64,000 bases of DNA from Halomonas stenophila. GTDB lineage: Bacteria > Pseudomonadota > Gammaproteobacteria > Pseudomonadales > Halomonadaceae. Shown here in pieces: positions 1 to 64,000 of the stretch (positions within the stretch are counted from its first letter, which is position 1; every line of letters begins with the position of its first letter). The stretch is taken from the NCBI RefSeq assembly GCF_014192275.1, contig NZ_JACHXR010000010.1, positions 62,001 through 126,000 on the forward strand, read 5' to 3'. The notes below the pieces were generated by a model, which was not told the origin of the DNA, ran no database searches, and saw only the letters and a list, made by a program, of their open reading frames with translations. The translations under genes and the position numbers were made by a program.

Positions 1-663
1 CATCGGCACCCGCACGCCGTCGAAGCTGATCAGGCAGGTCGGCTGGCTCTTCCAGCCCATCTTCTCTTCCTTCTTGCCGACCTCGACGCCCGCGGCATCG
101 GCCGGCACCAGGATCGCCGAGACGCCGGCGGCGCCGCTGTCGGGGGCGCCGGTGCGCGCCATCACCACCAGCACGTCCGTGGCCCCGGCACCGGAGATGA
201 ACATCTTCGAGCCGCTGATGACGTACTCGTCACCCTCGCGCACCGCCTTGGTCTTGAGGTTGGCAGCATCCGAGCCGGCTCCCGGCTCCGTCAGGCAGTA
301 GGACCCCAGCGCCTCACCGGCTATCATGGCCGGGACATAGCGCTCGCACAGGGCATCGTCCCCCCAGCTGGCCACCATCCAGGTGACCATGTTGTGAATG
401 GTCAGGTAGGCGGTGGTGGAGATGCAGCCCTGGGCGAGCTGCTCGAAGATCAGCGAGGCGTCCAGTCGCGACAGCCCCAGGCCCCCGCGCTCCTCGGGAG
501 TATAGATGCCGAGGAAGCCCGCCTCGCCGGCGCGGCGGATGACGTCCACCGGAAAGTGGCTGCGCGCATCCCAGTCCGCGGCATGCTCGGCCAGCTCGGC
601 CCGGGCGAAATCGGCGGCGGCAGCGGCCAGCGCCTTCTGATCGTCGGTCAGCGCAAAATCCAT
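1..663 (-). CDS. Acyl-CoA dehydrogenase, N-terminal part (cut by window edge)
   Basis: Flavoprotein that would introduce the alpha-beta double bond into an acyl-CoA and pass electrons to ETF. The visible 221 residues start at an ATG (complement of 661-663) with MDFALTDDQ and contain the family signature CLTEPGAGSDAANLKTKA, which contacts FAD and substrate, followed by the start of the middle beta domain. The C-terminal half, with the catalytic glutamate, lies outside the window. It diverges from a LiuR-like MerR gene, and an acyl-CoA synthetase follows that regulator. This suggests branched-chain amino acid or fatty-acid catabolism, possibly the isobutyryl-CoA type, but substrate specificity cannot be read from this fragment. 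Confidence 0.9.
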   Translation of the reverse strand, partial: MDFALTDDQKALAAAAADFARAELAEHAADWDARSHFPVDVIRRAGEAGFLGIYTPEERGGLGLSRLDASLIFEQLAQGCISTTAYLTIHNMVTWMVASWGDDALCERYVPAMIAGEALGSYCLTEPGAGSDAANLKTKAVREGDEYVISGSKMFISGAGATDVLVVMARTGAPDSGAAGVSAILVPADAAGVEVGKKEEKMGWKSQPTCLISFDGVRVPM

Positions 664-815
664 GGGAACCTCTCTTCGAACGGCAATGGGGTGTGGATGG
701 CATCGGCGCCCTGCCCGGCGGGGCCGTCGCAGCGATGGACGCCCGCTCCGCTGGCTGGACACCAACCTAGCACTTGCTCGGTTTATCCCATATCACCCCA
801 TGGTCGAACAAGCAC

Positions 816-831
816 TTTACGTTAACGTAAA
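816..831. promoter_or_regulatory. Perfect 16-bp palindrome, probable MerR/LiuR operator
   Basis: TTTACGTTAACGTAAA is an exact inverted repeat. It lies between the divergent acyl-CoA dehydrogenase and merR starts, 67 bases upstream of the merR ATG. MerR-family regulators bind such dyads in the promoter spacer. Assigning it to the adjacent regulator is inference from position and symmetry. Confidence 0.6.
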
Positions 832-897
832 CCTCGTCTAGGGTTTCCAGACGAGGTGGGAAACCGCCGGCGGACCACCCGGCTACAGGACAACGCC

Positions 898-1341
898 ATG
901 AGTCGATCGTCACCCCAGGCCCCCGACGCCCAGACGGACACCCTGCCCCGGCAGCAGCGTACCTACAGCATCGGCGAACTGGCGCGAATGTTCGAGGTCA
1001 CGCCTCGCACCATTCGCTTCTATGAGCAGGAGGGGCTGTTGGCCCCGACCCGCCAGGGCCAGAAACGCATCTATCGGGAAAAGGATCGGGTGCGGCTGAA
1101 ACTCACCCTGCGCGGCAAGCGGCTGGGATTCTCGCTGGCCGAGATCCGCGAGGTGGTGATGATGTATGACGCCATGCCCGACGGCAACGCCCGCCAGCTC
1201 AAGCGGCTGCTGGAGATCCTCGCCGACAAGCGGGCCAACCTCGAGCGTCAGCTGGAGGATATCCGCCTGATGCGCATGGAGATCGATGACGTGGACCAGC
1301 GGGCACGAGAGGTGCTGCGCCAGCTGGGAGACGATGTGTAG
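898..1341 (+). CDS. MerR-family transcriptional regulator, LiuR-like
   Basis: A 147-aa DNA-binding regulator. Residues about 22-48 (TYSIGELARMFEVTPRTIRF) form the winged-helix HTH that opens MerR proteins. The next segment (RQGQKRIYREKDRVRLKLTL, then RGKRLGFSLAEI) matches the LiuR subgroup, which controls leucine/isovalerate or other acyl-CoA degradation genes in proteobacteria. The C-terminus is a heptad-like dimerisation helix without metal-binding cysteines, so an acyl-CoA or organic effector is more likely than a metal. I chose the ATG at 898 because it has an AGGA about 8 bases upstream; an in-frame start at 856 would add 14 poorly conserved residues. It probably represses both flanking catabolic genes through the palindrome at 816-831. 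Confidence 0.85.
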   Translation: MSRSSPQAPDAQTDTLPRQQRTYSIGELARMFEVTPRTIRFYEQEGLLAPTRQGQKRIYREKDRVRLKLTLRGKRLGFSLAEIREVVMMYDAMPDGNARQLKRLLEILADKRANLERQLEDIRLMRMEIDDVDQRAREVLRQLGDDV

Positions 1342-1411
1342 CCGGGCCATGGCCGCCGCGTGAGTTTCCCGGTGCCCGACGCTTTCACGCCACAACAAGA
1401 CGAGAGCCACC

Positions 1412-3127
1412 ATGCCACGCCAAACCCCTCAGATCAGCTATGTGAGCGGCATCAGCGATACCCCCTTGAAGGGCCAGACCATCGGCGACTGTTTCGACGC
1501 CACCGTCGAGCGCTTCCCCGAGCAGGATGCCCTGATCAGCCGCCATCAGGGGCTGCGCTACAGCTGGCAGCAGCTCCAGCAGGCCGTCGACCAGGCGGCC
1601 CGGGGCCTGCTGGCCCTGGGCGTCGCCAAGGGCGACCGGGTGGGCATCTGGTCCCCCAACTGCGCCGAGTGGACCATCACCCAGTTCGCCACGGCCAAGG
1701 TCGGCGCCATCCTGGTCAACATCAATCCCAGCTATCGCACCCATGAGCTGGAGTACGCCCTCAAGCAGTCCGCTACCTCCACGCTGATCCTGCAGGGGAG
1801 CTTCAAGACCTCCGACTACGTGGCCACGCTGGCAGAGCTGGTGCCGGAGCTCCGGGAAGCGCAGGCCCCCGAGCTGCGCGACGGCTCCCCGGACGGCCTC
1901 GCCAGCGCCCGCCTGCCGGAGCTCAAGCGGGTGATCTGCCTCGACGAGGAACGGGCGCTCCCCGGCATGCACAGCTGGAGTGGCCTGCTGGCGCATGCCG
2001 ACCGGGTCGACGCCGACCGGCTCGCCGAGGTCCAGGCCGGGCTGGAGTTCGACGAACCGATCAACATCCAGTACACCTCCGGGACCACCGGGGCCCCCAA
2101 GGGCGCCACCCTCTCCCACCACAACATCCTCAACAACGGCTTCTTCGTGGCCCGCACCATGAACCTCAGCGAAGCCGACCGCATGGTCATCCCGGTACCG
2201 CTCTACCACTGCTTCGGCATGGTGATGGGCAATCTCGGCTGCGTCACCCACGGCGCCACCATGATCTATCCCGGCGACGGCTTCGATGCCCAGGCGACCC
2301 TCGAGGCCGTGGCCGAGGAGCGCGCCACCACCCTCTACGGCGTGCCCACCATGTTCATCGCCGAACTGGAACACCCGGCGTTCGAGCGCTTCGACCTGAG
2401 TAGCCTGCGCACCGGCATCATGGCCGGCTCCATCTGCCCCATCGAGGTGATGCGCAAGGTCATCGACCAGATGAACATGCAGGACGTCACCATCTGCTAC
2501 GGCATGACCGAGACCAGCCCGGTGAGCTTTCAGACCCAGACCGACGCCCCGCTGGAGAAGCGCGTGACCACGGTGGGCACCATCCACCCGCATCTCGAGG
2601 TCAAGCTGGTCAGCCCGGACACCGGGGCCGTGGTCCCGCGTGGCGAGACCGGCGAGCTGTGCACCCGGGGCTACAGCGTGATGCTCGGTTACTGGAACAA
2701 CGAGGAGGCCACCGCCAAGGCCATCGATGCCGCGGGCTGGATGCATACCGGCGACCTGGCCACCATGGACGAGGAGGGCTATGTGGCCATCGTCGGCCGC
2801 ATCAAGGACATGATCATCCGCGGCGGCGAGAACGTCTACCCGCGCGAGATCGAGGACTTCCTCTATACCCACCCGGCCATCTCCGACGTCCAGGTGATCG
2901 GCGTCCCCGACGAGAAGTACGGCGAGGAGGTCATGGCCTGGGTCAAGCTGAGCGAGGGCGAGGAGCTCGACGAGGAAGGCCTCAAGGCCTTCTGCCAGGG
3001 CAGGATCGCCCACTACAAGGTGCCGCGCTACGTGAAGTTCGTCGACGCCTTCCCGATGACCGTCACCGGCAAGATCCAGAAATACAAGATGCGCGAGGAA
3101 GCCACCCACGAACTCGGGTTGGACTGA
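1412..3127 (+). CDS. AMP-binding acyl-CoA synthetase (FadD/ACSF2-like)
   Basis: A 571-aa ANL-superfamily ligase that activates a carboxylic acid to acyl-AMP and then acyl-CoA using ATP and CoA. It carries the P-loop-like motif [12 protein letters not shown] (about residues 221-232), the A5 motif YGMTETSP (about 363-370), MHTGDLA and the hinge segment [20 protein letters not shown]. The C-terminal lysine motif [13 protein letters not shown] contains the catalytic lysine. The length is normal. It follows the MerR gene by 70 bases in the same direction, so co-regulation with the dehydrogenase is likely. Medium-chain or branched short-chain substrates are the best guess; specificity is not readable. 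Confidence 0.92.
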
Positions 3128-3241
3128 CAGCTGGAAGCTGGAAGCTGGAAGCTGCCCCCAGACCTCAAGTCAAGTTTTCTTCCAGCTTCAAGCTTACGTC
3201 CGCGAAGCGGACGATCTTCAGGCTCCCGGGCGAAGCCCGGG
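3128..3241. repeat. Short tandem repeat plus two GAA-loop hairpins between convergent genes
   Basis: A direct repeat of AGCTGGA units starts just after the synthetase stop, and a partial inverse copy (CTTCCAGCTTCAAGCTT) follows about 25 bases later. Two compact hairpins come next: CGTCCGC-GAA-GCGGACG at 3197-3213 and CCCGGGC-GAA-GCCCGGG at 3225-3241. They lie between the convergent synthetase and hpt genes and may terminate both. None has a T-run, so a REP-like role is equally possible. Confidence 0.55.
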
Positions 3242-3820
3242 CTACAGGCCCTTGGGCGCAAAGATCCCCGGCGCGTTGCGCCAGTAGCCCTTGTAGTCCA
3301 TGCCGAAGCCGAACACATAGCGGTCGACCACCTCGAGGCTGCAGTAGTCCGCCTTGAGATCGGGCACGGCCTTGCGGTCATGGCGCTTGTCCACCAGCAC
3401 GGCGGTGGTGATGCTGGCGGCACCGGCCTGGCGACAGTAGTCGAGGATCGCGGCGAGGGTCGTGCCCTCGTCGAGGATGTCGTCGACGATCACCACGTGC
3501 CGGCCGGCCATGGGGATCTCCGGAGAGACGCGCCAGAACAGCTCGCCGCCCCGGGTGCCGCCGCGATAGCGGGTGGCATGCAGGTAGTCCACCTCCAGGG
3601 GGAAGCCGAGCCGCGTCAACAGGTGCCCGGTGGTGATCAGGCCGCCGTTCATGACGCAGTAGAAGACCGGCAGCTTGTCGCCGAGGTCGCGGGTGATCGC
3701 GTCGGCCATGCGGTCCAGGGCGCGCTCGACCTGCTCCTGGTCGATCAGGCAGTCGGCGGAGTCCATGACCGCACGCATGTCGGCCAGGGACGGGAGGGCG
3801 TCGGCATCGAGTTTGGGCAT
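3242..3820 (-). CDS. hpt: Hypoxanthine/guanine phosphoribosyltransferase
   Basis: A 192-aa purine-salvage enzyme that transfers phosphoribose from PRPP to hypoxanthine or guanine. The PRPP-binding loop VVIVDDILDEGTT occupies residues 109-121. VFYCVMNGGLITTGHLL is the PPi-binding region, and YVFGFGMDYKGYWRNAPGIF is the base-binding C-terminus of this family. It sits 33 bases downstream of nagZ on the same strand, an arrangement also known in pseudomonads, so the two are probably co-transcribed. Whether it prefers hypoxanthine, guanine or xanthine cannot be judged. Confidence 0.88.
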   Translation of the reverse strand: MPKLDADALPSLADMRAVMDSADCLIDQEQVERALDRMADAITRDLGDKLPVFYCVMNGGLITTGHLLTRLGFPLEVDYLHATRYRGGTRGGELFWRVSPEIPMAGRHVVIVDDILDEGTTLAAILDYCRQAGAASITTAVLVDKRHDRKAVPDLKADYCSLEVVDRYVFGFGMDYKGYWRNAPGIFAPKGL

Positions 3821-3853
3821 CGTCGGGCTCGTCGTTCAATCAGCGGTGAGACG

Positions 3854-4867
3854 TCAGTCGGCGGCCATGGCCTCGAGACGGGCATGCACGCGGCGCCAGC
3901 GGGACAGCGCGCCCAGGGCGTCGAGGTCGGGGCGGGCCCGGCCGTAGCGCAACCTGGCGGCCCGCTTGGTCGTGCGCCCCTCGCAGGCCTCGACCACCTC
4001 GAGGGCCGCGGCGCGATCATTGCACACCAGCAGCATGTCGCAGCCGGCCGCCAGCGCCAGGCGCGCCCGCTCGGCGGGTGCTCCGGCCGAGCAGGCACCG
4101 GCCATGCTCAGGTCATCGGAGAAGATGGCACCCTTGAAGCCCAGCGATTCGCGCAGCAGGCCGAGCCAGGCCGGCGAGAAGCCGGCGGGGCGAGGGTCGA
4201 AGGCCGGATAGACCACGTGCGCGGGCATCACGCCCCCCAGCCGCGAGGCCAGGGCCTCGAAGGGCATCAGGTCATGCCGGCGCAGTGCCTCCAGCGGACG
4301 CTCGTCCACGGGCAGCGCCAGGTGGGAATCCGCGGCCACGCCGCCGTGACCGGGGAAGTGCTTGCCGACCGCCACCATGCCGGCCTCGTGGAGACCCTCG
4401 ACGAAGGCCCCGGCGAGGCGCGTCACGCCCTCCGGCGAGGCGCCGAAACTGCGATCGCCGATCACCGAGGAGCGCCCGGTATCGACGTCGAGCACCGGCG
4501 CGAAGCTGAGGTCCAGGCCACAGGCCGCCATCTCCATGCCCAGCAGCCAGCCCGCATCCTGGCAGAGACGCTGGGCCACCTCGGGTGCCGCCGCGGCCTC
4601 GCGACCGAGCCGCCCCATGGCCGGCAGGCGGGTCACCCCCTGGCGCAGGCGCTGCACGCGCCCCCCCTCCTGGTCGATGGCCAGCAGCAGCGACGGCGAC
4701 TCGCGACGGATCGCCTGGCACAGCTCGCGCACCTGGAGGGCATCCTCGACGTTGCGGCCGAACAGGATCACCCCACCGACCTCCGGGCGCCGCAGCAGCT
4801 CGCGTTCCTCGTCGCGCAGGCGGGGACCTTCCAGGTCCAGCATCACCGGTCCAAGCGTCTGGGTCAT
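3854..4867 (-). CDS. nagZ: Beta-N-acetylhexosaminidase NagZ
   Basis: A 337-aa cytoplasmic glycoside hydrolase family 3 enzyme that removes N-acetylglucosamine from anhydromuropeptides during cell-wall recycling and so shapes the signal for AmpC induction. The family motif KHFPGHG is at residues 169-175, the substrate loop LLAIDQEGGRVQRLR near 61-75, and the nucleophile region FSDDLSM near 249-255. Its length is close to E. coli NagZ (341 aa). It starts at an ATG with a conserved N-terminus and has no signal peptide, as expected for a cytoplasmic enzyme. hpt follows. Confidence 0.95.
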   Translation of the reverse strand: MTQTLGPVMLDLEGPRLRDEERELLRRPEVGGVILFGRNVEDALQVRELCQAIRRESPSLLLAIDQEGGRVQRLRQGVTRLPAMGRLGREAAAAPEVAQRLCQDAGWLLGMEMAACGLDLSFAPVLDVDTGRSSVIGDRSFGASPEGVTRLAGAFVEGLHEAGMVAVGKHFPGHGGVAADSHLALPVDERPLEALRRHDLMPFEALASRLGGVMPAHVVYPAFDPRPAGFSPAWLGLLRESLGFKGAIFSDDLSMAGACSAGAPAERARLALAAGCDMLLVCNDRAAALEVVEACEGRTTKRAARLRYGRARPDLDALGALSRWRRVHARLEAMAAD

Positions 4868-5028
4868 GGTCGCTTCCTGACGTGTGAAGGGGGAAGATTC
4901 TAGACCAAAGGCGCCAGCCGGGACAGCCCGGGGCTCGACGCGACGCTCTCAGCATAGAAGAGACCGGACAAGTCGGGGCCCGGGCCGATAGAATGGCAGG
5001 CAGACCCCATCGCGGAAAGGAGCGCCCC

Positions 5029-5880
5029 TTGCTAGTCGACCTCCCCCCTTCCCTGCTCTGGCCGCTGGCGGCGGTGTTCGGCCTGTGCCTCGGCAGCTTC
5101 CTCAATGTGGTGATCACCCGGCTGCCGGTGATGCTGATGCGTGAATGGCGGGCCGAGGCGCGGGACGCCCTGGAGCTCGAGGCCGAATCGTCGGCGCCGT
5201 TCAACCTGGTCCGCCCGCCCTCGCTGTGCCCGCGCTGCGAGGCTCCCATCGCCTGGCACGACAACATCCCGCTGATCGGCTGGCTCAAGCGTCGCGGGCG
5301 CTGTGCCAGCTGCCAGGGACGGATCAGCGCCCAGTATCCGCTGGTGGAGCTGGCCGGCGGCCTGCTGACCCTGGCGGTGGTGGGGCTCTACGGTCCCAGC
5401 CTGGAGGGCCTGTTCATCCTGGGCGCCTGCCTGGCCCTGCTGGCCATGGCCATCATCGACATGCGCACCCAGCTGCTCCCGGACATCCTCACCCTGCCGC
5501 TGCTCTGGGCGGGCCTGCTCTATCAGCTGGTCTTCCAGCCGCCGGTGCTGGCGGCGGCGGTAATCGGCGCCATGGCCGGCTACCTGGCCCTGTGGAGCTT
5601 CTACTGGCTGTTCAAGCTGGTCACCGGCAAGGAAGGCATGGGCTATGGTGACTTCAAGCTGCTCGCCGCCCTGGGCGCCTGGCTGGGCTGGCAGTTCCTG
5701 CCCCTGGTGCTGATCCTCGCCGCGGGTGCCGGCGCCCTGGTCGGCGTCCTGGCCCAGCTGACCCTGCCGCGCCTGCGGGGGGCGCCGATGCCCTTCGGCC
5801 CCTGGCTCGCCGTGGCCGGCTGGATCACCCTGCTCGCCGGCGAGCCCCTGATGGCCACCTACCTGAGCCTGGTGTTCTGA
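5029..5880 (+). CDS. pilD: Type IV prepilin peptidase / N-methyltransferase, TTG start
   Basis: Integral membrane aspartyl protease (about 283 aa) that cleaves and N-methylates type IV prepilins and type II secretion pseudopilins. It shows the N-terminal GSFLNVVITRLP segment, two zinc-binding CxxC pairs (CPRC near residue 67, CASC near 92), the first aspartate motif AIIDMRTQLLPD and the second, GYGDFKLLAALGAWLG. It has several hydrophobic helices. I prefer the TTG start at 5029: GGAAAGGAG lies six bases upstream, while the in-frame ATG at 4993 has no ribosome site. coaE starts one base after its stop. Confidence 0.93.
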   Translation: MLVDLPPSLLWPLAAVFGLCLGSFLNVVITRLPVMLMREWRAEARDALELEAESSAPFNLVRPPSLCPRCEAPIAWHDNIPLIGWLKRRGRCASCQGRISAQYPLVELAGGLLTLAVVGLYGPSLEGLFILGACLALLAMAIIDMRTQLLPDILTLPLLWAGLLYQLVFQPPVLAAAVIGAMAGYLALWSFYWLFKLVTGKEGMGYGDFKLLAALGAWLGWQFLPLVLILAAGAGALVGVLAQLTLPRLRGAPMPFGPWLAVAGWITLLAGEPLMATYLSLVF

Positions 5881-5881
5881 G

Positions 5882-6511
5882 ATGGCTTCCAAGACCCTGA
5901 TCATCGGCGTGACCGGCGGCATCGCCTCCGGCAAGTCCACGGTGACCCGGGCCTTTGCCCGGCTGGGCATCCCCTGGGTGGATGCCGACGATACGGCCCG
6001 GGAGGTCGTCGAGCCCGGCGAACCGGCCCTGGCGGAGATCGCCGCCCGCTATGGCGCGCGGGTCCTGCAGGGGGATGGCCGACTCGACCGCCGTGCCCTG
6101 CGCGAGATCGTCTTCGCCGCCCCGGAGGAGCGGCGCTGGCTGGAATCGGTCACCCACCCACGGATCCGCGAGCGCCTGGTCGAGCGCCTGGCGGCCTTTC
6201 GTCGCGGCGAGGCCCCCTATGCACTGCTGATCTCGCCGCTGCTCTTCGAGTCGGGACAGGCGGCGCTGGTCGACCGTCGCCTGGTGATCGACGTTCCCGA
6301 GGCCGTGCAGATCGCCCGCACGGCACGGCGGGACGACGTCGACGAGGCACAGGCCAGGGCCATCGTGGCCGCCCAGATGCCTCGCGAGAAGCGACTCGCG
6401 CGAGCCGATGACGTGATCGACAATGCCGGCGACGAGGCCGGCCTGGCCGACCAGGTCGCGGCCCTCGACCGGCGCTACCGCGCCCTGGCCGGTTTGCCCG
6501 GATCGCGCTGA
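5882..6511 (+). CDS. coaE: Dephospho-CoA kinase
   Basis: A 209-aa P-loop kinase that phosphorylates the ribose 3' hydroxyl of dephospho-CoA, the last step of coenzyme A synthesis. The Walker A loop GGIASGKST is at residues 12-20, followed by the substrate motif VDADDTAREVVEPGEPAL and the lid region. SPLLFESGQ and VDRRLVIDVPEAVQIART match the CoaE core. The length is normal. It follows the prepilin peptidase by one base and precedes yacG, the conserved pilD-coaE-yacG order of gammaproteobacteria. Confidence 0.95.
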   Translation: MASKTLIIGVTGGIASGKSTVTRAFARLGIPWVDADDTAREVVEPGEPALAEIAARYGARVLQGDGRLDRRALREIVFAAPEERRWLESVTHPRIRERLVERLAAFRRGEAPYALLISPLLFESGQAALVDRRLVIDVPEAVQIARTARRDDVDEAQARAIVAAQMPREKRLARADDVIDNAGDEAGLADQVAALDRRYRALAGLPGSR

Positions 6512-6565
6512 TTCGTCATCCTTGGGGTCAATCCCCTGACATCCACCACCTCACGAGTGACCGCG

Positions 6566-6799
6566 ATGAGCCACGCCCCCAACGACCGCCCCCTCGAGGT
6601 CGCCTGCCCCCAGTGCCGCCAGAAGGTGCGCTGGACCGAGGACAACTCCTATCGGCCCTTCTGCAGCAAGCGCTGCCGCCTGCTGGACCTGGGCGCCTGG
6701 GCCGACGAGTCACACCGCATCGCCGGCGAGCCGGCCATGGACGAGACCGACATCGACGCCCTGCTGGCCCGGGCCGACCGGGACGGTGACGGCGCGTGA
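6566..6799 (+). CDS. yacG: YacG zinc-ribbon DNA gyrase inhibitor
   Basis: A 77-aa protein with four zinc-ligand cysteines in CPQCRQKVRW and CSKRCRLLDLG, and the typical ADESHRIAGEP segment. In E. coli YacG binds GyrB and inhibits gyrase. The ATG at 6566 is the likely start; an in-frame GTG at 6557 would add three residues. Its stop codon overlaps the GTG start of the downstream tus-like gene, so the two are translationally coupled. Confidence 0.92.
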   Translation: MSHAPNDRPLEVACPQCRQKVRWTEDNSYRPFCSKRCRLLDLGAWADESHRIAGEPAMDETDIDALLARADRDGDGA

Positions 6800-7674
6800 C
6801 GACCATGGCGGCGCGCCCGGAGTATCGCCTGCTGGCGGAGCTGGAAGCCGCCTATGACGGCCTGGTGGACAGCACCGAGGGGCTGGTCGCCACCTGGCGC
6901 GCCTCGCGAGGAGCGGCCTGGGCCTTTCCCCAGGGCGTCGTCGACGCCGACTGGCTGCATGCCGTACTGATGGACTTCTGGTACCAGGATGGCCAGGACG
7001 GCCGCAGCACCCGGAGTCATGTGGGACTGGTCGCGGCCGACGCGGCCGTGATGGAGCAGGCGGCCCGGGTGAATGCCGCCAAGCAGGCCTTCGCCGCACT
7101 GCTGGCCCGGATCCGCGAGCAGGCACCCTCGCTGATCCCCGAGATCAAGGCGGTGCTGCCCTTCCGTCATCCCGGCCTGCACGGCCACCTGAGCGGCAGC
7201 GGGCTGGCGCGCCTGCACCTCAAGCAGTGCTGGCGCGCCCTGCCCCTGGCGCCGGCACCGGTGGCCAGGGTGCGGCTGGCCTGGTATGCCAGCGGGCGCT
7301 CCATCAAGCGCCTGACGGTGCGTGACGCCGAACAGCGGCTGCTGGCCCTCGACACCGAGGCCCCGCATGTTCGCATCCAGCTGCGCAAGTTGGCCGGCCT
7401 GCCCGCCGACGAGCCGCTGGCCCAGGTCCAGCCACAGGCGCCACTGATGCGGGCCAACCTGTTCTTTCGAGACCCCTTGCCGGACGGCCATGCCCGCCGC
7501 GCGATGAACGTCGCGCTGCCGCTGTTCGTGCCATCCGAGGACGGGCGACTGCCCGACCACAACCAGCCACCGCCGGGCCCGCCGGAAAGGCGCACACGAG
7601 CACGCCGCCGCGATGAGCGCCTGGAGGAGGCTCCCCTGCTGCCGAGCCTGAGGATCTATCGGTATCGGAACTGA
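6796..7674 (+). CDS. tus: Tus-family DNA replication terminus site-binding protein
   Basis: A 292-aa protein that I recognise as a distant Tus homologue. Tus binds Ter sites and stops replication forks from one side. The segment around residues 165-190 (RVRLAWYASGRSIKRLTV) lines up with E. coli Tus [20 protein letters not shown], and the C-terminus LPSLRIYRYRN lines up with IPRLHLYVAD. The length is near E. coli Tus (309 aa). It starts at a GTG overlapping the yacG stop; an ATG at 6805 is an alternative. Its basic, arginine-rich surface fits DNA binding. Homology is judged by eye from memory of the E. coli sequence. Confidence 0.75.
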   Translation: MTTMAARPEYRLLAELEAAYDGLVDSTEGLVATWRASRGAAWAFPQGVVDADWLHAVLMDFWYQDGQDGRSTRSHVGLVAADAAVMEQAARVNAAKQAFAALLARIREQAPSLIPEIKAVLPFRHPGLHGHLSGSGLARLHLKQCWRALPLAPAPVARVRLAWYASGRSIKRLTVRDAEQRLLALDTEAPHVRIQLRKLAGLPADEPLAQVQPQAPLMRANLFFRDPLPDGHARRAMNVALPLFVPSEDGRLPDHNQPPPGPPERRTRARRRDERLEEAPLLPSLRIYRYRN

Positions 7675-7683
7675 CGCCTCCGA

Positions 7684-7983
7684 TCAGGCGATATGGCCGA
7701 GGGAACGCAGTGTCTCGAGGAGGCGACGGACGCTCTCGGCAGGCTGCGCATAGTCCTGCATGAGAGCCTTCAGACGACGCTCGAAGGCCTGCTGGAGGAC
7801 GGCCTCGTCGTCCGGCCGCTCCTGAGCCTCGAGGGAGCGCACGGGTGGGCCGGTGGGGATGTCCAGTCGACTGTCGGGGTTTTCGAGCTCTCTCAGCGCT
7901 TCGGCGAAGGCATCGTCGAGCTCGCGGAACTTGCGCAACTTCTCACGCTCATCCATTGGCTTTCGTGAATTCTGCTGTTTCAT
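7684..7983 (-). CDS. Hypothetical protein, 99 aa
   Basis: A small charged protein that is convergent with and almost abuts the tus-like gene. It is rich in Glu, Arg and Leu and predicted mostly helical (DEREKLRKFRELDDAFAEAL at the N-terminus, QQAFERRLKALMQDYAQP near the middle). It has no signal peptide, membrane segment or cysteine. I do not recognise the family. The coding character looks real because charged heptads run through most of the frame. Confidence 0.6.
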   Translation of the reverse strand: MKQQNSRKPMDEREKLRKFRELDDAFAEALRELENPDSRLDIPTGPPVRSLEAQERPDDEAVLQQAFERRLKALMQDYAQPAESVRRLLETLRSLGHIA

Positions 7984-8442
7984 TCGCTACCAATCGGTTC
8001 AAGGCACAGGCCGGGGACACAGGAATGACACTGCCCATGGGATGGTACGGGGTGCCTGGGAAGTATACCCGCTTACCGCTCCCCTATCATCATCCGCGCG
8101 CGGTCATGCCGGACAGGCATCATCATGCCGAATCGCTCGCTGCCGAATGGCAAACTTGCCTTTGTCCCTGGTGGCCGGCATAAATGATGCTTTCGAATAG
8201 CCTAATAGAACATCACGATATCTCGGAGAGTCGGTGCGATTCTCCAGTGTCGGCATCATCGGAGCACGGCGCTCCCGCCACTCGCCGGTTCAATAAGCGG
8301 GCACCGCCATAACAGGGTCAGTCTTGAGAACGGACATGCGGCGCGCGGCAATCCGGCGGCGGGAGCCCCCGGGCACGGGGCCCCCAACGCAGCGACGCCG
8401 CCCGGAGGCGGCGCCGTCAACGATCGGGACCCTGATGACCGA
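7984..8442. other. Intergenic region without a recognised gene
   Basis: About 460 bases between the 99-aa gene (whose promoter should lie at the left end) and the 3' end of the mvaT-like gene. No convincing coding frame is seen. The right end contains a GC-rich hairpin at 8396-8413 (CGCCGCC-CGGA-GGCGGCG) that could end mvaT transcription on the minus strand, although no T-run follows. Confidence 0.5.
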
Positions 8443-8820
8443 TCACTCCTCGACGCGGACCAGCCAGGACTCCACGGTGTCGGCACCGAACTCGTCCTTC
8501 CAGGCCTTCAGGGTCTTCTGGTTACCGCCGCGGGTCTCCACGACCTCGCCGGTATTGGGGTTCTTGTAGATCTTCAGCTTGCGCTTGCGACGACCACCGG
8601 CACTGGCGGGTGCCGACTTGGCAGCCGGTGCGGGCTGCGGATTGAGCAGTTCGATGACGTCGCCGGCACTCTTGCCAAACTCCTTCATCAACTCTTCAAG
8701 TTTGGTCTTGAACTCGAGCTCGGCCTTGAGACGCTCGTCATGCTCCAACTTCTCGAGTTCGGACTGGAGCTGCTTGAGTTGCTGCTCCTTCTGCATGTAG
8801 TTGCTCAGCAGTGATGACAT
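8443..8820 (-). CDS. MvaT/H-NS-type nucleoid protein
   Basis: A 125-aa xenogeneic silencer of the MvaT family. Residues about 1-55 form the coiled-coil oligomerisation region (LLSNYMQKEQQLKQLQSELE onward). The linker is Ala/Pro-rich, and the C-terminal DNA-binding domain contains KIYKNPNTGEVVETRGGNQK and TLKAWKDEFG, closely matching Pseudomonas MvaT. MvaT proteins coat AT-rich DNA and repress acquired genes. The AT-rich islands before the injection-system cluster near 39 kb would be natural targets (inference). The upstream region is itself AT-rich, consistent with autoregulation. Confidence 0.9.
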   Translation of the reverse strand: MSSLLSNYMQKEQQLKQLQSELEKLEHDERLKAELEFKTKLEELMKEFGKSAGDVIELLNPQPAPAAKSAPASAGGRRKRKLKIYKNPNTGEVVETRGGNQKTLKAWKDEFGADTVESWLVRVEE

Positions 8821-9057
8821 CGACTCTCTTCCTTTTGTCAGGACTAAAAACTCAGGGGATGCCCGAATATTATTGCTCCGAATATCAACATATGCAACTC
8901 GTCACTAATAAAACCGGCAGACAAGCCGCCAAACTCGGCCACTTCGCTAAAGTTCAAGACCGGCCCCTCACCGTTATTGGAAGCCATCCCGCGACAATGC
9001 CCCTTTCGCGAGTCGGGTTCATGCCATGCCCATCGGATGAACGTCCCTGACTCCCAT
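8821..9057. other. AT-rich intergenic promoter region of the mvaT-like gene
   Basis: Noncoding stretch upstream of the minus-strand mvaT-like gene, ending at the rpsA terminator. It contains AT-rich runs (around 8868-8915) likely to hold its promoter. No gene is seen. Confidence 0.5.
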
Positions 9058-9086
9058 AAAAAAACGCCGCCCCGAGGGGCGGCGTC
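9058..9086 (-). terminator. Rho-independent terminator of rpsA
   Basis: On the minus strand a 10-bp perfect stem (ACGCCGCCCC/GGGGCGGCGT, two-base loop) is followed by a run of T residues about 40 bases after the rpsA stop. Confidence 0.9.
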
Positions 9087-9125
9087 TTGGATGGGCGCCT
9101 GAGGCGCGGCAGCAGTGCCCGCGAC

Positions 9126-10802
9126 TCAGTCCTGACCCATCTGCTGCTTGATCAGGTCGCCGATGGTGGTCGGACCACCGCTCTCGACTTCCTGCTCGCG
9201 CAGCTTGCCCATGTTGCGACGGGTATCATCCTGGTCCTTGGCCTTGACGGACAGGCTGATCTGGCGGTTCTTGCGATCGACCCCGATGATACGGGCCTCG
9301 ACGCTGTCACCCTCGTTCAGGACGTTGCGGGCATCCTCGATGCGATCGGCGCTGATCTCGGAGGCCTTCAGCACGGCGACGACATCGGTGGCCAGCTCGA
9401 CGTGGGCTTCCTTGGCGTCGACCTCGACCACACGGCCGGTGACGATGGAGCCCTTGTCGTTGACGGCCAGGAACTCGGCGACCGGATCGGTATCGAGCTG
9501 CTTGATGCCCAGCGAGATGCGCTCACGCTCCGGGTCGATGGACAGGATGACGGCTTCCGCCTCGTCGCCCTTCTTGAACTGGCGTACGGCTTCTTCGCCG
9601 GTCTCGGTCCAGGAGATGTCGGAGAGGTGCACCAGGCCGTCGATGCCGCCTTCCAGGCCGATGAAGATACCGAAGTCGGTGATCGACTTGATGGTACCGG
9701 CCACACGGTCGCCCTTGTTGTACTGGGCGTTGAAGGTTTCCCACGGGTTGGCGGTGCACTGCTTGAGACCCAGGGAGATGCGGCGACGCTCCTCGTCGAT
9801 GTCGAGCACCATGACGTCCACGTCGTCGCCGACCTGAACGACCTTGGACGGATGGATGTTCTTGTTGGTCCAGTCCATCTCGGACACGTGGACCAGACCC
9901 TCGACACCCTCTTCCAGCTCGGCGAAGCAGCCGTAGTCGGTGAGGTTGGTGACGCGGGCATGCACCTTGGTGCCTTCCGGGTAACGATCCTTGATGTTGA
10001 CCCAGGGATCCTCGCCCAGTTGCTTGAGGCCCAGGGACACGCGGTTACGCTCGCGGTCGAACTTCAGCACCTTGACGTTGATCTCGTCGCCCACGGAGAC
10101 GATCTCGCTCGGATGCTTGATGCGCTTCCAGGCCATGTCGGTGATGTGCAGCAGGCCATCGACGCCGCCGAGGTCGACGAAGGCACCGTAGTCGGTGAGG
10201 TTCTTGACGATACCGACGATCTGCTGGCCTTCCTGCAGGGTGGCGAGCAGGGCCTCACGCTCGGCGCTGTTCTCGGCCTCGAGCACGGCGCGGCGCGACA
10301 CCACGACGTTGTTGCGCTTCGGGTCGAGCTTGATGACCTTGAAGTCGAGTTCCTTGTTCTCGAGGTGCGTGGTGTCGCGCACCGGACGCACGTCGACCAG
10401 GGAGCCGGGCAGGAAGGCGCGGATGGAATCCACGTCGACGGTGAAGCCGCCCTTGACCTTGCCGTTGATCACGCCCTTGACGATCTCTTCCTTCTCGAAG
10501 GCCGCTTCCAGCACCTTCCACGCCTCGGCGCGCTTGGCCTTCTCGCGGGACAGGCGGGTCTCGCCGAAACCGTCCTCGACGGCTTCCAGGGCGACATGCA
10601 CCTCGTCGCCGACGGCGATGCTCAGCTCGCCGTTCTCGTCGCGGAACTGGGCCGCGGGGATCTGACCTTCGGACTTCAGGCCGGCATTGACGGTGACCCA
10701 GTCACCCTCGATGTCGACGACGGTAGCCGGGACGATGGCGCCCGGTTCCATGTTGATGTCCTGGAGAGACTGTTCAAACAGTTCAGCAAAGCTTTCGCTC
10801 AT
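9126..10802 (-). CDS. rpsA: 30S ribosomal protein S1
   Basis: A 558-aa RNA-binding ribosomal protein needed to load most mRNAs onto the 30S subunit. It starts [14 protein letters not shown], as in other gammaproteobacteria, and contains six S1 repeats, the later ones recognisable by motifs such as [24 protein letters not shown] blocks and [15 protein letters not shown]. The length matches E. coli S1 (557 aa). It lies downstream of cmk, the conserved cmk-rpsA order. The usual ihfB is not the next gene; an mvaT-like gene occupies that place, after the terminator. Confidence 0.97.
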
Positions 10803-10980
10803 GATGTTCCTACGTGATCAACGTTGTGTGCGGCAGGGCCGCTCCTCCGCACCACCAGCGAGTGCGGGCCATTTCAGACTACCTTCGGGGATGTTGGCGC
10901 TGGTTCGACCTGGCCGGGCTCACGGGAAACGGGGTGCCCGACCACGTCATCACATCTTGCCGAAGGCGCCGCAAGGGAGT

Positions 10981-11670
10981 TCAGGTGTCGGATGCCAGGC
11001 CACGCTTGGCCAGCAGTTCCGTCAGCCGATCCACCACTTCCGGTATCGTCAGGCTCGTGGTGTCCAGCTCGACGGCGTCATCGGCCGCTACGAGCGGGGC
11101 CACGCTGCGCTGCATATCGCGTGCATCGCGTGCCTGAATCTCCTTGAGAAGACTCGATAGATTAGCATCCACCCCGGCCTCCCGCAACTGCAGGTGGCGC
11201 CGCCGGGCCCGCTCTTCCGCGCTCGCCGTGAGGAAGATCTTCAGCGGTGCCTCGGGGAACACCACCGTCCCCATGTCGCGCCCGTCCGCCACCAGCCCCG
11301 GGGCCTGGCGGAAGTCACGCTGGCGCTCGAGCAGCGCCTGGCGCACCGCCGGCAGCGCGGCCACCCGGGAGGCGGCATCGCCGACCTGCTCGGTGCGGAT
11401 CGCACGGCTGGCGTCCGCCCCCTCGAGCAGGATGCGCGCCTCGCCGTCCTCGGCCAGGAACACCACGTCCAGGGCGGCGGCGACACCGGCGAGCGCGGCC
11501 TCGTCGTCCAGCGACACCTCGTGCTTGCCGGCGGCGAGCGCCGTCAGCCGGTAGAGGGCCCCGCTATCCAGCAGATGCCAGCCCAGACGCTCGGCGACCA
11601 GGCGACTGATGGTGCCCTTGCCGGCCCCGCCGGGGCCGTCGATGGTCAGCACCGGCGCTGCCTCGCTCAT
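10981..11670 (-). CDS. cmk: Cytidylate kinase
   Basis: A 229-aa kinase that converts CMP and dCMP to the diphosphates. The P-loop is [12 protein letters not shown] near residues 9-20. The CMP-binding residues sit in [13 protein letters not shown], and the conserved [20 protein letters not shown] follows. I set the start at the ATG at 11670 ([12 protein letters not shown]), which overlaps the aroA stop at ATGA; an in-frame extension upstream adds 29 unconserved residues. It is co-transcribed after the tyrA-aroA fusion and before rpsA. Confidence 0.96.
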
Positions 11671-13946
11671 GACGCCTCCTGCTCTTCCTCGAGGGACAGG
11701 CCGACCCGCCGCGCCAGGGTGACGAAGCCGGGAAAGGAAGTGGCGACGTTGGCACAATCGTCGACGACGATCTCGCCGGACGCGCGCAGCGCGGCCACGG
11801 TGAAGGCCATGGCGATGCGGTGATCGCCCAGGCTGTCGATGCGACCACCGCCATAGCTCGGCCCTTCGCCGTCCTGCCCTTCAAGACGGCCGACGATATC
11901 GATGCCGTCCTCATACAGGCGGTTCTCGACGCCCAGCACGGCGAGGCCGTCGGCCATGGCCTTGAGGCGATCGGATTCCTTGACGCGCAGCTCGGCGGCC
12001 TCGCGCAACCGGGTCGTGCCCTCGGCATTGGCGGCGGCGACGAACAGCGCCGGGAACTCGTCGATGGCCAGCGGCACCTGGTCGACGGGGATATCGATGC
12101 CCTTGAGCGAGGCGTGACGGATATGCAGGTCGGCCACCGGCTCGCCGCCCACCTCGCGCTGGTTCTCGAGGCGCAGGTCGGCGCCCATCAACTGCAGGAT
12201 GTTGATCACCCCGATGCGCGTCGGGTTGATGCCCACGTGCTCGAGCACCAGGTCGGCGCCGGGCGTGATGGCCGCGGCCACCAGGAAGAAGGTCGCCGAG
12301 GAGATGTCGGAGGGCACGTCGATGGGCGCGGCGGTCAGCTTGCCGCCGCCGGTCAGCCAGCAGGTGTCGCCGTCCCGCTCGACCCTGTAGCCGAAGCCAT
12401 TGAGCATGCGCTCGGTGTGATCGCGGGTCGGCGCCGGCTCGCGCACCCGGGTCTCGCCGTCGGCATAGAGGCCGGCCAGCAGCAGGCAGGACTTCACCTG
12501 GGCGCTGGCCATCGGCATGTCATAGTCGATGCCCTGGAGCGCCTGGCCGCCCTGGATCCTCAGCGGCGGCCGGCCCCCCTCGGCGGTATCGATGACCGCG
12601 CCCATCTCGCGCAGCGGGTCGGCCACCCGGCCCATGGGCCGCCTGGTCAGCGAGGCATCACCGGTCAGCTCGGTATCGAAGGCCTGGCCGGCCAGCAACC
12701 CGGCGAACAGGCGCATGGCGGTGCCGGCATTGCCCACATAGAGCGGACCGGCGGGCGCCTGGAGGCCGTGCAGGCCCACGCCATGGACGGTCACCCGCCC
12801 CTGGTACGGTCCCTCGATGGCCACGCCCATCTCGCGGAAGGCCTGCAGGGTCGCCAGGCTGTCCTCCCCCTCGAGGAAGCCGGAGACCTCGGTCACCCCG
12901 TCGGCCAGGGCGCCGAGCATGATGGAGCGGTGGGAGATCGACTTGTCGCCGGGCACGCGAATGCGCCCGGCCACGGCGCCACCGGGGCTGACCCGGTAGC
13001 GCAGCTTGCCATGTGCTTGCATCTGGTATTCCGCCTGATAACTGGTCTGGTTGAGCAGGGTATCGAAGTAGTGCCGGGCGTGGCTGGCGCGGTCGAAGGT
13101 CGCCAGCATGGCATCGGTGTCGCCGCTCTCCACGGCCTGGCGCAGCCGGGCCACCCCGGCCTCGAAGTCGTCGAGGGCCGCGAGCACCGCCTCGCGATTG
13201 GCGATGAAGATGTCGCGCCACATCACGGGGTCGCTGCCGGCGATCCGCGTGAAGTCGCGGAAGCCGCCGGCGGCGTAACGAAAGATCTCGAGGCGCTCGT
13301 CCTGGCGGGCCAGGGTGTCCACCAGCGAGAAGGCCAGCAGGTGCGGCAGATGGCTGGTGCGGGCCAGCACCTGGTCATGGCGCGCCACGTCCATCTCCAG
13401 CACCTCGGCGCCGGCGGCGCGCCACAGCGCGCGCACCCTGGCCAGGGCCTCGGGGTCGGTGGTGGGCTCGGGGGTCAGGATCACCTTGTGGCCGACATAC
13501 AGTTCGGAATTGGCCGCCGCCACGCCGCTCTTCTCGGATCCGGCGATGGGGTGGCCCAGCACCAGGTTGGGCGGCAGTCGGCCGAAGGCCTGCTCGGCGG
13601 CCTGGCGGATCGCCGACTTGGTGCTGCCCACATCGGTGATCGCCAGGTGGGCGGCGGTACGCCCCAGGCCCGCGGCGAGCTCCTCCATCACGCCGCGCAT
13701 GGCCAGCACCGGCACCGCCAGCACCACCAGGCTGACCCCGTCGAGCACCGCCGTCAGGCGCGTGTCGCCGCGGTCGATCAGCCCCATCTCGACGCCCCGC
13801 GCGATCTCCTCGGCGTCCGGGTCGCAGGCCAGGATCTCGCCGTCGAAACCGACCCGGCGCAGGGCCGCGGCCAGGGAACCACCGATCAGCCCGAGCCCGA
13901 CGATCAGCAGCCGCGACTCGGCGGGTATCGTCTCTTGCCGGGTCAT
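11667..13946 (-). CDS. Bifunctional prephenate dehydrogenase / EPSP synthase (TyrA-AroA)
   Basis: A 759-aa fusion of two aromatic-pathway enzymes. Residues about 1-300 are an NAD(P)-dependent prephenate dehydrogenase with the Rossmann motif [15 protein letters not shown] and the segment [16 protein letters not shown]. From about residue 315 the EPSP synthase begins, with [16 protein letters not shown], the [14 protein letters not shown] motif and, near the C-terminus, [11 protein letters not shown]. It would oxidise prephenate to hydroxyphenylpyruvate and join PEP to shikimate 3-phosphate. Such fusions are known in Pseudomonas and Halomonas. The start at 13946 lies one base after the pheA stop. 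Glyphosate sensitivity class is not judged. Confidence 0.95.
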
Positions 13947-13947
13947 C

Positions 13948-15039
13948 CTAGAGCACGCCCTGGGGGTAGGAGCCCAGGACCTTGACCTCCGCGGCCCGCA
14001 GACGCACCTCCTCGAACATGGCCGCGATGCGGGGCTCGTCGTGGTGCCCCTTGAAGTCGATGAAGAAGACATAATTCCACACGCCGCTGCGCGACGGCCG
14101 GGTCTCCAGGCGCGTCAGGTCGATCTGGTGACGGTGGAAGGGTTCGAGCAGATCGTGCAGGGCGCCGGGCTGGTTGCGCATGGCCACCACGATGGAGGTC
14201 TTGTCCTCGCCCGACATGGGCACGTCCTGGTTGCCGATGATCAGGAAGCGGGTGGAGTTGTCCGGGCGATCCTCGATCTTCTCGGCAATGCGGGTCAGGC
14301 CGTAGAGCTTGGCGGCCATGTCGCCGGCGATGGCGGCGCTGTGCCACTCGGTCTTGACCAGGCGGGCGGCCTCGGCGTTGGACGATACCGGCACCCGCTC
14401 GGCGTGCGGGTAGTGGGCGTCCAGCCACTTGCGGCACTGGGCGAAGGACTGCGGGTGGGAATAGATCCGCGAGACCTTGTCGCGCCGGGTGGTGTCGGAG
14501 ACCAGCAGGTGGTGATGGATGCGCAGCACGACCTCGCCGCAGATGCGCAGGGAGGAGTCCATGAAGGAATCCAGGGTGTGGTTGATCACGCCCTCGGTGG
14601 AGTTCTCCACCGGCACCACGCCGTAGTTCACGGCGCCGGCCTCCACCTCGCGGAACACCTCGTCGATGGCGGCCATGGGCAGGCTGACGGCGCTCTCGCC
14701 GAAATGCTTGAGGGCGGCCTGCTGTGTGAAGGTGCCTTCCGGCCCCAGGTAGGCGACCTTGATCGGCTGCTCCAGGGCCAGGCAGGCGGACATGATCTCG
14801 CGAAACAGCCGAGCCATCTCCTCGCTGTCCAGGGGCCCGTGGTTGAGCTCCATGATACGGCGCAGGACCTGGGCCTCGCGCTCGGGGCGGTAGAAGACGG
14901 TCTGGGGGTCGTCCTTCGCCTTGATCTCGGCGACGCCCCGGGCACATTCCGCCCGCTCGCTGATCAGCCTCAGGATGTCGCTGTCGAGCTGGTCGATGCG
15001 ACTGCGCAGCTCATCCAGGCTCTTGGGGGTGTCGGTCAT
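13948..15039 (-). CDS. pheA: Chorismate mutase / prephenate dehydratase (P-protein)
   Basis: A 363-aa bifunctional enzyme committing chorismate to phenylalanine. Residues about 1-90 are the AroQ-type chorismate mutase (LDELRSRIDQLDSDILRLIS). The dehydratase follows, with YLGPEGTFTQQAAL and the VVPVENSTEGVINHTLD motif. A C-terminal ACT domain contains TRLETRPSRSGVWNYVFFID, the phenylalanine feedback site. It lies between serC and tyrA-aroA on the same strand, three bases after serC, in the conserved serC-pheA-tyrA-aroA-cmk-rpsA operon. Confidence 0.96.
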   Translation of the reverse strand: MTDTPKSLDELRSRIDQLDSDILRLISERAECARGVAEIKAKDDPQTVFYRPEREAQVLRRIMELNHGPLDSEEMARLFREIMSACLALEQPIKVAYLGPEGTFTQQAALKHFGESAVSLPMAAIDEVFREVEAGAVNYGVVPVENSTEGVINHTLDSFMDSSLRICGEVVLRIHHHLLVSDTTRRDKVSRIYSHPQSFAQCRKWLDAHYPHAERVPVSSNAEAARLVKTEWHSAAIAGDMAAKLYGLTRIAEKIEDRPDNSTRFLIIGNQDVPMSGEDKTSIVVAMRNQPGALHDLLEPFHRHQIDLTRLETRPSRSGVWNYVFFIDFKGHHDEPRIAAMFEEVRLRAAEVKVLGSYPQGVL

Positions 15040-15042
15040 GCG

Positions 15043-16146
15043 TTATCCCCTGCGTTGTTCGAAATCGGCCATGAAGTCGATCAAGGCCTCCACGGCGGCC
15101 TCCGGCACGGCATTGTAGAGGCTCGCCCGCATGCCGCCGACGCTGCGATGCCCCTTGAGGTTGAGCAGGCCGGCGGCCGTGGCCTCCTCCAGGAAGGGCT
15201 TGTCCAGGCGGTCGTCGGCCAGCACGAAGGGGATGTTCATCCGCGAGCGGTTGCGCCGGGCGATCGGGTTCGAGTAGAGCTCGCTGCCGTCGATGGCGGC
15301 GTATAGCCGCTCCGCCTTGCGGCTGTTGATGGCGTCCATCGCCGCCAGGCCGCCGATATCGGCCTTGAGCCACTGGAAGACCAGGCCGGCCAGGTACCAG
15401 CTGTAGGTGGCCGGGGTATTGACCATGGAAGCGGCCTCGGCCAGCGTCCGGTAGCCCAGCAGGCTGGGCATGTCGGCGCGAGCGCGATCGAGCAGGTCCT
15501 CGCGGACGATCACCACCACGAGCCCCGCCGGGCCGATGTTCTTCTGGGCACCGGCGTAGATCACCCCGAACCGCGACACGTCCAGCGGCCCGGCGAGGAT
15601 GCTGGAGGACATGTCGCAGACCAGCGGCACCTCGCGTCCGTCGGGCCGCACCGCCTCGGGAATGTAGTCGAACTCCAGCCCGCCGATGGTCTCGTTGGCG
15701 GTGTAGTGCAGGTAGGCGGCATCCTCGGTCAGGGCGATATCCGCCTGGCGGGGCACCGCGGCATGGCCACCGGCCTCGCTGGACGCCGCGACCGGGGCGT
15801 CGCCGAACAGGTGGCGGGCCTCGGCCATGGCCTTCTTTCCCCAGATGCCGGTATGCAGGAAGTTGGCCCGCCCGCCGAGCCCCAGCAGGTTGTAGGGCAC
15901 CGCGGCGAACTGCAGGGTCGCCCCGCCCTGGGTGAACAGCACCCGATAGTTGTCGGGAATGGCCAGCAGCTCCCGCAGGTCGCGCTCGGCCTGCTCGGCG
16001 ATGGCCACGTATTCCGGGGAGCGGTGGCTCATCTCCATCACCGAGAGGCCGTGCCCCCGATAGTCCAGCAGCTCATCCCTGGCCCGGGCCAGCACCGCCT
16101 CCGGCAGCGCGGCGGGCCCGGCACAGAAGTTGTAATGGCGTGTCAT
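15043..16146 (-). CDS. serC: Phosphoserine aminotransferase
   Basis: A 367-aa PLP enzyme that transaminates 3-phosphohydroxypyruvate to phosphoserine, and acts in pyridoxal phosphate synthesis. The start MTRHYNFCAGPAALP (ATG at 16146) is the conserved N-terminus; the frame continues 10 codons upstream without homology. The PLP lysine lies in YAGAQKNIGPAGL and the phosphate-binding region in HRSVGGMRASLYNA. gyrA precedes it by about 50 bases, and the interval contains one half of an inverted REP-like pair. Confidence 0.96.
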   Translation of the reverse strand: MTRHYNFCAGPAALPEAVLARARDELLDYRGHGLSVMEMSHRSPEYVAIAEQAERDLRELLAIPDNYRVLFTQGGATLQFAAVPYNLLGLGGRANFLHTGIWGKKAMAEARHLFGDAPVAASSEAGGHAAVPRQADIALTEDAAYLHYTANETIGGLEFDYIPEAVRPDGREVPLVCDMSSSILAGPLDVSRFGVIYAGAQKNIGPAGLVVVIVREDLLDRARADMPSLLGYRTLAEAASMVNTPATYSWYLAGLVFQWLKADIGGLAAMDAINSRKAERLYAAIDGSELYSNPIARRNRSRMNIPFVLADDRLDKPFLEEATAAGLLNLKGHRSVGGMRASLYNAVPEAAVEALIDFMADFEQRRG

Positions 16147-16195
16147 CAGCGTCGTGAATGGGGGACAGACCCTCATTTCCTCTGTTCAGGTGTCT

Positions 16196-18856
<2,661 letters not shown>

Positions 18857-18965
18857 GGGTCGTCGAATCCTTTGCACTGCAACAGGTTGGCGCGTCACGT
18901 GGCCGTGACATGGCGCGCAATAACAGCCTCACATCATATCACCCCGGACGGGCCAAAGCAGCGGG

Positions 18966-19388
18966 CTATTGCGCAACCACCAGGGGGGCCAGGGCATCGC
19001 GAAGCTCCCCGGCGATCGCCACCGCCTTGTTGGCGTGCACATCCAGCAGCACGAAGGTCACGTCGGCGCCGGCCACGAGCCTGCCGTCCCGGGCCCGCCG
19101 GATGTCCTGATGCATGCGGGCACTGCGGGTGCCGAGCTCGGCCAGGCCCGTCACCACCTCCAGGTCGTCGCCGGCCACCGCCGCGCGGCGATAATCGATA
19201 TTGAGGTTGACCGCGACGAAGGCCACCCCGAGACGCTCTAGCATGCCGGCCAATGCCGGCCGCTCGTCGAAGAAGGCCCAGCGCCCCTCTTCGAGGAACT
19301 CCAGGTAGCGGGCATTGTTGACGTGGCCATAGCCGTCGAGGTGATAGCCGCGCACGCGCAGCGAGGCCGTGGTCTGGCGAGGCTCCAT
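18966..19388 (-). CDS. Hotdog-fold acyl-CoA thioesterase (YbgC/FadM-like)
   Basis: A 140-aa single hotdog domain that would hydrolyse acyl-CoA. The 4-hydroxybenzoyl-CoA thioesterase-type motif YHLDGYGHVNNARYLEFLEE is at residues 15-34, with the likely catalytic Asp at 18. The rest fits the fold: VNLNIDYRRAAVAGDDLEV and the following strands. The length is normal and there is no signal peptide. It is divergent from rdgC and lies upstream of gyrA on the same strand, with a gap of about 110 bases. The natural substrate is unknown. Confidence 0.85.
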   Translation of the reverse strand: MEPRQTTASLRVRGYHLDGYGHVNNARYLEFLEEGRWAFFDERPALAGMLERLGVAFVAVNLNIDYRRAAVAGDDLEVVTGLAELGTRSARMHQDIRRARDGRLVAGADVTFVLLDVHANKAVAIAGELRDALAPLVVAQ

Positions 19389-19540
19389 GGGACTAGACTC
19401 CTGTTGTTGGGCACCCCGCGATTCTAGGCAGGCCGCCGCCCCGCATTCAAACGATAGTTTTAGCCCCGAACCGGTTCATCGCTGGCACCCCCGGCTCCCA
19501 TTCGCCATAATGTGTCTCCTTTTCACCCGGGAAATGCTTC

Positions 19541-20491
19541 ATGTGGTTCAAGCACTTGCATCTCTACCGCCTGCACGGCGCTCCCGACCTGGCGGCCGCC
19601 ACCCTGGAAGAGGCGCTCGGCGAGCAGGCCTTCCGCCCCCTGGGCGGCAGCGAACCGCGCCGTCTCGGCTGGTGTCCGCCGGCCGGCCGCGCCGGGACCC
19701 AACTGCTGCATGAGTTGCAGGGCCAGCGCCTGATGACGGCCCTGCGCCAGGAGCGGATCCTGCCGGCTGCCGTGGTGCGCGAGGAAGTGGAGGAGCGCGT
19801 GGACGCCCTCGAGACCGCCGAGGGCCGCAAGCTTCGCCGCCAGGAGAAGCTTGCGCTCAAGGAGCAGGTCTACGAGGAGCTGCTGCCCCGCGCCTTCGTG
19901 CGTAGCCAGAAGGTCGACCTGTGGTGGGACAGCCGCCGGGCCCTGATCGCCGTCAACAGCAGCAGCCGCAAGCGTGCCGAGGAGATCCTCGACCTGCTGC
20001 GCGAGACCCTGGGCAGCCTCAAGGTGACGCCGCTGGCCAGCCAGACCCTGCCGATGCGCGCCATGACCACCTGGCTCGGCGACCCCGGCTCACGCCCCGC
20101 CGACCTGGTGCTCGGCGACCAGGTGGAGCTCAAGGCCAAGGGCGACGACGGCGTGCTGCGCGCGCGCCAGGTGGACCTGGACAGCGACGAGATCCAGCAG
20201 TTGCTGGAAAGCGGCCGCCAGGCCAGCAAGCTGGCCCTGAGCATCGAGGGGCGGCTGGCCTTCGTGCTGCATGACGACCTGGCCGTGAAGTCGCTGCGCT
20301 TCGATGACGCCCTCATCGACGAGGCCAACCAGGCCGATGACGGTGGGGATGCCCTGCTGCGCCTGGAGACCGACTTCCTGCTGATGACCCAGGCACTGGC
20401 CGAGAGTGTCGAACGCCTGCTGGCCTGGCTGGACGGCGAGGCCAATGCCGCCGGCGACACCCACCCCGTCCTGACTGCCGATCCCGCATGA
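19541..20491 (+). CDS. rdgC: Recombination-associated protein RdgC
   Basis: A 316-aa ring-shaped, non-specific DNA-binding protein that restrains RecA activity. It begins MWFKHLHLYRLHG, and the segments GWCPPAGRAG, EKLALKEQVYEELLPRAFVR and SRKRAEEILDLLRETLGSLK match the RdgC family well. The length is close to E. coli RdgC (303 aa). Its stop codon overlaps the start of the following acyltransferase at ATGA, so the two are coupled. Confidence 0.94.
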   Translation: MWFKHLHLYRLHGAPDLAAATLEEALGEQAFRPLGGSEPRRLGWCPPAGRAGTQLLHELQGQRLMTALRQERILPAAVVREEVEERVDALETAEGRKLRRQEKLALKEQVYEELLPRAFVRSQKVDLWWDSRRALIAVNSSSRKRAEEILDLLRETLGSLKVTPLASQTLPMRAMTTWLGDPGSRPADLVLGDQVELKAKGDDGVLRARQVDLDSDEIQQLLESGRQASKLALSIEGRLAFVLHDDLAVKSLRFDDALIDEANQADDGGDALLRLETDFLLMTQALAESVERLLAWLDGEANAAGDTHPVLTADPA

Positions 20492-21675
20492 CCGAGCACG
20501 CCTCCGCGCCCATGAACACGACGCCAGACATGCACAACAACGATCCCTGGGCCGAGATTCGCCCCTACCAGGACGACGAGGTCGCCGAGGTACTGCAACG
20601 GCTCGCCAGCGACCCGGAGCTGCTCGATGCCCTGACCCGCTTCCGCCTGCCGCGCCTGGCGCGCATCCTGCCACGCCTGTCGCGGGCGCTGGCCAGTTTC
20701 GCCATTCGCCGCGAGGTGCGCGGCGTGACCAGCGTGCGTGCCTTCCAGGGCCGCATCGCCGGCTACATGGAGCGGATGATCCGCAACTCCACCACCGACT
20801 TTCGGGCCGACGGCCTGGATCGACTGGACCCGCAGGCGGCCTACCTGTTCATCGGCAACCACCGTGACATCTCCCTGGACCCCGCCTTCGTCAACTACGC
20901 CCTGTACCTGGCCGGCCGGGACACGGTGCGCATCGCCATCGGCGACAACCTGCTGAAGAAGCCCTATGTCACCGACCTGATGCGGCTCAACAAGAGCTTC
21001 ATCGTGCCGCGCAGCGCCCGGGGCAAGCGGGCCATGCTGGCCGCCTACCAGAAGCTCTCCGCCTATATCCGCCACTCCATCACCGTGGACAATCACTCGA
21101 TCTGGATGGCCCAGCGGGAGGGGCGGGCCAAGGACGGCATCGACCGCACGGACCCGGCGATCATCAAGATGCTGACCATGGCGCGACGCGGGCAGGACCG
21201 CCAGGCTGGCCTCGGCGAGGCCATCGCCGAACTGCGCGTGGTGCCGGTGTCGATCAGCTACGAGTTCGACCCCTGCGACATCCAGAAGGCCCGTGAGCTG
21301 TACTCGGTCCACGAGCGCGGCAACTACGAGAAGAGCGAGTTCGAGGACATCAGCTCCATCGTCGCCGGCATCACCGGCCACAAGGGGCGGGTCCACCTGC
21401 GCTTCGGCACGCCGCTGTCCGCCGACTTCGACACCCCCGAGGCCGTGGCCGAGGAAGTCGACCGTCAGGTCCTCGAGGGTTACCACCTCTTCCCCAGCCA
21501 TTACCTGGCCCTGGAGGCCCTGGGCAACGCACCGGAGCTGGTCGACCTCGGCGAGGTGACCGATGCCGATCGCGCCCGCTTCCAGGCCCGCCTCGCCGAG
21601 GTGCCCGAGGAGCTGCGCGCCTGGTGGCTCGCCCAGTATGCCAACCCGGTCCGCAGCCGAGCTGCCCGGAGCTGA
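20488..21675 (+). CDS. PlsC-like glycerol-phosphate acyltransferase family protein
   Basis: A 395-aa protein with an acyltransferase domain around residues 95-290. The NHRDISLDPAFVNYAL motif supplies the catalytic His/Asp, and KSFIVPRSARGKRA is the phosphate-binding block, followed by SIWMAQREGRAKDGIDRTDP. Such proteins move acyl chains to lysophosphatidate or related acceptors at the membrane. About 60 residues of helical leader precede the domain and a 100-residue tail follows it. The exact acceptor is unknown. It overlaps rdgC and is followed four bases later by a cation transporter. Confidence 0.82.
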   Translation: MTEHASAPMNTTPDMHNNDPWAEIRPYQDDEVAEVLQRLASDPELLDALTRFRLPRLARILPRLSRALASFAIRREVRGVTSVRAFQGRIAGYMERMIRNSTTDFRADGLDRLDPQAAYLFIGNHRDISLDPAFVNYALYLAGRDTVRIAIGDNLLKKPYVTDLMRLNKSFIVPRSARGKRAMLAAYQKLSAYIRHSITVDNHSIWMAQREGRAKDGIDRTDPAIIKMLTMARRGQDRQAGLGEAIAELRVVPVSISYEFDPCDIQKARELYSVHERGNYEKSEFEDISSIVAGITGHKGRVHLRFGTPLSADFDTPEAVAEEVDRQVLEGYHLFPSHYLALEALGNAPELVDLGEVTDADRARFQARLAEVPEELRAWWLAQYANPVRSRAARS

Positions 21676-21679
21676 GACG

Positions 21680-22843
21680 ATGCCGGCCAGCGAGATCCGC
21701 GACCGCCAGACCCGCGAGGCCCACAGGGTCACCCTCATCGGCGCGGTCGTGGACTTCGTGGTCGGCATGGCCAAGTTCATCGCCGGCCTGCTGGTGGGCT
21801 CGGCGGCCCTGGTGGCCGACGGCATCCACTCCTTCTCCGACATCGTCACCGACGTCTTCGTGATCGCGGCGACCCATTTCGGCCGCCAGGCGCCCGACAG
21901 CGACCATCCCTACGGCCACGGCCGTATCGAGACCCTGGCCACCCTCTGGCTGGGCAGCGTGCTGATCTTCGTCGCCGGCGGCATCGCCTGGGCCAGCCTG
22001 AGCCGCCTGCTGGACGGCGAATCGGCCCCCGCGCCCGGCGGCTGGGCCATCGCCATCGCCCTGGCCGCCCTGCTCGGCAAGGAATGGATCTACCGCTACA
22101 CGATGCGCGTCGCGCGGCGCATCGGCTCCCGCCTGCTCGAGGCCAATGCCTGGCATTCGCGTTCCGATGCCCTCTCCACCCTGGTGGTCCTGGTCGGCCT
22201 GCTGGCGGCCCAGGCCGGCATCGGCTGGATGGATGCCGTGGCGGCCATCGTGGTGGGCGTCATGGTCGGCCAGGTGGGCGGAAAGCTGCTCTGGGATTCC
22301 AGCCAGGAACTGATCGACACGGCGCTGCCCCTCGCGGACCGGACGGCGCTGCAGACCACCGCCGAGTCGGCCCCCGGCGTCAGGGGCGTCCACGACCTGC
22401 GGACCCGCAAGCTCGGCAGCGACGTGCTCCTCGACCTGCATATCGTGGTGCCGCCCCGGGTCACGGTCTCGGAGGCCCACGAGATCGGCAACGAGGTCAC
22501 CCGGCGGCTTCGCGAGGGATTTCCGAGCCTCTCCGACGTGACCTTCCACATCGATCCCGAGGATGATGCCGGGGAGACCGCGCACAGCCTGAGACCCGGC
22601 CTGCCACTGCGCGACGACGTGGAACGGCGGCTGGATGCCGCCTGGCACGACCTGGCCATCTGGCGGCAGCGGGTCGACCTGGATCTGCATTACCTGGACG
22701 ACCGTATCGACGTCTCGCTCTACGTCGACCGCCTGCCGGGGAATACCAGCCTCGACCAGGCCGCCGACATGCTGCGTCACCGCGCCGGCAACCTCCCCTG
22801 GGTGGGTCGACTGCGCCTGTGGCAGGGGCCCGGTCGCGGCTGA
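21680..22843 (+). CDS. Cation diffusion facilitator family transporter
   Basis: A 387-aa inner-membrane proton/metal antiporter of the CDF family (Zn, Fe, Co or Mn export). The transport motifs are VADGIHSFSDIVTDVFV and DSDHPYGHGRIETLATL in the first helices, and LEANAWHSRSDALSTLVVL in helix V. The cytoplasmic C-terminal domain (GVRGVHDLRTRKLGSDVLLD) is extended by about 90 residues compared with FieF. I chose the ATG at 21680, because the upstream in-frame extension overlaps the acyltransferase gene. The metal cannot be predicted safely. Confidence 0.9.
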   Translation: MPASEIRDRQTREAHRVTLIGAVVDFVVGMAKFIAGLLVGSAALVADGIHSFSDIVTDVFVIAATHFGRQAPDSDHPYGHGRIETLATLWLGSVLIFVAGGIAWASLSRLLDGESAPAPGGWAIAIALAALLGKEWIYRYTMRVARRIGSRLLEANAWHSRSDALSTLVVLVGLLAAQAGIGWMDAVAAIVVGVMVGQVGGKLLWDSSQELIDTALPLADRTALQTTAESAPGVRGVHDLRTRKLGSDVLLDLHIVVPPRVTVSEAHEIGNEVTRRLREGFPSLSDVTFHIDPEDDAGETAHSLRPGLPLRDDVERRLDAAWHDLAIWRQRVDLDLHYLDDRIDVSLYVDRLPGNTSLDQAADMLRHRAGNLPWVGRLRLWQGPGRG

Positions 22844-22918
22844 GCCAAGATCACACGCTCGCATTAGCGCTTCCTGCACCCTATGATTGAGTAAAAGCTC
22901 ATCAATCGGCGAGACCGC

Positions 22919-23635
22919 ATGGCCGACCGCTCGACTCATGCTCCTGCATCGCCCGGGCGCCGCCGTTTTCTGACGATGATGGGCAGCCTGGCGTCCGCCG
23001 GCGTCCTGGGCCTGCGACCTGACCGGGCCGAGGCACGCCTCGATGCGACGCGGTTGCGTCGCAGCATGGCAGACGCCTACGGCCAGCCGGGGCTCGATGT
23101 GCTCGACGAGTGGTTCGCCCTGCTCGATCGCCTGGCCGGCGCCGACCTCGACCGCCAGCTGCGCGAGGTCAACAGCTTCTTCAACCGTCGCGTGCGCTGG
23201 CTGGACGACAGCCTCATCTGGGACCGGGAAGACTACTGGGCCACGCCCCTGGAAACCCTGGGCCGCGGCGAGGGGGACTGCGAGGACTACTCCATCGCCA
23301 AGTACATCACCCTGCAGCAGCTCGGCATACCCACCGACCGGCTGCGAATGATCTATGTCCGGGCCCGGATCGGACGCAGCCAGATCACCCAGGCCCATAT
23401 GGTGCTGGGCTATTACGAGACGCCGGACGCCGAACCGTTGATCCTGGACAACCTCGTGCCCTCCATCACGCCCGCCAGGGATCGCACCGATCTGGATCCC
23501 CTTTTCAGCTTCAACAGCGGCGGCTTGTGGGCCGGTAGTTCGAGTCGTTCCAGGGCCAACCCCGTCGCCAGACTCTCGCGCTGGCGGCGCGTCCTCGACC
23601 GAATGCGACGACAGGGATTCATCCAGGGGAGATAA
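22919..23635 (+). CDS. lapG: LapG-type periplasmic cysteine protease (adhesin release)
   Basis: A 238-aa bacterial transglutaminase-like cysteine proteinase. In Pseudomonas LapG cleaves LapA after a double alanine and releases the adhesin from the surface. The catalytic triad is visible: Cys in GEGDCEDYSIAKY, His in TQAHMVLGYY and Asp in LILDNLVPS. The N-terminus RRRFLTMMGSLASAGVLGL looks like a twin-arginine signal with an Ala-x-Ala-like cut nearby. lapD starts four bases after the stop, so the protease and its receptor are coupled. The presumed substrate is the TAAG-containing adhesin encoded at 26062-29247. Confidence 0.92.
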   Translation: MADRSTHAPASPGRRRFLTMMGSLASAGVLGLRPDRAEARLDATRLRRSMADAYGQPGLDVLDEWFALLDRLAGADLDRQLREVNSFFNRRVRWLDDSLIWDREDYWATPLETLGRGEGDCEDYSIAKYITLQQLGIPTDRLRMIYVRARIGRSQITQAHMVLGYYETPDAEPLILDNLVPSITPARDRTDLDPLFSFNSGGLWAGSSSRSRANPVARLSRWRRVLDRMRRQGFIQGR

Positions 23636-23639
23636 TGTG

Positions 23640-25556
23640 ATGTCGCTCATCAAGCAACTGTGGCTGATCATCGTGGGACTGCTGTTGCTGGCCTTCGGCG
23701 GCAGCCTGTTCATCGGCGTGACCTCGAGCCGCGCCTATATCGAGCAGGAGGTCCGCATCAAGAATGCCGACAACGCCAACGCCCTGGCGCTGACCATGAG
23801 CCAGATGCCCAAGGACGCCGTCACCCTGGCGCTGCTGGTCTCGGCCCAGTTCGACACGGGCTACTATCGGCGGATCGAGCTGCGTGACCTCGACGGCGCG
23901 GTCATCGAGCAGCGCCAGGCCGATGCGGCCATCGAGGACGTGCCGGCCTGGTTCACCGAGCTGATCGATTTCGATGTGCCCGCCGGGACGGCCGTGGTGC
24001 AGGATGGTTGGCAACAGTTCGCCACCCTGAGCGTGGAGAGCCAGCACAGCTACGCCTATCGTTCTCTCTGGCAGAGCACCCTGGAGCTGGCGGGGTGGTT
24101 CCTGCTCGCCGGCGGCCTGAGCCTGCTGCTCGGCTGGTGGCTGGTGCGCTCGATCCGCCAGCCGCTGCACCGGGTCGTGGAACAGGCCCGCAACATCGGC
24201 ATGCGCCGCTTCACGACCTCGCAGGTGCCCCGGACCCACGAGCTGCGCGAGGTGGTCGTGGCCATGAACCAGCTCGCCGACACCGTGGGCGAGATGCTCG
24301 GCACCGAGAGCCAGAAGCTCGATGTCCTGCGCCGCCGCCTCCAGCACGACGCGGTGACGGGGGCGCTGAATCGCGAGGCCTTCCTCAGCCAATTGCAGAT
24401 CCACCTGGAGAGCCACGACTTTCGTGCCAGTGGCACCCTGGTGCTGGTGCGCGTCAGCCGACTGACGCAGATCAACGAGCAGCTCGGCCATGCCGCTACC
24501 GATGCCCTGCTCAAGGCCTTGACCGAGTCCCTGGAGCAAGTGGCCCAGGTGCATGGCAGTGGCCTGGCCGGCCGCCTCAACGGCAGCGACTTCGCCCTGC
24601 TGCTGCCCGGCCTGGATGACGCGGAATACGTCCATCAGGAACTGGTCAAGCGTCTCAAGCCCCTGATCCGCGACAAGGACGCCATGATCGGCCTGCCCGC
24701 CGCCATCAGCCGGTACTGCCAGGGCGACAGGCGCAGCAGCTTGCTGGCCGGCCTGGACGGCGCCCTGTCCAGCGCCGAGGGCCGCGGCCAGCACAGCATC
24801 ACCATCATCGAGGAGGGCAAGCAGCGGAGCCTGTTCCCCAACCATGCCCAGTGGCGTAGTGCCCTGCAGCAGGCCATGCAGGAAGGCGTCTACCTGGCGC
24901 ACTTCCCGGTGCTGGACAGGGACGGCAAGCTCCTGCACTACGAATGCCCCTCGCGCCTGCGGCTCGGCCAGCAGTGGCAGGCCGGCGGGGTCTTCATGCC
25001 CTGGGTGAGGCGCCTGGGCCTCGAGACGGAACTGGACCTGGCGGTGGTGGAGGCGGCCCTGCAGGACATCGATCAGCGCGACCAGGCGGTGGGCATCAAC
25101 CTGTCGGCCGCCACAATTCGCGATGCGCGCTTCGTCCTCGAGCTACGCTCACGGCTGCACGCCCGACCCAGCGCCGCCGCCAGGCTGTGGATGGAGCTGC
25201 CGGAGACCCTGGCCATCCAGGACCTGCCGAGCTTCCGGACCCTCTGCCGAGAGCTGCTCCCATTGGGCTGCAAGCTGGGACTCGAGCACGTCGGCGCCGA
25301 ATTCACCCATATCGCCGACCTTCAGGACCTGGGCCTGACCTACCTGAAGATCGACAGCAGCCTGGTCGGCGGGGTGACGGACAGCCACGAGCAACAGACC
25401 ATCCTGCGCGGCATGGCCACGCTGTGCCATTCGCTGGGGATCCTGGCCATCGCCGAGGGCGTCACCAGCCACGCCGAGGCCATGACGCTCTTCGAGCTGG
25501 GGCTCGATGGCGTCACCGGCCCCGGGATACGTCAGCACGACAAGTCATCCCTATGA
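23640..25556 (+). CDS. lapD: LapD-type c-di-GMP receptor with degenerate GGDEF and EAL domains
   Basis: A 638-aa inner-membrane receptor. An N-terminal helix (LWLIIVGLLLLAFGGSLFIG) and a second helix near residue 145-165 (LAGWFLLAGGLSLLLGWWLV) flank a periplasmic LapG-binding domain. A HAMP domain, a GGDEF-like domain and an EAL-like domain follow. Both signature motifs are lost: NGSDF replaces GGDEF and YECPSRL replaces the EAL block. This fits a sensor that binds c-di-GMP rather than making or breaking it. When c-di-GMP is bound, LapD holds LapG and spares the adhesin. Start chosen at the ATG at 23640; GTG at 23637 is equivalent. Confidence 0.93.
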   Translation: MSLIKQLWLIIVGLLLLAFGGSLFIGVTSSRAYIEQEVRIKNADNANALALTMSQMPKDAVTLALLVSAQFDTGYYRRIELRDLDGAVIEQRQADAAIEDVPAWFTELIDFDVPAGTAVVQDGWQQFATLSVESQHSYAYRSLWQSTLELAGWFLLAGGLSLLLGWWLVRSIRQPLHRVVEQARNIGMRRFTTSQVPRTHELREVVVAMNQLADTVGEMLGTESQKLDVLRRRLQHDAVTGALNREAFLSQLQIHLESHDFRASGTLVLVRVSRLTQINEQLGHAATDALLKALTESLEQVAQVHGSGLAGRLNGSDFALLLPGLDDAEYVHQELVKRLKPLIRDKDAMIGLPAAISRYCQGDRRSSLLAGLDGALSSAEGRGQHSITIIEEGKQRSLFPNHAQWRSALQQAMQEGVYLAHFPVLDRDGKLLHYECPSRLRLGQQWQAGGVFMPWVRRLGLETELDLAVVEAALQDIDQRDQAVGINLSAATIRDARFVLELRSRLHARPSAAARLWMELPETLAIQDLPSFRTLCRELLPLGCKLGLEHVGAEFTHIADLQDLGLTYLKIDSSLVGGVTDSHEQQTILRGMATLCHSLGILAIAEGVTSHAEAMTLFELGLDGVTGPGIRQHDKSSL

Positions 25557-25618
25557 TCCAGCGGGCAGGCCGCCTGCCCGAGGGGCCGGCGGTACCCGCA
25601 CCTGACAAAAGCAAGCGG

Positions 25619-25957
25619 TCAGATGACATCGTCCTCGCCCGCCGCGGGGGACACCAGCTGCAGGCCATTCAAGCGGCGACGCAGCGCCTGACGCGCCATC
25701 ACCTTCTCCTGGGCGGCCTCGGGCAGTTCGGTGAACCGGATCACCCCCTTGTCCATGAGCAGATCGATCACGTCTTCCAGCACGCGCACGAAGGCCAGAT
25801 CCGACGCCTGGAAGCGGGCCGATTCCCTGCCGACCTCTCCCTCCATGAGAAACGCCAGTAGCTCGGGCGAATCCGCCGGGAGGTACTCGCTACACTCCGA
25901 CGTGGGCTCGCGACTGACGAGCCGTATCCGCCCCTGGTCGTCGCGCTCGATGTACAT
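25619..25957 (-). CDS. Conserved hypothetical, adhesin-cluster associated
   Basis: A 112-aa protein starting MYIERDDQGRIRLVSREP. Comparable small proteins occur in pseudomonads, sometimes mislabelled as tryptophan synthase beta-like. It has an N-terminal beta-hairpin-like part and a helical part (SDLAFVRVLEDVIDLLMDKG, then VIRFTELPEAAQEKVMARQA). There is no signal or membrane segment. I chose the ATG at 25957 because GGGGAG lies about six bases upstream. It sits downstream of the adhesin gene on the same strand and may be expressed with it. Function unknown. Confidence 0.75.
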   Translation of the reverse strand: MYIERDDQGRIRLVSREPTSECSEYLPADSPELLAFLMEGEVGRESARFQASDLAFVRVLEDVIDLLMDKGVIRFTELPEAAQEKVMARQALRRRLNGLQLVSPAAGEDDVI

Positions 25958-26061
25958 GGGCCGCTCCCCGACTTGGACTGGTGTGAGCATCATAGGCAGC
26001 CTCGCCCCCGACGCACAAGACAGCGCCCGACCCGGTGGGACGCAGCGGATGCGGCTCTGGT

Positions 26062-29000
26062 TCACTCGATATCGAGCTGGCCACTGTCGATCAGGGACTG
26101 AATGAAGGCGGAGGAATCGGCGCCCTCCATGCTGACGCCATTCAAGGCGATGACCTGGTCCGACTCCGCCGAACTGAAGCCGTCACTGAAGGCGCCACTG
26201 GTACTGACGTGCAGCAGCGTGTTGCCTTGACCATCGTCGATGGCATGGAGGTAGTTGGCGAAGTCCGAGCCGGCATCGCTGTCCTGCAACAGGTCACTCA
26301 GCAGGAGCGCATCGCCCTCGTCGGCTTCGTTCAGGTTGAAGTCGGCGACGAGATCGGAAGCGGGCGTCCCCGGCACGCCTTGATCGCCCCCGTCGCCGAA
26401 CTGCCAGGCGAAGGTATCGGCACCCAGGCCACCGGCCAGGACATCGTCGCCTTGTCCGCCCATCAGGGTATCGTCACCCTCGAGACCGAACAGGCTGTCA
26501 TCCTCGCCGGTGCCCGACAGCCTATTGTCCTGACTGTCACCCACGATGCTCTCCGAATCGGGGTAAAGGGTGATAGCGACCCGACCATCGAGGTTGTCAC
26601 CATCCGCATCCTCTCCGGTGACCGGCAGCTCGAAGCTCACGGGAGAAAGGCTCGGCTCCACACCATAGCTGAAGCCTCCCAGCTTGAGGCTGGTGGTAGC
26701 GCCATCGGCCAGTTCGGCCCCCTCGATCTCGACGGCATTGAAGGCCTCGGGATCCAGGCTGCCATCGACGCTGACGATCGCGAAGCTCCAGCCATCCTGG
26801 AGCCCCTCGACCCGCACCGAGCCGTCGGCGCGGGCGGTGACATGACCCGACTGTTCGATGCCGGTCTCGTCGTAGATCCTGACCTCGCCGGCGGCGAGGG
26901 ACAGCTGACCCTCGCCGCCGGGGCCGGAGACCAGGGACTGCGTCTGGTCCGTGGCAGCATTCTCCAGCCCCATGGAATAGATCCGCAGGTAGAAGCTCGC
27001 TTCCTTGCCACCGGAGACGACGATACTCTGCGAAAAGGCCAGGGTCTGCTGATACCCATCGAAGCTGTACGACTCGGCATTCCGGGTGTCATCGACCGAG
27101 AGATTGTTGACCAGGTCAAAGCGCACGATCTCGCCGCTGGAAATCTCGGCCCCCTGGCCAACCCCCAGGGTCGCGTTGGTAGTGTTGACGGTACCCTGGT
27201 CCGTATCGTCCAGGGGAAGGATCTCCGAGGACACCAGGACATCATCCGTGCCATCCGGATCCGGCGCCTGCTTGGTGCCGATATTCAGCCCCTTGAAGGC
27301 GACATTGCCACCCCCGATACCATCCAGCTCGGTCACCGTGGTGAGCTTGCCGTCCGTCATGAAGGAGCCCGAGAAGACCGTGTAGGCGACATTGCCCTCG
27401 GTATCGATCGTCGCCTCGAAGCCGATGTCACCACTCTCGGTGACGGCCTGGATGCCGTGGTGGGTGTCGTCCGTGTACTGGAGATAAAGCGCCTCGTTAT
27501 GGAGGTAGAGCTGATCTCCCTCGACGCCGAGGAAGGCCTGCTTGCCATCCACCAGCGCCAGGTCGAAGACGATATCGCCGAGCCCATCCGTGCCCGGCAG
27601 GAAGTTCAGTGACTGCGTCACAGGCTGCTGTGTCGCTTCCGCCGCATCGACCGCCAGCAGGACATGGGCGGCCTGGGGGAAGAAGGCTTTGGGGCCGTCG
27701 TCATCGAACAGGAGGTTGCCGCCCAGATCCATCGTCTCGCTGTCGCTGGCCGTGTCACCCTCGCCGTCGGTGATGATCACCGTGCCCACCAGGTTCACCA
27801 GCCCCGTGTCCAGCCCTTGCCGGTCACTGGCGTAGTCGCCGGTATCGGCGGTGTCGTGGTCGAGCGCCGCCCTCTGAGTCAGGGTCACGCTGCCGCTGGC
27901 ATCCACCGCCAGGGTGAAGACGGTGTTGACGTCGGCCACCGCAGCGGCGCTCGCGGCCGTGGCGCCGATGACCTCGCCGCCGACCAGGTAGAGATAGACG
28001 GGATCGCCACCACTGGTCAGGCCCGAGTCGCTGCCGTCGGCCGCCGCCAGTTCGAGCGCATAGCTCCAGTTGGTGGTGCCGGCTCCGTCGGCGCCATAGG
28101 CACTGCTGCCCACCGTGAAGGCAGCGGCAAAGCTGGCCGTGGCGGTGTCGGTGAGCTCGGCGTCCTGGGTGTTGAGGGTCACGCCGTCGCCATCGGACAC
28201 GCTGGCCGTGATGCTCGGGCCGTCGTCGTTGATGCTGAGGGTCAGGGTCGCCTCCGGCGAGACATCGCCGTCGTCGTCGGTGACCCGCACCGCGAACGGC
28301 TCCTGCACCCGGTCGGCGTCGCCCGTCAGGCCGGTACCGGCATGGTCCAGGGTGTTGGCGTCGAGGCTGTAGCGCCAGCCGCCGTCTGTGTCGACCGTCA
28401 GGGTGCCATGGGCGCCCTGCACGGTGGTGCCGTCGGCGGTGATGGCGATCCAGGCGCCGTTGGCGTCCTGCACCTCGATCAGCGCCAGTTGATCGTCGCC
28501 GGTGTCGATCTGCAGGCGGCCGCTGGTGGTCGTAGTGCCGCCGCCGCTGCCCTCGGGCAGCGCGGACTCCCAGACCACGTCGCCGTCGCCACCGGGGTCG
28601 GGCGTGGCCACCGTCGGCACATCATCGGGATCTTCCGTCGCCACGCCGTCGCCATCGAGATCCTCGGGGCCCACCACCGGCACATCATCGGGATCTTCCG
28701 TCGCCACGCCGTCGCCATCGAGATCCTCGGCGCCCACCACCGGCACATCATCGGAGTCTTCCACCGCCACGGCCCCGCCCTCGAGCGGGACCTCGTCGGG
28801 TCCCTCCAGCGCCGTGGCAGCGAAGTCGAAGGTCAGCGGATCGACGCTCTCGCTGATTCGCGCCAGGCGCACGAAACCGTGCCCCCCATCACTGCCACCG
28901 CCGGCCCCGGCCCCGGCCGCGGTCGCGTCCAGATCCTCGAGCAGGTCCCCCCGGCCCTCGCCGATGGCCGTCAGCAGGGCCTCGAGGTCCGCATCCTGGG

Positions 29001-29247
29001 CGCTGGCATCCGCCGCCTCGACAGCCGCATCGGGGGCGAGCTCGGGCGTCATGACGACCTCCCGGCCTTCGCCGATCGTCGTCGGCTCGAGAGGGTCGCC
29101 GAAGTCGAGTATCACCCGGCCATTGTCCGAGGTGACGAGGGTCTCACCCTCCTGCAGGCTGTCGCCGACGCGGAGTTCACGCAGCTGGCCGTCGGCGTCA
29201 CGTGCCCAGGCCTGACCGGTGATGGAAAGAACGGTGGCGATGGTCAT
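26062..29247 (-). CDS. Small LapA-like RTX adhesin with retention module
   Basis: A 1061-aa type I secreted adhesin. Residues 1-106 form the N-terminal retention module, which would plug the outer-membrane channel. TAAG at 109-112, in a DATAAGAGAGGG linker, is the expected LapG cut site. An acidic repeat region (about 165-220), VCBS/cadherin-like domains and an RTX calcium-binding segment (GLEGDDTLMGGQGDDVLAGG) follow, with a C-terminal secretion region. It starts at the ATG at 29247 with AAGGGAG upstream. Compared with Pseudomonas LapA (thousands of residues) it is very short, with few extender repeats. Its exporter lies just upstream in the same direction. Confidence 0.88.
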   Translation of the reverse strand: MTIATVLSITGQAWARDADGQLRELRVGDSLQEGETLVTSDNGRVILDFGDPLEPTTIGEGREVVMTPELAPDAAVEAADASAQDADLEALLTAIGEGRGDLLEDLDATAAGAGAGGGSDGGHGFVRLARISESVDPLTFDFAATALEGPDEVPLEGGAVAVEDSDDVPVVGAEDLDGDGVATEDPDDVPVVGPEDLDGDGVATEDPDDVPTVATPDPGGDGDVVWESALPEGSGGGTTTTSGRLQIDTGDDQLALIEVQDANGAWIAITADGTTVQGAHGTLTVDTDGGWRYSLDANTLDHAGTGLTGDADRVQEPFAVRVTDDDGDVSPEATLTLSINDDGPSITASVSDGDGVTLNTQDAELTDTATASFAAAFTVGSSAYGADGAGTTNWSYALELAAADGSDSGLTSGGDPVYLYLVGGEVIGATAASAAAVADVNTVFTLAVDASGSVTLTQRAALDHDTADTGDYASDRQGLDTGLVNLVGTVIITDGEGDTASDSETMDLGGNLLFDDDGPKAFFPQAAHVLLAVDAAEATQQPVTQSLNFLPGTDGLGDIVFDLALVDGKQAFLGVEGDQLYLHNEALYLQYTDDTHHGIQAVTESGDIGFEATIDTEGNVAYTVFSGSFMTDGKLTTVTELDGIGGGNVAFKGLNIGTKQAPDPDGTDDVLVSSEILPLDDTDQGTVNTTNATLGVGQGAEISSGEIVRFDLVNNLSVDDTRNAESYSFDGYQQTLAFSQSIVVSGGKEASFYLRIYSMGLENAATDQTQSLVSGPGGEGQLSLAAGEVRIYDETGIEQSGHVTARADGSVRVEGLQDGWSFAIVSVDGSLDPEAFNAVEIEGAELADGATTSLKLGGFSYGVEPSLSPVSFELPVTGEDADGDNLDGRVAITLYPDSESIVGDSQDNRLSGTGEDDSLFGLEGDDTLMGGQGDDVLAGGLGADTFAWQFGDGGDQGVPGTPASDLVADFNLNEADEGDALLLSDLLQDSDAGSDFANYLHAIDDGQGNTLLHVSTSGAFSDGFSSAESDQVIALNGVSMEGADSSAFIQSLIDSGQLDIE
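28620..28750 (-). repeat. 63-bp tandem repeats in the adhesin gene
   Basis: About two full units and part of a third, with a 63-bp (21-codon) period, encode acidic blocks of the type DDVPVVGPEDLDGDGVATEDP. The two central units are nearly identical at the DNA level, so copy number could vary by slippage or recombination. Confidence 0.8.
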
Positions 29248-29416
29248 GGCATGCTCCCTTGATAGACACCAGCCGAGACACGAGGCGGTACTACTCGGCC
29301 CTCATACCTTCAAGTTAGGGGGTGGAGCCATGCATCGGTATTGGACCGATGGACAGGGTGACAAGGGGTAACAGGGGCAAGCCGTCACCCGGCCGAGTCG
29401 CGACAGGGGGCGGCGA

Positions 29417-30031
29417 TCACAGCGCATTCTGTTCCTGGCGGGAGAGCTTGAGGATCAGCTGCATGCGGTCGCGCACGCCGAGCTTGCGAAACACGGCCCC
29501 CAGGTGTGCCTTGACCGTTCGCTCGGTGATGGCCAGGCGCCTGGCCACGGCCTTGTTGCTCAGCCCCTCGGCCACGGCCAGTGCCACCGCCCGCTCGCGT
29601 TCGGTCAGGCACGCCAGGGTCTCCTCCTGCAACATGGCCTCGCCTCCCAGGGTGCGGAAGGCACCGCCCACCACCCGGGCGAGCAGTTCCGGCCAGACCC
29701 AGATGCCCTGGTGGGTCACCACCGTCTCCACCTGGCGCAACAGCTCGGGCGGCGAGAGGGCATGGGCATAGCCCCGGGCGCCGGCCCCCAGCGCCTGGAA
29801 GGCCTCGAGGGAATTCGGCGCATGGCTCAGCACACAGAGGATGGCACCACGTTGACTGAGGGTGGCGACGAGTCTCGGCCAGGCCTCCAGGTCGCTCATC
29901 ACCCAGACCCGGTCTCCGGTACCGGCCTGAGCCCGCGCCTGGCCGGGCCCGACCAGTCGGGCCTCGGCGAAGGCCTCGCGCCAACGAGGCATCTCGTCGC
30001 CTCCCCGGCACACGAACAGCTGCGCCATCAT
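29417..30031 (-). CDS. LuxR-type response-regulator-like transcription factor
   Basis: A 204-aa protein. Residues about 1-125 resemble a receiver domain but lack a clear acidic pocket and phospho-aspartate (SDLEAWPRLVATLSQRGAIL), so phosphorylation is doubtful. The C-terminal LuxR HTH (LTERERAVALAVAEGLSNKA, then VARRLAITERTVKAHLGAVF) is intact. It resembles CsgD/VpsT-like regulators of surface adhesion in layout. Its ATG overlaps the stop of the HlyD adaptor gene, and the adhesin gene follows 170 bases later, so it probably controls adhesin expression. Confidence 0.85.
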   Translation of the reverse strand: MMAQLFVCRGGDEMPRWREAFAEARLVGPGQARAQAGTGDRVWVMSDLEAWPRLVATLSQRGAILCVLSHAPNSLEAFQALGAGARGYAHALSPPELLRQVETVVTHQGIWVWPELLARVVGGAFRTLGGEAMLQEETLACLTERERAVALAVAEGLSNKAVARRLAITERTVKAHLGAVFRKLGVRDRMQLILKLSRQEQNAL

Positions 30032-31455
30032 CGCTCTCCCATGGCATTGTCCCAGACCCGCAGGACCGGCTGGAGAAGGTACTGCATTACCGTGCGCTTG
30101 CCGGTGAGGATATCCACCTGAGCGGTCATTCCGGGAATCACGTCCAGCGCCTCGTGCGCGTTGCCGCCCTCCCGGGTACGGACCCGAACCAGATAGAAGG
30201 TGTTGCCCTCCTCGTCGGTGATGGTGTCGGCGCTGATATGGTCGAGCTCGGCTTCCAGGCCACCGTAGATGGCGAAATCGTAGGCGGTGAGCTTGATGAT
30301 CGCCGGCTGCCCCGGATGCAGGAAGGCGATGTCCTGGGGGGCGATGCGCGCCTCCACCAGCAGGGCATCGTCGGTGGGCACGATATCGACCACCTCCTGG
30401 CCAGGCTGCACCACGCCCCCGAGGGTGGTGACCCCCAGGCGCTGCACGACCCCCTCGACGGGCGAACGGATCTCCGCCAGCCGCACCCGATCCTCGAGGC
30501 CGGTACTCGATTCATCCAGCGCCCCCAGCTCCCCGAGCGTCCGGGAGAGCTCATTGCGCCACTCGTTGCGGGCTTCCAGGGTCACCTCGCGGAGTTGCGC
30601 CTGGGCCTCCTCGATGGCGGCCTGCAGCCGCTCCACCTGGGACGCCGCCTGGTTCCGCTCGCCGCTGGCCTGGGAGACCTCGCGCTGCAGCCGCAGCACC
30701 TCGACCTCGGAGACCGCCCCGCTCTCCAGCAGCGGGCGGGTCAGGTTCAGCTCCCGGCCAGCCATGTCCAGATCCCGCGCCGCGGTATCACGCCGCGATC
30801 GGGCCTCGTCCAGCTCGGCGCGACGCTGCGCCAGGCGCTCCTCGAGGATGTTCCTCTGCTCGGCCAGCGCCTCCAGGCTGCTCTCGTAGAGCTCCCGCTC
30901 CCGGGCCACGAGTTCCGGAGCCTCCTCGCCCAGTGACGCGGAGGGCGTGAACTCGGACGCCGTGACCAGCGCCCTCAGGCGCTCGGCGCGGGCCTCGAGG
31001 GCCTGGGCCTTGGCGCGGTTCTCCCGGAAGGTGGCCAGGAAGCGCGTCGGGTCGATGCGCATCAGCAGCTGCCCCGCCACCACCCGGTCGCCCTCCGCGA
31101 CCAGGATCTCCTGCACCACCCCGCCATCGAAGGACTGCACCCTCTGCAGCTGGCTGGAGGGGATCACCCGCCCGACCCCGCGGGTCACCTCGTCGATGGC
31201 GGCAAAGGCCGACCAGGCAATGAGGGCCGCCACCGCCAGCAGCACCCCATAGAGGAAGGCCCTGGCCCGCAACGGATCCTGCTGCAACCGGGCCCAGTCG
31301 GCGTCGCTCGCCCAGTCGCGATCGAGATGCGCCGCCGTCACGCGGCGGGCGAAGAGGCGATCGATGAAGGGCCGGAAGGGACGTCCGCCGGTCTCGGAGA
31401 ACCGACCAATGGCCTCGAACCCCTGCTGCTCGGCACTGCGACGCGAGGACCTCAT
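30028..31455 (-). CDS. lapC: HlyD-family type I secretion adaptor (LapC-like)
   Basis: A 475-aa periplasmic membrane-fusion protein linking the ABC transporter to the outer-membrane channel. There is a single N-terminal membrane helix (LYGVLLAVAALIAWSAFAAI), then a biotinyl-lipoyl half-motif, long coiled-coil hairpins (residues about 150-290) and the closing beta-barrel with RLGVTTLGGVVQPGQEVVDIV. The C-terminal GMTAQVDILTGKRTVMQYLL is the typical family ending. It overlaps the transporter gene at ATGA and the LuxR gene at its own stop. Confidence 0.93.
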   Translation of the reverse strand: MRSSRRSAEQQGFEAIGRFSETGGRPFRPFIDRLFARRVTAAHLDRDWASDADWARLQQDPLRARAFLYGVLLAVAALIAWSAFAAIDEVTRGVGRVIPSSQLQRVQSFDGGVVQEILVAEGDRVVAGQLLMRIDPTRFLATFRENRAKAQALEARAERLRALVTASEFTPSASLGEEAPELVARERELYESSLEALAEQRNILEERLAQRRAELDEARSRRDTAARDLDMAGRELNLTRPLLESGAVSEVEVLRLQREVSQASGERNQAASQVERLQAAIEEAQAQLREVTLEARNEWRNELSRTLGELGALDESSTGLEDRVRLAEIRSPVEGVVQRLGVTTLGGVVQPGQEVVDIVPTDDALLVEARIAPQDIAFLHPGQPAIIKLTAYDFAIYGGLEAELDHISADTITDEEGNTFYLVRVRTREGGNAHEALDVIPGMTAQVDILTGKRTVMQYLLQPVLRVWDNAMGER

Positions 31456-33623
31456 CCGCCGGCCCTCCCGATCTGGCCCTTGCGCAGGGCCTCCACCACC
31501 GTGTCCCGGGGCCCGTCGGCCACGACCCTGCCGGCGTCGATGACGACGATGCGATCGACCAGGGACAGCAGCGAGGTGCGATGGGTCACCACCACCATGG
31601 TCTTGCCCTGGGCATAGCGCTTGAGCCTGGCCTTGAAGGCCTCCTCGCTGGAGTGGTCCATGGAACTCGACGGCTCGTCGAGCAGCAGTACCTGGGGGTC
31701 ATGGACCAGGGCCCGGGCGATGGCCACGGCCTGGCGCTGCCCGCCCGAGAGCCGTCGCCCCCGCTCGCCGACGTTCAGCGCGACGCCCTGGGGATGCCCA
31801 TTCACCAGCTCTTCGAGGCCGCCGAGCTCGATGGCACGCAGCAGCGCCTCGTCCTCGACGCCATCGCTGCCCCCACCGGCCACGATGTTGTCCCGCAAGC
31901 TGCCATGGAACAGGCTCACGTCCTGGGGCACATAGCCGATATGGCGCCGCAGCTGGATGGGGTCGAACTGGCGAATGTCCACGTCGTCGAGCCTCACCGC
32001 CCCGCTGGAAGGCACATACAGGCCCAGTACGAGCTTGTTGAGGGTGGTCTTGCCGCAACCGACCCGACCCAGCAGCGCCACCTTCTCGCCCGCCTCGATG
32101 CTCAGCGACACGTCCCGCAGGGCATCCTGCTCCTCCCCGGGATAGCGGAAGGTCACCTTGTCGAAGCGGATATCGCCCCGGACCACCGGGCGATCGATGA
32201 AGCGCTGTCCGTCCGGTCGCTCGACCGGCAGCTGCATCACCTCCTCCAGGGACCGCAGGGCCGTGGCCGACTGGTGGTACTGGGCCAGGAGCGCCGCCGC
32301 CTGGCTCACCGGCGCCATGGCCCGGGAGGAGAGCAGGTAGGCGGCGATCAGGCCGCCCTGGGTCAGCTGGCCGTCGATGATCAGGTAGACCCCGATGAGA
32401 ATCACCACGACCGCCACGCTATGCTGGGCCCACAACGCCACACTGGATACCGAGGAACTCACCAGCCTCAGCTGGGCCGCGGTGCGCGAGAGGAAGGCCG
32501 AGGCCCGCTCCCAGGTGCCCTGGATGCGGCTCTCGCCGCGCAGCGTCTTGACGGTCTCGAGCTGGGAGACCGACTCCACCAGGGTGGCATTGCGCTGGGC
32601 ACTCGCCCGCCAGGTCGTCTCGGACAGCTCGTGCAGCTTGCCCTGTGCCGCCAGGGCATAGAGCAGCACGAAGGCGATGCCGACCAGCACCGGAATCACC
32701 AGCGGCGGCCCGATCAGGGCGATGATGCCGGCGAACAGCAGCACGAAGGGCAGGTCGACCAATCCGACCACCGTGGCGGAGCCGATGAAGGCGCGCACCG
32801 ACTCGAAGGATTGTAGCGTCGCCGCGAAGGAGCCGGTGGAAGCGGGTCGTGCCGCCATGCGCAGTCCCAGCACCCGGGACATGATCGCCGAGGACAGCTT
32901 GACGTCGGCCCGGCTCGCCGCCAGGTCGACGAAGGCATTGCGCATCAGGCGCAGGGCCAGGTCGAAGCACAGCACCACGAAGATGCCCACCGCGAGCACC
33001 CAGAGCGTCTCGGTGGCATGGTTGGGCACCACCCGGTCGTAGACGTTGAGCACGAACAGCGGCATGGCGACCGCGAACAGGTTGATCACCACGGAGCCGG
33101 CGATCACGTCTCGATAGAGCCGGCGGTTCTCGCGGATCACGCCCCAGAACCAGTGCCGTGAGGACTGGCGCCGGACCTCCGGGCCTCGGGCATCGAAGCG
33201 AAAGCGCGGACGCACGTAGATGGCCTGGCCGCTGTAGCTGCGCTGCAAGCCGTCGAGTTCGACCTCGGTCTCGGCCTCGCCGAGCTCGGGAAAGATCACC
33301 CGGGCGCGGCGGGACCTCAGGTCGAGGGCCACCAGTACGCAGGCTCGCCCGGGCTCGAGCAGCAACACGGCCGGGAACAGGGCGGGATTCAACTGCACCA
33401 GGCGGGACTTGACGATTCGTGCCGACATGCCGGCACGGGCCGCCGCTCTGGGGAAGACCCCCGGGGTGAGCCGCCCGGCCTCCAGGGGCAGGCCGGCGGT
33501 CAGCGCTTCCGCGCTGACGTCATGATCATGGACGAGGGCGAGCGTCTGCAGGCACGCCAGCAGTTCGTCACTAATCGCCGAGCCGGCACCGACGCCCTCT
33601 CCCAGGGTTTCCTGTTGTGTCAC
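31452..33623 (-). CDS. lapB: Type I secretion ABC transporter (LapB-like)
   Basis: An inner-membrane ATP-driven exporter of about 723 aa. Residues 1-130 are a C39-peptidase-like domain in which the catalytic cysteine is absent, as in RTX exporters. Membrane helices span about 160-430. The ATPase follows with Walker A LLGRVGCGKTTLNKLVLG, signature LSGGQRQAVAIARAL and Walker B VLLLDEPSSSMD. I prefer the GTG at 33623, which has AGAGG five bases upstream; a GTG at 33629 is also in frame. It is downstream of the TolC-OmpA gene and upstream of the adaptor. Confidence 0.93.
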   Translation of the reverse strand: MTQQETLGEGVGAGSAISDELLACLQTLALVHDHDVSAEALTAGLPLEAGRLTPGVFPRAAARAGMSARIVKSRLVQLNPALFPAVLLLEPGRACVLVALDLRSRRARVIFPELGEAETEVELDGLQRSYSGQAIYVRPRFRFDARGPEVRRQSSRHWFWGVIRENRRLYRDVIAGSVVINLFAVAMPLFVLNVYDRVVPNHATETLWVLAVGIFVVLCFDLALRLMRNAFVDLAASRADVKLSSAIMSRVLGLRMAARPASTGSFAATLQSFESVRAFIGSATVVGLVDLPFVLLFAGIIALIGPPLVIPVLVGIAFVLLYALAAQGKLHELSETTWRASAQRNATLVESVSQLETVKTLRGESRIQGTWERASAFLSRTAAQLRLVSSSVSSVALWAQHSVAVVVILIGVYLIIDGQLTQGGLIAAYLLSSRAMAPVSQAAALLAQYHQSATALRSLEEVMQLPVERPDGQRFIDRPVVRGDIRFDKVTFRYPGEEQDALRDVSLSIEAGEKVALLGRVGCGKTTLNKLVLGLYVPSSGAVRLDDVDIRQFDPIQLRRHIGYVPQDVSLFHGSLRDNIVAGGGSDGVEDEALLRAIELGGLEELVNGHPQGVALNVGERGRRLSGGQRQAVAIARALVHDPQVLLLDEPSSSMDHSSEEAFKARLKRYAQGKTMVVVTHRTSLLSLVDRIVVIDAGRVVADGPRDTVVEALRKGQIGRAGG

Positions 33624-33678
33624 GGACACCTCTGCATTCGGTCACGGGCGCCGGGAGCCCGACGACTCCGGCTTGGCC

Positions 33679-35589
33679 TCATCCCGCGACGCGCCCCTGA
33701 AGGCCGGGCGCGCGCTGGCTCAGGTCGAGATGTTCCCCGACCCGCTCCAGGGTGACCTCCACCCGGCGGTTCTGACCCCGTCCCTCCACGGTGTCATTGG
33801 TGGCCACCGGACGACGCGACCCGAACCCTTCGGTCTCGATCAGGCCGGCCGAGACGCCCTGGGCCACCAGATACTCCCCCACGCTCTCGGCACGCCGCCG
33901 CGACAGCGGCTCGTTGATGGCATCGGTCCCCGTGGCATCGGCATGGCCGGCGATGTACACGCGCACCAGGTCGTTGCGCGCGCGAATCCGCTCGGCCAGC
34001 GAGCGCAGCTCCTCGCGGGCCTCGAGGCTCAGCTCGGCGCTGTTGATCTCGAACAGGGCATCGGCGGAGAGGGTCACGTCCGGGGCCCGGGTCGGGGCCG
34101 GGGTGATGCCGTCGGTGAAGTCCGCCAGGGTATAGCCGCTGGGTCCCGGCGCCGGACAGATCGTCTCGGGGTCGAGTCGAACGCCCTCGCCGCCCAGTTC
34201 CGACAGGCTGGGCAGATCGTCGCGGCGCACCTCCAGCACCTGCATCAGCTGGCCCATCGCGGCCAGGGTACGGGCGTCGGCCAGGGCCACGTCATACTGG
34301 GCGTTGACATGGGCACGGCTGGCCTCGAAGAACTCGTTCTCGGTGTCGAGCACATCGAGCAGGCTGCGCTGGCCGATATCGAACTGCTGCTGGTAGGCTC
34401 CGCGCACCCGGTCGGTGGACTGGCGATGCTGATTGAGGTAGGCCAGCTGCTCGCGCAGCCGCCGGGTATCGTTGTAAGCGACCTGGATGGTCTGGCGGAG
34501 ATCCACGCAGGCCTTCTCGCGCAGGTCGATGGCCTGCTCGACCCGGTCGCTGGCGGCACGGAACTCCGCCAGGTCGCTGCCACCACGGTACAGGTTCATG
34601 CTGGCCACCAGCTCGATGCTGTGGCGGTCCTGCCGCTCGTCCGGCGTCAACAGGCTGGTGCTGTCGCCATCCTGATAGGTGCCGGTACGCCCCACCAGGT
34701 CGAGCCGGGGCTGGAAGTCGGACCGGGTGCCGCGTCGCTGCGCCCGGGAAGCGGCGATGTTCTCGATGGCGGCGTGGAATTCCGGGTTGCCCTGGAAGGC
34801 CAGGTCGAGGGCCCGGGAGACATCGGCGGGTAGCCGGTCGTCGAAGGTCGGTGCCGGCGCCAGGCTCGCCGCCGGGAGATCGCCGACGATGCGCTGATAG
34901 CGGGCGGTCACGTCATGCAGGTTGGACGCCTCGGTCATCAGGTTGGACTCGGCCAGGGCCAGGCGGCCGCTGATCTGTTCCAGGTCGACCCGGCGACCGG
35001 CCCCGGACGCCACCCGCAGCTCGATCTGGTTGAAGACTTCCAGGTGCTTGCGATAGTTGTCCTGGGCGAGCCGCACCAGCTCGCGGTAACGCTGCACATC
35101 GAGGTAGGCCCGGGCGGCCTCCAGGGCCACCTCCTCACTGGCGCCGAGCAGCTCGTAGTAGCGCACCCGTTCCGCGCGGTCGAGGCGCTCGACCTCGCTG
35201 CGGGTGGCGAAGCCGTCGTAGAGCATCTGGGTCAAGGCCAGCTCGGCGTAATCGGTGTCGTAGCTACCCCGCCCATCGTTCTCGCGATCCTCGATGCCCA
35301 CCCCGGCATTGACGTCGACGCTGGGCAGGTAGTTGCCCCAGGCCGCGCGGGCATCATGTCCCGAGGCCTGGAAGGAGCGCCAGGCGGCCTGGACCTCGGG
35401 ATTGGTGGAAATGGCCTGTTGCACCACCTGCCGAAGGTCGGCGGCGCCTGGCGACATCAACCCGGAGGGCAACGATTGCGCCACCGCCGAGGCGAGGGGC
35501 AACAGGACCAGGGTGGCACCGGCGGCCACGCCCCTGGCGAGGCGCTTCCCGATCCTGGTCGATGACGGCTTGGTGCGCGCGCGTGTCAT
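33679..35589 (-). CDS. TolC-family outer-membrane channel fused to an OmpA domain (LapE-like)
   Basis: A 636-aa precursor. A Sec signal (LARGVAAGATLVLLPLASAVAQ) ends near residue 38. Residues about 45-470 are a TolC-type channel with two outer-membrane efflux repeats. Residues about 500-625 are an OmpA-like domain containing VYIAGHADATGTDAINEPLS and the peptidoglycan-binding pattern NEPLSRRRAESV. The ATG at 35589 has AAGGGAA upstream. It would form the outer-membrane port of the adhesin exporter, and the OmpA part could fix the port to the cell wall. First gene of the export operon. Confidence 0.92.
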   Translation of the reverse strand: MTRARTKPSSTRIGKRLARGVAAGATLVLLPLASAVAQSLPSGLMSPGAADLRQVVQQAISTNPEVQAAWRSFQASGHDARAAWGNYLPSVDVNAGVGIEDRENDGRGSYDTDYAELALTQMLYDGFATRSEVERLDRAERVRYYELLGASEEVALEAARAYLDVQRYRELVRLAQDNYRKHLEVFNQIELRVASGAGRRVDLEQISGRLALAESNLMTEASNLHDVTARYQRIVGDLPAASLAPAPTFDDRLPADVSRALDLAFQGNPEFHAAIENIAASRAQRRGTRSDFQPRLDLVGRTGTYQDGDSTSLLTPDERQDRHSIELVASMNLYRGGSDLAEFRAASDRVEQAIDLREKACVDLRQTIQVAYNDTRRLREQLAYLNQHRQSTDRVRGAYQQQFDIGQRSLLDVLDTENEFFEASRAHVNAQYDVALADARTLAAMGQLMQVLEVRRDDLPSLSELGGEGVRLDPETICPAPGPSGYTLADFTDGITPAPTRAPDVTLSADALFEINSAELSLEAREELRSLAERIRARNDLVRVYIAGHADATGTDAINEPLSRRRAESVGEYLVAQGVSAGLIETEGFGSRRPVATNDTVEGRGQNRRVEVTLERVGEHLDLSQRAPGLQGRVAG

Positions 35590-35948
35590 GGCAGTTCCCT
35601 TCGTTGTGCGTAATCGGGCGGAGGCATGGGGAGACGCACGCTGGCCGATACCACAGGCGTCTACCTGCCTCCTGCCTTTCTTGTGGGGATGCCTCATGTC
35701 CTGCGGCGCCGGCCCATCATGCGCCAGCATGAGAAATCCCTTGTCCCCAGCATTACATACAACATACTGTTACACACATTAACAAGGTTTGTCAGGCTTG
35801 GCAGCCGGTCCGAAGGGATTCCCTGTAAGTGATCGACCACGAACCATATAAGCGATGTCTTACACGGCATGGCTCCGGCCTCTCGCGCCCGGGGCCAAAC
35901 ATGGTATCGTCTCGGCAAGACAGCACCGGCCCGCACAAGGAGAACGCC
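35590..35948. other. Divergent intergenic region with AT-rich core
   Basis: About 360 bases between the adhesin-export operon and the plus-strand 93-aa gene. The AT-rich core at 35748-35795 probably contains the export-operon promoter. It also contains a sequence on the minus strand (AGTATGTTGTATGTAATG, 35751-35768) resembling E. coli Ter sites. No gene is seen. Confidence 0.5.
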
Positions 35949-36230
35949 ATGTCCTCATCGGAAATCCAGAAGACCCGTGTGATCAACGAGCTACGCAGCT
36001 TCATCAAGAAGCTGCTCCAGGACCCCAAGATCCTCGAACAGTCCCTGGTGATCGCCCGGCAGCGCCTCGGCGACGGCGACCAGGCCGATGTCATGGCCCG
36101 CATCGCCAACGAGATCTCGGACACCACCAGCGTGCACATCCCGGAGGATCCCGCCGAGCACTCCGAGGCCGACCGCCTCTTCCTGGAGCTGCTCAAGGAA
36201 GTCGTCCGCGAGGAGCAGGCCCTCTACTGA
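35949..36230 (+). CDS. Small helical hypothetical protein, 93 aa
   Basis: A short cytoplasmic protein, starting MSSSEIQKTRVINELRSFIK at an ATG with AAGGAGAACGCC upstream. It consists of amphipathic helices (KKLLQDPKILEQSLVIARQR and DRLFLELLKEVVREEQALY) and an acidic middle. No cysteine, signal or membrane segment. Not recognised. It precedes thiI by about 110 bases on the same strand. Confidence 0.75.
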   Translation: MSSSEIQKTRVINELRSFIKKLLQDPKILEQSLVIARQRLGDGDQADVMARIANEISDTTSVHIPEDPAEHSEADRLFLELLKEVVREEQALY

Positions 36231-36339
36231 CCGCGACGGGGTCGCGTGGCGGCCACCGCGGTGCCGCCAGCCGCCACGCCCCTGCACCTCGCGGCGACGC
36301 CTGATAGAATGGCACGACACTTTTTCAACGCCTCGCCGC

Positions 36340-37818
36340 ATGTCCTACCTGATCAAGCTGCACCCCGAGATCACCATCAAGTCGCGCTCGGCCCGACAGC
36401 AGATGACTCGCTGCCTGACCGGCAATATCCGCACCATCCTGCGCCGCCATGACGAGCGCATCCGGGTTCGTGACCAATGGGACTCGCTTCGCGTGCGACT
36501 GCCCGCCGGCCTGAGCCCTGGCCTCACCGCGACCATCGAGGACGACCTGGCCCGCATCCCCGGCATCCAGGAGATCCTGGCGGCGGAGGATGTGCCCTTC
36601 GTCTCCCTGGACGATATCGCCGCGCGCCTCGTCCCCCTCTGGCGCCCGCTCATCGAGGGTCGCCGCTTTCGCGTCAAGGCCAAGCGCCGGGGGCAGCATG
36701 ACTTCACCTCGGAGGATATGGAGCGCCACCTGGGCAGCGCCCTGCTCCGCGCGGCGCCCTCCGCCAGGGTCGACCTGGGCCATCCGGAGGTGGTGGTGCC
36801 GGTGGAGCTCACCAACGGCCGCCTCCAGGTCATCCGTGCCCGCTGGCCGGGCATCGGCGGCTATCCGCTGGGCGTGCAGGGCCAGGCCCTGGCGCTGATA
36901 TCGGGGGGGTTCGACTCGCCGGTGGCCGCGTGGCGCATGATGCGCCGGGGCGTGAAGACGCACTTCATCTTCTTCAACCTGGGTGGCCCGGCCCATGAAG
37001 CCGGCGTCCGCGAGGTCACCCATCACCTCTGGGCCCGTTACGGCGCCTCGCACCGGGTCCGCTTCCTCTCGGTGCCCTTCGAGGGCGTGGTCGGGGAAAT
37101 CCTGCGCAGCGTGCCCGACGGGCTGATGGGGGTCGTCCTGAAACGCATGATGGTGCGTGCCGCCGGCCGGGTCGCCCAGCGGGCGAGGATCCCGGCGCTG
37201 GTCACGGGTGACGCCATCGCCCAGGTGTCGAGCCAGACGCTCACCAACCTCGGCCAGATCGATGCCGCCAGCCCGGTCCCCATCCTTCGCCCGCTGCTCA
37301 CCGAGGACAAGCAGGCCATCATCGATCAGGCACGGGAGCTCGATACGGCCCGCTTCGCCGAGACCATGCCGGAATACTGCGGCGTGATCTCGCGGCGACC
37401 GCATATCAGGACCGACGCCCAGCGGCTCGACGCCGCCGAGGCCGACTTCGACTTCTCGGTGCTGGATGCCGCCCTGGAGGCCGCCGTCGCCACCCGCAGC
37501 GATCGGCTCGGGGAGCCCGCCGGGCCACTCGGCGAGGTGCTGACGGTGGACTCACCGCAGGCGCTTTCGGCGCTGCACGCCCCCTGCGTGATCGACATCC
37601 GCGCGCCGGCGCAGCAGGAGGCCGCACCGCTGGAGGTCGGCGAGGTACCGCTGCTGGAGATTCCCTTCTACGAACTGCAGGAACGCGCCCCGGCCCTGCC
37701 CCGGGACCGGCACTACCTGCTGTTCTGCGACCAGGGCGTGATGAGTCGCATGCAGGCGCTCCACCTGGCCGACCGCGGGCTGGACCACTTCGGGGTCTAT
37801 CGCTCAGAACCGCGCTGA
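36340..37818 (+). CDS. thiI: tRNA 4-thiouridine sulfurtransferase ThiI with rhodanese domain
   Basis: A 492-aa enzyme that adenylates U8 of tRNA and transfers sulfur to it, and also supplies sulfur for the thiamine thiazole. Residues 1-165 hold the ferredoxin-like and THUMP domains. The PP-loop is LALISGGFDSPVAAW (about 185-200). The C-terminal rhodanese domain carries the persulfide cysteine in YLLFCDQGVMSRMQALHL. The length matches E. coli ThiI (482 aa). The ATG at 36340 gives the conserved start MSYLIKLHPEITIKSR. VTT-domain gene follows convergently. Confidence 0.95.
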   Translation: MSYLIKLHPEITIKSRSARQQMTRCLTGNIRTILRRHDERIRVRDQWDSLRVRLPAGLSPGLTATIEDDLARIPGIQEILAAEDVPFVSLDDIAARLVPLWRPLIEGRRFRVKAKRRGQHDFTSEDMERHLGSALLRAAPSARVDLGHPEVVVPVELTNGRLQVIRARWPGIGGYPLGVQGQALALISGGFDSPVAAWRMMRRGVKTHFIFFNLGGPAHEAGVREVTHHLWARYGASHRVRFLSVPFEGVVGEILRSVPDGLMGVVLKRMMVRAAGRVAQRARIPALVTGDAIAQVSSQTLTNLGQIDAASPVPILRPLLTEDKQAIIDQARELDTARFAETMPEYCGVISRRPHIRTDAQRLDAAEADFDFSVLDAALEAAVATRSDRLGEPAGPLGEVLTVDSPQALSALHAPCVIDIRAPAQQEAAPLEVGEVPLLEIPFYELQERAPALPRDRHYLLFCDQGVMSRMQALHLADRGLDHFGVYRSEPR

Positions 37819-37833
37819 GCGGGGGCGGGCGCC

Positions 37834-38532
37834 CTAGCGAGGATGCCGGAAGTGGTCGACGAACGTCCGCCAACGCCTGGGCACGGGGATCCAGCCGGCA
37901 TCGACCAGCCGAGGCAGGGCGATCAACACGCCCACGACCACCAGCCCGACCGCCATCGCCCAACCGCTGTCGAGGGCGATCCCCTTCCCCGCCAGCACAT
38001 AGATCAGGGTCATGGGGGCCATGCCCAGTGCCGTCGCCACCAGGAAGCGGCCGGTGGTCAGCGCCGTCAGTCCCGCCGCATAGCTGATCAGGGCGAAGGA
38101 GAGCACGGGAATCAGCCTCGCCAGCAGCACCATGCCGAAGAGGAGGCGCTGGGGACACTCGGGGAACAGCGCCACCCGGCCATGGAACAACCGCTCGATC
38201 ACCGCCCGCCCCACCCACCGGGCGATCCAGAAGCTCAGGCTGGCCCCCAGCAGGGCACCGGCCATGCTCAGCAGGAACGCCAGTAGCGGGTCATAGAGCA
38301 TCCCGGCCGCCACGCTGACCACCATGGTCGGAATCGGCCCCACCACCACCGTGAGCGCCATCACGCCCGCCAGTGCCGGTGGCCCCCAGGGCCCCAGCCT
38401 CAGGCCCAGGCGCTCCAGGCGGTCGGGGTCGATCCAGCCGGACTGGTAGACCCAGAGCCCCAGTGCCACCAACCCCAGCAGTGCCAGCCCCGCCAGCAGC
38501 GCCTGACGACTGTGCCGCGGATCGACCTTCAT
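37834..38532 (-). CDS. TVP38/TMEM64 (VTT/SNARE-associated) family membrane protein
   Basis: A 232-aa inner-membrane protein with about five or six hydrophobic helices. The VTT core is PTMVVSVAAGMLYDPLLAFL followed by LSMAGALLGASLSFWIARWV, and RLIPVLSFALISYAAGLTAL matches the re-entrant region of DedA-like proteins. Some relatives act as lipid scramblases or flippases for polyprenyl phosphate. The role here is unknown. It starts at an ATG (complement of 38530-38532), convergent with thiI. Confidence 0.85.
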   Translation of the reverse strand: MKVDPRHSRQALLAGLALLGLVALGLWVYQSGWIDPDRLERLGLRLGPWGPPALAGVMALTVVVGPIPTMVVSVAAGMLYDPLLAFLLSMAGALLGASLSFWIARWVGRAVIERLFHGRVALFPECPQRLLFGMVLLARLIPVLSFALISYAAGLTALTTGRFLVATALGMAPMTLIYVLAGKGIALDSGWAMAVGLVVVGVLIALPRLVDAGWIPVPRRWRTFVDHFRHPR

Positions 38533-39524
38533 CTCGGCCCCCTCCGGCCATCGTGGACAAGGCGGGCTTGCGACCTCGCAGGACGGCGGATGCCCCCAGT
38601 CCCCCCTGATTGGCCCGGTCGACCGCTACCCACGACAGGGAGATGCCCGGGCCCACTCCCAGTCTAGTCCGGCGGCCGACGGCGCAGGGCGAGAGCCCTC
38701 ACGCCGTCGGACGACAGACGGCACACCCGCCCAAGGCAAGCCGGTAACGTCGGAGCCTCCAGCAGGGGAACCGCATGACGGCCATGTGCCGGCATGAAAG
38801 TCCATCTGTCGAGATAGCACGGCGTCATATTCCGACCTCACGGCCCTCTGAGCCTGCGTTTTCCCGATCGAAAAGGGCCTCCCAAGACGAGCGAGTCGCG
38901 ATTGGTGAATCCAACCTCCGGCCCCGCATCGGTGCACCAGGACGCTCAGAGTTCCTTTATTTTCTCGACGCCTCATGGCCAAAAACCCTTGCCGACACCC
39001 GGCCTTTTCTCCGTGGAAGGACCGTCTCATCCTTTGGTACTAAAAATAAATACTAATAAAGACAAATTTTTTATATGCATTGCCTCATATAAAGAAGGCA
39101 AGCCCAGGGCACAACGCCTCCGTCGCCCCGTCTCGAAGCCGATCCACTCGCCTATGGCCATGTTCTGTTTGGCCTTTCTGCAACACCACTCGCTGCCAAC
39201 CGGCCGCCTCACGGGCCGGCCGAGGAAATTCACTCCCGGCATCATGGCAAACCGGGATACCCCGGGCTAAGTTGAGAAAAGTAATCAACGCAGCATCGGA
39301 TCGGTACCGTTTTCGGACTACGGCGCCGGGAACGACAGCCCAGGCTGGAACTGGATGGGGTTGCGGGCTACGACGCCAACTCCTCCTGCTGTATATAACA
39401 CTATGTGTAGACAAAGCTGCTAATAATGGACTCGCTGAATTGAAAATTCATTTTAAAGTCAGTCAGTTGCTTTTATTTGTAAACAACCTCTAAGTCGCAT
39501 TGCATTTAATCCTAGGTGAGACAA
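38533..39524. other. Long noncoding stretch before the injection-system cluster
   Basis: Nearly 1 kb with no convincing gene. The left part is GC-rich like the chromosome. AT-rich islands occur at about 39030-39105 and 39390-39510, the second directly upstream of the sheath gene. These probably carry promoters, and would be targets for the MvaT-like silencer. I could not find a tRNA, integrase remnant or clear attachment repeat. The change in composition makes it the likely left junction of an acquired island. Confidence 0.55.
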
Positions 39525-41861
39525 ATGTCGATTATGTTATCCCCTGGAGTTCGCACCTTTGAGCATCCTTCCGGCCAGTCTGTCGCCCGTGGCGCAATTT
39601 CCAACCGACTTCTCGCTATCGGCATGGCACGGAAAGGCCCGATCAACACGCCCATCGCGGTCCGCAGTTTCGAGCAATACGTCGCACGGTTCGGCGACGA
39701 CCTGACCTACGGCGAGCTCGGCATACAGATGCGCCAGGCCTTCACGGCGGGCCTCGGGAGCGCGGTGGTCGTCCGCACGGCCAATAGCCCACGCGCGGCG
39801 CATCATGTCATCGAGAGCGAGTTCAGCAATGACGCGCTCCGCGTCGAGGCGGTTGACGCCGGCGTCCTCGGCGACGCGATCCGGGTCGCGGTCGACTACG
39901 ACACACTCGATCCCGAACTGACCTTCAACATGACACTCTGGCGCGAGACGGTCGACGATCAGGGCCGCCTCGGGCAGGCCGAGAACGAGGCCTACAGCAA
40001 CCTCTCCATGGACCCGCAGGCATCGAACTTCGTGCAACGCGTGGTGAACGGAGCTTCCAGACTGGTCCGCGTGACGGCTGTCCACGACGCCCCGGACTTA
40101 ACGATAAACAACGAGGATCAGGTCTACAGCCAGTCCGGTTCCTACTTCGCCAACGGGGCGGCGCTGGACACCTTCCTGGCCGACATCGCGGAGGAACAGC
40201 GGATCACAGTCGAGATCGACGGCCGCGACCAGGTAACGGCGATCCTGACACCGCCGATCAGCCCGAACTCTATTCACGACGCGATCGAGGCGTCGCTCAT
40301 CGCCCGTTCGCTCTCGGCCCGCGTGAACGTCACCGGTCACGACAGCGGGAACGGCATCGCCCTGCGGATCGCCGTGGACAGTGCCGACGGTACCCGCTCG
40401 ATCCGCATCCTGCCCGCTGGGCAGAACGACGGCACCGGAACCCTCGCGCTCGGCAGCCTGAGGGGCGGGATCGAGGTCGGGCTCTATTCGGATCACCGGC
40501 CCGCGATGACCGGTGTCACGACGCGGCCCTTCGCGGCGGCGGGCGACATCACACCACTCGAGGCGTTGCTCGGCGTCGGAGCCGGGGCGGCCTGGCCGAT
40601 CGACTTCGAGGACGGCACCGCGGACGGCACCATCTCGGGGCTGAGCTGGGGCGTCGCGGGCGCGACGAACCCGATGGACGACGGGGACGGCGGCACGCCG
40701 TTCTCGCTGGAGAGCCTCGCCGGCAACCTCGATAGCCTGGTGGCGACGCTGAACGCCGCCGATCCGCTGGGCGACATCTGGACCTTCAGCCGCATCGGCT
40801 ACCGGGTCCGGGCCATCCGGGACGACGGCATGCTGACGCCCTCCGAAGCGGGAACCCTGGATACCGGAGGCGCGATCGCCTACGTCGACGACGCCGTGGC
40901 CAACCGCCCAGCCTACGGTCTCGGACAAGCCGGCGGCGCGACGACAGGCAGCGACGGTCAGATGCCGGTACTAACGGATTACCAGACCGTGTTCCAGCGG
41001 GTCTCGCGCGAAGTCGATATCTTCAACATGATGATCCTGCCCCGCGGCCACCAGCAGACCGACGATCAGCGCGGCGGGATCTGGGGCGCCGCCAGCGCCT
41101 TTTGCCGCGAACAGAACGCACTTCTCATCATGGACCCGAGAAGTGACGACAACGCCTGGTCGACGGTCGACCAGGTCACCGCGAAAGCCCAGCTCATCGA
41201 GTTCAAGAGCGGCGTGATCCCCGAGGTGTCCTGCGTCTTTTGGCCCCGGGTCAGAACGCCGCTCGGGCGCACCCAGGTCCACGTCGATCCTTCCGGCACC
41301 ATGGCGGGTGTGATCGCCTCAACCGTCGCGCGGCTCGGCGTCTGGAACGCCGCCGCAGGCCTCTCGGCGCCACTCGTCGGGGTCACCGGGCTCGAATACC
41401 CGATGTCGGACGCCGACAACGGCGTCATCAACCCGCGCGGGATCAACGCACTGCGCGCCAAGTCGACCGGGAACGTCATTTGGGGCGTCCGCACGCTGGC
41501 GGGGGACGACGCCTTCTCGAACCGCGATTTCGCCTACATTCCCGTCCGGATGACGACAGACTTCATCAAGAACTCGCTTCAGGTGGCGCTGCAGGAATAC
41601 GTCTTCAAACCGAACAACCGAGTCACCTGGGCGAACATCGAGATGATGTGCCGCGCCTTCATGCACGGCCTCTATGAGAGGAAGGCATTCCGCGGCGCGA
41701 CTGTCGATGACGCCTACAACGTGCGCTGCGATGAGACCACGACTTCACCCACCGACATCGCGCTAGGCATCATGAACGTCTGGGTCTTCTTCGCCCCGCT
41801 ATTCCCTGCCGAATTCATTCACCTTCACGTTCAGCACAAGTTCGAGCAACCCTCATTCTAA
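39525..41861 (+). CDS. Contractile injection system sheath protein
   Basis: A 778-aa tail-sheath protein, the spring that contracts to drive the inner tube. The N-terminal block SPGVRTFEHPSGQSVARGAI and the C-terminal third (ISEVSCVF-type beta core, then NNRVTWANIEMMCRAFMHGL and NVWVFFAPLFPAEFIHLHVQ) match Afp/PVC and phage sheaths. The middle (about residues 130-420) is an added, probably surface-exposed insertion; typical Afp sheaths are only 350-450 aa. ATG at 39525 has AGGTGAG upstream. Only one sheath gene is present, where Afp has three. The tube gene follows 11 bases later. Confidence 0.92.
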   Translation: MSIMLSPGVRTFEHPSGQSVARGAISNRLLAIGMARKGPINTPIAVRSFEQYVARFGDDLTYGELGIQMRQAFTAGLGSAVVVRTANSPRAAHHVIESEFSNDALRVEAVDAGVLGDAIRVAVDYDTLDPELTFNMTLWRETVDDQGRLGQAENEAYSNLSMDPQASNFVQRVVNGASRLVRVTAVHDAPDLTINNEDQVYSQSGSYFANGAALDTFLADIAEEQRITVEIDGRDQVTAILTPPISPNSIHDAIEASLIARSLSARVNVTGHDSGNGIALRIAVDSADGTRSIRILPAGQNDGTGTLALGSLRGGIEVGLYSDHRPAMTGVTTRPFAAAGDITPLEALLGVGAGAAWPIDFEDGTADGTISGLSWGVAGATNPMDDGDGGTPFSLESLAGNLDSLVATLNAADPLGDIWTFSRIGYRVRAIRDDGMLTPSEAGTLDTGGAIAYVDDAVANRPAYGLGQAGGATTGSDGQMPVLTDYQTVFQRVSREVDIFNMMILPRGHQQTDDQRGGIWGAASAFCREQNALLIMDPRSDDNAWSTVDQVTAKAQLIEFKSGVIPEVSCVFWPRVRTPLGRTQVHVDPSGTMAGVIASTVARLGVWNAAAGLSAPLVGVTGLEYPMSDADNGVINPRGINALRAKSTGNVIWGVRTLAGDDAFSNRDFAYIPVRMTTDFIKNSLQVALQEYVFKPNNRVTWANIEMMCRAFMHGLYERKAFRGATVDDAYNVRCDETTTSPTDIALGIMNVWVFFAPLFPAEFIHLHVQHKFEQPSF

Positions 41862-41872
41862 GGGAAGCGATC

Positions 41873-42349
41873 ATGCCCATTACGCCCGTCACGGTCCGTC
41901 CTACCCCTCTGACCAACGCCTATTTCGAATTGTTTCTCGAAGGTCAGTCAGTCGCTGCCGTCACCGCCATAGGCGCCATCAAGTCGAATGTCGCGGCGAA
42001 CCCGTCCAAGGACGGCACCCAGCTCTACTCGGTCTACAGCCCCGGCGCGGTGACCTACGAGGCCTGCGAGATCAAGCAGGCACAGGTACTCGATGTTGCG
42101 CTGCTGAACTGGTTCGAACTGGTGCACAGCCCCGTCAGCGCCGGTGCTATATCGGTCGACGGGATGAAGAAGAATGTGATGATCCACGTCAAGGACAGCC
42201 AGATGCGCCCGCGCATACAGCATGAGCTTTTCGCCTGTCTACCGACTTCGATCGCCTGGGACGCGCTAGATTCCAACGCCGAGGCGAACACGTTTCTGAC
42301 CTTCTCGCTGCAGTACGAATACAGCCTGACGAAATACCTGGAACCCTGA
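41873..42349 (+). CDS. Inner tube protein (gp19/Hcp-like)
   Basis: A 158-aa tube subunit that polymerises inside the sheath. It has the tail-tube layout: beta strands NAYFELFLEGQSVAAVTAIG at the start, GMKKNVMIHVKDSQMRPRIQ in the middle and a strand-rich C-terminus FLTFSLQYEYSLTKYLEP. The size matches T4 gp19 and Afp1/Afp5. It starts with GGGAAGCG upstream. The position directly after the sheath is typical of these loci. Confidence 0.9.
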   Translation: MPITPVTVRPTPLTNAYFELFLEGQSVAAVTAIGAIKSNVAANPSKDGTQLYSVYSPGAVTYEACEIKQAQVLDVALLNWFELVHSPVSAGAISVDGMKKNVMIHVKDSQMRPRIQHELFACLPTSIAWDALDSNAEANTFLTFSLQYEYSLTKYLEP

Positions 42350-42361
42350 TCACAGGGAGTA

Positions 42362-43117
42362 ATGTGGCAGATGATGACTGGACATGTCATTTATGGCGTC
42401 GGGAAACGGCGTAGCTATTCGTGCCGCCCTTTGGACGAGCAAGCGCTGTTCCGGCAGGGCGCAGACCCAGACCGGCTGATGCCGCTGGCTATTGTGCAAG
42501 GCGAGGACAGCCTGTCGTCGGAGGACCTGCCCGAGCTTCCGCTCATCGACTACGAGTTGATGTTGGCGCATCTCTACGTAGGCACATTCGGAGCCACGAT
42601 CGACCAGAACGTCGACTGTCCGGATTGCGGCAAGAAATTCTCCGTGGCGTTCTCACTCAACGCCTGGGTGGGCGGGGTCCGCCGCGCGGTGGCGCCGGAC
42701 GAGGGCAGAGCCTTCGACGGGGCGCCCTACGCGCTCCCGACGTGGGCGATCCTGAAATCGGTAAAGCGGGATCGGAGCGCACTGGCAAGCAGGCTTTGGC
42801 AAGGCGAGACGGCCCTTCCTCCGGAGAGGATCGCCGCCTTCGAGGCGCATGTCGCGAGGGCCTGCCCGATCCTGGCGGATGACATCGAGGCCCCCTGCCC
42901 GCGCTGCGGCGAGGTCGTGCGCAAGCGCTTCGTCCTGAGAAACCACCTCGCATCGCGCCTTCGCACCCGGTTGCGCGCGCTTCTGTCCGACATCCACGTG
43001 CTGGCCTCCAGCTACCACTGGTCAGCCGTCGACATCCTCGATCTGCCGCGCCAGACAAGGGTCGCGCTGATCGACACCATCCAACTACAGCGCCGTCGCG
43101 CGCACGGTTCGCGCTGA
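42362..43117 (+). CDS. Zinc-ribbon baseplate hub assembly chaperone-like protein (T4 gp26/gp51 type)
   Basis: A 251-aa protein with two CxxC pairs, CPDCGKKF (near residue 84) and CPRCGEVV (near 180), that could bind one zinc. The C-terminal segment SYHWSAVDILDLPRQTRVAL resembles T4-family hub-assembly chaperones found in phage and injection-system loci. It probably helps mount the hub and is not part of the final particle. SD AGGGAG precedes the ATG. Family assignment rests on pattern and position. Confidence 0.65.
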   Translation: MWQMMTGHVIYGVGKRRSYSCRPLDEQALFRQGADPDRLMPLAIVQGEDSLSSEDLPELPLIDYELMLAHLYVGTFGATIDQNVDCPDCGKKFSVAFSLNAWVGGVRRAVAPDEGRAFDGAPYALPTWAILKSVKRDRSALASRLWQGETALPPERIAAFEAHVARACPILADDIEAPCPRCGEVVRKRFVLRNHLASRLRTRLRALLSDIHVLASSYHWSAVDILDLPRQTRVALIDTIQLQRRRAHGSR

Positions 43118-43129
43118 GGGGGGAGAGGA

Positions 43130-43987
43130 ATGGCAAGCTACTTCGAAGACATCCTCGAAAGTTACCGTCCGGCCGAGAAAACGACCAGCGTGGATACGCC
43201 ATGGTCAGACCCGATCATCGAGGCCACCGCTCAGGACCTGCCGTTTTCGGACGCGGGCGCTCCGGCAAGCGCCGAAGGGGAGACCGCGCCGCTCGCCTAT
43301 CCGGAGATTCCCGACGCCGATCATTTTCCGGAGCACCTTCAGACCTCTCCAGCCCCTGCCGAAGACCCCGTACAGCGCCCGGTGGCCGAGCCGTTCCAGC
43401 CGGCCGAGAAGATCGTCGAACGCGAGACGCGGATCATCGAGAACCTCGCCGACATGCCCCCGCCCCCTGAGCCTGGCGACGATACGCCGTGGCAGGTGCC
43501 CGCTCCGGACGTTCATCTCCAAGAACATGTCGATCGGTCGACCACGCATCTCCACGAACACCTCCGGATCGTCGAGGACAGCGTGGATTTCGAGCCGGAC
43601 CAGGATGACGCCGGAACTCCTGCACCACCGGACCGGTGCCCTGCGCCCGAGCCGGCCGAGCCGACCGAGCACGGTCCCGACCCCGCGCTCGCGGAGATCG
43701 AGGCCGAGTTGGCCCGCGCCCTCGCCCGGCTCCACGACGAGTACGAACCGCAGAAGCCTTTCGTCTCTCCCGACGATTTCGAGCCCGAGACACGTGACGA
43801 CCCGATCCCCCCCGACATCGAAAGCGTGCGCGAGGTCACCCGGGAAGTCGTCACCGAGATCCACCATCACCACACGACCGAGAGCCGCGTCGAGCCACCT
43901 GCTACGCCCGCACCCCGGACCGCAGCCGAAGCCTCGCGGATCGGCCCGATCCGCTTCGCCTCGGCCTGGAAGACGGGGGAGCCTTAG
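43130..43987 (+). CDS. Acidic, proline-rich disordered protein of the injection cluster
   Basis: A 285-aa protein dominated by Pro, Glu, Asp and Ala with little predicted fold. Two short segments look helical or coiled: EKIVERETRIIENLADM and ESVREVTREVVTEIHHHHTT. The C-terminus is more basic (IGPIRFASAWKTGEP). There is no signal peptide. I do not recognise a family. Its stop abuts the start of the cap gene, so it belongs to the operon. A scaffold or length-setting role is conceivable but unsupported. Confidence 0.7.
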   Translation: MASYFEDILESYRPAEKTTSVDTPWSDPIIEATAQDLPFSDAGAPASAEGETAPLAYPEIPDADHFPEHLQTSPAPAEDPVQRPVAEPFQPAEKIVERETRIIENLADMPPPPEPGDDTPWQVPAPDVHLQEHVDRSTTHLHEHLRIVEDSVDFEPDQDDAGTPAPPDRCPAPEPAEPTEHGPDPALAEIEAELARALARLHDEYEPQKPFVSPDDFEPETRDDPIPPDIESVREVTREVVTEIHHHHTTESRVEPPATPAPRTAAEASRIGPIRFASAWKTGEP

Positions 43988-45340
43988 ATGGCCGTCACCC
44001 AGCTTTCCCAGGTCACGACGACCCTAGAGACGCTGCTCGCAGCGAACATCGAGCGGCGGATGGGAGGCGCGTTGACGGTCAACACGAGTTCGGTCTCACC
44101 GCTCGACGTGTCGCCCACGACGAATCTCGTCAACATCTTCCTCTATCACCTGCACCCCGAGGGTAAGCCCGACGTTGCCGAGGAGCCGGCTGTCAATCCG
44201 CCCCGCCCTGCGTTCTTTTCCAAGCCGCTGACGCTTCACTACCACCTGACCACCCACCAATCGTCCGGGAATCTGCCGCACCTGTCCGAGCAGGACCTGC
44301 TGGGCCATGCCCTGGCGACACTGCTCGACCATTCCGAACTGGACGAAGATCTCGCCATCGGGTCGGTTCCGGTCTTCGAGGACGCGCTCGTCGGGGCCGA
44401 TAACTGCTTCGAGATCGAGGTCGTTGTCAAGGCGGGCAGCGAGGCTCTGAACGTCTGGCCCGCCTACGACGGCGGCTCAGTTCGGCCGAGCCTCTATTTC
44501 AGGGTCAAGAACGTCCGGCTCCAGCCCGAGATGCCGCAGGAGCTTTCCGGGCCAATACTGACCATCGGCGACGCGACGCTGCCCAACATGGGGCCGCGCC
44601 TATATCGCATCTCGAGCACGATCACTGCGACCCTGCCCGGAGCAGGCGGGACCGCGCAGCGCCAGTTCACCCGGACGCCGGCCGAGCTGTTCCTGGGCGC
44701 GGGACCGGACGACAGGACTCTCGTGCTTCGTGGCACCTCCATCGCCCGTTTCGTGGACATCGAACTCACCGTGCCGGTGGGCGACGCGATGGAAACCTTC
44801 CGCGTCGATTTCGAGGCCAACGCCGCGAACGGCTGGGCGATTGATGACGAACGCGGCGAGGTTCGGGTGACCATCGGTGCGGTGGTCGACCGCCCGGTTG
44901 CCGGCGTGATGCAGCCACTCTCACTTGAGCCCGGCGATGCGCAGATCCGCGTTCTGACGAGCGAGACCATGATGCAGGACGGCGAACCCGTACCCTTCGA
45001 GATCCCGTCGAACCGCTTGCCCTTCACGCTGAACCCCCACGTCGCGCAGGCGACCCTCGTCTCCGGCCGGCGGTTCCGGCTCGACCTCGACGGTGACTTC
45101 GACCTCGAGACGATGGCGCCCCCGGACACCCATGCCAGCTTCCTGCGGCTGGCGCTCAGCGGCGCAATCTACAACGTGCGCGATACGGCGGCCAGTCTCG
45201 AGGCGGGAGAGGCCGCCATCGCCGGTCCAAGGCGGGTCGACTACGTGCTGTTCGATGACGCCGACGAGAATGCCCTGGCCTATCTCCAGCTCTGGATCCG
45301 CAACGCGGTCAGCCAGCCGTTCTGGGTGGGGGGAGCGTAG
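43988..45340 (+). CDS. Tail terminator / cap protein with DUF4255 (Pvc16-like)
   Basis: A 450-aa protein. The N-terminal 190 residues are the Pvc16/DUF4255 domain: LSQVTTTLETLLAANIERRM, VSPTTNLVNIFLYHLHPEGK and LHYHLTTHQSSGNLPHLSEQ. This domain caps the distal end of the tube and sheath in Afp and PVC particles. The remaining 260 residues are beta-rich and may be added Ig-like domains (IARFVDIELTVPVGDAMETF and later strands); many Afp16-type caps are shorter. It directly abuts the AAA+ gene. Confidence 0.88.
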   Translation: MAVTQLSQVTTTLETLLAANIERRMGGALTVNTSSVSPLDVSPTTNLVNIFLYHLHPEGKPDVAEEPAVNPPRPAFFSKPLTLHYHLTTHQSSGNLPHLSEQDLLGHALATLLDHSELDEDLAIGSVPVFEDALVGADNCFEIEVVVKAGSEALNVWPAYDGGSVRPSLYFRVKNVRLQPEMPQELSGPILTIGDATLPNMGPRLYRISSTITATLPGAGGTAQRQFTRTPAELFLGAGPDDRTLVLRGTSIARFVDIELTVPVGDAMETFRVDFEANAANGWAIDDERGEVRVTIGAVVDRPVAGVMQPLSLEPGDAQIRVLTSETMMQDGEPVPFEIPSNRLPFTLNPHVAQATLVSGRRFRLDLDGDFDLETMAPPDTHASFLRLALSGAIYNVRDTAASLEAGEAAIAGPRRVDYVLFDDADENALAYLQLWIRNAVSQPFWVGGA

Positions 45341-47236
45341 ATGCGCAACTTCGCCGAGCTCTATGCCATCGAGATAGATGCCATCGTCAAACTGACCGAA
45401 GCATCGCTGACCGGCAACCACGAAGGCGAGCAGCTGGAAGCACTGCGCGCGCGGCTCGCCGACCCCGAAAGCTCGCGCTTTGCCAAGCTGACCCGGATGC
45501 TGGGCCTGAAACGGCCCGAATGCGACCTGCTGCTCTGCCTGATCGCGCATCACGTCCAGCCCCACCTCGACACAGCCATCCGCAAAAGGTCCACGCTGCC
45601 CTATGTCCATGAGGCGCTTGTCAGGGAGATTTTCCGACAGGACCGGATGCCGATCTACACTTCCGACAGCGCCCTGAACCTCTGGCAGCTTGTCCGGGCC
45701 CGCGACATGGGGCCCGGCGCGCCGATGGCATTCGACATCGACCTCGCGGTGATTGAATGGCTGGCCGGCAAACCGGGGCTGGAACCGGCCCTGCAGCAAC
45801 TGCTCACGCGGGTCGAGGGACAGGCTGCGGATGACGGGATCGCGTGCGACCTGGCTCAGGCGATCCGGGCCGAGGGCAGCAAGGTCCACGGTATCATATG
45901 CGAGCTGACCGGCAGCTCCGAGACCGATTTCACCGAGGTCGCCGCCGGAGCGGCATCCATGTTGAATACCAGCCTGTGGGTCGTGCAGGCGCGCGAGGAA
46001 CCGTTCGACCCCGATCAGGTTCTCCGCATCCACCGTTTCGTCACTGTCCAGAACGCGGCGCTCTACTGGCAGGCCCCCGAATCCCGGCACCTCGAACCGT
46101 GCATCTCGCCGTCCGCGCGGCTCCAGTTCATCGCCAATGCCGAGAGCCAGCCCGCCCGCACCTCCGCGACGCACCGATACCTGAGCTTCGAGGTTCCCGC
46201 CCCCCGCCGCAATACCCTCCGCAAGCGGCTGCGCGCGCACTTTCCCGATGCGCCGGAAGACAAGCTTCGTCGGGTGGCAGCCATACGCGGCGTGGACGCC
46301 CGGCTGATCGAGACTGCGCAGTCGTCCGATATCGACGCCCTCGCCCGCCACGCCCTGACACGAAGCACGCGCGCCCTCCACGCCTGGGCAATGCCGCTGT
46401 CGACCGACGTGGGCTTCGACGACCTCGTCCTGGACCCACCGATGCGGGAACAGCTCGAGGATCTAGTCGCCCAGATACGAATCCAGCACGAGCTGATGGA
46501 CAGGCCCGAGGTCGCCCGGGTCTACGTTCAGGAACGGGCGCTCTCGATCCTGCTGCAAGGCCCGCCCGGCACCGGCAAGACGCTAAGCGCACGGGTTCTG
46601 GCGGGCGAGGCCGGTCTGCCGCTCTTCCGCGTGGACGTAGCGAGCCTCGTCAGCAAGTGGCGCGGCGAGACGAACAAGAATCTGCGCGAGATGTTCCGGG
46701 CCGCGACGCGGTCCGGCGCGATTCTGTTCGTAGACGAGTTCGACGCGGTCGCTTCGAAACGGACGGAAACCCGCAACGAGGTCGCGCGGGCCGACAACCA
46801 GAACACGGCCTATTTCCTGCAACTCATCGAGAACGCCTACGAGGGCACGGTGGTCTTTGCGACCAACCGGCCGAAGGAAATCGACGAGGCCATGCTGCGC
46901 CGCATCCGCCATACGCTCGACTTCCAGCCCCCGGGCGAGTCCGAACGCACGAAACTGTGGCGTCTCGCGCTGGCGCCCTTCGAACCGGCGGAGGACCTTC
47001 TGGCATTTTCCGAGGTCCTCGGCCCCGCCTTCAGCTTCTCCGGCGCCCGCATCAAGGCCGTCGTGCTGAACGCCTACGCGCAGGGCGCCGCCAGCGGGGA
47101 CGATGCGCTGACCATCGATGGACTGCGGCGCGCGACGCTGGCCGAGGCCCGGCAGAACGGCCGTTTGCCCGGCAAGCGGGAACTGAGCCGCGTGCTCTCA
47201 TACTGCAATTCCGAGATCAGGGCGGTGCAGTCATGA
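45341..47236 (+). CDS. AAA+ ATPase of the injection system (Pvc15/Afp15-like)
   Basis: A 631-aa ATPase. The AAA+ module starts near residue 400 with Walker A GPPGTGKT (about 407-414), Walker B ILFVDEFDAV, sensor-1 VVFATNRPKEID and the arginine-finger region MLRRIRHTLDF. The N-terminal 380 residues are helical and typical of this CIS-associated group. Afp15/Pvc15 ATPases are thought to help assemble particles or load cargo. This gene separates eCIS loci from simple R-type tailocins. The stop overlaps the next gene at ATGA. Confidence 0.92.
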   Translation: MRNFAELYAIEIDAIVKLTEASLTGNHEGEQLEALRARLADPESSRFAKLTRMLGLKRPECDLLLCLIAHHVQPHLDTAIRKRSTLPYVHEALVREIFRQDRMPIYTSDSALNLWQLVRARDMGPGAPMAFDIDLAVIEWLAGKPGLEPALQQLLTRVEGQAADDGIACDLAQAIRAEGSKVHGIICELTGSSETDFTEVAAGAASMLNTSLWVVQAREEPFDPDQVLRIHRFVTVQNAALYWQAPESRHLEPCISPSARLQFIANAESQPARTSATHRYLSFEVPAPRRNTLRKRLRAHFPDAPEDKLRRVAAIRGVDARLIETAQSSDIDALARHALTRSTRALHAWAMPLSTDVGFDDLVLDPPMREQLEDLVAQIRIQHELMDRPEVARVYVQERALSILLQGPPGTGKTLSARVLAGEAGLPLFRVDVASLVSKWRGETNKNLREMFRAATRSGAILFVDEFDAVASKRTETRNEVARADNQNTAYFLQLIENAYEGTVVFATNRPKEIDEAMLRRIRHTLDFQPPGESERTKLWRLALAPFEPAEDLLAFSEVLGPAFSFSGARIKAVVLNAYAQGAASGDDALTIDGLRRATLAEARQNGRLPGKRELSRVLSYCNSEIRAVQS

Positions 47237-47934
47237 CACTGACCACTCCGCCAGTGAAGTCCGTCAAGGGCGCGATGATCCAGCTCAATCCGAAGAGCGG
47301 CATGGCGGGGATCATGAACAACATCCCCAACGTCGTGCAGTTCGACATCAACCCTGAGACGTTAACCCGCAGCTTCACACCCTGGAAGGCGGAGGCGGAA
47401 GAAGGCGTCCCGAGCCCCGGCGCCCCAGTGCAGCCGATCGAGGTACCACAGAAGTTCACCGGCTTCGAGATCAGCATCGACCCCTATGCCACGAAGGGCT
47501 CGCTGATCCCGCCGAATTCGTTCAGCGTCGAGGCGCGCCTGGCGGCGCTGCGCAAGATGATCGAGCCTACCAAAGGTCTGATCGGGGACCTCCTGCAGTC
47601 GGTGGCCGATCTCACCAACACCGGTTCATCGGACTACACCCCACCGGAGGTCGCCCCGGTCATCCTCTGGCTCGGTGCGCGAATCATTCTGCCTGTCCAG
47701 GTCGAGAGCTTCACGATCACCGAGCATCAGCACGACGCACTCTACTACCCGATCCGGGCGACCGTCGCCATGGACCTGAAAGTGCTGACTCCCGACTACT
47801 TCCGCTGCAGCGACAGCGACGCCGCCGAGATCGCGATCGCAGCCTACGAATACACCCGCGCGCAAAGCGACCTGCTGGCGGTTGCCAGCCTGGCCGATCT
47901 GTCGCCGCTCTGGCGACTTATCGCACCAATTTGA
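47233..47934 (+). CDS. CIS tube/hub adaptor protein (Afp7-like)
   Basis: A 233-aa protein whose core VVQFDINPETLTRSFTPWKA matches the CIS tube N-terminal domain (Afp7/Pvc7 family), which links the tube to the spike hub. The C-terminal half is a beta sandwich (PVQVESFTITEHQHDALYYP, IRATVAMDLKVLTPDYF). No LysM domain is attached, unlike Afp7; a separate small protein follows and may supply that function. The ATG at 47233 overlaps the ATPase stop. Confidence 0.85.
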   Translation: MTLTTPPVKSVKGAMIQLNPKSGMAGIMNNIPNVVQFDINPETLTRSFTPWKAEAEEGVPSPGAPVQPIEVPQKFTGFEISIDPYATKGSLIPPNSFSVEARLAALRKMIEPTKGLIGDLLQSVADLTNTGSSDYTPPEVAPVILWLGARIILPVQVESFTITEHQHDALYYPIRATVAMDLKVLTPDYFRCSDSDAAEIAIAAYEYTRAQSDLLAVASLADLSPLWRLIAPI

Positions 47935-47945
47935 AGGAAAAAACG

Positions 47946-48230
47946 ATGGCCAAATTCTCGCCCGATAGCCGTTACAGCAGACACTCACAGCCCTTCAAGA
48001 CCACCGACCCGCGCGGACGCGAGGTGCTGGCGGTCAAGCCTGCGGTGATCCCGGCGAAACGGAACCGCGGCGCGCATGTCGCGAAAGACCCGCAGCGGCT
48101 GGACCACCTGGCGTGGTTTTACCTCAAGCGCGCCGATGCGTTCTGGGAGATCACTGCGCACAACGGGCGCCTGCTGCCCGATGCCGTCCTCGTCCAGTCG
48201 CGCATCCGCATCCCGCTGGACGGAGATTGA
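47946..48230 (+). CDS. Small gpX/LysM-like tail protein
   Basis: A 94-aa basic protein. The second half DHLAWFYLKRADAFWEITAH followed by NGRLLPDAVLVQSRIRIP resembles the LysM-like fold of phage tail protein X, with a closing IRIP strand. It may bind peptidoglycan or clamp the hub. A GAAGGA site precedes the ATG at 47946. Its position after the Afp7-like gene suggests that an Afp7-type LysM has been split off. Confidence 0.7.
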   Translation: MAKFSPDSRYSRHSQPFKTTDPRGREVLAVKPAVIPAKRNRGAHVAKDPQRLDHLAWFYLKRADAFWEITAHNGRLLPDAVLVQSRIRIPLDGD

Positions 48231-48231
48231 G

Positions 48232-49485
48232 ATGCTTTCCATCGTCCAGATCGTCAGCGGCACCGAGGGGACCCCCTGGACCCGGGAACAGCGCCAGTGT
48301 GTGCTCGAGATCCGCTCCGAACACAAGCTCAATGACCCGACGAGTTTCAGCATCCTGATGCACGACCTGCCCGACCGACGGGGCGTGCGCCACCGTCTGC
48401 TCGCCACGGGGCGCAAGGTTGCGGTTCTGGTTCGGCCAAAGAACCAGGGGGAGTGGCATGTTCTGTTTCAGGGCAAGGTCAGCGAGGTGGAGGAGCATCA
48501 CACCCAGGGTGGCGTCGGCTCGACCATTCTCTATCGCGGTATGGACATCCGCACGATCATGGCGGCGCGGAGCTATACCGGCGCCTGGTCCGGTCAGGTC
48601 GACGCGGTCATGAAGCACCTGATTGAGCAGGACTTCTCCGAGCACGCCGTCGACGCGCCGGAGAACAACGAACTCGACGAGGAAGAGAACCCGCTCGGGC
48701 AGAACAGCAACAACCTCGATTTCCTCCGCACGCAGGCCATCGCCTTCGGCCACAACTTCTGGGTCAGCTACGCCCGCGTGCCCGAAGAGGCCCCCGGACT
48801 GGGCTCGCTCAATCCGCTCGACGACAGCGAGCCGAGCGTGACCATCACGCCGAAGATCCACTGGGCCCGTTCCCCCTATTTCGAGGAAGTCGGCGCGCCG
48901 CCCGCAGGCAGTGCCGGCACTGCAGCGGCTGACGCCGCGGCACAGGCGCTGCCGGGTATCGGTGGAGAGGATAGCGGGCCGATCAGCTTCAAGGTCCACA
49001 TCGACCAGGCCAGCTGTCCCAACGTGACCGCCTTCGAGGTGATGTCCGAAGGCAGCAGCGTCCAGACCATGCACGAGCAATCCGGCGGCCAGACTTCGCC
49101 CGGCGTGCCCTCGCCGCCGACAAACCCGCTGGCGCCGCCCCCCGACGACGACACCCCCGGCGTCCATTTCGTACCCCGGGTCGTTCAGCCGGGCGAAGAC
49201 GATGTGCAGGTCAATGAGGCGCTCGAGCAGGAGCGCAGCTTCGACCGCAAGGTGAAGCTGTCGACGACCATGGCGATGCTCAAGAGGCTCTGCCTCCCCA
49301 ACGAACTGGCGACGCTGGAAGGGGTACCGGAAGCCGTGGCAAACAAGCTCTTTCGCATCAGCGAGTCGACGCACGTGATTCGCATAGACGGACACTGGGT
49401 GGATGCCGTTCTGGAGAGCGACGGCAGGGAATACGGCGCTGCCGACGAGGATGGGTTGGCAGATGCAACAGGAGGATTGGCATGA
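48232..49485 (+). CDS. Baseplate hub protein (gpD / VgrG N-terminal-like)
   Basis: A 417-aa protein like phage late control protein D and the gp27 part of VgrG/Afp8. It has the hub fold pattern: an initial beta barrel (FSILMHDLPDRRGVRHRLLA, VAVLVRPKNQGEWHVLFQGK), GSTILYRGMDIRTIMAARSY and a helical segment with DFLRTQAIAFGHNFWVSYAR. A Pro/Gly-rich linker occupies about 290-320, and a TEGVPEAVANKLFRIS-like end follows. The ATG at 48232 lies one base after the previous stop. The spike gene overlaps its end at ATGA. Confidence 0.85.
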   Translation: MLSIVQIVSGTEGTPWTREQRQCVLEIRSEHKLNDPTSFSILMHDLPDRRGVRHRLLATGRKVAVLVRPKNQGEWHVLFQGKVSEVEEHHTQGGVGSTILYRGMDIRTIMAARSYTGAWSGQVDAVMKHLIEQDFSEHAVDAPENNELDEEENPLGQNSNNLDFLRTQAIAFGHNFWVSYARVPEEAPGLGSLNPLDDSEPSVTITPKIHWARSPYFEEVGAPPAGSAGTAAADAAAQALPGIGGEDSGPISFKVHIDQASCPNVTAFEVMSEGSSVQTMHEQSGGQTSPGVPSPPTNPLAPPPDDDTPGVHFVPRVVQPGEDDVQVNEALEQERSFDRKVKLSTTMAMLKRLCLPNELATLEGVPEAVANKLFRISESTHVIRIDGHWVDAVLESDGREYGAADEDGLADATGGLA

Positions 49486-50033
49486 ACGACATTGCGAATC
49501 GCGGCCCCACCATCGACGAGCTCTACCGCCCGAGCAGCGGGCGCCTCTACGGCAAGTACCTCGGCGAAATCACCGACAGGGACGATCCGAAACGACGCGG
49601 CCGCCTGCGCATCAGGGTCGACAACATCACCGACGCCAAAGGCATCTGGGCCGACCCCTGCGTGCCCTACGCGGGCGACGGCATCGGCTTCTTCGCGCTG
49701 CCGCCCGAGGGCACGAAGGTCTGGGTGGAGTTCCTCGGCGGGAGGATCGACCGCCTCGTCTACTGCGGCTTTCTCTGGCAGGAGGGCGAACTCGATGGGC
49801 AGGACTACGACCCCGCCCGCGTACATTTCGAGACCGGCTCGCTGCGGATCGAGGTCGATGACTCCGCCGACGAGATCAAAATCGAGATCAAGAACAACGG
49901 CGGCTCGATCACCATCAAGGGCGGCGAGATCACGCTGAAGGCAAACATCGTCACGCAGGAAGCGCAGGGCAACAAGGTGATCCTCGACGCCGCCGCCTTC
50001 GACGTCAAGAACGCCGCGCTGAAAGTCGTGTAA
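49482..50033 (+). CDS. Central spike protein (gpV / gp5 OB-fold)
   Basis: A 183-aa protein with the gp5 OB fold: KYLGEITDRDDPKRRGRLRI, then GIGFFALPPEGTKVWVEFLG and LVYCGFLWQEGEL. The C-terminus has repeated strand blocks (IKIEIKNNGGSITIKGGEIT, LKANIVTQEAQGNKVILDAA) that would form the trimeric beta-helix needle. In Afp, hub and spike are one protein (Afp8); here they are two, as in phages P2 and Mu. Confidence 0.92.
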   Translation: MNDIANRGPTIDELYRPSSGRLYGKYLGEITDRDDPKRRGRLRIRVDNITDAKGIWADPCVPYAGDGIGFFALPPEGTKVWVEFLGGRIDRLVYCGFLWQEGELDGQDYDPARVHFETGSLRIEVDDSADEIKIEIKNNGGSITIKGGEITLKANIVTQEAQGNKVILDAAAFDVKNAALKVV

Positions 50034-50043
50034 GGAGACACCG

Positions 50044-50364
50044 ATGAGTAACCCCACCCTCACCATAGCCGCACACATTTCCGATTCCGCACAGGGCCGC
50101 GCCGCCGCCTTCGTGCCGGTAAACCAGCGCGTAACCTCGACCAACATGCCGCTTTCGGTGCAGGCGGACGTGCCGACCTTTCCCGGCACCTCGCCCGCGC
50201 TGACCGTCGCCGGCACCTGGACCGTCGCCGGGAGCCGCGTCACCGCCGGCGGCATCCCCGTTGTCAATACGCAGTCGGTGGGGGTCGGCTATACCGCCGT
50301 ACCCGCCTCCTCCGGCCCGCTTCAGATCCTGCCAGGAAACCAGCATGTTCTCATCGCCTTCTGA
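50044..50364 (+). CDS. Possible spike-tip protein (PAAR position)
   Basis: A 106-aa glycine- and threonine-rich beta protein (WTVAGSRVTAGGIPVVNTQS) between spike and gp25 genes, the place where Afp10 (PAAR tip) is found. It lacks the metal-binding histidines and Pro-Ala-Ala-Arg repeats of classical PAAR proteins. Its start has a strong AAGGAG. Its 3' end overlaps the gp25 gene by 20 bases. The tip function is inferred from position alone. Confidence 0.5.
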   Translation: MSNPTLTIAAHISDSAQGRAAAFVPVNQRVTSTNMPLSVQADVPTFPGTSPALTVAGTWTVAGSRVTAGGIPVVNTQSVGVGYTAVPASSGPLQILPGNQHVLIAF

Positions 50365-50737
50365 TCCGATCCACGCGTTGGCCTACCCCCTGACCCTCGA
50401 CGAGGACCGCGGGCGCTTCGCCAAGACGATCGACTACGAGCGCTACGTTCAGGATCTGGTGCTGCAGACACTGATGACGGCACCGGGCGAACGCATCAAC
50501 CGGCCGGAGATGGGCACCCCCATCCCGCAACTGCTTTTTGCGTCGATCGACGAGGAAGTGGCGGACCTGGTCAAGGCACAGATCCGCCGTGCAATGACGC
50601 TCTGGCTGGACAAGGTTGTCCGCGTCGAACATATCGAGACGCGCCAGCCCGAACTCTCCCGCTTCGAGATCGAGGTCAGTTACGTCATCCTCGCCACCGG
50701 CACGACGGATGTGCTGAAACGGACCATCGCGCGATGA
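50345..50737 (+). CDS. Baseplate wedge protein gp25/GPW-like
   Basis: A 130-aa protein of the gp25-lysozyme-like family (no enzymatic activity), which joins sheath and baseplate. The signature TAPGERINRPEMGTPIPQLL sits in the middle, preceded by YERYVQDLVLQTLM and followed by the helix EEVADLVKAQIRRAMTLWL. ATG at 50345 lies inside the preceding gene. It overlaps the baseplate J gene at ATGA. Confidence 0.92.
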   Translation: MFSSPSDPIHALAYPLTLDEDRGRFAKTIDYERYVQDLVLQTLMTAPGERINRPEMGTPIPQLLFASIDEEVADLVKAQIRRAMTLWLDKVVRVEHIETRQPELSRFEIEVSYVILATGTTDVLKRTIAR

Positions 50738-53220
50738 GTGGGCTCGGACGCCATATCCTCCTCGCCGAGCAGGAGCCCTCGTTCGACCAGACAGGGATCG
50801 ATTTCGTCGCTGTGGACGGCGCGGATCACGCGAGAGTCTACGTCTACTTCGTGATCGACCCGCTCGATCCCGACCTCGACTTCGCCGCGAACGAACTGGA
50901 CGTCGAATGCCGGGGCGCAACCACCAGGGAACCCCGAATCGTCGACGCGCAAAGTTTCGAGGCGCATACCGACGCCCGGGGGCGGACGCGGAACGTGCTG
51001 GCGGTGGTCTTCGACTCGGGCGCGAGCTTCGAGATGCAGCACCTGCGCCTGGCCGACCTGACCGGGGCGCGGCTGGACCCGTTTAGCTCCGCCGCGCGCT
51101 TCTCGTTCAAGCAGGCCTGCCCGACCGTGTTCGATTGCGCCTGCCACGGCGTGCCGGACAAGCGCCCGGGCGCGGACTATCCGGTCGACTACCTCGCCCG
51201 CGATTTCCAGAGCTACCTCGACGCCTTCGCCACCTTCTCGCGCGAACGCTACCCCCAGTGGCAGATGAACATCGTACCGGATCAGGCGCGAATGCTCGGC
51301 GACCTGATCGCCGCGATCGGCGACGAGCTGGCTTTCCTGCAGGACGGCTACTATCTGCAGACCCAGTTCGATCACCTGACCGAACGCCGTTCCTTCCGGC
51401 AGATTGCGCGTATTCTCGGCTACAGCCTGCGCCCCGAGCTCCCGGCGCAGGGCCACGCCGTGCTGCGCCACTACCAGGGCACCCGGCCTGCGGGCCTCGC
51501 CGCTTTCGAGCAGGAGGTCATCGCCGGAACCGCCCTCGCCGGCTATGGCGACAGCGACATGGTGATACCTTTCGAGGTTGGCGCCAGCTTCGATGACATC
51601 CTTGCCGGCACCGCCTATCCGACGCACGCCCTCTGGACCGACATTCCGGTCCATATCCCGGACGAGAACTGCCCCTGGATTGCCAGGGGCGCGCGCGAAC
51701 TGACCGTTGCGGGCACCGACCTAATCCACCCGGAGATCGGCCCCGGGACCAAAGTCCTGATCGAAACCCGGCCGGTCGAGCAGTCCGAGCCACTCCGCCG
51801 GACCATCGTGACGCTCGACGAGGATCCCGAGCTGGTGGAGGATGCACTGATCGGCACCGATGTCACACGGCTGCACTGGCAGGCCGGGGATGCGCTGCCG
51901 TTCGACCTGAAGCTGGAGCGGGCCTTCGTCAGCGCCAATATCGTACCGGTCGTGTCCGGCCTGACGTACAAAGAGCGCTTTACCATCGGAGAGAGCGGGC
52001 AGGACCTCCCCACCGCCATTGAACGCGAAGGTCCTCTGTCCGGAACCGAGGGCACGCGCCCCGTCATCTACCGCTTCCCGATGGTTCGCACCGCCGCCGA
52101 TGGGCTGTCATGGCGTCCGGCCGAAGGCGACATGCCGTGGGACCGCAGATACGCGCCCGACGTCGCACTGACCCGGACCGACGCCGCGGGGGTCGTGCTC
52201 GAGGACTGGCGGGTGGTGGCCGACCTGCTGGCGGAAGGCCCGACCGACGAGGCCGCGACGGTGGAAGCCGGCCATTGGGGCCCGGTTTTCAGCTGGCTCG
52301 ACGGCGGGCTACGCCGCCAGTACCGGGATTACATCGGCGACCCGGGCTGGTGCCTCCGCTTCGGCGCCAACGGCTTCGGGCTGACGCCGGCGGACGGCTC
52401 CTTCTTCACGCTGCGCTACCGCACCGCATGGGCGGCACACGCGAACCTGCCGCCCGACCGCATGCGCCTGCTCGCCGATCAACCTGAGGAGGCGCCCGAC
52501 AGCCTGCCCATGCCGAACGCGATCCTCTCGGCCTCGAACCCGCTGGCCTTCGACAACGCGCAGCCGCCCGAGCCGCTGGCGCTCGCCAGGCTGACCGTGC
52601 CCCACGCCACCAAAGCCATGAAACTGCGGGCCGTCCGCGACAGCGATTACGAAGCGCTGGTGTCGGCCCGGGACGATATCGACGCGACCGTCGCCAGGTC
52701 CTACTGGCTCGGCACCTGGACCGGCACCTTCCTGGCCACCGATCCGAAGGACAGCGTCGCCCTCGACGACGACCTCCGCGCCGAGGTCACCCGCTTTCTG
52801 GAAGAGATCCGCCTTGTCGGCAGGCCGGCCTACCTCACCGGCGCCGCACTCCGTCCGCTCGATCTCCAGATCGTCCTCTGCCACGATCCGCGCATTCCCT
52901 GGGGCAATGTTGTCGAGGCCGTCCTGGCAGCGCTTGCCGCAGACGATCCAGAGGCCCTGTTCCACCCGGCCAACCTCACTTTCGGCAGCCGTCTCTACCG
53001 CGCCGCGCTGGAGGCGCGAATCGCCGCACAGAGGGGCGTCACCCGTATTCTCCGCATCCGCTACCGCTGGCGCGGCGAGGGTGACTTCAAGGACTTCACC
53101 GAAAGCTTCCTCGAAAGTGCGCCCGACCAGATTCCCGTTCTCAAGCACGACCCGCTGCGCCCGGACCTGGGCCGCCTGGAGATCTTCGAGGCCGAACTGC
53201 CGCAGGAGACTGCCCCATGA
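50734..53220 (+). CDS. Baseplate assembly protein J-like (Afp11/gp6), first copy
   Basis: An 828-aa baseplate wedge protein. The core segment YPVDYLARDFQSYLDAFATF with DLIAAIGDELAFLQDGYYLQ and ERRSFRQIARILGYSLRPEL is the hallmark of the 'putative baseplate assembly protein' family in eCIS loci. The N-terminal 130 residues form an extra beta domain. The C-terminal part (EVTRFLEEIRLVGRPAYLTG, DLQIVLCHD) is the J-like closing domain. It builds the iris ring around the hub with the following protein. Confidence 0.9.
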   Translation: MSGLGRHILLAEQEPSFDQTGIDFVAVDGADHARVYVYFVIDPLDPDLDFAANELDVECRGATTREPRIVDAQSFEAHTDARGRTRNVLAVVFDSGASFEMQHLRLADLTGARLDPFSSAARFSFKQACPTVFDCACHGVPDKRPGADYPVDYLARDFQSYLDAFATFSRERYPQWQMNIVPDQARMLGDLIAAIGDELAFLQDGYYLQTQFDHLTERRSFRQIARILGYSLRPELPAQGHAVLRHYQGTRPAGLAAFEQEVIAGTALAGYGDSDMVIPFEVGASFDDILAGTAYPTHALWTDIPVHIPDENCPWIARGARELTVAGTDLIHPEIGPGTKVLIETRPVEQSEPLRRTIVTLDEDPELVEDALIGTDVTRLHWQAGDALPFDLKLERAFVSANIVPVVSGLTYKERFTIGESGQDLPTAIEREGPLSGTEGTRPVIYRFPMVRTAADGLSWRPAEGDMPWDRRYAPDVALTRTDAAGVVLEDWRVVADLLAEGPTDEAATVEAGHWGPVFSWLDGGLRRQYRDYIGDPGWCLRFGANGFGLTPADGSFFTLRYRTAWAAHANLPPDRMRLLADQPEEAPDSLPMPNAILSASNPLAFDNAQPPEPLALARLTVPHATKAMKLRAVRDSDYEALVSARDDIDATVARSYWLGTWTGTFLATDPKDSVALDDDLRAEVTRFLEEIRLVGRPAYLTGAALRPLDLQIVLCHDPRIPWGNVVEAVLAALAADDPEALFHPANLTFGSRLYRAALEARIAAQRGVTRILRIRYRWRGEGDFKDFTESFLESAPDQIPVLKHDPLRPDLGRLEIFEAELPQETAP

Positions 53221-55463
53221 GTGTTGCCACCGACGGCCTCCACTGCCTGTGCCCGCCCCGCTTCCCGGCGCATCTGGACGCCGATGGACGGCCGCTGCCG
53301 AAGCTGTTCGCCGACCACCGGATCGAGGTGTTCCAGGCGCTCTCGGCCCGCGCCACCTTCGCCCACTGGCAGACCGGCCTCGACGACGACATCGGCCGGA
53401 TGGTGCTCGAATGGCTGGCGACTCTGCTGGACAACCTGTCGTTCTACAACCACCTGTGGACGCTGGAACAGCATCTCGCGACCGCGACGCAGGAAGACTC
53501 GCTGCGCCAGCTCGCCGCCCTGACCGGCTATCAGCCGCGGCCAAACCTCGCGGCAGTGGCCCGCCTTGCGGTGATCTCGGACGCCCGCATGCCTCTGGTC
53601 CTCCCCGCCGGACGGGAAGTGACGTCGGAGGGCAATGACAGCCACCCCGCCCTCTCCTTCGAGACGATGGAAGATGCCGCCATCGATCCCGCGCTGAACG
53701 CCATGACGGCGATACCGCCACGGGAAACCACCTTCGACAGCGATTTTGTCGCCATCGGCGGCAGCTTCCGGAATCTCCGCGTGGACGAGCCGGTGCTGTT
53801 CAGGAGCAGCTCGATCCGGCGGGCGGCGATCCTCGAGGAGATAGTGAACGACAAGTTCCCCTCGGGCGAAAGCTACGCCGAGCTGCAGCTCGACCGCTCG
53901 CTGTCGAACCTGGCGGGCCTGGACCTCGGTGGCATCGAGGTAAAGAGCTTCGTCAACCAGAGCGAAGGCCGGAGCCTCATCCAGAACCGGCTGGAACTCC
54001 AGGGTGTGCAGCCGGCCTTCCAGGAGGATCAGGAAATAGCTGCCATCGATGGCGAAAACGGCACACTCAGGTACGATCGCATCATCGAAGTGACGGTGGT
54101 GAACCGGGTGCTCATAGAGAGCGAGACCGCGCCGGTCCTGTCGCCCGTTACGCGGATCAAGCTCGACACCTACATCACTCCCGGTCGCCCGCACACGATA
54201 TTCCACGGCGTGCGGCGCGCTGGGCGCCTGATCGGCGCGCCGAAAACCCACATGGCGTTGGAGGATTTCGACGGGCGTATCGAGCTCGAGGAGAAATATC
54301 TGGGTGACGATCCCGACCACCAGGGCGATTTTGTGGTGGTCGACGCGGAGAACCGCAGCGTCGCCATCAGCGGCAGCCTGGACGTCAACCCCCACAGCCG
54401 CCGCGCGGCGCTGGAGCTGACCTCGATCTCCGAGCCGGCGGTCGTGCTGAAGGCGCCGCTCAGGATTCACGGCAATTTCGCCGAGGTGGACCAGGGCAAG
54501 ACGGTGGTGGAAACCCTCGGCAGCGCCAGCGGCCGGCGCTACCAGACGTTCCGGCTCGCGAAGAAGCCGCTGACGTTCCTGCGCAGCGACCTCTCGGATC
54601 CCCAGCCCGCCATCGAGGTCTATGTCGACAGCGTGCCGTGGCGTTACGTGCCGCACCTGTTCGGGGTGGCACCGGAGGACAGGGTCTACACGCTGCGCGT
54701 CGAAGCCGACGGGCAGGCCCAGGTGATTCTCGGAGGCGTCGCCAGCGCCGGGGACAAGAACGTCGCCGCCCGCTATCGGCACGGAACCACCGGCGACAAT
54801 CCGGACGCCTTCACGGTCAATACGCCGGCCGCGCGGATCGCGGGGATCCAGAAGGTCTTCAACCCCTTCCCCGCCCTCGGCGGGCTGAAGGGTGACGATG
54901 CCGAGGACCTGCGCTTCGTGCTGCCCGCCCGCATCTCCGCCAACGACCGCTGCGTCTCGGCGAAGGATTACGCGGTGCTGTCGCGCAACTTCGGCGCGCT
55001 GGCCGCCCGGGCGCGGCCCTACTGGAACGCCGTCCGCAAGCGCACCGCGGTTGAGGTGATCGCAGTCTTCGACGGCGGCTTCGACGCGGCGCTGGCGAAC
55101 GAGCTCCGCGACTACCTCGCCGGCCACGCGCCGGAAGGCAGCCTCGTGAACGTGGTCAGCGCGCGGCCCGCGCCGCACGCCATCGGCCTGAGGCTGCGCC
55201 TGACTGCCGACGCCCGGGCGGCGGATGTCAAACGCCGTGTCCGCGACATCTACTTTCACCAGTTCACCGGCCTTCTCGCCCCGCGCCGCGCGCGGATCGG
55301 CCACGCCTGGAGCCGCACCGAGCTGCTGGCGCCGCTGGACGGCATCGAGGGCATCCTGCGCGTGGAGCAGCTGAGCCTCGATGGCGACGAGAGTGCCTCC
55401 GCGATCGCCCAGGCCGCGGACGAATATCTCGATGCGACGCTGGATCTGGAGGTGGTGCGATGA
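53217..55463 (+). CDS. Baseplate assembly protein J-like, second copy
   Basis: A 748-aa protein paralogous in layout to the previous one: LVLEWLATLLDNLSFYNHLW-type helices near residue 60, SLRQLAALTGYQPRPNLAAV, and the conserved J block ISANDRCVSAKDYAVLSRNF near residue 580. The end, DYLAGHAPEGSLVNVVSARP, is also typical. It overlaps its neighbours at ATGA on both sides. Two J-like proteins in tandem are common in eCIS clusters (Afp11/Afp12 positions). Confidence 0.9.
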   Translation: MSVATDGLHCLCPPRFPAHLDADGRPLPKLFADHRIEVFQALSARATFAHWQTGLDDDIGRMVLEWLATLLDNLSFYNHLWTLEQHLATATQEDSLRQLAALTGYQPRPNLAAVARLAVISDARMPLVLPAGREVTSEGNDSHPALSFETMEDAAIDPALNAMTAIPPRETTFDSDFVAIGGSFRNLRVDEPVLFRSSSIRRAAILEEIVNDKFPSGESYAELQLDRSLSNLAGLDLGGIEVKSFVNQSEGRSLIQNRLELQGVQPAFQEDQEIAAIDGENGTLRYDRIIEVTVVNRVLIESETAPVLSPVTRIKLDTYITPGRPHTIFHGVRRAGRLIGAPKTHMALEDFDGRIELEEKYLGDDPDHQGDFVVVDAENRSVAISGSLDVNPHSRRAALELTSISEPAVVLKAPLRIHGNFAEVDQGKTVVETLGSASGRRYQTFRLAKKPLTFLRSDLSDPQPAIEVYVDSVPWRYVPHLFGVAPEDRVYTLRVEADGQAQVILGGVASAGDKNVAARYRHGTTGDNPDAFTVNTPAARIAGIQKVFNPFPALGGLKGDDAEDLRFVLPARISANDRCVSAKDYAVLSRNFGALAARARPYWNAVRKRTAVEVIAVFDGGFDAALANELRDYLAGHAPEGSLVNVVSARPAPHAIGLRLRLTADARAADVKRRVRDIYFHQFTGLLAPRRARIGHAWSRTELLAPLDGIEGILRVEQLSLDGDESASAIAQAADEYLDATLDLEVVR

Positions 55464-57808
55464 GCGACCCCAACACCGGCCGCGCACTGGACGGTTTCGA
55501 GGAGTACTACTTCCGCAAACTCCGCTCCTGGATCCCGGAACTCTACTGGAGCAACGATCTGGAGAACGGCAGTCTCGAAGTCCTGATCCGCGCCATGTCC
55601 GACCGGCTCGCGGAGATGCGGCGCGAAATCGAGCGGGTCTGGACCGCCTCCTCGATCGAACTGGCCGACGACTGGGCGGTAAAATATCTCGGCGACCTGG
55701 TCGGCGCCGAGACGCTCTCGGCGCAGAACAGCCGCGCGAACCGCACGGTGGCGGCGAACTTCATGAACTACCACCGGCGGAAGACGACCCGCTACCTGCT
55801 GGACTCGCAGATCACCGACATCGTCGCCACAGAGGGCTACGTCCGCGAGATCGAGCGCTGGCTGGCGCGGCCGCCGCACGAACTGGACATGGGCTACCTC
55901 CGTTTCGCGCCGCTATCGGAGGGCCCGGTCGGCGGCCTGCCCGAACTGACCGGCCCGCGGGTGGACGACGCCGCGCTGCCGGCCTTCGACGAATTCGCGC
56001 GCCTGCCCGACTTCGGCCCGCGCGAAGGCCGCGCCGCGTCCTTCGATTACGCCACCATCCACTTCAATCTCTTCGCCAGCGAAAGCTGGCGGGTCGACAT
56101 GGCGACACCCTTCTGGCTGGACGGGACGAGACTCACCCTCGACCCCTCCGGCCGGGCGGCACCGCTCTTCCACAGCGCGACCTTCGACCACCGCGCCGGT
56201 CTCTGGCCGGTCGGACCGGAGGAATTCCCGCTGCCGATGCGCTGCGCCCGCTTTAACGACGCGCGCTTCGAGATCACCGAGGACGCACTCGACGCCATCG
56301 CTTCGCCGGGCCTGACCGCCGCCCTGACACCCTGGATCGGGGTCACTTTCCGGACCCGGCAGGCCTTCCAGCGCATCCTCGCCGACCAGTTGTCGCCCAC
56401 GCTCTACAGCAACTTCCGCAGCTCGCTGTTGCGCGAATGCCTGGTTGCCGATTGCGCCAAGGCGCGGCAGATCGAGGCTGACATGCGTCTCGACATAGGC
56501 CCGTTCGCCGACACCCGGGTGCTGGATCCCTACGAAATCGTGGCCGCCAATCTCTCGCGCTGGATGCCCGCGGCGCAGTGGCCGGAGGATGCCGCGCTCC
56601 TTATCGACGTGAGCAGCGGCTATGTCCAGCTGGCCGGGGCCCCGGACGATGGCGCCGTGCCGCCGCAACTGTTTCATCCGCTTTTTCATCATCTCGGCCT
56701 CGTCCATCGCGTCGGCGCCGGAACTTTCCCGCGCGAAAGCGACGTCGACCTCGGACCCGGCTTCAACGACGCCAATGCCGAGGTGTCCTTCGCCCCGCCC
56801 GCCTCCGGGCTGCAGGCCTTTGGCGACAACCGGCGCTACCTCTGGAACTGGCCCGCCAGCCGGCGCTTCGAGGTCGCCGGCGAACTGCGGCTCGAGGCCG
56901 CCGACCGCACGCGCCCCTATGTCGTCTCGCGCACGGATGATCCGGAGCGCGACTTCACCATCGTCGGCACCGACGGACAGGACAACCACCTGACCATCGA
57001 CGGGCTGTGGCTGGGACTCCAGGCCGACACCCCCATCGAAACCGCCGTCGGCGGCCCCGATGACCCCGCGCCACCCGCCCGCGCCCGGCTGATCCTCGAC
57101 GGGCACTTCGAGACAGTTATACTCCGCCACGTCTCGCTCGACCCTGGCGGCGAACAGGCCCGGCCCGACCCCGGCACGGCGCGGGCCATCCCCGCGGTGA
57201 CGGTGGAGATCGAGGGCTCGGTGCGACTGCTGCGGATCGAGCGCTCGATCACCGGCCCCATCGTCGAGACGCGGGCCGACCCATCGCTGCTGAATGCCGG
57301 CGAGATCCGCATATCGGATTCCATCGTGCAGTCGGGCGACCCGGAGCGGCCGGCGATATCGGTGGAACTCGCGCGGCTGCACCTGACAAATTCCACCGTC
57401 CTCGGCGCCTGCCACGCGAACCTGATCTTCGCCACAAATACGCTGTTCGACGGGCCGCTCTACGTCACCAACCGGCACCAGTCCTGCCTGCGTTTCAGCG
57501 CGGTCGCCGCTTTCGAGGGGGACAGCGACCCGTCCATCCTGCCGCGCCGTTTCGAGTGCGTCGAATACAAGCGCACCATTCCCCCGGCATCGTTCCGTTC
57601 GACCCGCTTCGGCGACCTGGATTTCGCCGCACTTTCGGACCTCGCCGACAGGGGCCTGCTGCATGGCGGTGAGGGCCGGACCGAGATCGGCGTCGGCAAT
57701 GCGAGATTCTGGCACCAGCGCCGGGACGACCTGGCGAGGGTTGCCAGTACTTTTCTGCCCGTTGGGCAAAATGCACAAATTTATGAAGAAACGGGGGGGC
57801 GCACATGA
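55460..57808 (+). CDS. Tail protein I-like baseplate protein with long beta-rich extension
   Basis: A 782-aa protein. Residues 1-110 match the phage tail protein I / gp7-like region (YYFRKLRSWIPELYWSNDLE, ADDWAVKYLGDLVGAETLSA) that attaches fibres to the baseplate. The rest is beta-rich. From about residue 500 it contains DNHLTIDGLWLGLQ, FETVILRHVSLDPGGEQ and IRISDSIVQSGD, the periodicity of a right-handed beta helix. It may be part wedge and part fibre. It overlaps the following beta-helix gene at ATGA. Confidence 0.8.
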   Translation: MSDPNTGRALDGFEEYYFRKLRSWIPELYWSNDLENGSLEVLIRAMSDRLAEMRREIERVWTASSIELADDWAVKYLGDLVGAETLSAQNSRANRTVAANFMNYHRRKTTRYLLDSQITDIVATEGYVREIERWLARPPHELDMGYLRFAPLSEGPVGGLPELTGPRVDDAALPAFDEFARLPDFGPREGRAASFDYATIHFNLFASESWRVDMATPFWLDGTRLTLDPSGRAAPLFHSATFDHRAGLWPVGPEEFPLPMRCARFNDARFEITEDALDAIASPGLTAALTPWIGVTFRTRQAFQRILADQLSPTLYSNFRSSLLRECLVADCAKARQIEADMRLDIGPFADTRVLDPYEIVAANLSRWMPAAQWPEDAALLIDVSSGYVQLAGAPDDGAVPPQLFHPLFHHLGLVHRVGAGTFPRESDVDLGPGFNDANAEVSFAPPASGLQAFGDNRRYLWNWPASRRFEVAGELRLEAADRTRPYVVSRTDDPERDFTIVGTDGQDNHLTIDGLWLGLQADTPIETAVGGPDDPAPPARARLILDGHFETVILRHVSLDPGGEQARPDPGTARAIPAVTVEIEGSVRLLRIERSITGPIVETRADPSLLNAGEIRISDSIVQSGDPERPAISVELARLHLTNSTVLGACHANLIFATNTLFDGPLYVTNRHQSCLRFSAVAAFEGDSDPSILPRRFECVEYKRTIPPASFRSTRFGDLDFAALSDLADRGLLHGGEGRTEIGVGNARFWHQRRDDLARVASTFLPVGQNAQIYEETGGRT

Positions 57809-60800
57809 AACGCCGCATCACCAGGGAACACGACGCCCGCCAGGGTTACGGCGGCGTCTATTGGGAGGGTGGCGGCGCCATCACCGACGCGGACCTCAAC
57901 GCCGCCTTCGACGCCAATCGCGAAAAGGACGAGGCATTGGCCCGGGTCTGGGTCGCGCCCGCGGGCAGCGCCGACGACGGCTGGCGCGCCGGCGGTCTGA
58001 GGAACGTGGCGGGCATGGTCGATTTCGACCTCGCCGCCGGACACTACCTGCTGGACGGCGACCTTCTGAGAAACCCCCAGAGCTATGCCTTTATCGAGCA
58101 GCCGCACGGGTTGTCCGCGGCGCTGGAGCCCGACATGGCGCTCGACTGGCCGGCGGAAGACGAGATCGCAGATGCGGGCGGCGAACGCTTTGACGCCGTC
58201 GTGATCGACAGCCGCACACTGGCGGTCACGGTCGTGGAGGACAGCGAACTGGACGAGGTCGCGATGCGCAGCGATCCGGCGACCCGCGTGCGCCCCTCGC
58301 CCAAGGTCCGCATCCTGCCCGGGGTATCGCCCAGCTGCGCCGAGGCGCGGCCGCAGGTCATGGATCTGCTGGCGGGCGATTGTGCCGAAGTCGAGCTGCC
58401 GTCGCCGGCGATCCGCCCGCGCGGACGCCTGCGGGTCCACCTGGGCACCGTGGAGGAGCCCGACAATCCCTGCGCACCGGAACAGGCCCTGGGCTATTTC
58501 GGCCGCCTGAACCACACCATCAAGGTGATGCTGACGGCGCCGGACCGCTTCGTCTGGGCCTATCGGAACGGCGGTGAACTCTACCGCGCGACACTCGACG
58601 ACGACGCCACCCTGCGCATCGTGACGCCCTTCGACGACAGCTCGCGCTTTCCGGTTTCCGGCCAGATCGCCGAGCTTCTGACATGGGACAGCCGGCTGCC
58701 GAATGGTGAGGTCACCGCCGCACCCCTGGGTCGTTTCCACGCCATTCAGGCGGGCTATACCCCCGGCGACGAGACCCTCGAACTGGCCGCGCCCGTGGAT
58801 ACAGACCTGCGCGACTGGTACGACGCGCAGGGCGACGGCACCTTTCTGTTCGTGCGCTTCTGGGAGCCGCCGGCCATCGCCATGCAGACCTCCACCGCCA
58901 CCGGTGCCGACGTACCGCTCGCCGACACCGGCGTCAGGCTGGATTTCGTCGAAGCGGGCTGTGCGGGCGACCAGTGGACCTTCAGCGTGCGCGCCAACGT
59001 CAACGATTCCGTGTTCCCGCAGCGGATGCTCGAAGCGGGCGGCCAGCCGCCGGGCGACATCCGCCGCGCCGCCGACCTGATCGCGCTGATCCACTGGCAG
59101 CTGGAAGGCGGCGAGGTGGTGGGACATATCCACGACTGCCGCCGCAAAATCCGGCCGCTGTGGAAACTCCGCGGCTGTTGCACCGTAACGGTCGGCAACG
59201 GCGTATCCAGCTTTGGCGATGTCGACCGGTTGGAGGACGCCATTGCCGCCCTGCCGCACGAGGGCGGGCGCATCTGCCTCCTGCCCGGTATCCACACCGG
59301 CGGCGCCGCGCTGCGGAATCGCATCGACATCACCATCGAGGGCTGCCGGGGCCAGACCCGGCTGGTGCAGGGCCCCGGCGACGGGCCCGCCCTGACGATC
59401 GAGGATTGCGCGGGCGTCACCATCAGGGACTTCACCATCGAGGACGGCAACCGCCTGGCGGTGGCGGCGGCGCGCACCTCCCGCCTGACCCTCGAGCGGA
59501 TCGACACGGTCGGCCGCGGCTCGGCCATCTCGCTGGTCGACGGCAGCGGAACCCGGGTCGGCCACTCCCACTTCCTCGCCGAAGAGGAAGCGGCGATCAT
59601 CCCGGCCGAGGACTACGCCGCGCTGCGTCCGCTCGCGTTTGTCGGCGGCGAGGACCTGGTTATTTCCGACAATCGCTTCCGATGCGACACGTCCCGGCTG
59701 ACGCTGATGTCGCTGGGCGGGCTGCAGATCGCCTCGGGCAGCCGGGGCGTGACGATCGCGCGCAACGTTATCCGCGGCGGCCTCGGCCACGGCGTCACAC
59801 TCTGCCACCTGAATCTCATCCGCGTGCTCGGCCTGGTTTACGGCGAGGCGGAACTGGTTGCCGAGCTGGGGGCAGCCATGATGCAGGCGGTGGACGAGCG
59901 CGCCACCTGGAGCGAGAACAGTCGTGAGGCAACGGTGGCGGGCAGCGACCTGCTCGAGCACGGCGAGGTGCCCTCCGAAGCCGCGCGGGAGCTGATCTCG
60001 AATGCGACCTTCAGCTTCATCGAAAACCCCATCGGCATCACCCAGGTCGCCCTGCAGGGCTGCCTGGGTATCGATCCGACACTGACGCTGCCCGAGCCCG
60101 ATGACGACGATGACGACTGGACCCTCTATGTCCCGGCGGGTGCGGTGAGCCATGTCCATATCGTCGACAACGAGATCGCCAATATGGGCGGTTCCGGCAT
60201 CTCGATTCCATCCTGGAACCTCTCGCTGCGCCCCACCGCCGGCGAATGCATCGTCGAGGGGCTGGCCGCCGAGCGCAACCACATCGCCAATTGCGCCCGG
60301 GTGGCCGTCGCCTCGACTCTCGACGACGACCTGCAGGAGATCGGCTTCGGCGGCATCGCACTGCAAGTCGTGCGCGGCGCGATGATCGGCTCCAACATCA
60401 TTCAGGGGATAGGCACCGGTCACCGCAGTCCATCCGCCGGCATCTACTTCTCCGAAGTGCAGACCTGCCATATCCACGACAACCAGATCCTCGAGGTCGG
60501 CCGGCTCGAACGGTCGGGCAACCGCAATATTCTGGGCGTGTCGGGCGGCATCCTCATCGACGGGGCGACGTCGGTCTGGGGGCCGCCGGTCACCGGCGGC
60601 AGCATTCGCGACTATATGGCTGAACAGGGCAACCTGAGTGGCGAGGTCCTGGCTGCGGTCGGCGAGGAGCACCCCGCCTCCGGCGGCAGCGGGGCCGGGA
60701 TGGTCAGGGACGGGGATTTCGCCGCAAGGGCAGAGAGCATCGCGCAGCTTCTCGAGCTGCCCCGCACAGAAGCGCTGCGCATCCAGAACAACCAGGTCGC

Positions 60801-61428
60801 GGTCAATTCCGGCATGAGCCTGGACGTCCGCGGCGCCGGCTCCTTCCACATCGCCGACAACCACCTGACCACCCTCGCCGCGCGGCTCAATCCGGCCCGG
60901 CCCCGGCTGGCGAGCGCGGTATCCGTGGTTAATTCCGAGTTCCCGTTTGTAGAGACGCTGGTGTGGCTGATGGCCCTCTTCCGCATCTTCGAAATCGAGT
61001 TCGGGAAATTCGGATCGAACTACCTCCTGCAAATCCTCGTCGCCGCGACCACGCAGGTTTCGGCGCAGCGCGACCGGGGCGTAATCCAGCTCCAGAACAA
61101 CCATATCCGGACGGAAAACTTCGTGCGCGGCGATGACTCCCTCGCGTTGGTAACCGTCGTTTCGCCCTATGACGTGCAGATCAGCGACAACACCCTGAAG
61201 TCGGTGCACAGCGACACCGGCGCCTTCCTGCACCTGCTGGCAACCGGCGCGCTCTCGCTCCAGTGCCTCTCGAACCGGATCGAATCCCGGCCGCAAGCGG
61301 GCGTCCTCGGCGCCGCGCTGACCGCCGGACGCGACAACACCACCTTCCTGAACCACGCCAGCCACGGAATCGCGCAGATGCGGCTCACCCCCGCCGCGCC
61401 GTCCGGGCCGGGCAACATTCACCCCTGA
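57805..61428 (+). CDS. Large parallel beta-helix protein, DUF6519-like N-terminus
   Basis: A 1207-aa protein. Residues 1-40 (ARQGYGGVYWEGGGAITDAD) resemble the baseplate-anchoring start of DUF6519-type proteins, though divergent. Residues about 470-1190 show right-handed beta-helix repeats: GCRGQTRLVQGPGDGPALTI, DCAGVTIRDFTIEDGNRLAV and many N/D-H-I/V-x-N turns such as VHIVDNEIANMGGSGI. It is the best candidate for a surface-exposed receptor-binding or enzymatic fibre. No catalytic site is identifiable. No classical tail-fibre gene is otherwise visible. Confidence 0.8.
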   Translation: MKRRITREHDARQGYGGVYWEGGGAITDADLNAAFDANREKDEALARVWVAPAGSADDGWRAGGLRNVAGMVDFDLAAGHYLLDGDLLRNPQSYAFIEQPHGLSAALEPDMALDWPAEDEIADAGGERFDAVVIDSRTLAVTVVEDSELDEVAMRSDPATRVRPSPKVRILPGVSPSCAEARPQVMDLLAGDCAEVELPSPAIRPRGRLRVHLGTVEEPDNPCAPEQALGYFGRLNHTIKVMLTAPDRFVWAYRNGGELYRATLDDDATLRIVTPFDDSSRFPVSGQIAELLTWDSRLPNGEVTAAPLGRFHAIQAGYTPGDETLELAAPVDTDLRDWYDAQGDGTFLFVRFWEPPAIAMQTSTATGADVPLADTGVRLDFVEAGCAGDQWTFSVRANVNDSVFPQRMLEAGGQPPGDIRRAADLIALIHWQLEGGEVVGHIHDCRRKIRPLWKLRGCCTVTVGNGVSSFGDVDRLEDAIAALPHEGGRICLLPGIHTGGAALRNRIDITIEGCRGQTRLVQGPGDGPALTIEDCAGVTIRDFTIEDGNRLAVAAARTSRLTLERIDTVGRGSAISLVDGSGTRVGHSHFLAEEEAAIIPAEDYAALRPLAFVGGEDLVISDNRFRCDTSRLTLMSLGGLQIASGSRGVTIARNVIRGGLGHGVTLCHLNLIRVLGLVYGEAELVAELGAAMMQAVDERATWSENSREATVAGSDLLEHGEVPSEAARELISNATFSFIENPIGITQVALQGCLGIDPTLTLPEPDDDDDDWTLYVPAGAVSHVHIVDNEIANMGGSGISIPSWNLSLRPTAGECIVEGLAAERNHIANCARVAVASTLDDDLQEIGFGGIALQVVRGAMIGSNIIQGIGTGHRSPSAGIYFSEVQTCHIHDNQILEVGRLERSGNRNILGVSGGILIDGATSVWGPPVTGGSIRDYMAEQGNLSGEVLAAVGEEHPASGGSGAGMVRDGDFAARAESIAQLLELPRTEALRIQNNQVAVNSGMSLDVRGAGSFHIADNHLTTLAARLNPARPRLASAVSVVNSEFPFVETLVWLMALFRIFEIEFGKFGSNYLLQILVAATTQVSAQRDRGVIQLQNNHIRTENFVRGDDSLALVTVVSPYDVQISDNTLKSVHSDTGAFLHLLATGALSLQCLSNRIESRPQAGVLGAALTAGRDNTTFLNHASHGIAQMRLTPAAPSGPGNIHP

Positions 61429-61446
61429 CAGAAGCGAGGCGCCGCC

Positions 61447-62850
61447 ATGGCGAAAGCGTACAGCGACAGCATTCCGGACCAGATGGGATCCGACCTGGAC
61501 GAGGCCTTCGAAAAGGCGCGCCTCCAGCACAGGGCGCGCCGCGAAGCGGCGCAGGCGGCAACCGCCCGCGCCGCCCGCTGGGGCGGATTCGTGCGGGATC
61601 CGGGCTACACCGACACCCTGGTCTGGCGGTCGGTGTCCCTGGCACAGGCCAAGGGCGCAGAGGAGAGCGCGGCAGAAGAACTGCAGGAAGCGCACGCGAC
61701 CATGAAGCGCCTCTCCGCCCGCTCCAACAAGGAGGAGGCGCGCATCTTCGGCCACGTCGAGTCGCCGACCGGCGGCGGCGAGGCCGACCTGATCGATTCC
61801 GAAGGTTGCACCATCGCCACCTCGCCAATCGACAAGCTCGGCTACTATGCCGTGGTGACCGAAGCGACGGGGGAGTCGGCGCGGATCGAAATCCGCGACG
61901 CCCAGGGACAGCTCGCGGTGCTCGACGGCCGCCCCGTGGAACTGACACCGGGGCTGATGGCCAGGCGCGATTTCACCTCCGGCCGCTGCGGCAAAGTCGA
62001 ACCCGCGCCCGGCGAGCCGGACGAGCAGGTGGAAATACCGGATCTCATCGGCGAGACCGCCGCGGATGCGAGGGCGGCACTGGGCGAGTTGGGCGACTTC
62101 CGCATCAGTTACGACGAGAGCTATTCCGACGACGCGCCCGCAGAGACGGTCATCGCGCAGGCCCCCGACCCCGGTCGCACGCTGATGCCGGGCGGCCTCG
62201 TGCTTCTCGGTATCTCGCTCGGCCCCGAACCCCAGCAGACCATGCCCGACCTCGTCGGCCGGAGCGAAGAGGAGGCGCGCAAGGGGCTCGCCGAGCTGCG
62301 GTATTCCGCGGTGCAATTCAGCCAGGTGGTGGACCGCAAGAATGCCGGCCGCGTCGTCAAACAGACTCCGGAAGCGGGCGCCGCGGTCGGCGAGGACACC
62401 GAAATCCGGCTTTGCATGGGCGTCGCGGCCCGGCTGATGCCCGACCTCGTGGGCCGGACACGCAAGGAGGCGCTCGAAGTCCTGGTGCCGGACTATGTCG
62501 ATGCCCCCACGATCCGGGAGGAGCCCGGCGACGGGCCCGCCGATATCGTCCTGGAACAGGATCCGAAGGCGGGCGAAGCCGTCGGCGATGCGAGGGTAAC
62601 GCTGGTCATCTCGATCGGGCGCCGGGAAGAGGAAAACGGCGAGGAGAAGGTTCCCACCATGCCCGATGTCAGCGGCAAAACCCGCGCCCAGGCGCTCAAG
62701 CTGCTCAAGGCCGAAGGCATCGAGGAAGCCGAATTCGACGAGAAAGCGGCCAGGCGCAGAGGCGCGCGAGTGGTTGAGCAGACGCCGCCCGCCGGCAAAC
62801 CCCTGAAGAGCAGCCTGCGGGTCAAACTCACGTTCGCGAAGCCCGAGTGA
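61447..62850 (+). CDS. PASTA-repeat protein of the injection cluster
   Basis: A 467-aa protein. Residues 1-90 are helical and charged; about 95-175 is a beta domain (FGHVESPTGGGEADLIDSEG). Four PASTA repeats follow from about residue 195, each starting PDL(I/V)G or PDVSGKT and ending with a QxPxxGxxV block: VEIPDLIGETAADARAALGE, TMPDLVGRSEEEARKGLAEL, LMPDLVGRTRKEALEVLVPD and TMPDVSGKTRAQALKLLKAE. PASTA domains bind peptidoglycan or act as spacers in Gram-positive kinases. There is no signal peptide, consistent with a particle component. Confidence 0.88.
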   Translation: MAKAYSDSIPDQMGSDLDEAFEKARLQHRARREAAQAATARAARWGGFVRDPGYTDTLVWRSVSLAQAKGAEESAAEELQEAHATMKRLSARSNKEEARIFGHVESPTGGGEADLIDSEGCTIATSPIDKLGYYAVVTEATGESARIEIRDAQGQLAVLDGRPVELTPGLMARRDFTSGRCGKVEPAPGEPDEQVEIPDLIGETAADARAALGELGDFRISYDESYSDDAPAETVIAQAPDPGRTLMPGGLVLLGISLGPEPQQTMPDLVGRSEEEARKGLAELRYSAVQFSQVVDRKNAGRVVKQTPEAGAAVGEDTEIRLCMGVAARLMPDLVGRTRKEALEVLVPDYVDAPTIREEPGDGPADIVLEQDPKAGEAVGDARVTLVISIGRREEENGEEKVPTMPDVSGKTRAQALKLLKAEGIEEAEFDEKAARRRGARVVEQTPPAGKPLKSSLRVKLTFAKPE

Positions 62851-62851
62851 G

Positions 62852-64000
62852 ATGGAACAGTCGCAGGCGCAGAAGCAGACTGCCGACGCCCCCGAGGCCA
62901 GCCGCTCCCGGCGGACCGGGGTGTCTGCAGAGGCCGCCGCCACCGCCCAGCGACAATCCCACCAGCCGGTCTATATCGAGCCCCGCAACACCAGTTTCGA
63001 ATCCGAGGCGCGCCACGCCGCCAGCCGCTTCGGCGGCCAGCCGGTCGACCTCACGCCCAGTCCCTTCGCGGCGTCGGGCCGCCGGGCCGAGCTGGGGCCG
63101 GAACTTTCCCGCCAGCTGGTAGACCGGCTGGATCAGGGCGGCCGCCCGCTGCCGGGCGAAGCCCGCCAGCGCATGGAGCGGCATTTCCACAGGAAGCTCG
63201 ACAGCGTCCGCATCCACGACGACCCGGTGGCGGCCGAAATTGGCAGTGCCATCGACGCGCACGCCTTCGCGCTGCGCCGTCACATTTTCTTTCGCGACGG
63301 TTTCGCGGCGAGCAACCCGCAGGACCTGCGCGTGCTCGCGCACGAACTCATGCACGTCCTGCAACAGTCCGAAGGTGCGAGCGAAGGCTATGTCATCCAG
63401 CGCGATGACCCCGGCGATGTCGAGGTCAGTGAGACCTGGGAGGGAGAGGGCGGCGATCGCGGCTTTGCCCTCGACTTCTCACAGAGCGACAGTCTTTTCA
63501 CCATGCCGAGACTGGAGTTGCCGAAGATCAATGGCAAGATCAAGGGCAAGTCCCGGCAGGACGGAATCACCACCACGCTCATACCATCGACCGATTTCAC
63601 CTATACGACCCGAAACGAGGAGCGGGATACCGCGCAGCGCCAGCTCTGGACACAGCGCATCACCGAGAACAAGACCCAGATCGAGGAAGCGATCCAAGCC
63701 TTCATCCCGAACCCATCGTCGGAGAGCGACAGCGACCCGATCTATTACCTGAAAGTCCGCGCAACGAACCAGATACTCTCCGGAACCAAAGCCCAGCTTC
63801 TGGCCCGGGACGAGTTGCTGATCCCGAATTGGAACAAGAGGGGAAGGGCAAGTTTCTATCACGTGGATCACTACCGCGAACACCAGCTCGAGGGGCCGGA
63901 TTCGATCGAAAACGTCTGGCTCCTGGAGGAATCGGCCAATACCTCCTCCGGGTCCCGGATCAGGAACACGGTCCTGGCTGAGATCAACGACCTCTTCCGC
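62852..64000 (+). CDS. DUF4157 eCIS-core protein with HELMH motif and HNH-like tail (cut by window end)
   Basis: At least 383 residues, starting MEQSQAQKQTADAPEAS one base after the PASTA gene stop and open to the window end. DUF4157 spans about 80-190: RHFHRKLDSVRIHDDP-like block, AHAFALRRHIFFRDG and the zinc-protease motif HELMH at 164-168. A basic middle follows. From residue 337 HVDHYREHQLEGPDSIENVW and LLEESANTSSGSRIRN resemble HNH-type nucleases. DUF4157 marks eCIS cargo or toxins, so this is probably an effector. The ATG at 62852 overlaps no other gene. Confidence 0.82.
   Translation, partial: MEQSQAQKQTADAPEASRSRRTGVSAEAAATAQRQSHQPVYIEPRNTSFESEARHAASRFGGQPVDLTPSPFAASGRRAELGPELSRQLVDRLDQGGRPLPGEARQRMERHFHRKLDSVRIHDDPVAAEIGSAIDAHAFALRRHIFFRDGFAASNPQDLRVLAHELMHVLQQSEGASEGYVIQRDDPGDVEVSETWEGEGGDRGFALDFSQSDSLFTMPRLELPKINGKIKGKSRQDGITTTLIPSTDFTYTTRNEERDTAQRQLWTQRITENKTQIEEAIQAFIPNPSSESDSDPIYYLKVRATNQILSGTKAQLLARDELLIPNWNKRGRASFYHVDHYREHQLEGPDSIENVWLLEESANTSSGSRIRNTVLAEINDLFR

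Follow-up and report, generated by a model that had tools for sequence, protein, structure and literature searches.

A narrow subtype of contractile injection system with a fixed 18-gene order in Halomonas stenophila

A row of phage tail-like genes may be a prophage remnant, a T6SS or a contractile injection system (CIS) in its own right, and the locus described here raises the further question of whether its gene set sets it apart from known systems. The sequence-only reading of the window (the whole 64,000-nt stretch of DNA analyzed here) had proposed 18 consecutive plus-strand genes of an unusual eCIS. According to our analysis, all 18 are present on the plus strand (39525–66340, the last gene overrunning the window), and we established the gene set, the gene order, the sheath clade and the conservation of the 18-gene cassette. 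The locus probably encodes a complete, self-contained free CIS with a dedicated DUF4157 payload, for which we can give a predicted activity, target and site of action.

Gene content and layout of the cassette

The spacing at the 17 gene junctions ranges from −20 to +18 bases, and the 4-base ATGA overlap, earlier ascribed to most of the genes, was found at 6 of the 17, so that description was overstated. The first gene (39525–41861; its ORF has a GTG opening at 39516) encodes a tail sheath of 778 aa (PF17482, Phage_sheath_1C, 2.4e-7; phrog_23, 1.8e-43; best PDB match 9ezm, 5.2e-34). It is followed by a single-copy inner tube (41873–42349; PF06841, T4_gp19, 1.9e-10), a T4 baseplate-protein-like product with CxxC zinc motifs (42362–43117; PF12322, 2.1e-6; phrog_150 baseplate hub, 5.2e-6), a proline-rich low-complexity protein of 285 aa (43130–43987), a Pvc16/Afp16-like tube/sheath cap (43988–45340; PF14065, DUF4255/Pvc16_N, 2e-18) and an AAA+ ATPase (45341–47236; PF00004, 1.4e-29), which is Afp15/Pvc15-like by its position and cap neighbor. 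The next product (47233–47934), conserved in a 10-row alignment, is by its position a putative Afp7-like tube initiator or adaptor, and the small LysM/gpX-sized protein after it (47946–48230) has a homologue annotated as “tail protein X” in the L068 locus.

The protein encoded at 48232–49485 was placed as the predicted baseplate hub, of the gp27/VgrG N-terminal type and without a spike domain. Its AlphaFold2 model (pLDDT 71.7, from 21 rows, i.e., the window and 20 of the 29 homologue matches) gave chain 7aef_q of the Algoriphagus CIS as the best Foldseek match (E 3e-13), together with 7b5h, VgrG, Mu gp44 and T4 gp27. The spike, with a gpV/gp5 OB domain, is a separate gene (49482–50033; PF04717, Phage_base_V, 2.4e-18), unlike the fused VgrG-like protein of Afp and PVC; it also has weak VgrG-model matches under the cut-off. 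A PAAR-like tip is suggested for 50044–50364 by position; the protein at this place in the L058 locus weakly matches DUF4280 (0.0077, under the cut-off).

The rest of the baseplate comprises a gp25 wedge (50345–50737; PF04965, 1.3e-10 on the longer ORF 50261–50737; phrog_261, 3e-10), two J-like proteins (50734–53220, TIGR02243, 1.8e-18, 66.5 bits, under the cut-off of 155.8; 53217–55463, TIGR02243, 6e-28, 97.8 bits, and PF04865, 0.00033, both under the cut-off) and a putative P2-gpI-like protein (55460–57808), whose homologues in the L069 and L058 loci match Tail_P2_I (8.8e-5 and 0.0016, the latter under the cut-off). A beta-helix protein, likely a fibre or tailspike (57805–61428; PF13229, 8.3e-10; phrog_2234 tail spike, 0.00056; L069-locus homologue with DUF6519, PF20129, 1.2e-10), precedes a PASTA-repeat protein with four matched stretches and no hydrophobic segment (61447–62850; PF03793, 2.2e-41) and a DUF4157/eCIS_core protein of 1162 aa (62852–66340, in the window to 64000; PF13699, 6.1e-23).

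Thus, family matches were found for the sheath, tube, cap, ATPase, spike, gp25, both J-like, beta-helix, PASTA and DUF4157 proteins that the sequence-only reading had named. The products starting at 43130, 47233, 47946, 48232, 50044 and 55460 had no family match in Pfam (nor, for part of them, in PHROGs); the hub assignment stood through its structure model and that of the gpI-like protein through its homologues, while the Afp7-like name rests on position.

Separation from phages, T6SS and known systems

As in the CIS superfamily, a single cluster holds the genes for sheath, tube, spike, gp25 and the J-like baseplate proteins, and the eCIS marks, i.e., the DUF4255 cap adjoining the AAA+ ATPase and the DUF4157/eCIS_core protein, are all present. 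No TssJLM membrane complex or ClpV was found among the 18 cassette proteins (Pfam). TssG was found separately, on contig C12.

The tail genes are phage-derived and include a J/gpI/gp25 block, as would be expected of a prophage remnant or R-type tailocin. Nevertheless, the AAA+ ATPase, DUF4255 and DUF4157 proteins argue against such an origin, and a Pfam search of 10 upstream and 7 downstream proteins (4 of the 17 without any match, and the last 2.4 kb of the contig outside the scan) revealed no phage head, portal, terminase or phage integrase gene. No head genes were seen beside the relatives’ cassettes in the listed flanking ORFs, judged by eye, and relatives of neither the hub nor the DUF4157 protein were confirmed in viral contigs.

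The sheath trees were built from 15 plasmid loci (from 60 matches listed among 122 matching records), 7 phage sheaths (from 25 matches listed among 44 matching), 2 of 29 DUF4255 loci of other genomes (those whose short stretch yielded a usable sheath), 6 PDB segments, 4 named genomes and the window; for the second tree the four longest branches, three of them phage, were removed. The sheath falls into an 18-row clade (support 100/98 and 100/99 in the two trees), separate from the Afp/PVC, S. coelicolor-type Streptomyces, haloarchaeal and phage sheaths tested. All 7 phage sheaths lie outside this clade, two long-branch phage rows of the first tree being unplaced among other CIS rows. On the flanks and the trees we reject a phage or tailocin origin, which we regard as extremely improbable, and the earlier view of the locus as an eCIS-type CIS, neither prophage nor T6SS, was borne out by its gene set, flanks and sheath trees.

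Both trees also agree with the claim that the locus lies outside the Afp/PVC sheath clade. Afp and PVC share with the window the sheath, tube, cap, ATPase, gp25 and J proteins, but have a VgrG-like hub-spike fusion instead of separate genes, several sheaths (Afp2–4, Pvc2–4), a tape measure and Afp13. The class comparison covers Afp/PVC, Streptomyces IId and haloarchaeal IIa sheaths. The general sheath model PF04984 had no match in the entire genome; other sheath models matched.

The best PDB sheath match, 9ezm (120.9 bits), comes from the haloarchaeal CIS of Halogeometricum borinquense (clade IIa), and the second, 8bky (109.7 bits), from the Streptomyces IId CIS, which has two tube genes (PMC10066040) versus one recognized in the window. 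Both sheaths belong to cell-associated systems, which is a point against a released CIS. They would fit a CIS that stays in the cytoplasm or is anchored to the cell, as in Streptomyces and haloarchaea, and fires in or from the producer, with the DUF4157 protein acting on the producer or a touching neighbor. The absence of any recognizable lysis or immunity gene among the 18 proteins (Pfam) likewise speaks against release and for such a system. The absence of a tape measure (Afp14), for which no match was obtained among the 18 proteins (Pfam, PHROGs, NCBIfam), also fits such a system: the Streptomyces CIS has neither an Afp13 fibre nor an Afp14 tape measure of the typical kind (PMC10066040), and the haloarchaeal CIS is without a tape measure, plug or crown homologue (PMC11566945). 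Since both lack a typical tape measure, its absence, earlier offered as a subtype sign, was confirmed as an observation but is not diagnostic.

However, the sheath lies outside the Streptomyces group that includes S. coelicolor (98/94) and does not group with 9ezm. Moreover, our hydrophobicity scan revealed no segment in 17 of the 18 cassette proteins, one weak segment in the remaining protein, and no polytopic or membrane-anchor-like gene within the cassette, and the beta-helix and PASTA proteins are outer-fibre candidates. We therefore consider the cell-associated alternative unlikely.

A core subtype within a wider lineage

The core subtype comprises the window, Microbulbifer, Yoonia, a Rhodobacteraceae genome and Nitrosospira. 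All 18 cassette genes occur in unchanged order in the four other genomes, which excludes a chance assembly. Within about 7–11 kb per side, the flanks gave one weak upstream match and none downstream (E <= 1e-4). Since the order is kept while the flanks are unrelated, the cassette seems, from these sequence comparisons, to move between genomes as one unit.

The wider lineage includes Cupriavidus P-10, Rhizobium, Ensifer, Novosphingobium, Paracoccus ferrooxidans and three Streptomyces replicons, whose sheaths share the clade of the window and whose loci, over the parts fetched and matched, keep its order of genes, with separate hub and spike; in the S. europaeiscabiei locus the baseplate half is inverted. 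Hub and spike as separate genes, and the small gene of LysM/gpX size, were both regarded earlier as unusual and are both present in the window; all 13 loci compared (8 plasmid, 5 other-genome loci) gave matches to them. The first J-like protein was matched in 13 loci, the second in 12, and the gpI-like protein in 9 (three stretches stop short of its gene, and Rhizobium had no match). In Nostoc and Roseomonas, hub and spike are likewise annotated as separate genes. A gene set unique to this locus is thus ruled out, as the layout recurs on other replicons.

The replicon loci differ from the core in several respects. Sheath identity is 27–34% (six compared), no PASTA match was found in them (only some stretches, e.g., L058 and L069, extend beyond the beta-helix gene), and their DUF4157 proteins differ, lying between the ATPase and the Afp7-like gene in 4 of 5 proteobacterial plasmid loci. 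The CIS family is already known, and the separate hub and spike, LysM/gpX-sized gene, two J-like proteins and P2-gpI-like protein are features of a wider lineage; the new element is the narrow core subtype, with its fixed 18-gene order, unrelated flanks, PASTA gene and DUF4157 protein conserved end to end. The claim of an unusual gene set holds for this subtype and fails for the layout. None of six queried genera, including Nitrosospira, Microbulbifer and Halomonas, appears in the main texts of PMC8213781 and PMC12923769.

The PASTA gene is present as claimed but is not a unique part, since the compact CIS loci of Deinococcus AJ005 and Paracoccus MC1862 have PASTA too; among the papers searched, none joins “contractile injection system” and “PASTA domain.” All 13 loci examined (8 plasmid, 5 core) have a proline-rich ORF (11–28% P) at the corresponding position, making its product a candidate length ruler. 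For 6 of the 8 plasmid loci the N-terminal motif itself served to pick the start, and for the other 2 no start could be assigned, so the count of that motif is biased. The C-terminal pattern as written fits 6 of 13 loci but 0 of 5 core loci (shuffled mean 0.05).

The DUF4157 protein and the proposed mode of action

The fixed DUF4157 protein is the strongest oddity of the locus and was missed by the sequence-only reading. Residues 180–480 matched 22 proteins, 20 of which (including that of the window) are full-length DUF4157 proteins of 1136–1184 aa, conserved end to end (58–88%, 20-row alignment). An HExxH motif (164–168) and an HNH-like set (D339, H340, N354, N363) are invariant in 20 of 20. 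Seven contigs are apparently common to the 29 hub and 22 DUF4157 matches. The protein is seemingly not swapped between core genomes and apparently travels as a machine part.

The HNH motif hints at a possible nuclease, an idea at the motif level. Pfam gave no nuclease match up to E 5, the HNH stretch is poorly modeled (pLDDT about 25–40), and an hhalign comparison with a single annotated HNH protein gave no significant match (probability 0.3%); these points, and an invariance unusual for a weapon, speak against a released CIS with this payload. A conserved structural or assembly part, e.g., a chaperone or a membrane-inserting beta domain, is a tentative alternative. The end-to-end conservation is consistent with it, as is the fact that in alpha/beta core members the protein (59–65%) is as conserved as the sheath (57–58%) and the gpI-like protein (64–66%), with residues 961–1140, near the C-terminus, being the most conserved part. 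The predicted structure is rich in beta strands and weakly resembles LptD, FimD, VDAC and pore proteins (Foldseek), but these matches carry little weight because the model is poor (pTM 0.37). We rejected a pore or barrel role for the C-terminal beta domain (best-row TM-scores 0.07–0.08 by query length, 0.09–0.20 by target length). Furthermore, published eCIS surveys closely tie DUF4157 to toxins (PMC8213781, PMC11297309), which leaves the structural role doubtful.

Our preferred reading remains a free CIS that carries its own dedicated payload. By homology, a trimeric hub, together with the separate spike and tip, would nucleate a baseplate of gp25, the two J-like proteins and the gpI-like protein, on which tube and sheath would polymerize; the DUF4255 protein would cap the far end, and the AAA+ ATPase would load cargo. 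More tentatively, the beta-helix and PASTA proteins may be outer target-binding parts, the latter directed to peptidoglycan, and the DUF4157 protein may be the payload, possibly an HNH-type nuclease, of a particle that is not membrane-anchored by cassette proteins and acts once released from the cell. A bolder and rather improbable extension is that machine and payload are inherited as one: the cassette would be passed among alpha-, beta- and gammaproteobacteria always with the same DUF4157 protein (a metalloprotease-type HExxH and an HNH-like site, followed by some 650 residues of beta structure), where other eCIS have exchangeable toxins at the 3' end; PASTA fibres would aim it at peptidoglycan, and the proline-rich protein would replace a helical tape measure.

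The VgrG-like Afp8/Cis8 marker is the mainstay of published eCIS surveys: Afp8 accompanies Afp11 in 98.7% of loci in one (PMC8213781), and Cis8 is present in all 639 clusters of another (PMC12210884). Since the hub has no Pfam match and the sheath escapes the general sheath model, marker searches may miss or misfile the core subtype. If the payload is indeed invariant, a single natural pair would suffice to test how cargo is recognized and loaded. The proline-rich slot provides a way to test length setting in a CIS without a recognized tape measure. These loci represent a sparsely scattered and little-studied branch of the CIS family.

The 18-gene cassette and its surroundings

Positions 39525-66340 of the window (G000:C10:62001-126000, where G000 is the genome of 4.34 Mb in 34 contigs and C10 the contig) carry 18 genes, every one on the plus strand; the final gene, encoding the DUF4157 protein (62852-66340), runs 2,340 bases past the window end. 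Junctions between genes range from -20 to +18 bases, with a 4-base ATGA overlap at 6 of 17. Thus, the sequence-only reading was correct about 18 consecutive plus-strand genes and overstated in saying that most overlap at ATGA. Searches against Pfam, PHROGs and NCBIfam matched the sheath, tube, T4-baseplate-like protein, DUF4255 cap, AAA+ ATPase, spike, gp25, two J-like proteins, beta-helix, PASTA and eCIS_core, and the general sheath model PF04984 had no match in the whole genome. The hub protein (48232) had no family match; its structure model (mean pLDDT 71.7; input of 21 rows, the window and 20 of 29 hub hits) matches CIS Cis8, VgrG, Mu gp44 and T4 gp27. The gpI-like protein (55460) itself also had no family match, and Tail_P2_I was matched by its homologues in the wider-lineage loci L069 and, more weakly, L058. 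Upstream of the sheath gene lie about 500 bases (39015-39515) that are AT-rich in places and hold no clear gene, where the 2-kb GC content is 0.62 versus about 0.65-0.70 around it; this is likely a promoter region. No Rfam families or tRNA were found within the 64-kb window.

None of the 17 flanking proteins scanned (10 upstream and 7 downstream) matched a phage head protein, a terminase or a phage integrase, the kind of neighbors that the sequence-only reading had named as counter-evidence. By the four marks tested (a tail gene cluster, a DUF4255 cap beside an AAA+ ATPase, DUF4157/eCIS_core and no head or packaging genes), the locus belongs to the CIS superfamily.

The upstream proteins (22919-38532; two are rival frames of one stretch, three lack a match) are otherwise a VTT-domain membrane protein, a type I secretion set that includes an RTX protein, and LapD/LapG-like partners; ThiI lies at 36088. 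The neighbors at 22919-35730 (BTLCP protease, LapD, RTX protein, ABC transporter, HlyD and OEP-OmpA proteins) resemble an export set for a Lap-type adhesin. Downstream, one protein lacks a match; the rest comprise a cytochrome P460 protein, a pyridine nucleotide oxidoreductase, LysR, PrpF and an IS481-type transposase divided between two frames, which lies 8 kb beyond the window end (L001:8299-9295, in the continuing DNA). The latter shares 87.5% identity over 60% of the 1.8-kb query with two Halomonas sp. THAF12 plasmids, at most a hint of a Halomonas-type host. The same genome carries the T6SS gene TssG (G000:C12:90657-91553, E 2.3e-99).

Sheath phylogeny and the wider lineage

In a 37-row tree of the sheath C-terminus, the core subtype (the window, Microbulbifer, Yoonia, Rhodobacteraceae and Nitrosospira) and the plasmid loci group together (100/98), and all 7 phage sheaths fall outside, so the placement inside ordinary phages that would have told against the sequence-only reading was not seen. 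A 38-row tree with five further genomes, leaving out four long branches, groups these with the core and plasmid loci (100/99). The Afp, PVC, 9qgl and 9r9h sheaths form a separate group (100/95), as does Streptomyces 8bky (98/94); haloarchaeal 9ezm is unplaced outside the three supported groups. The core branch is long (1.67 changes per column). The locus differs from Afp/PVC, as had been proposed, and from Streptomyces IId both in gene content and in the clade of its sheath, which also falls apart from the haloarchaeal sheath; this comparison draws on published CIS work (PMC11566945, PMC12998442, PMC12923769, PMC8213781, PMC12210884, PMC8894136, PMC10066040, PMC8910223, PMC11297309).

The sheath (tblastn) matched 122 plasmid records. 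Among 15 examined, 8 loci, on replicons of Cupriavidus, Rhizobium, Ensifer, Novosphingobium, Paracoccus and Streptomyces, had the gene order of the window, save in Streptomyces europaeiscabiei (L068:26849-40504), where the baseplate half has the opposite orientation to the sheath half. An alignment search with the Afp7-like gene (47233) matched 6 genomes in the phylum sample of 398, counting that of the window, and the other five share the gene order. In these 13 wider-lineage loci the hub, spike (49482) and LysM-sized (47946) genes were matched separately in all 13. Hence the separate hub and spike and the LysM/gpX-sized gene, which the sequence-only reading counted toward an unusual subtype, are not peculiar to this locus. 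J1 was matched in 13, J2 in 12, and the gpI-like and beta-helix genes in 9 each, with some stretches ending early: that of genome G728 starts inside the sheath, and those of Cupriavidus, Novosphingobium and Ensifer stop before gpI. The gpI-like gene was not matched in the Rhizobium locus, nor the beta-helix gene in that of genome G360.

Predicted working of the particle

By homology, assembly and contraction would follow the known CIS scheme. A proline-rich ORF (43130 in the window; about 260-480 residues) separates the T4-baseplate-like gene from the cap gene in all 13 core and plasmid loci examined (5 and 8), and because the Afp tape measure adjoins the ATPase and cap, its product is a candidate length ruler. 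A hydrophobicity scan found no hydrophobic segment in 17 of the 18 cassette proteins, and no membrane complex was recognized among them; for these reasons a free particle is favored, with clear doubt, over an anchored or cytoplasmic one, and it would be let out through lysis supplied from elsewhere.

The two J-like proteins alongside a gpI-like protein are a notable combination. A receptor-binding catalogue reports that Afp11/12 loci lack Tail_P2_I and that Tail_P2_I loci largely lack Afp12 (PMC12923769). The combination is not unique, since Nostoc UHCC 0926, like the window, has both.

The PASTA gene (61447) marks the core, with 4 matched stretches in the window and Microbulbifer and 6 in Rhodobacteraceae, Yoonia and Nitrosospira. 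Between the window and the alpha/beta core members, the PASTA protein is 33-34% identical, compared with 57-58% for the sheath. PASTA binds peptidoglycan, and the change in repeat number and fast divergence would be as expected for an outer binding part. None of the 13 wider-lineage loci matched PASTA, only some of their stretches extending to its slot. Compact one-J CIS on Deinococcus (L062:29160-30119) and Paracoccus (L065:24131-25294) plasmids also encode a PASTA protein, immediately following the gpI block.

DUF4157 is described as an N-terminal mark of varied toxins, and eCIS 3'-end genes as variable (PMC8213781, PMC11297309). In contrast, the core DUF4157 protein is conserved end to end, at 58-88% to 19 relatives (two shorter hits excluded from the alignment). 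Its residues 180-480 match 22 proteins, namely 20 full-length DUF4157 proteins, its own counted, and the two shorter entries. HExxH (164-168) and D339, H340, N354, N363 and G367 are invariant across all 20 aligned proteins; the spacing of the latter five resembles an HNH site, a reading confirmed by neither profile nor structure model. The core has no cargo gene between the ATPase and Afp7-like genes, the place of DUF4157 frames in G728 and in four of five plasmid loci from proteobacteria. A DUF4157 frame on the Cupriavidus P-10 plasmid (L056:27304-34455) has 2,384 codons, and its matched part ends with an apparent second DUF4157-like HExxH segment.

Distribution of the core subtype

DUF4255 was matched in 30 of 369 genomes of the class sample, the window's own counted; loci of CIS type are thus not rare in that class. 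The hub was found in the window's own genome only, both among 398 genomes of the phylum sample and among 38 searched as relatives (24 of the other 37 belong to its genus). A search of 5.77 billion proteins, scoring the 7,995 candidates with the most shared words, gave at least 29 hub homologues at E <= 0.001. Of 20 viral-contig stretches that fitted a hub pattern, none was confirmed. A GTDB contig scan with the hub led to four named loci, in Microbulbifer sp. YPW16, an uncultured Rhodobacteraceae genome, Yoonia vestfoldensis and Nitrosospira sp. Nl5. All four have the 18 genes in identical order, with protein identities to the window of 60-97% in Microbulbifer and 32-83% in the other three (beta-helix gene taken as two pieces). 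The flanks compared (about 7-11 kb) share a single weak upstream match, Microbulbifer-Nitrosospira (3.8e-9), and no downstream match common to any. Judged from these sequence comparisons, the core cassette looks like a rare unit that moves whole.
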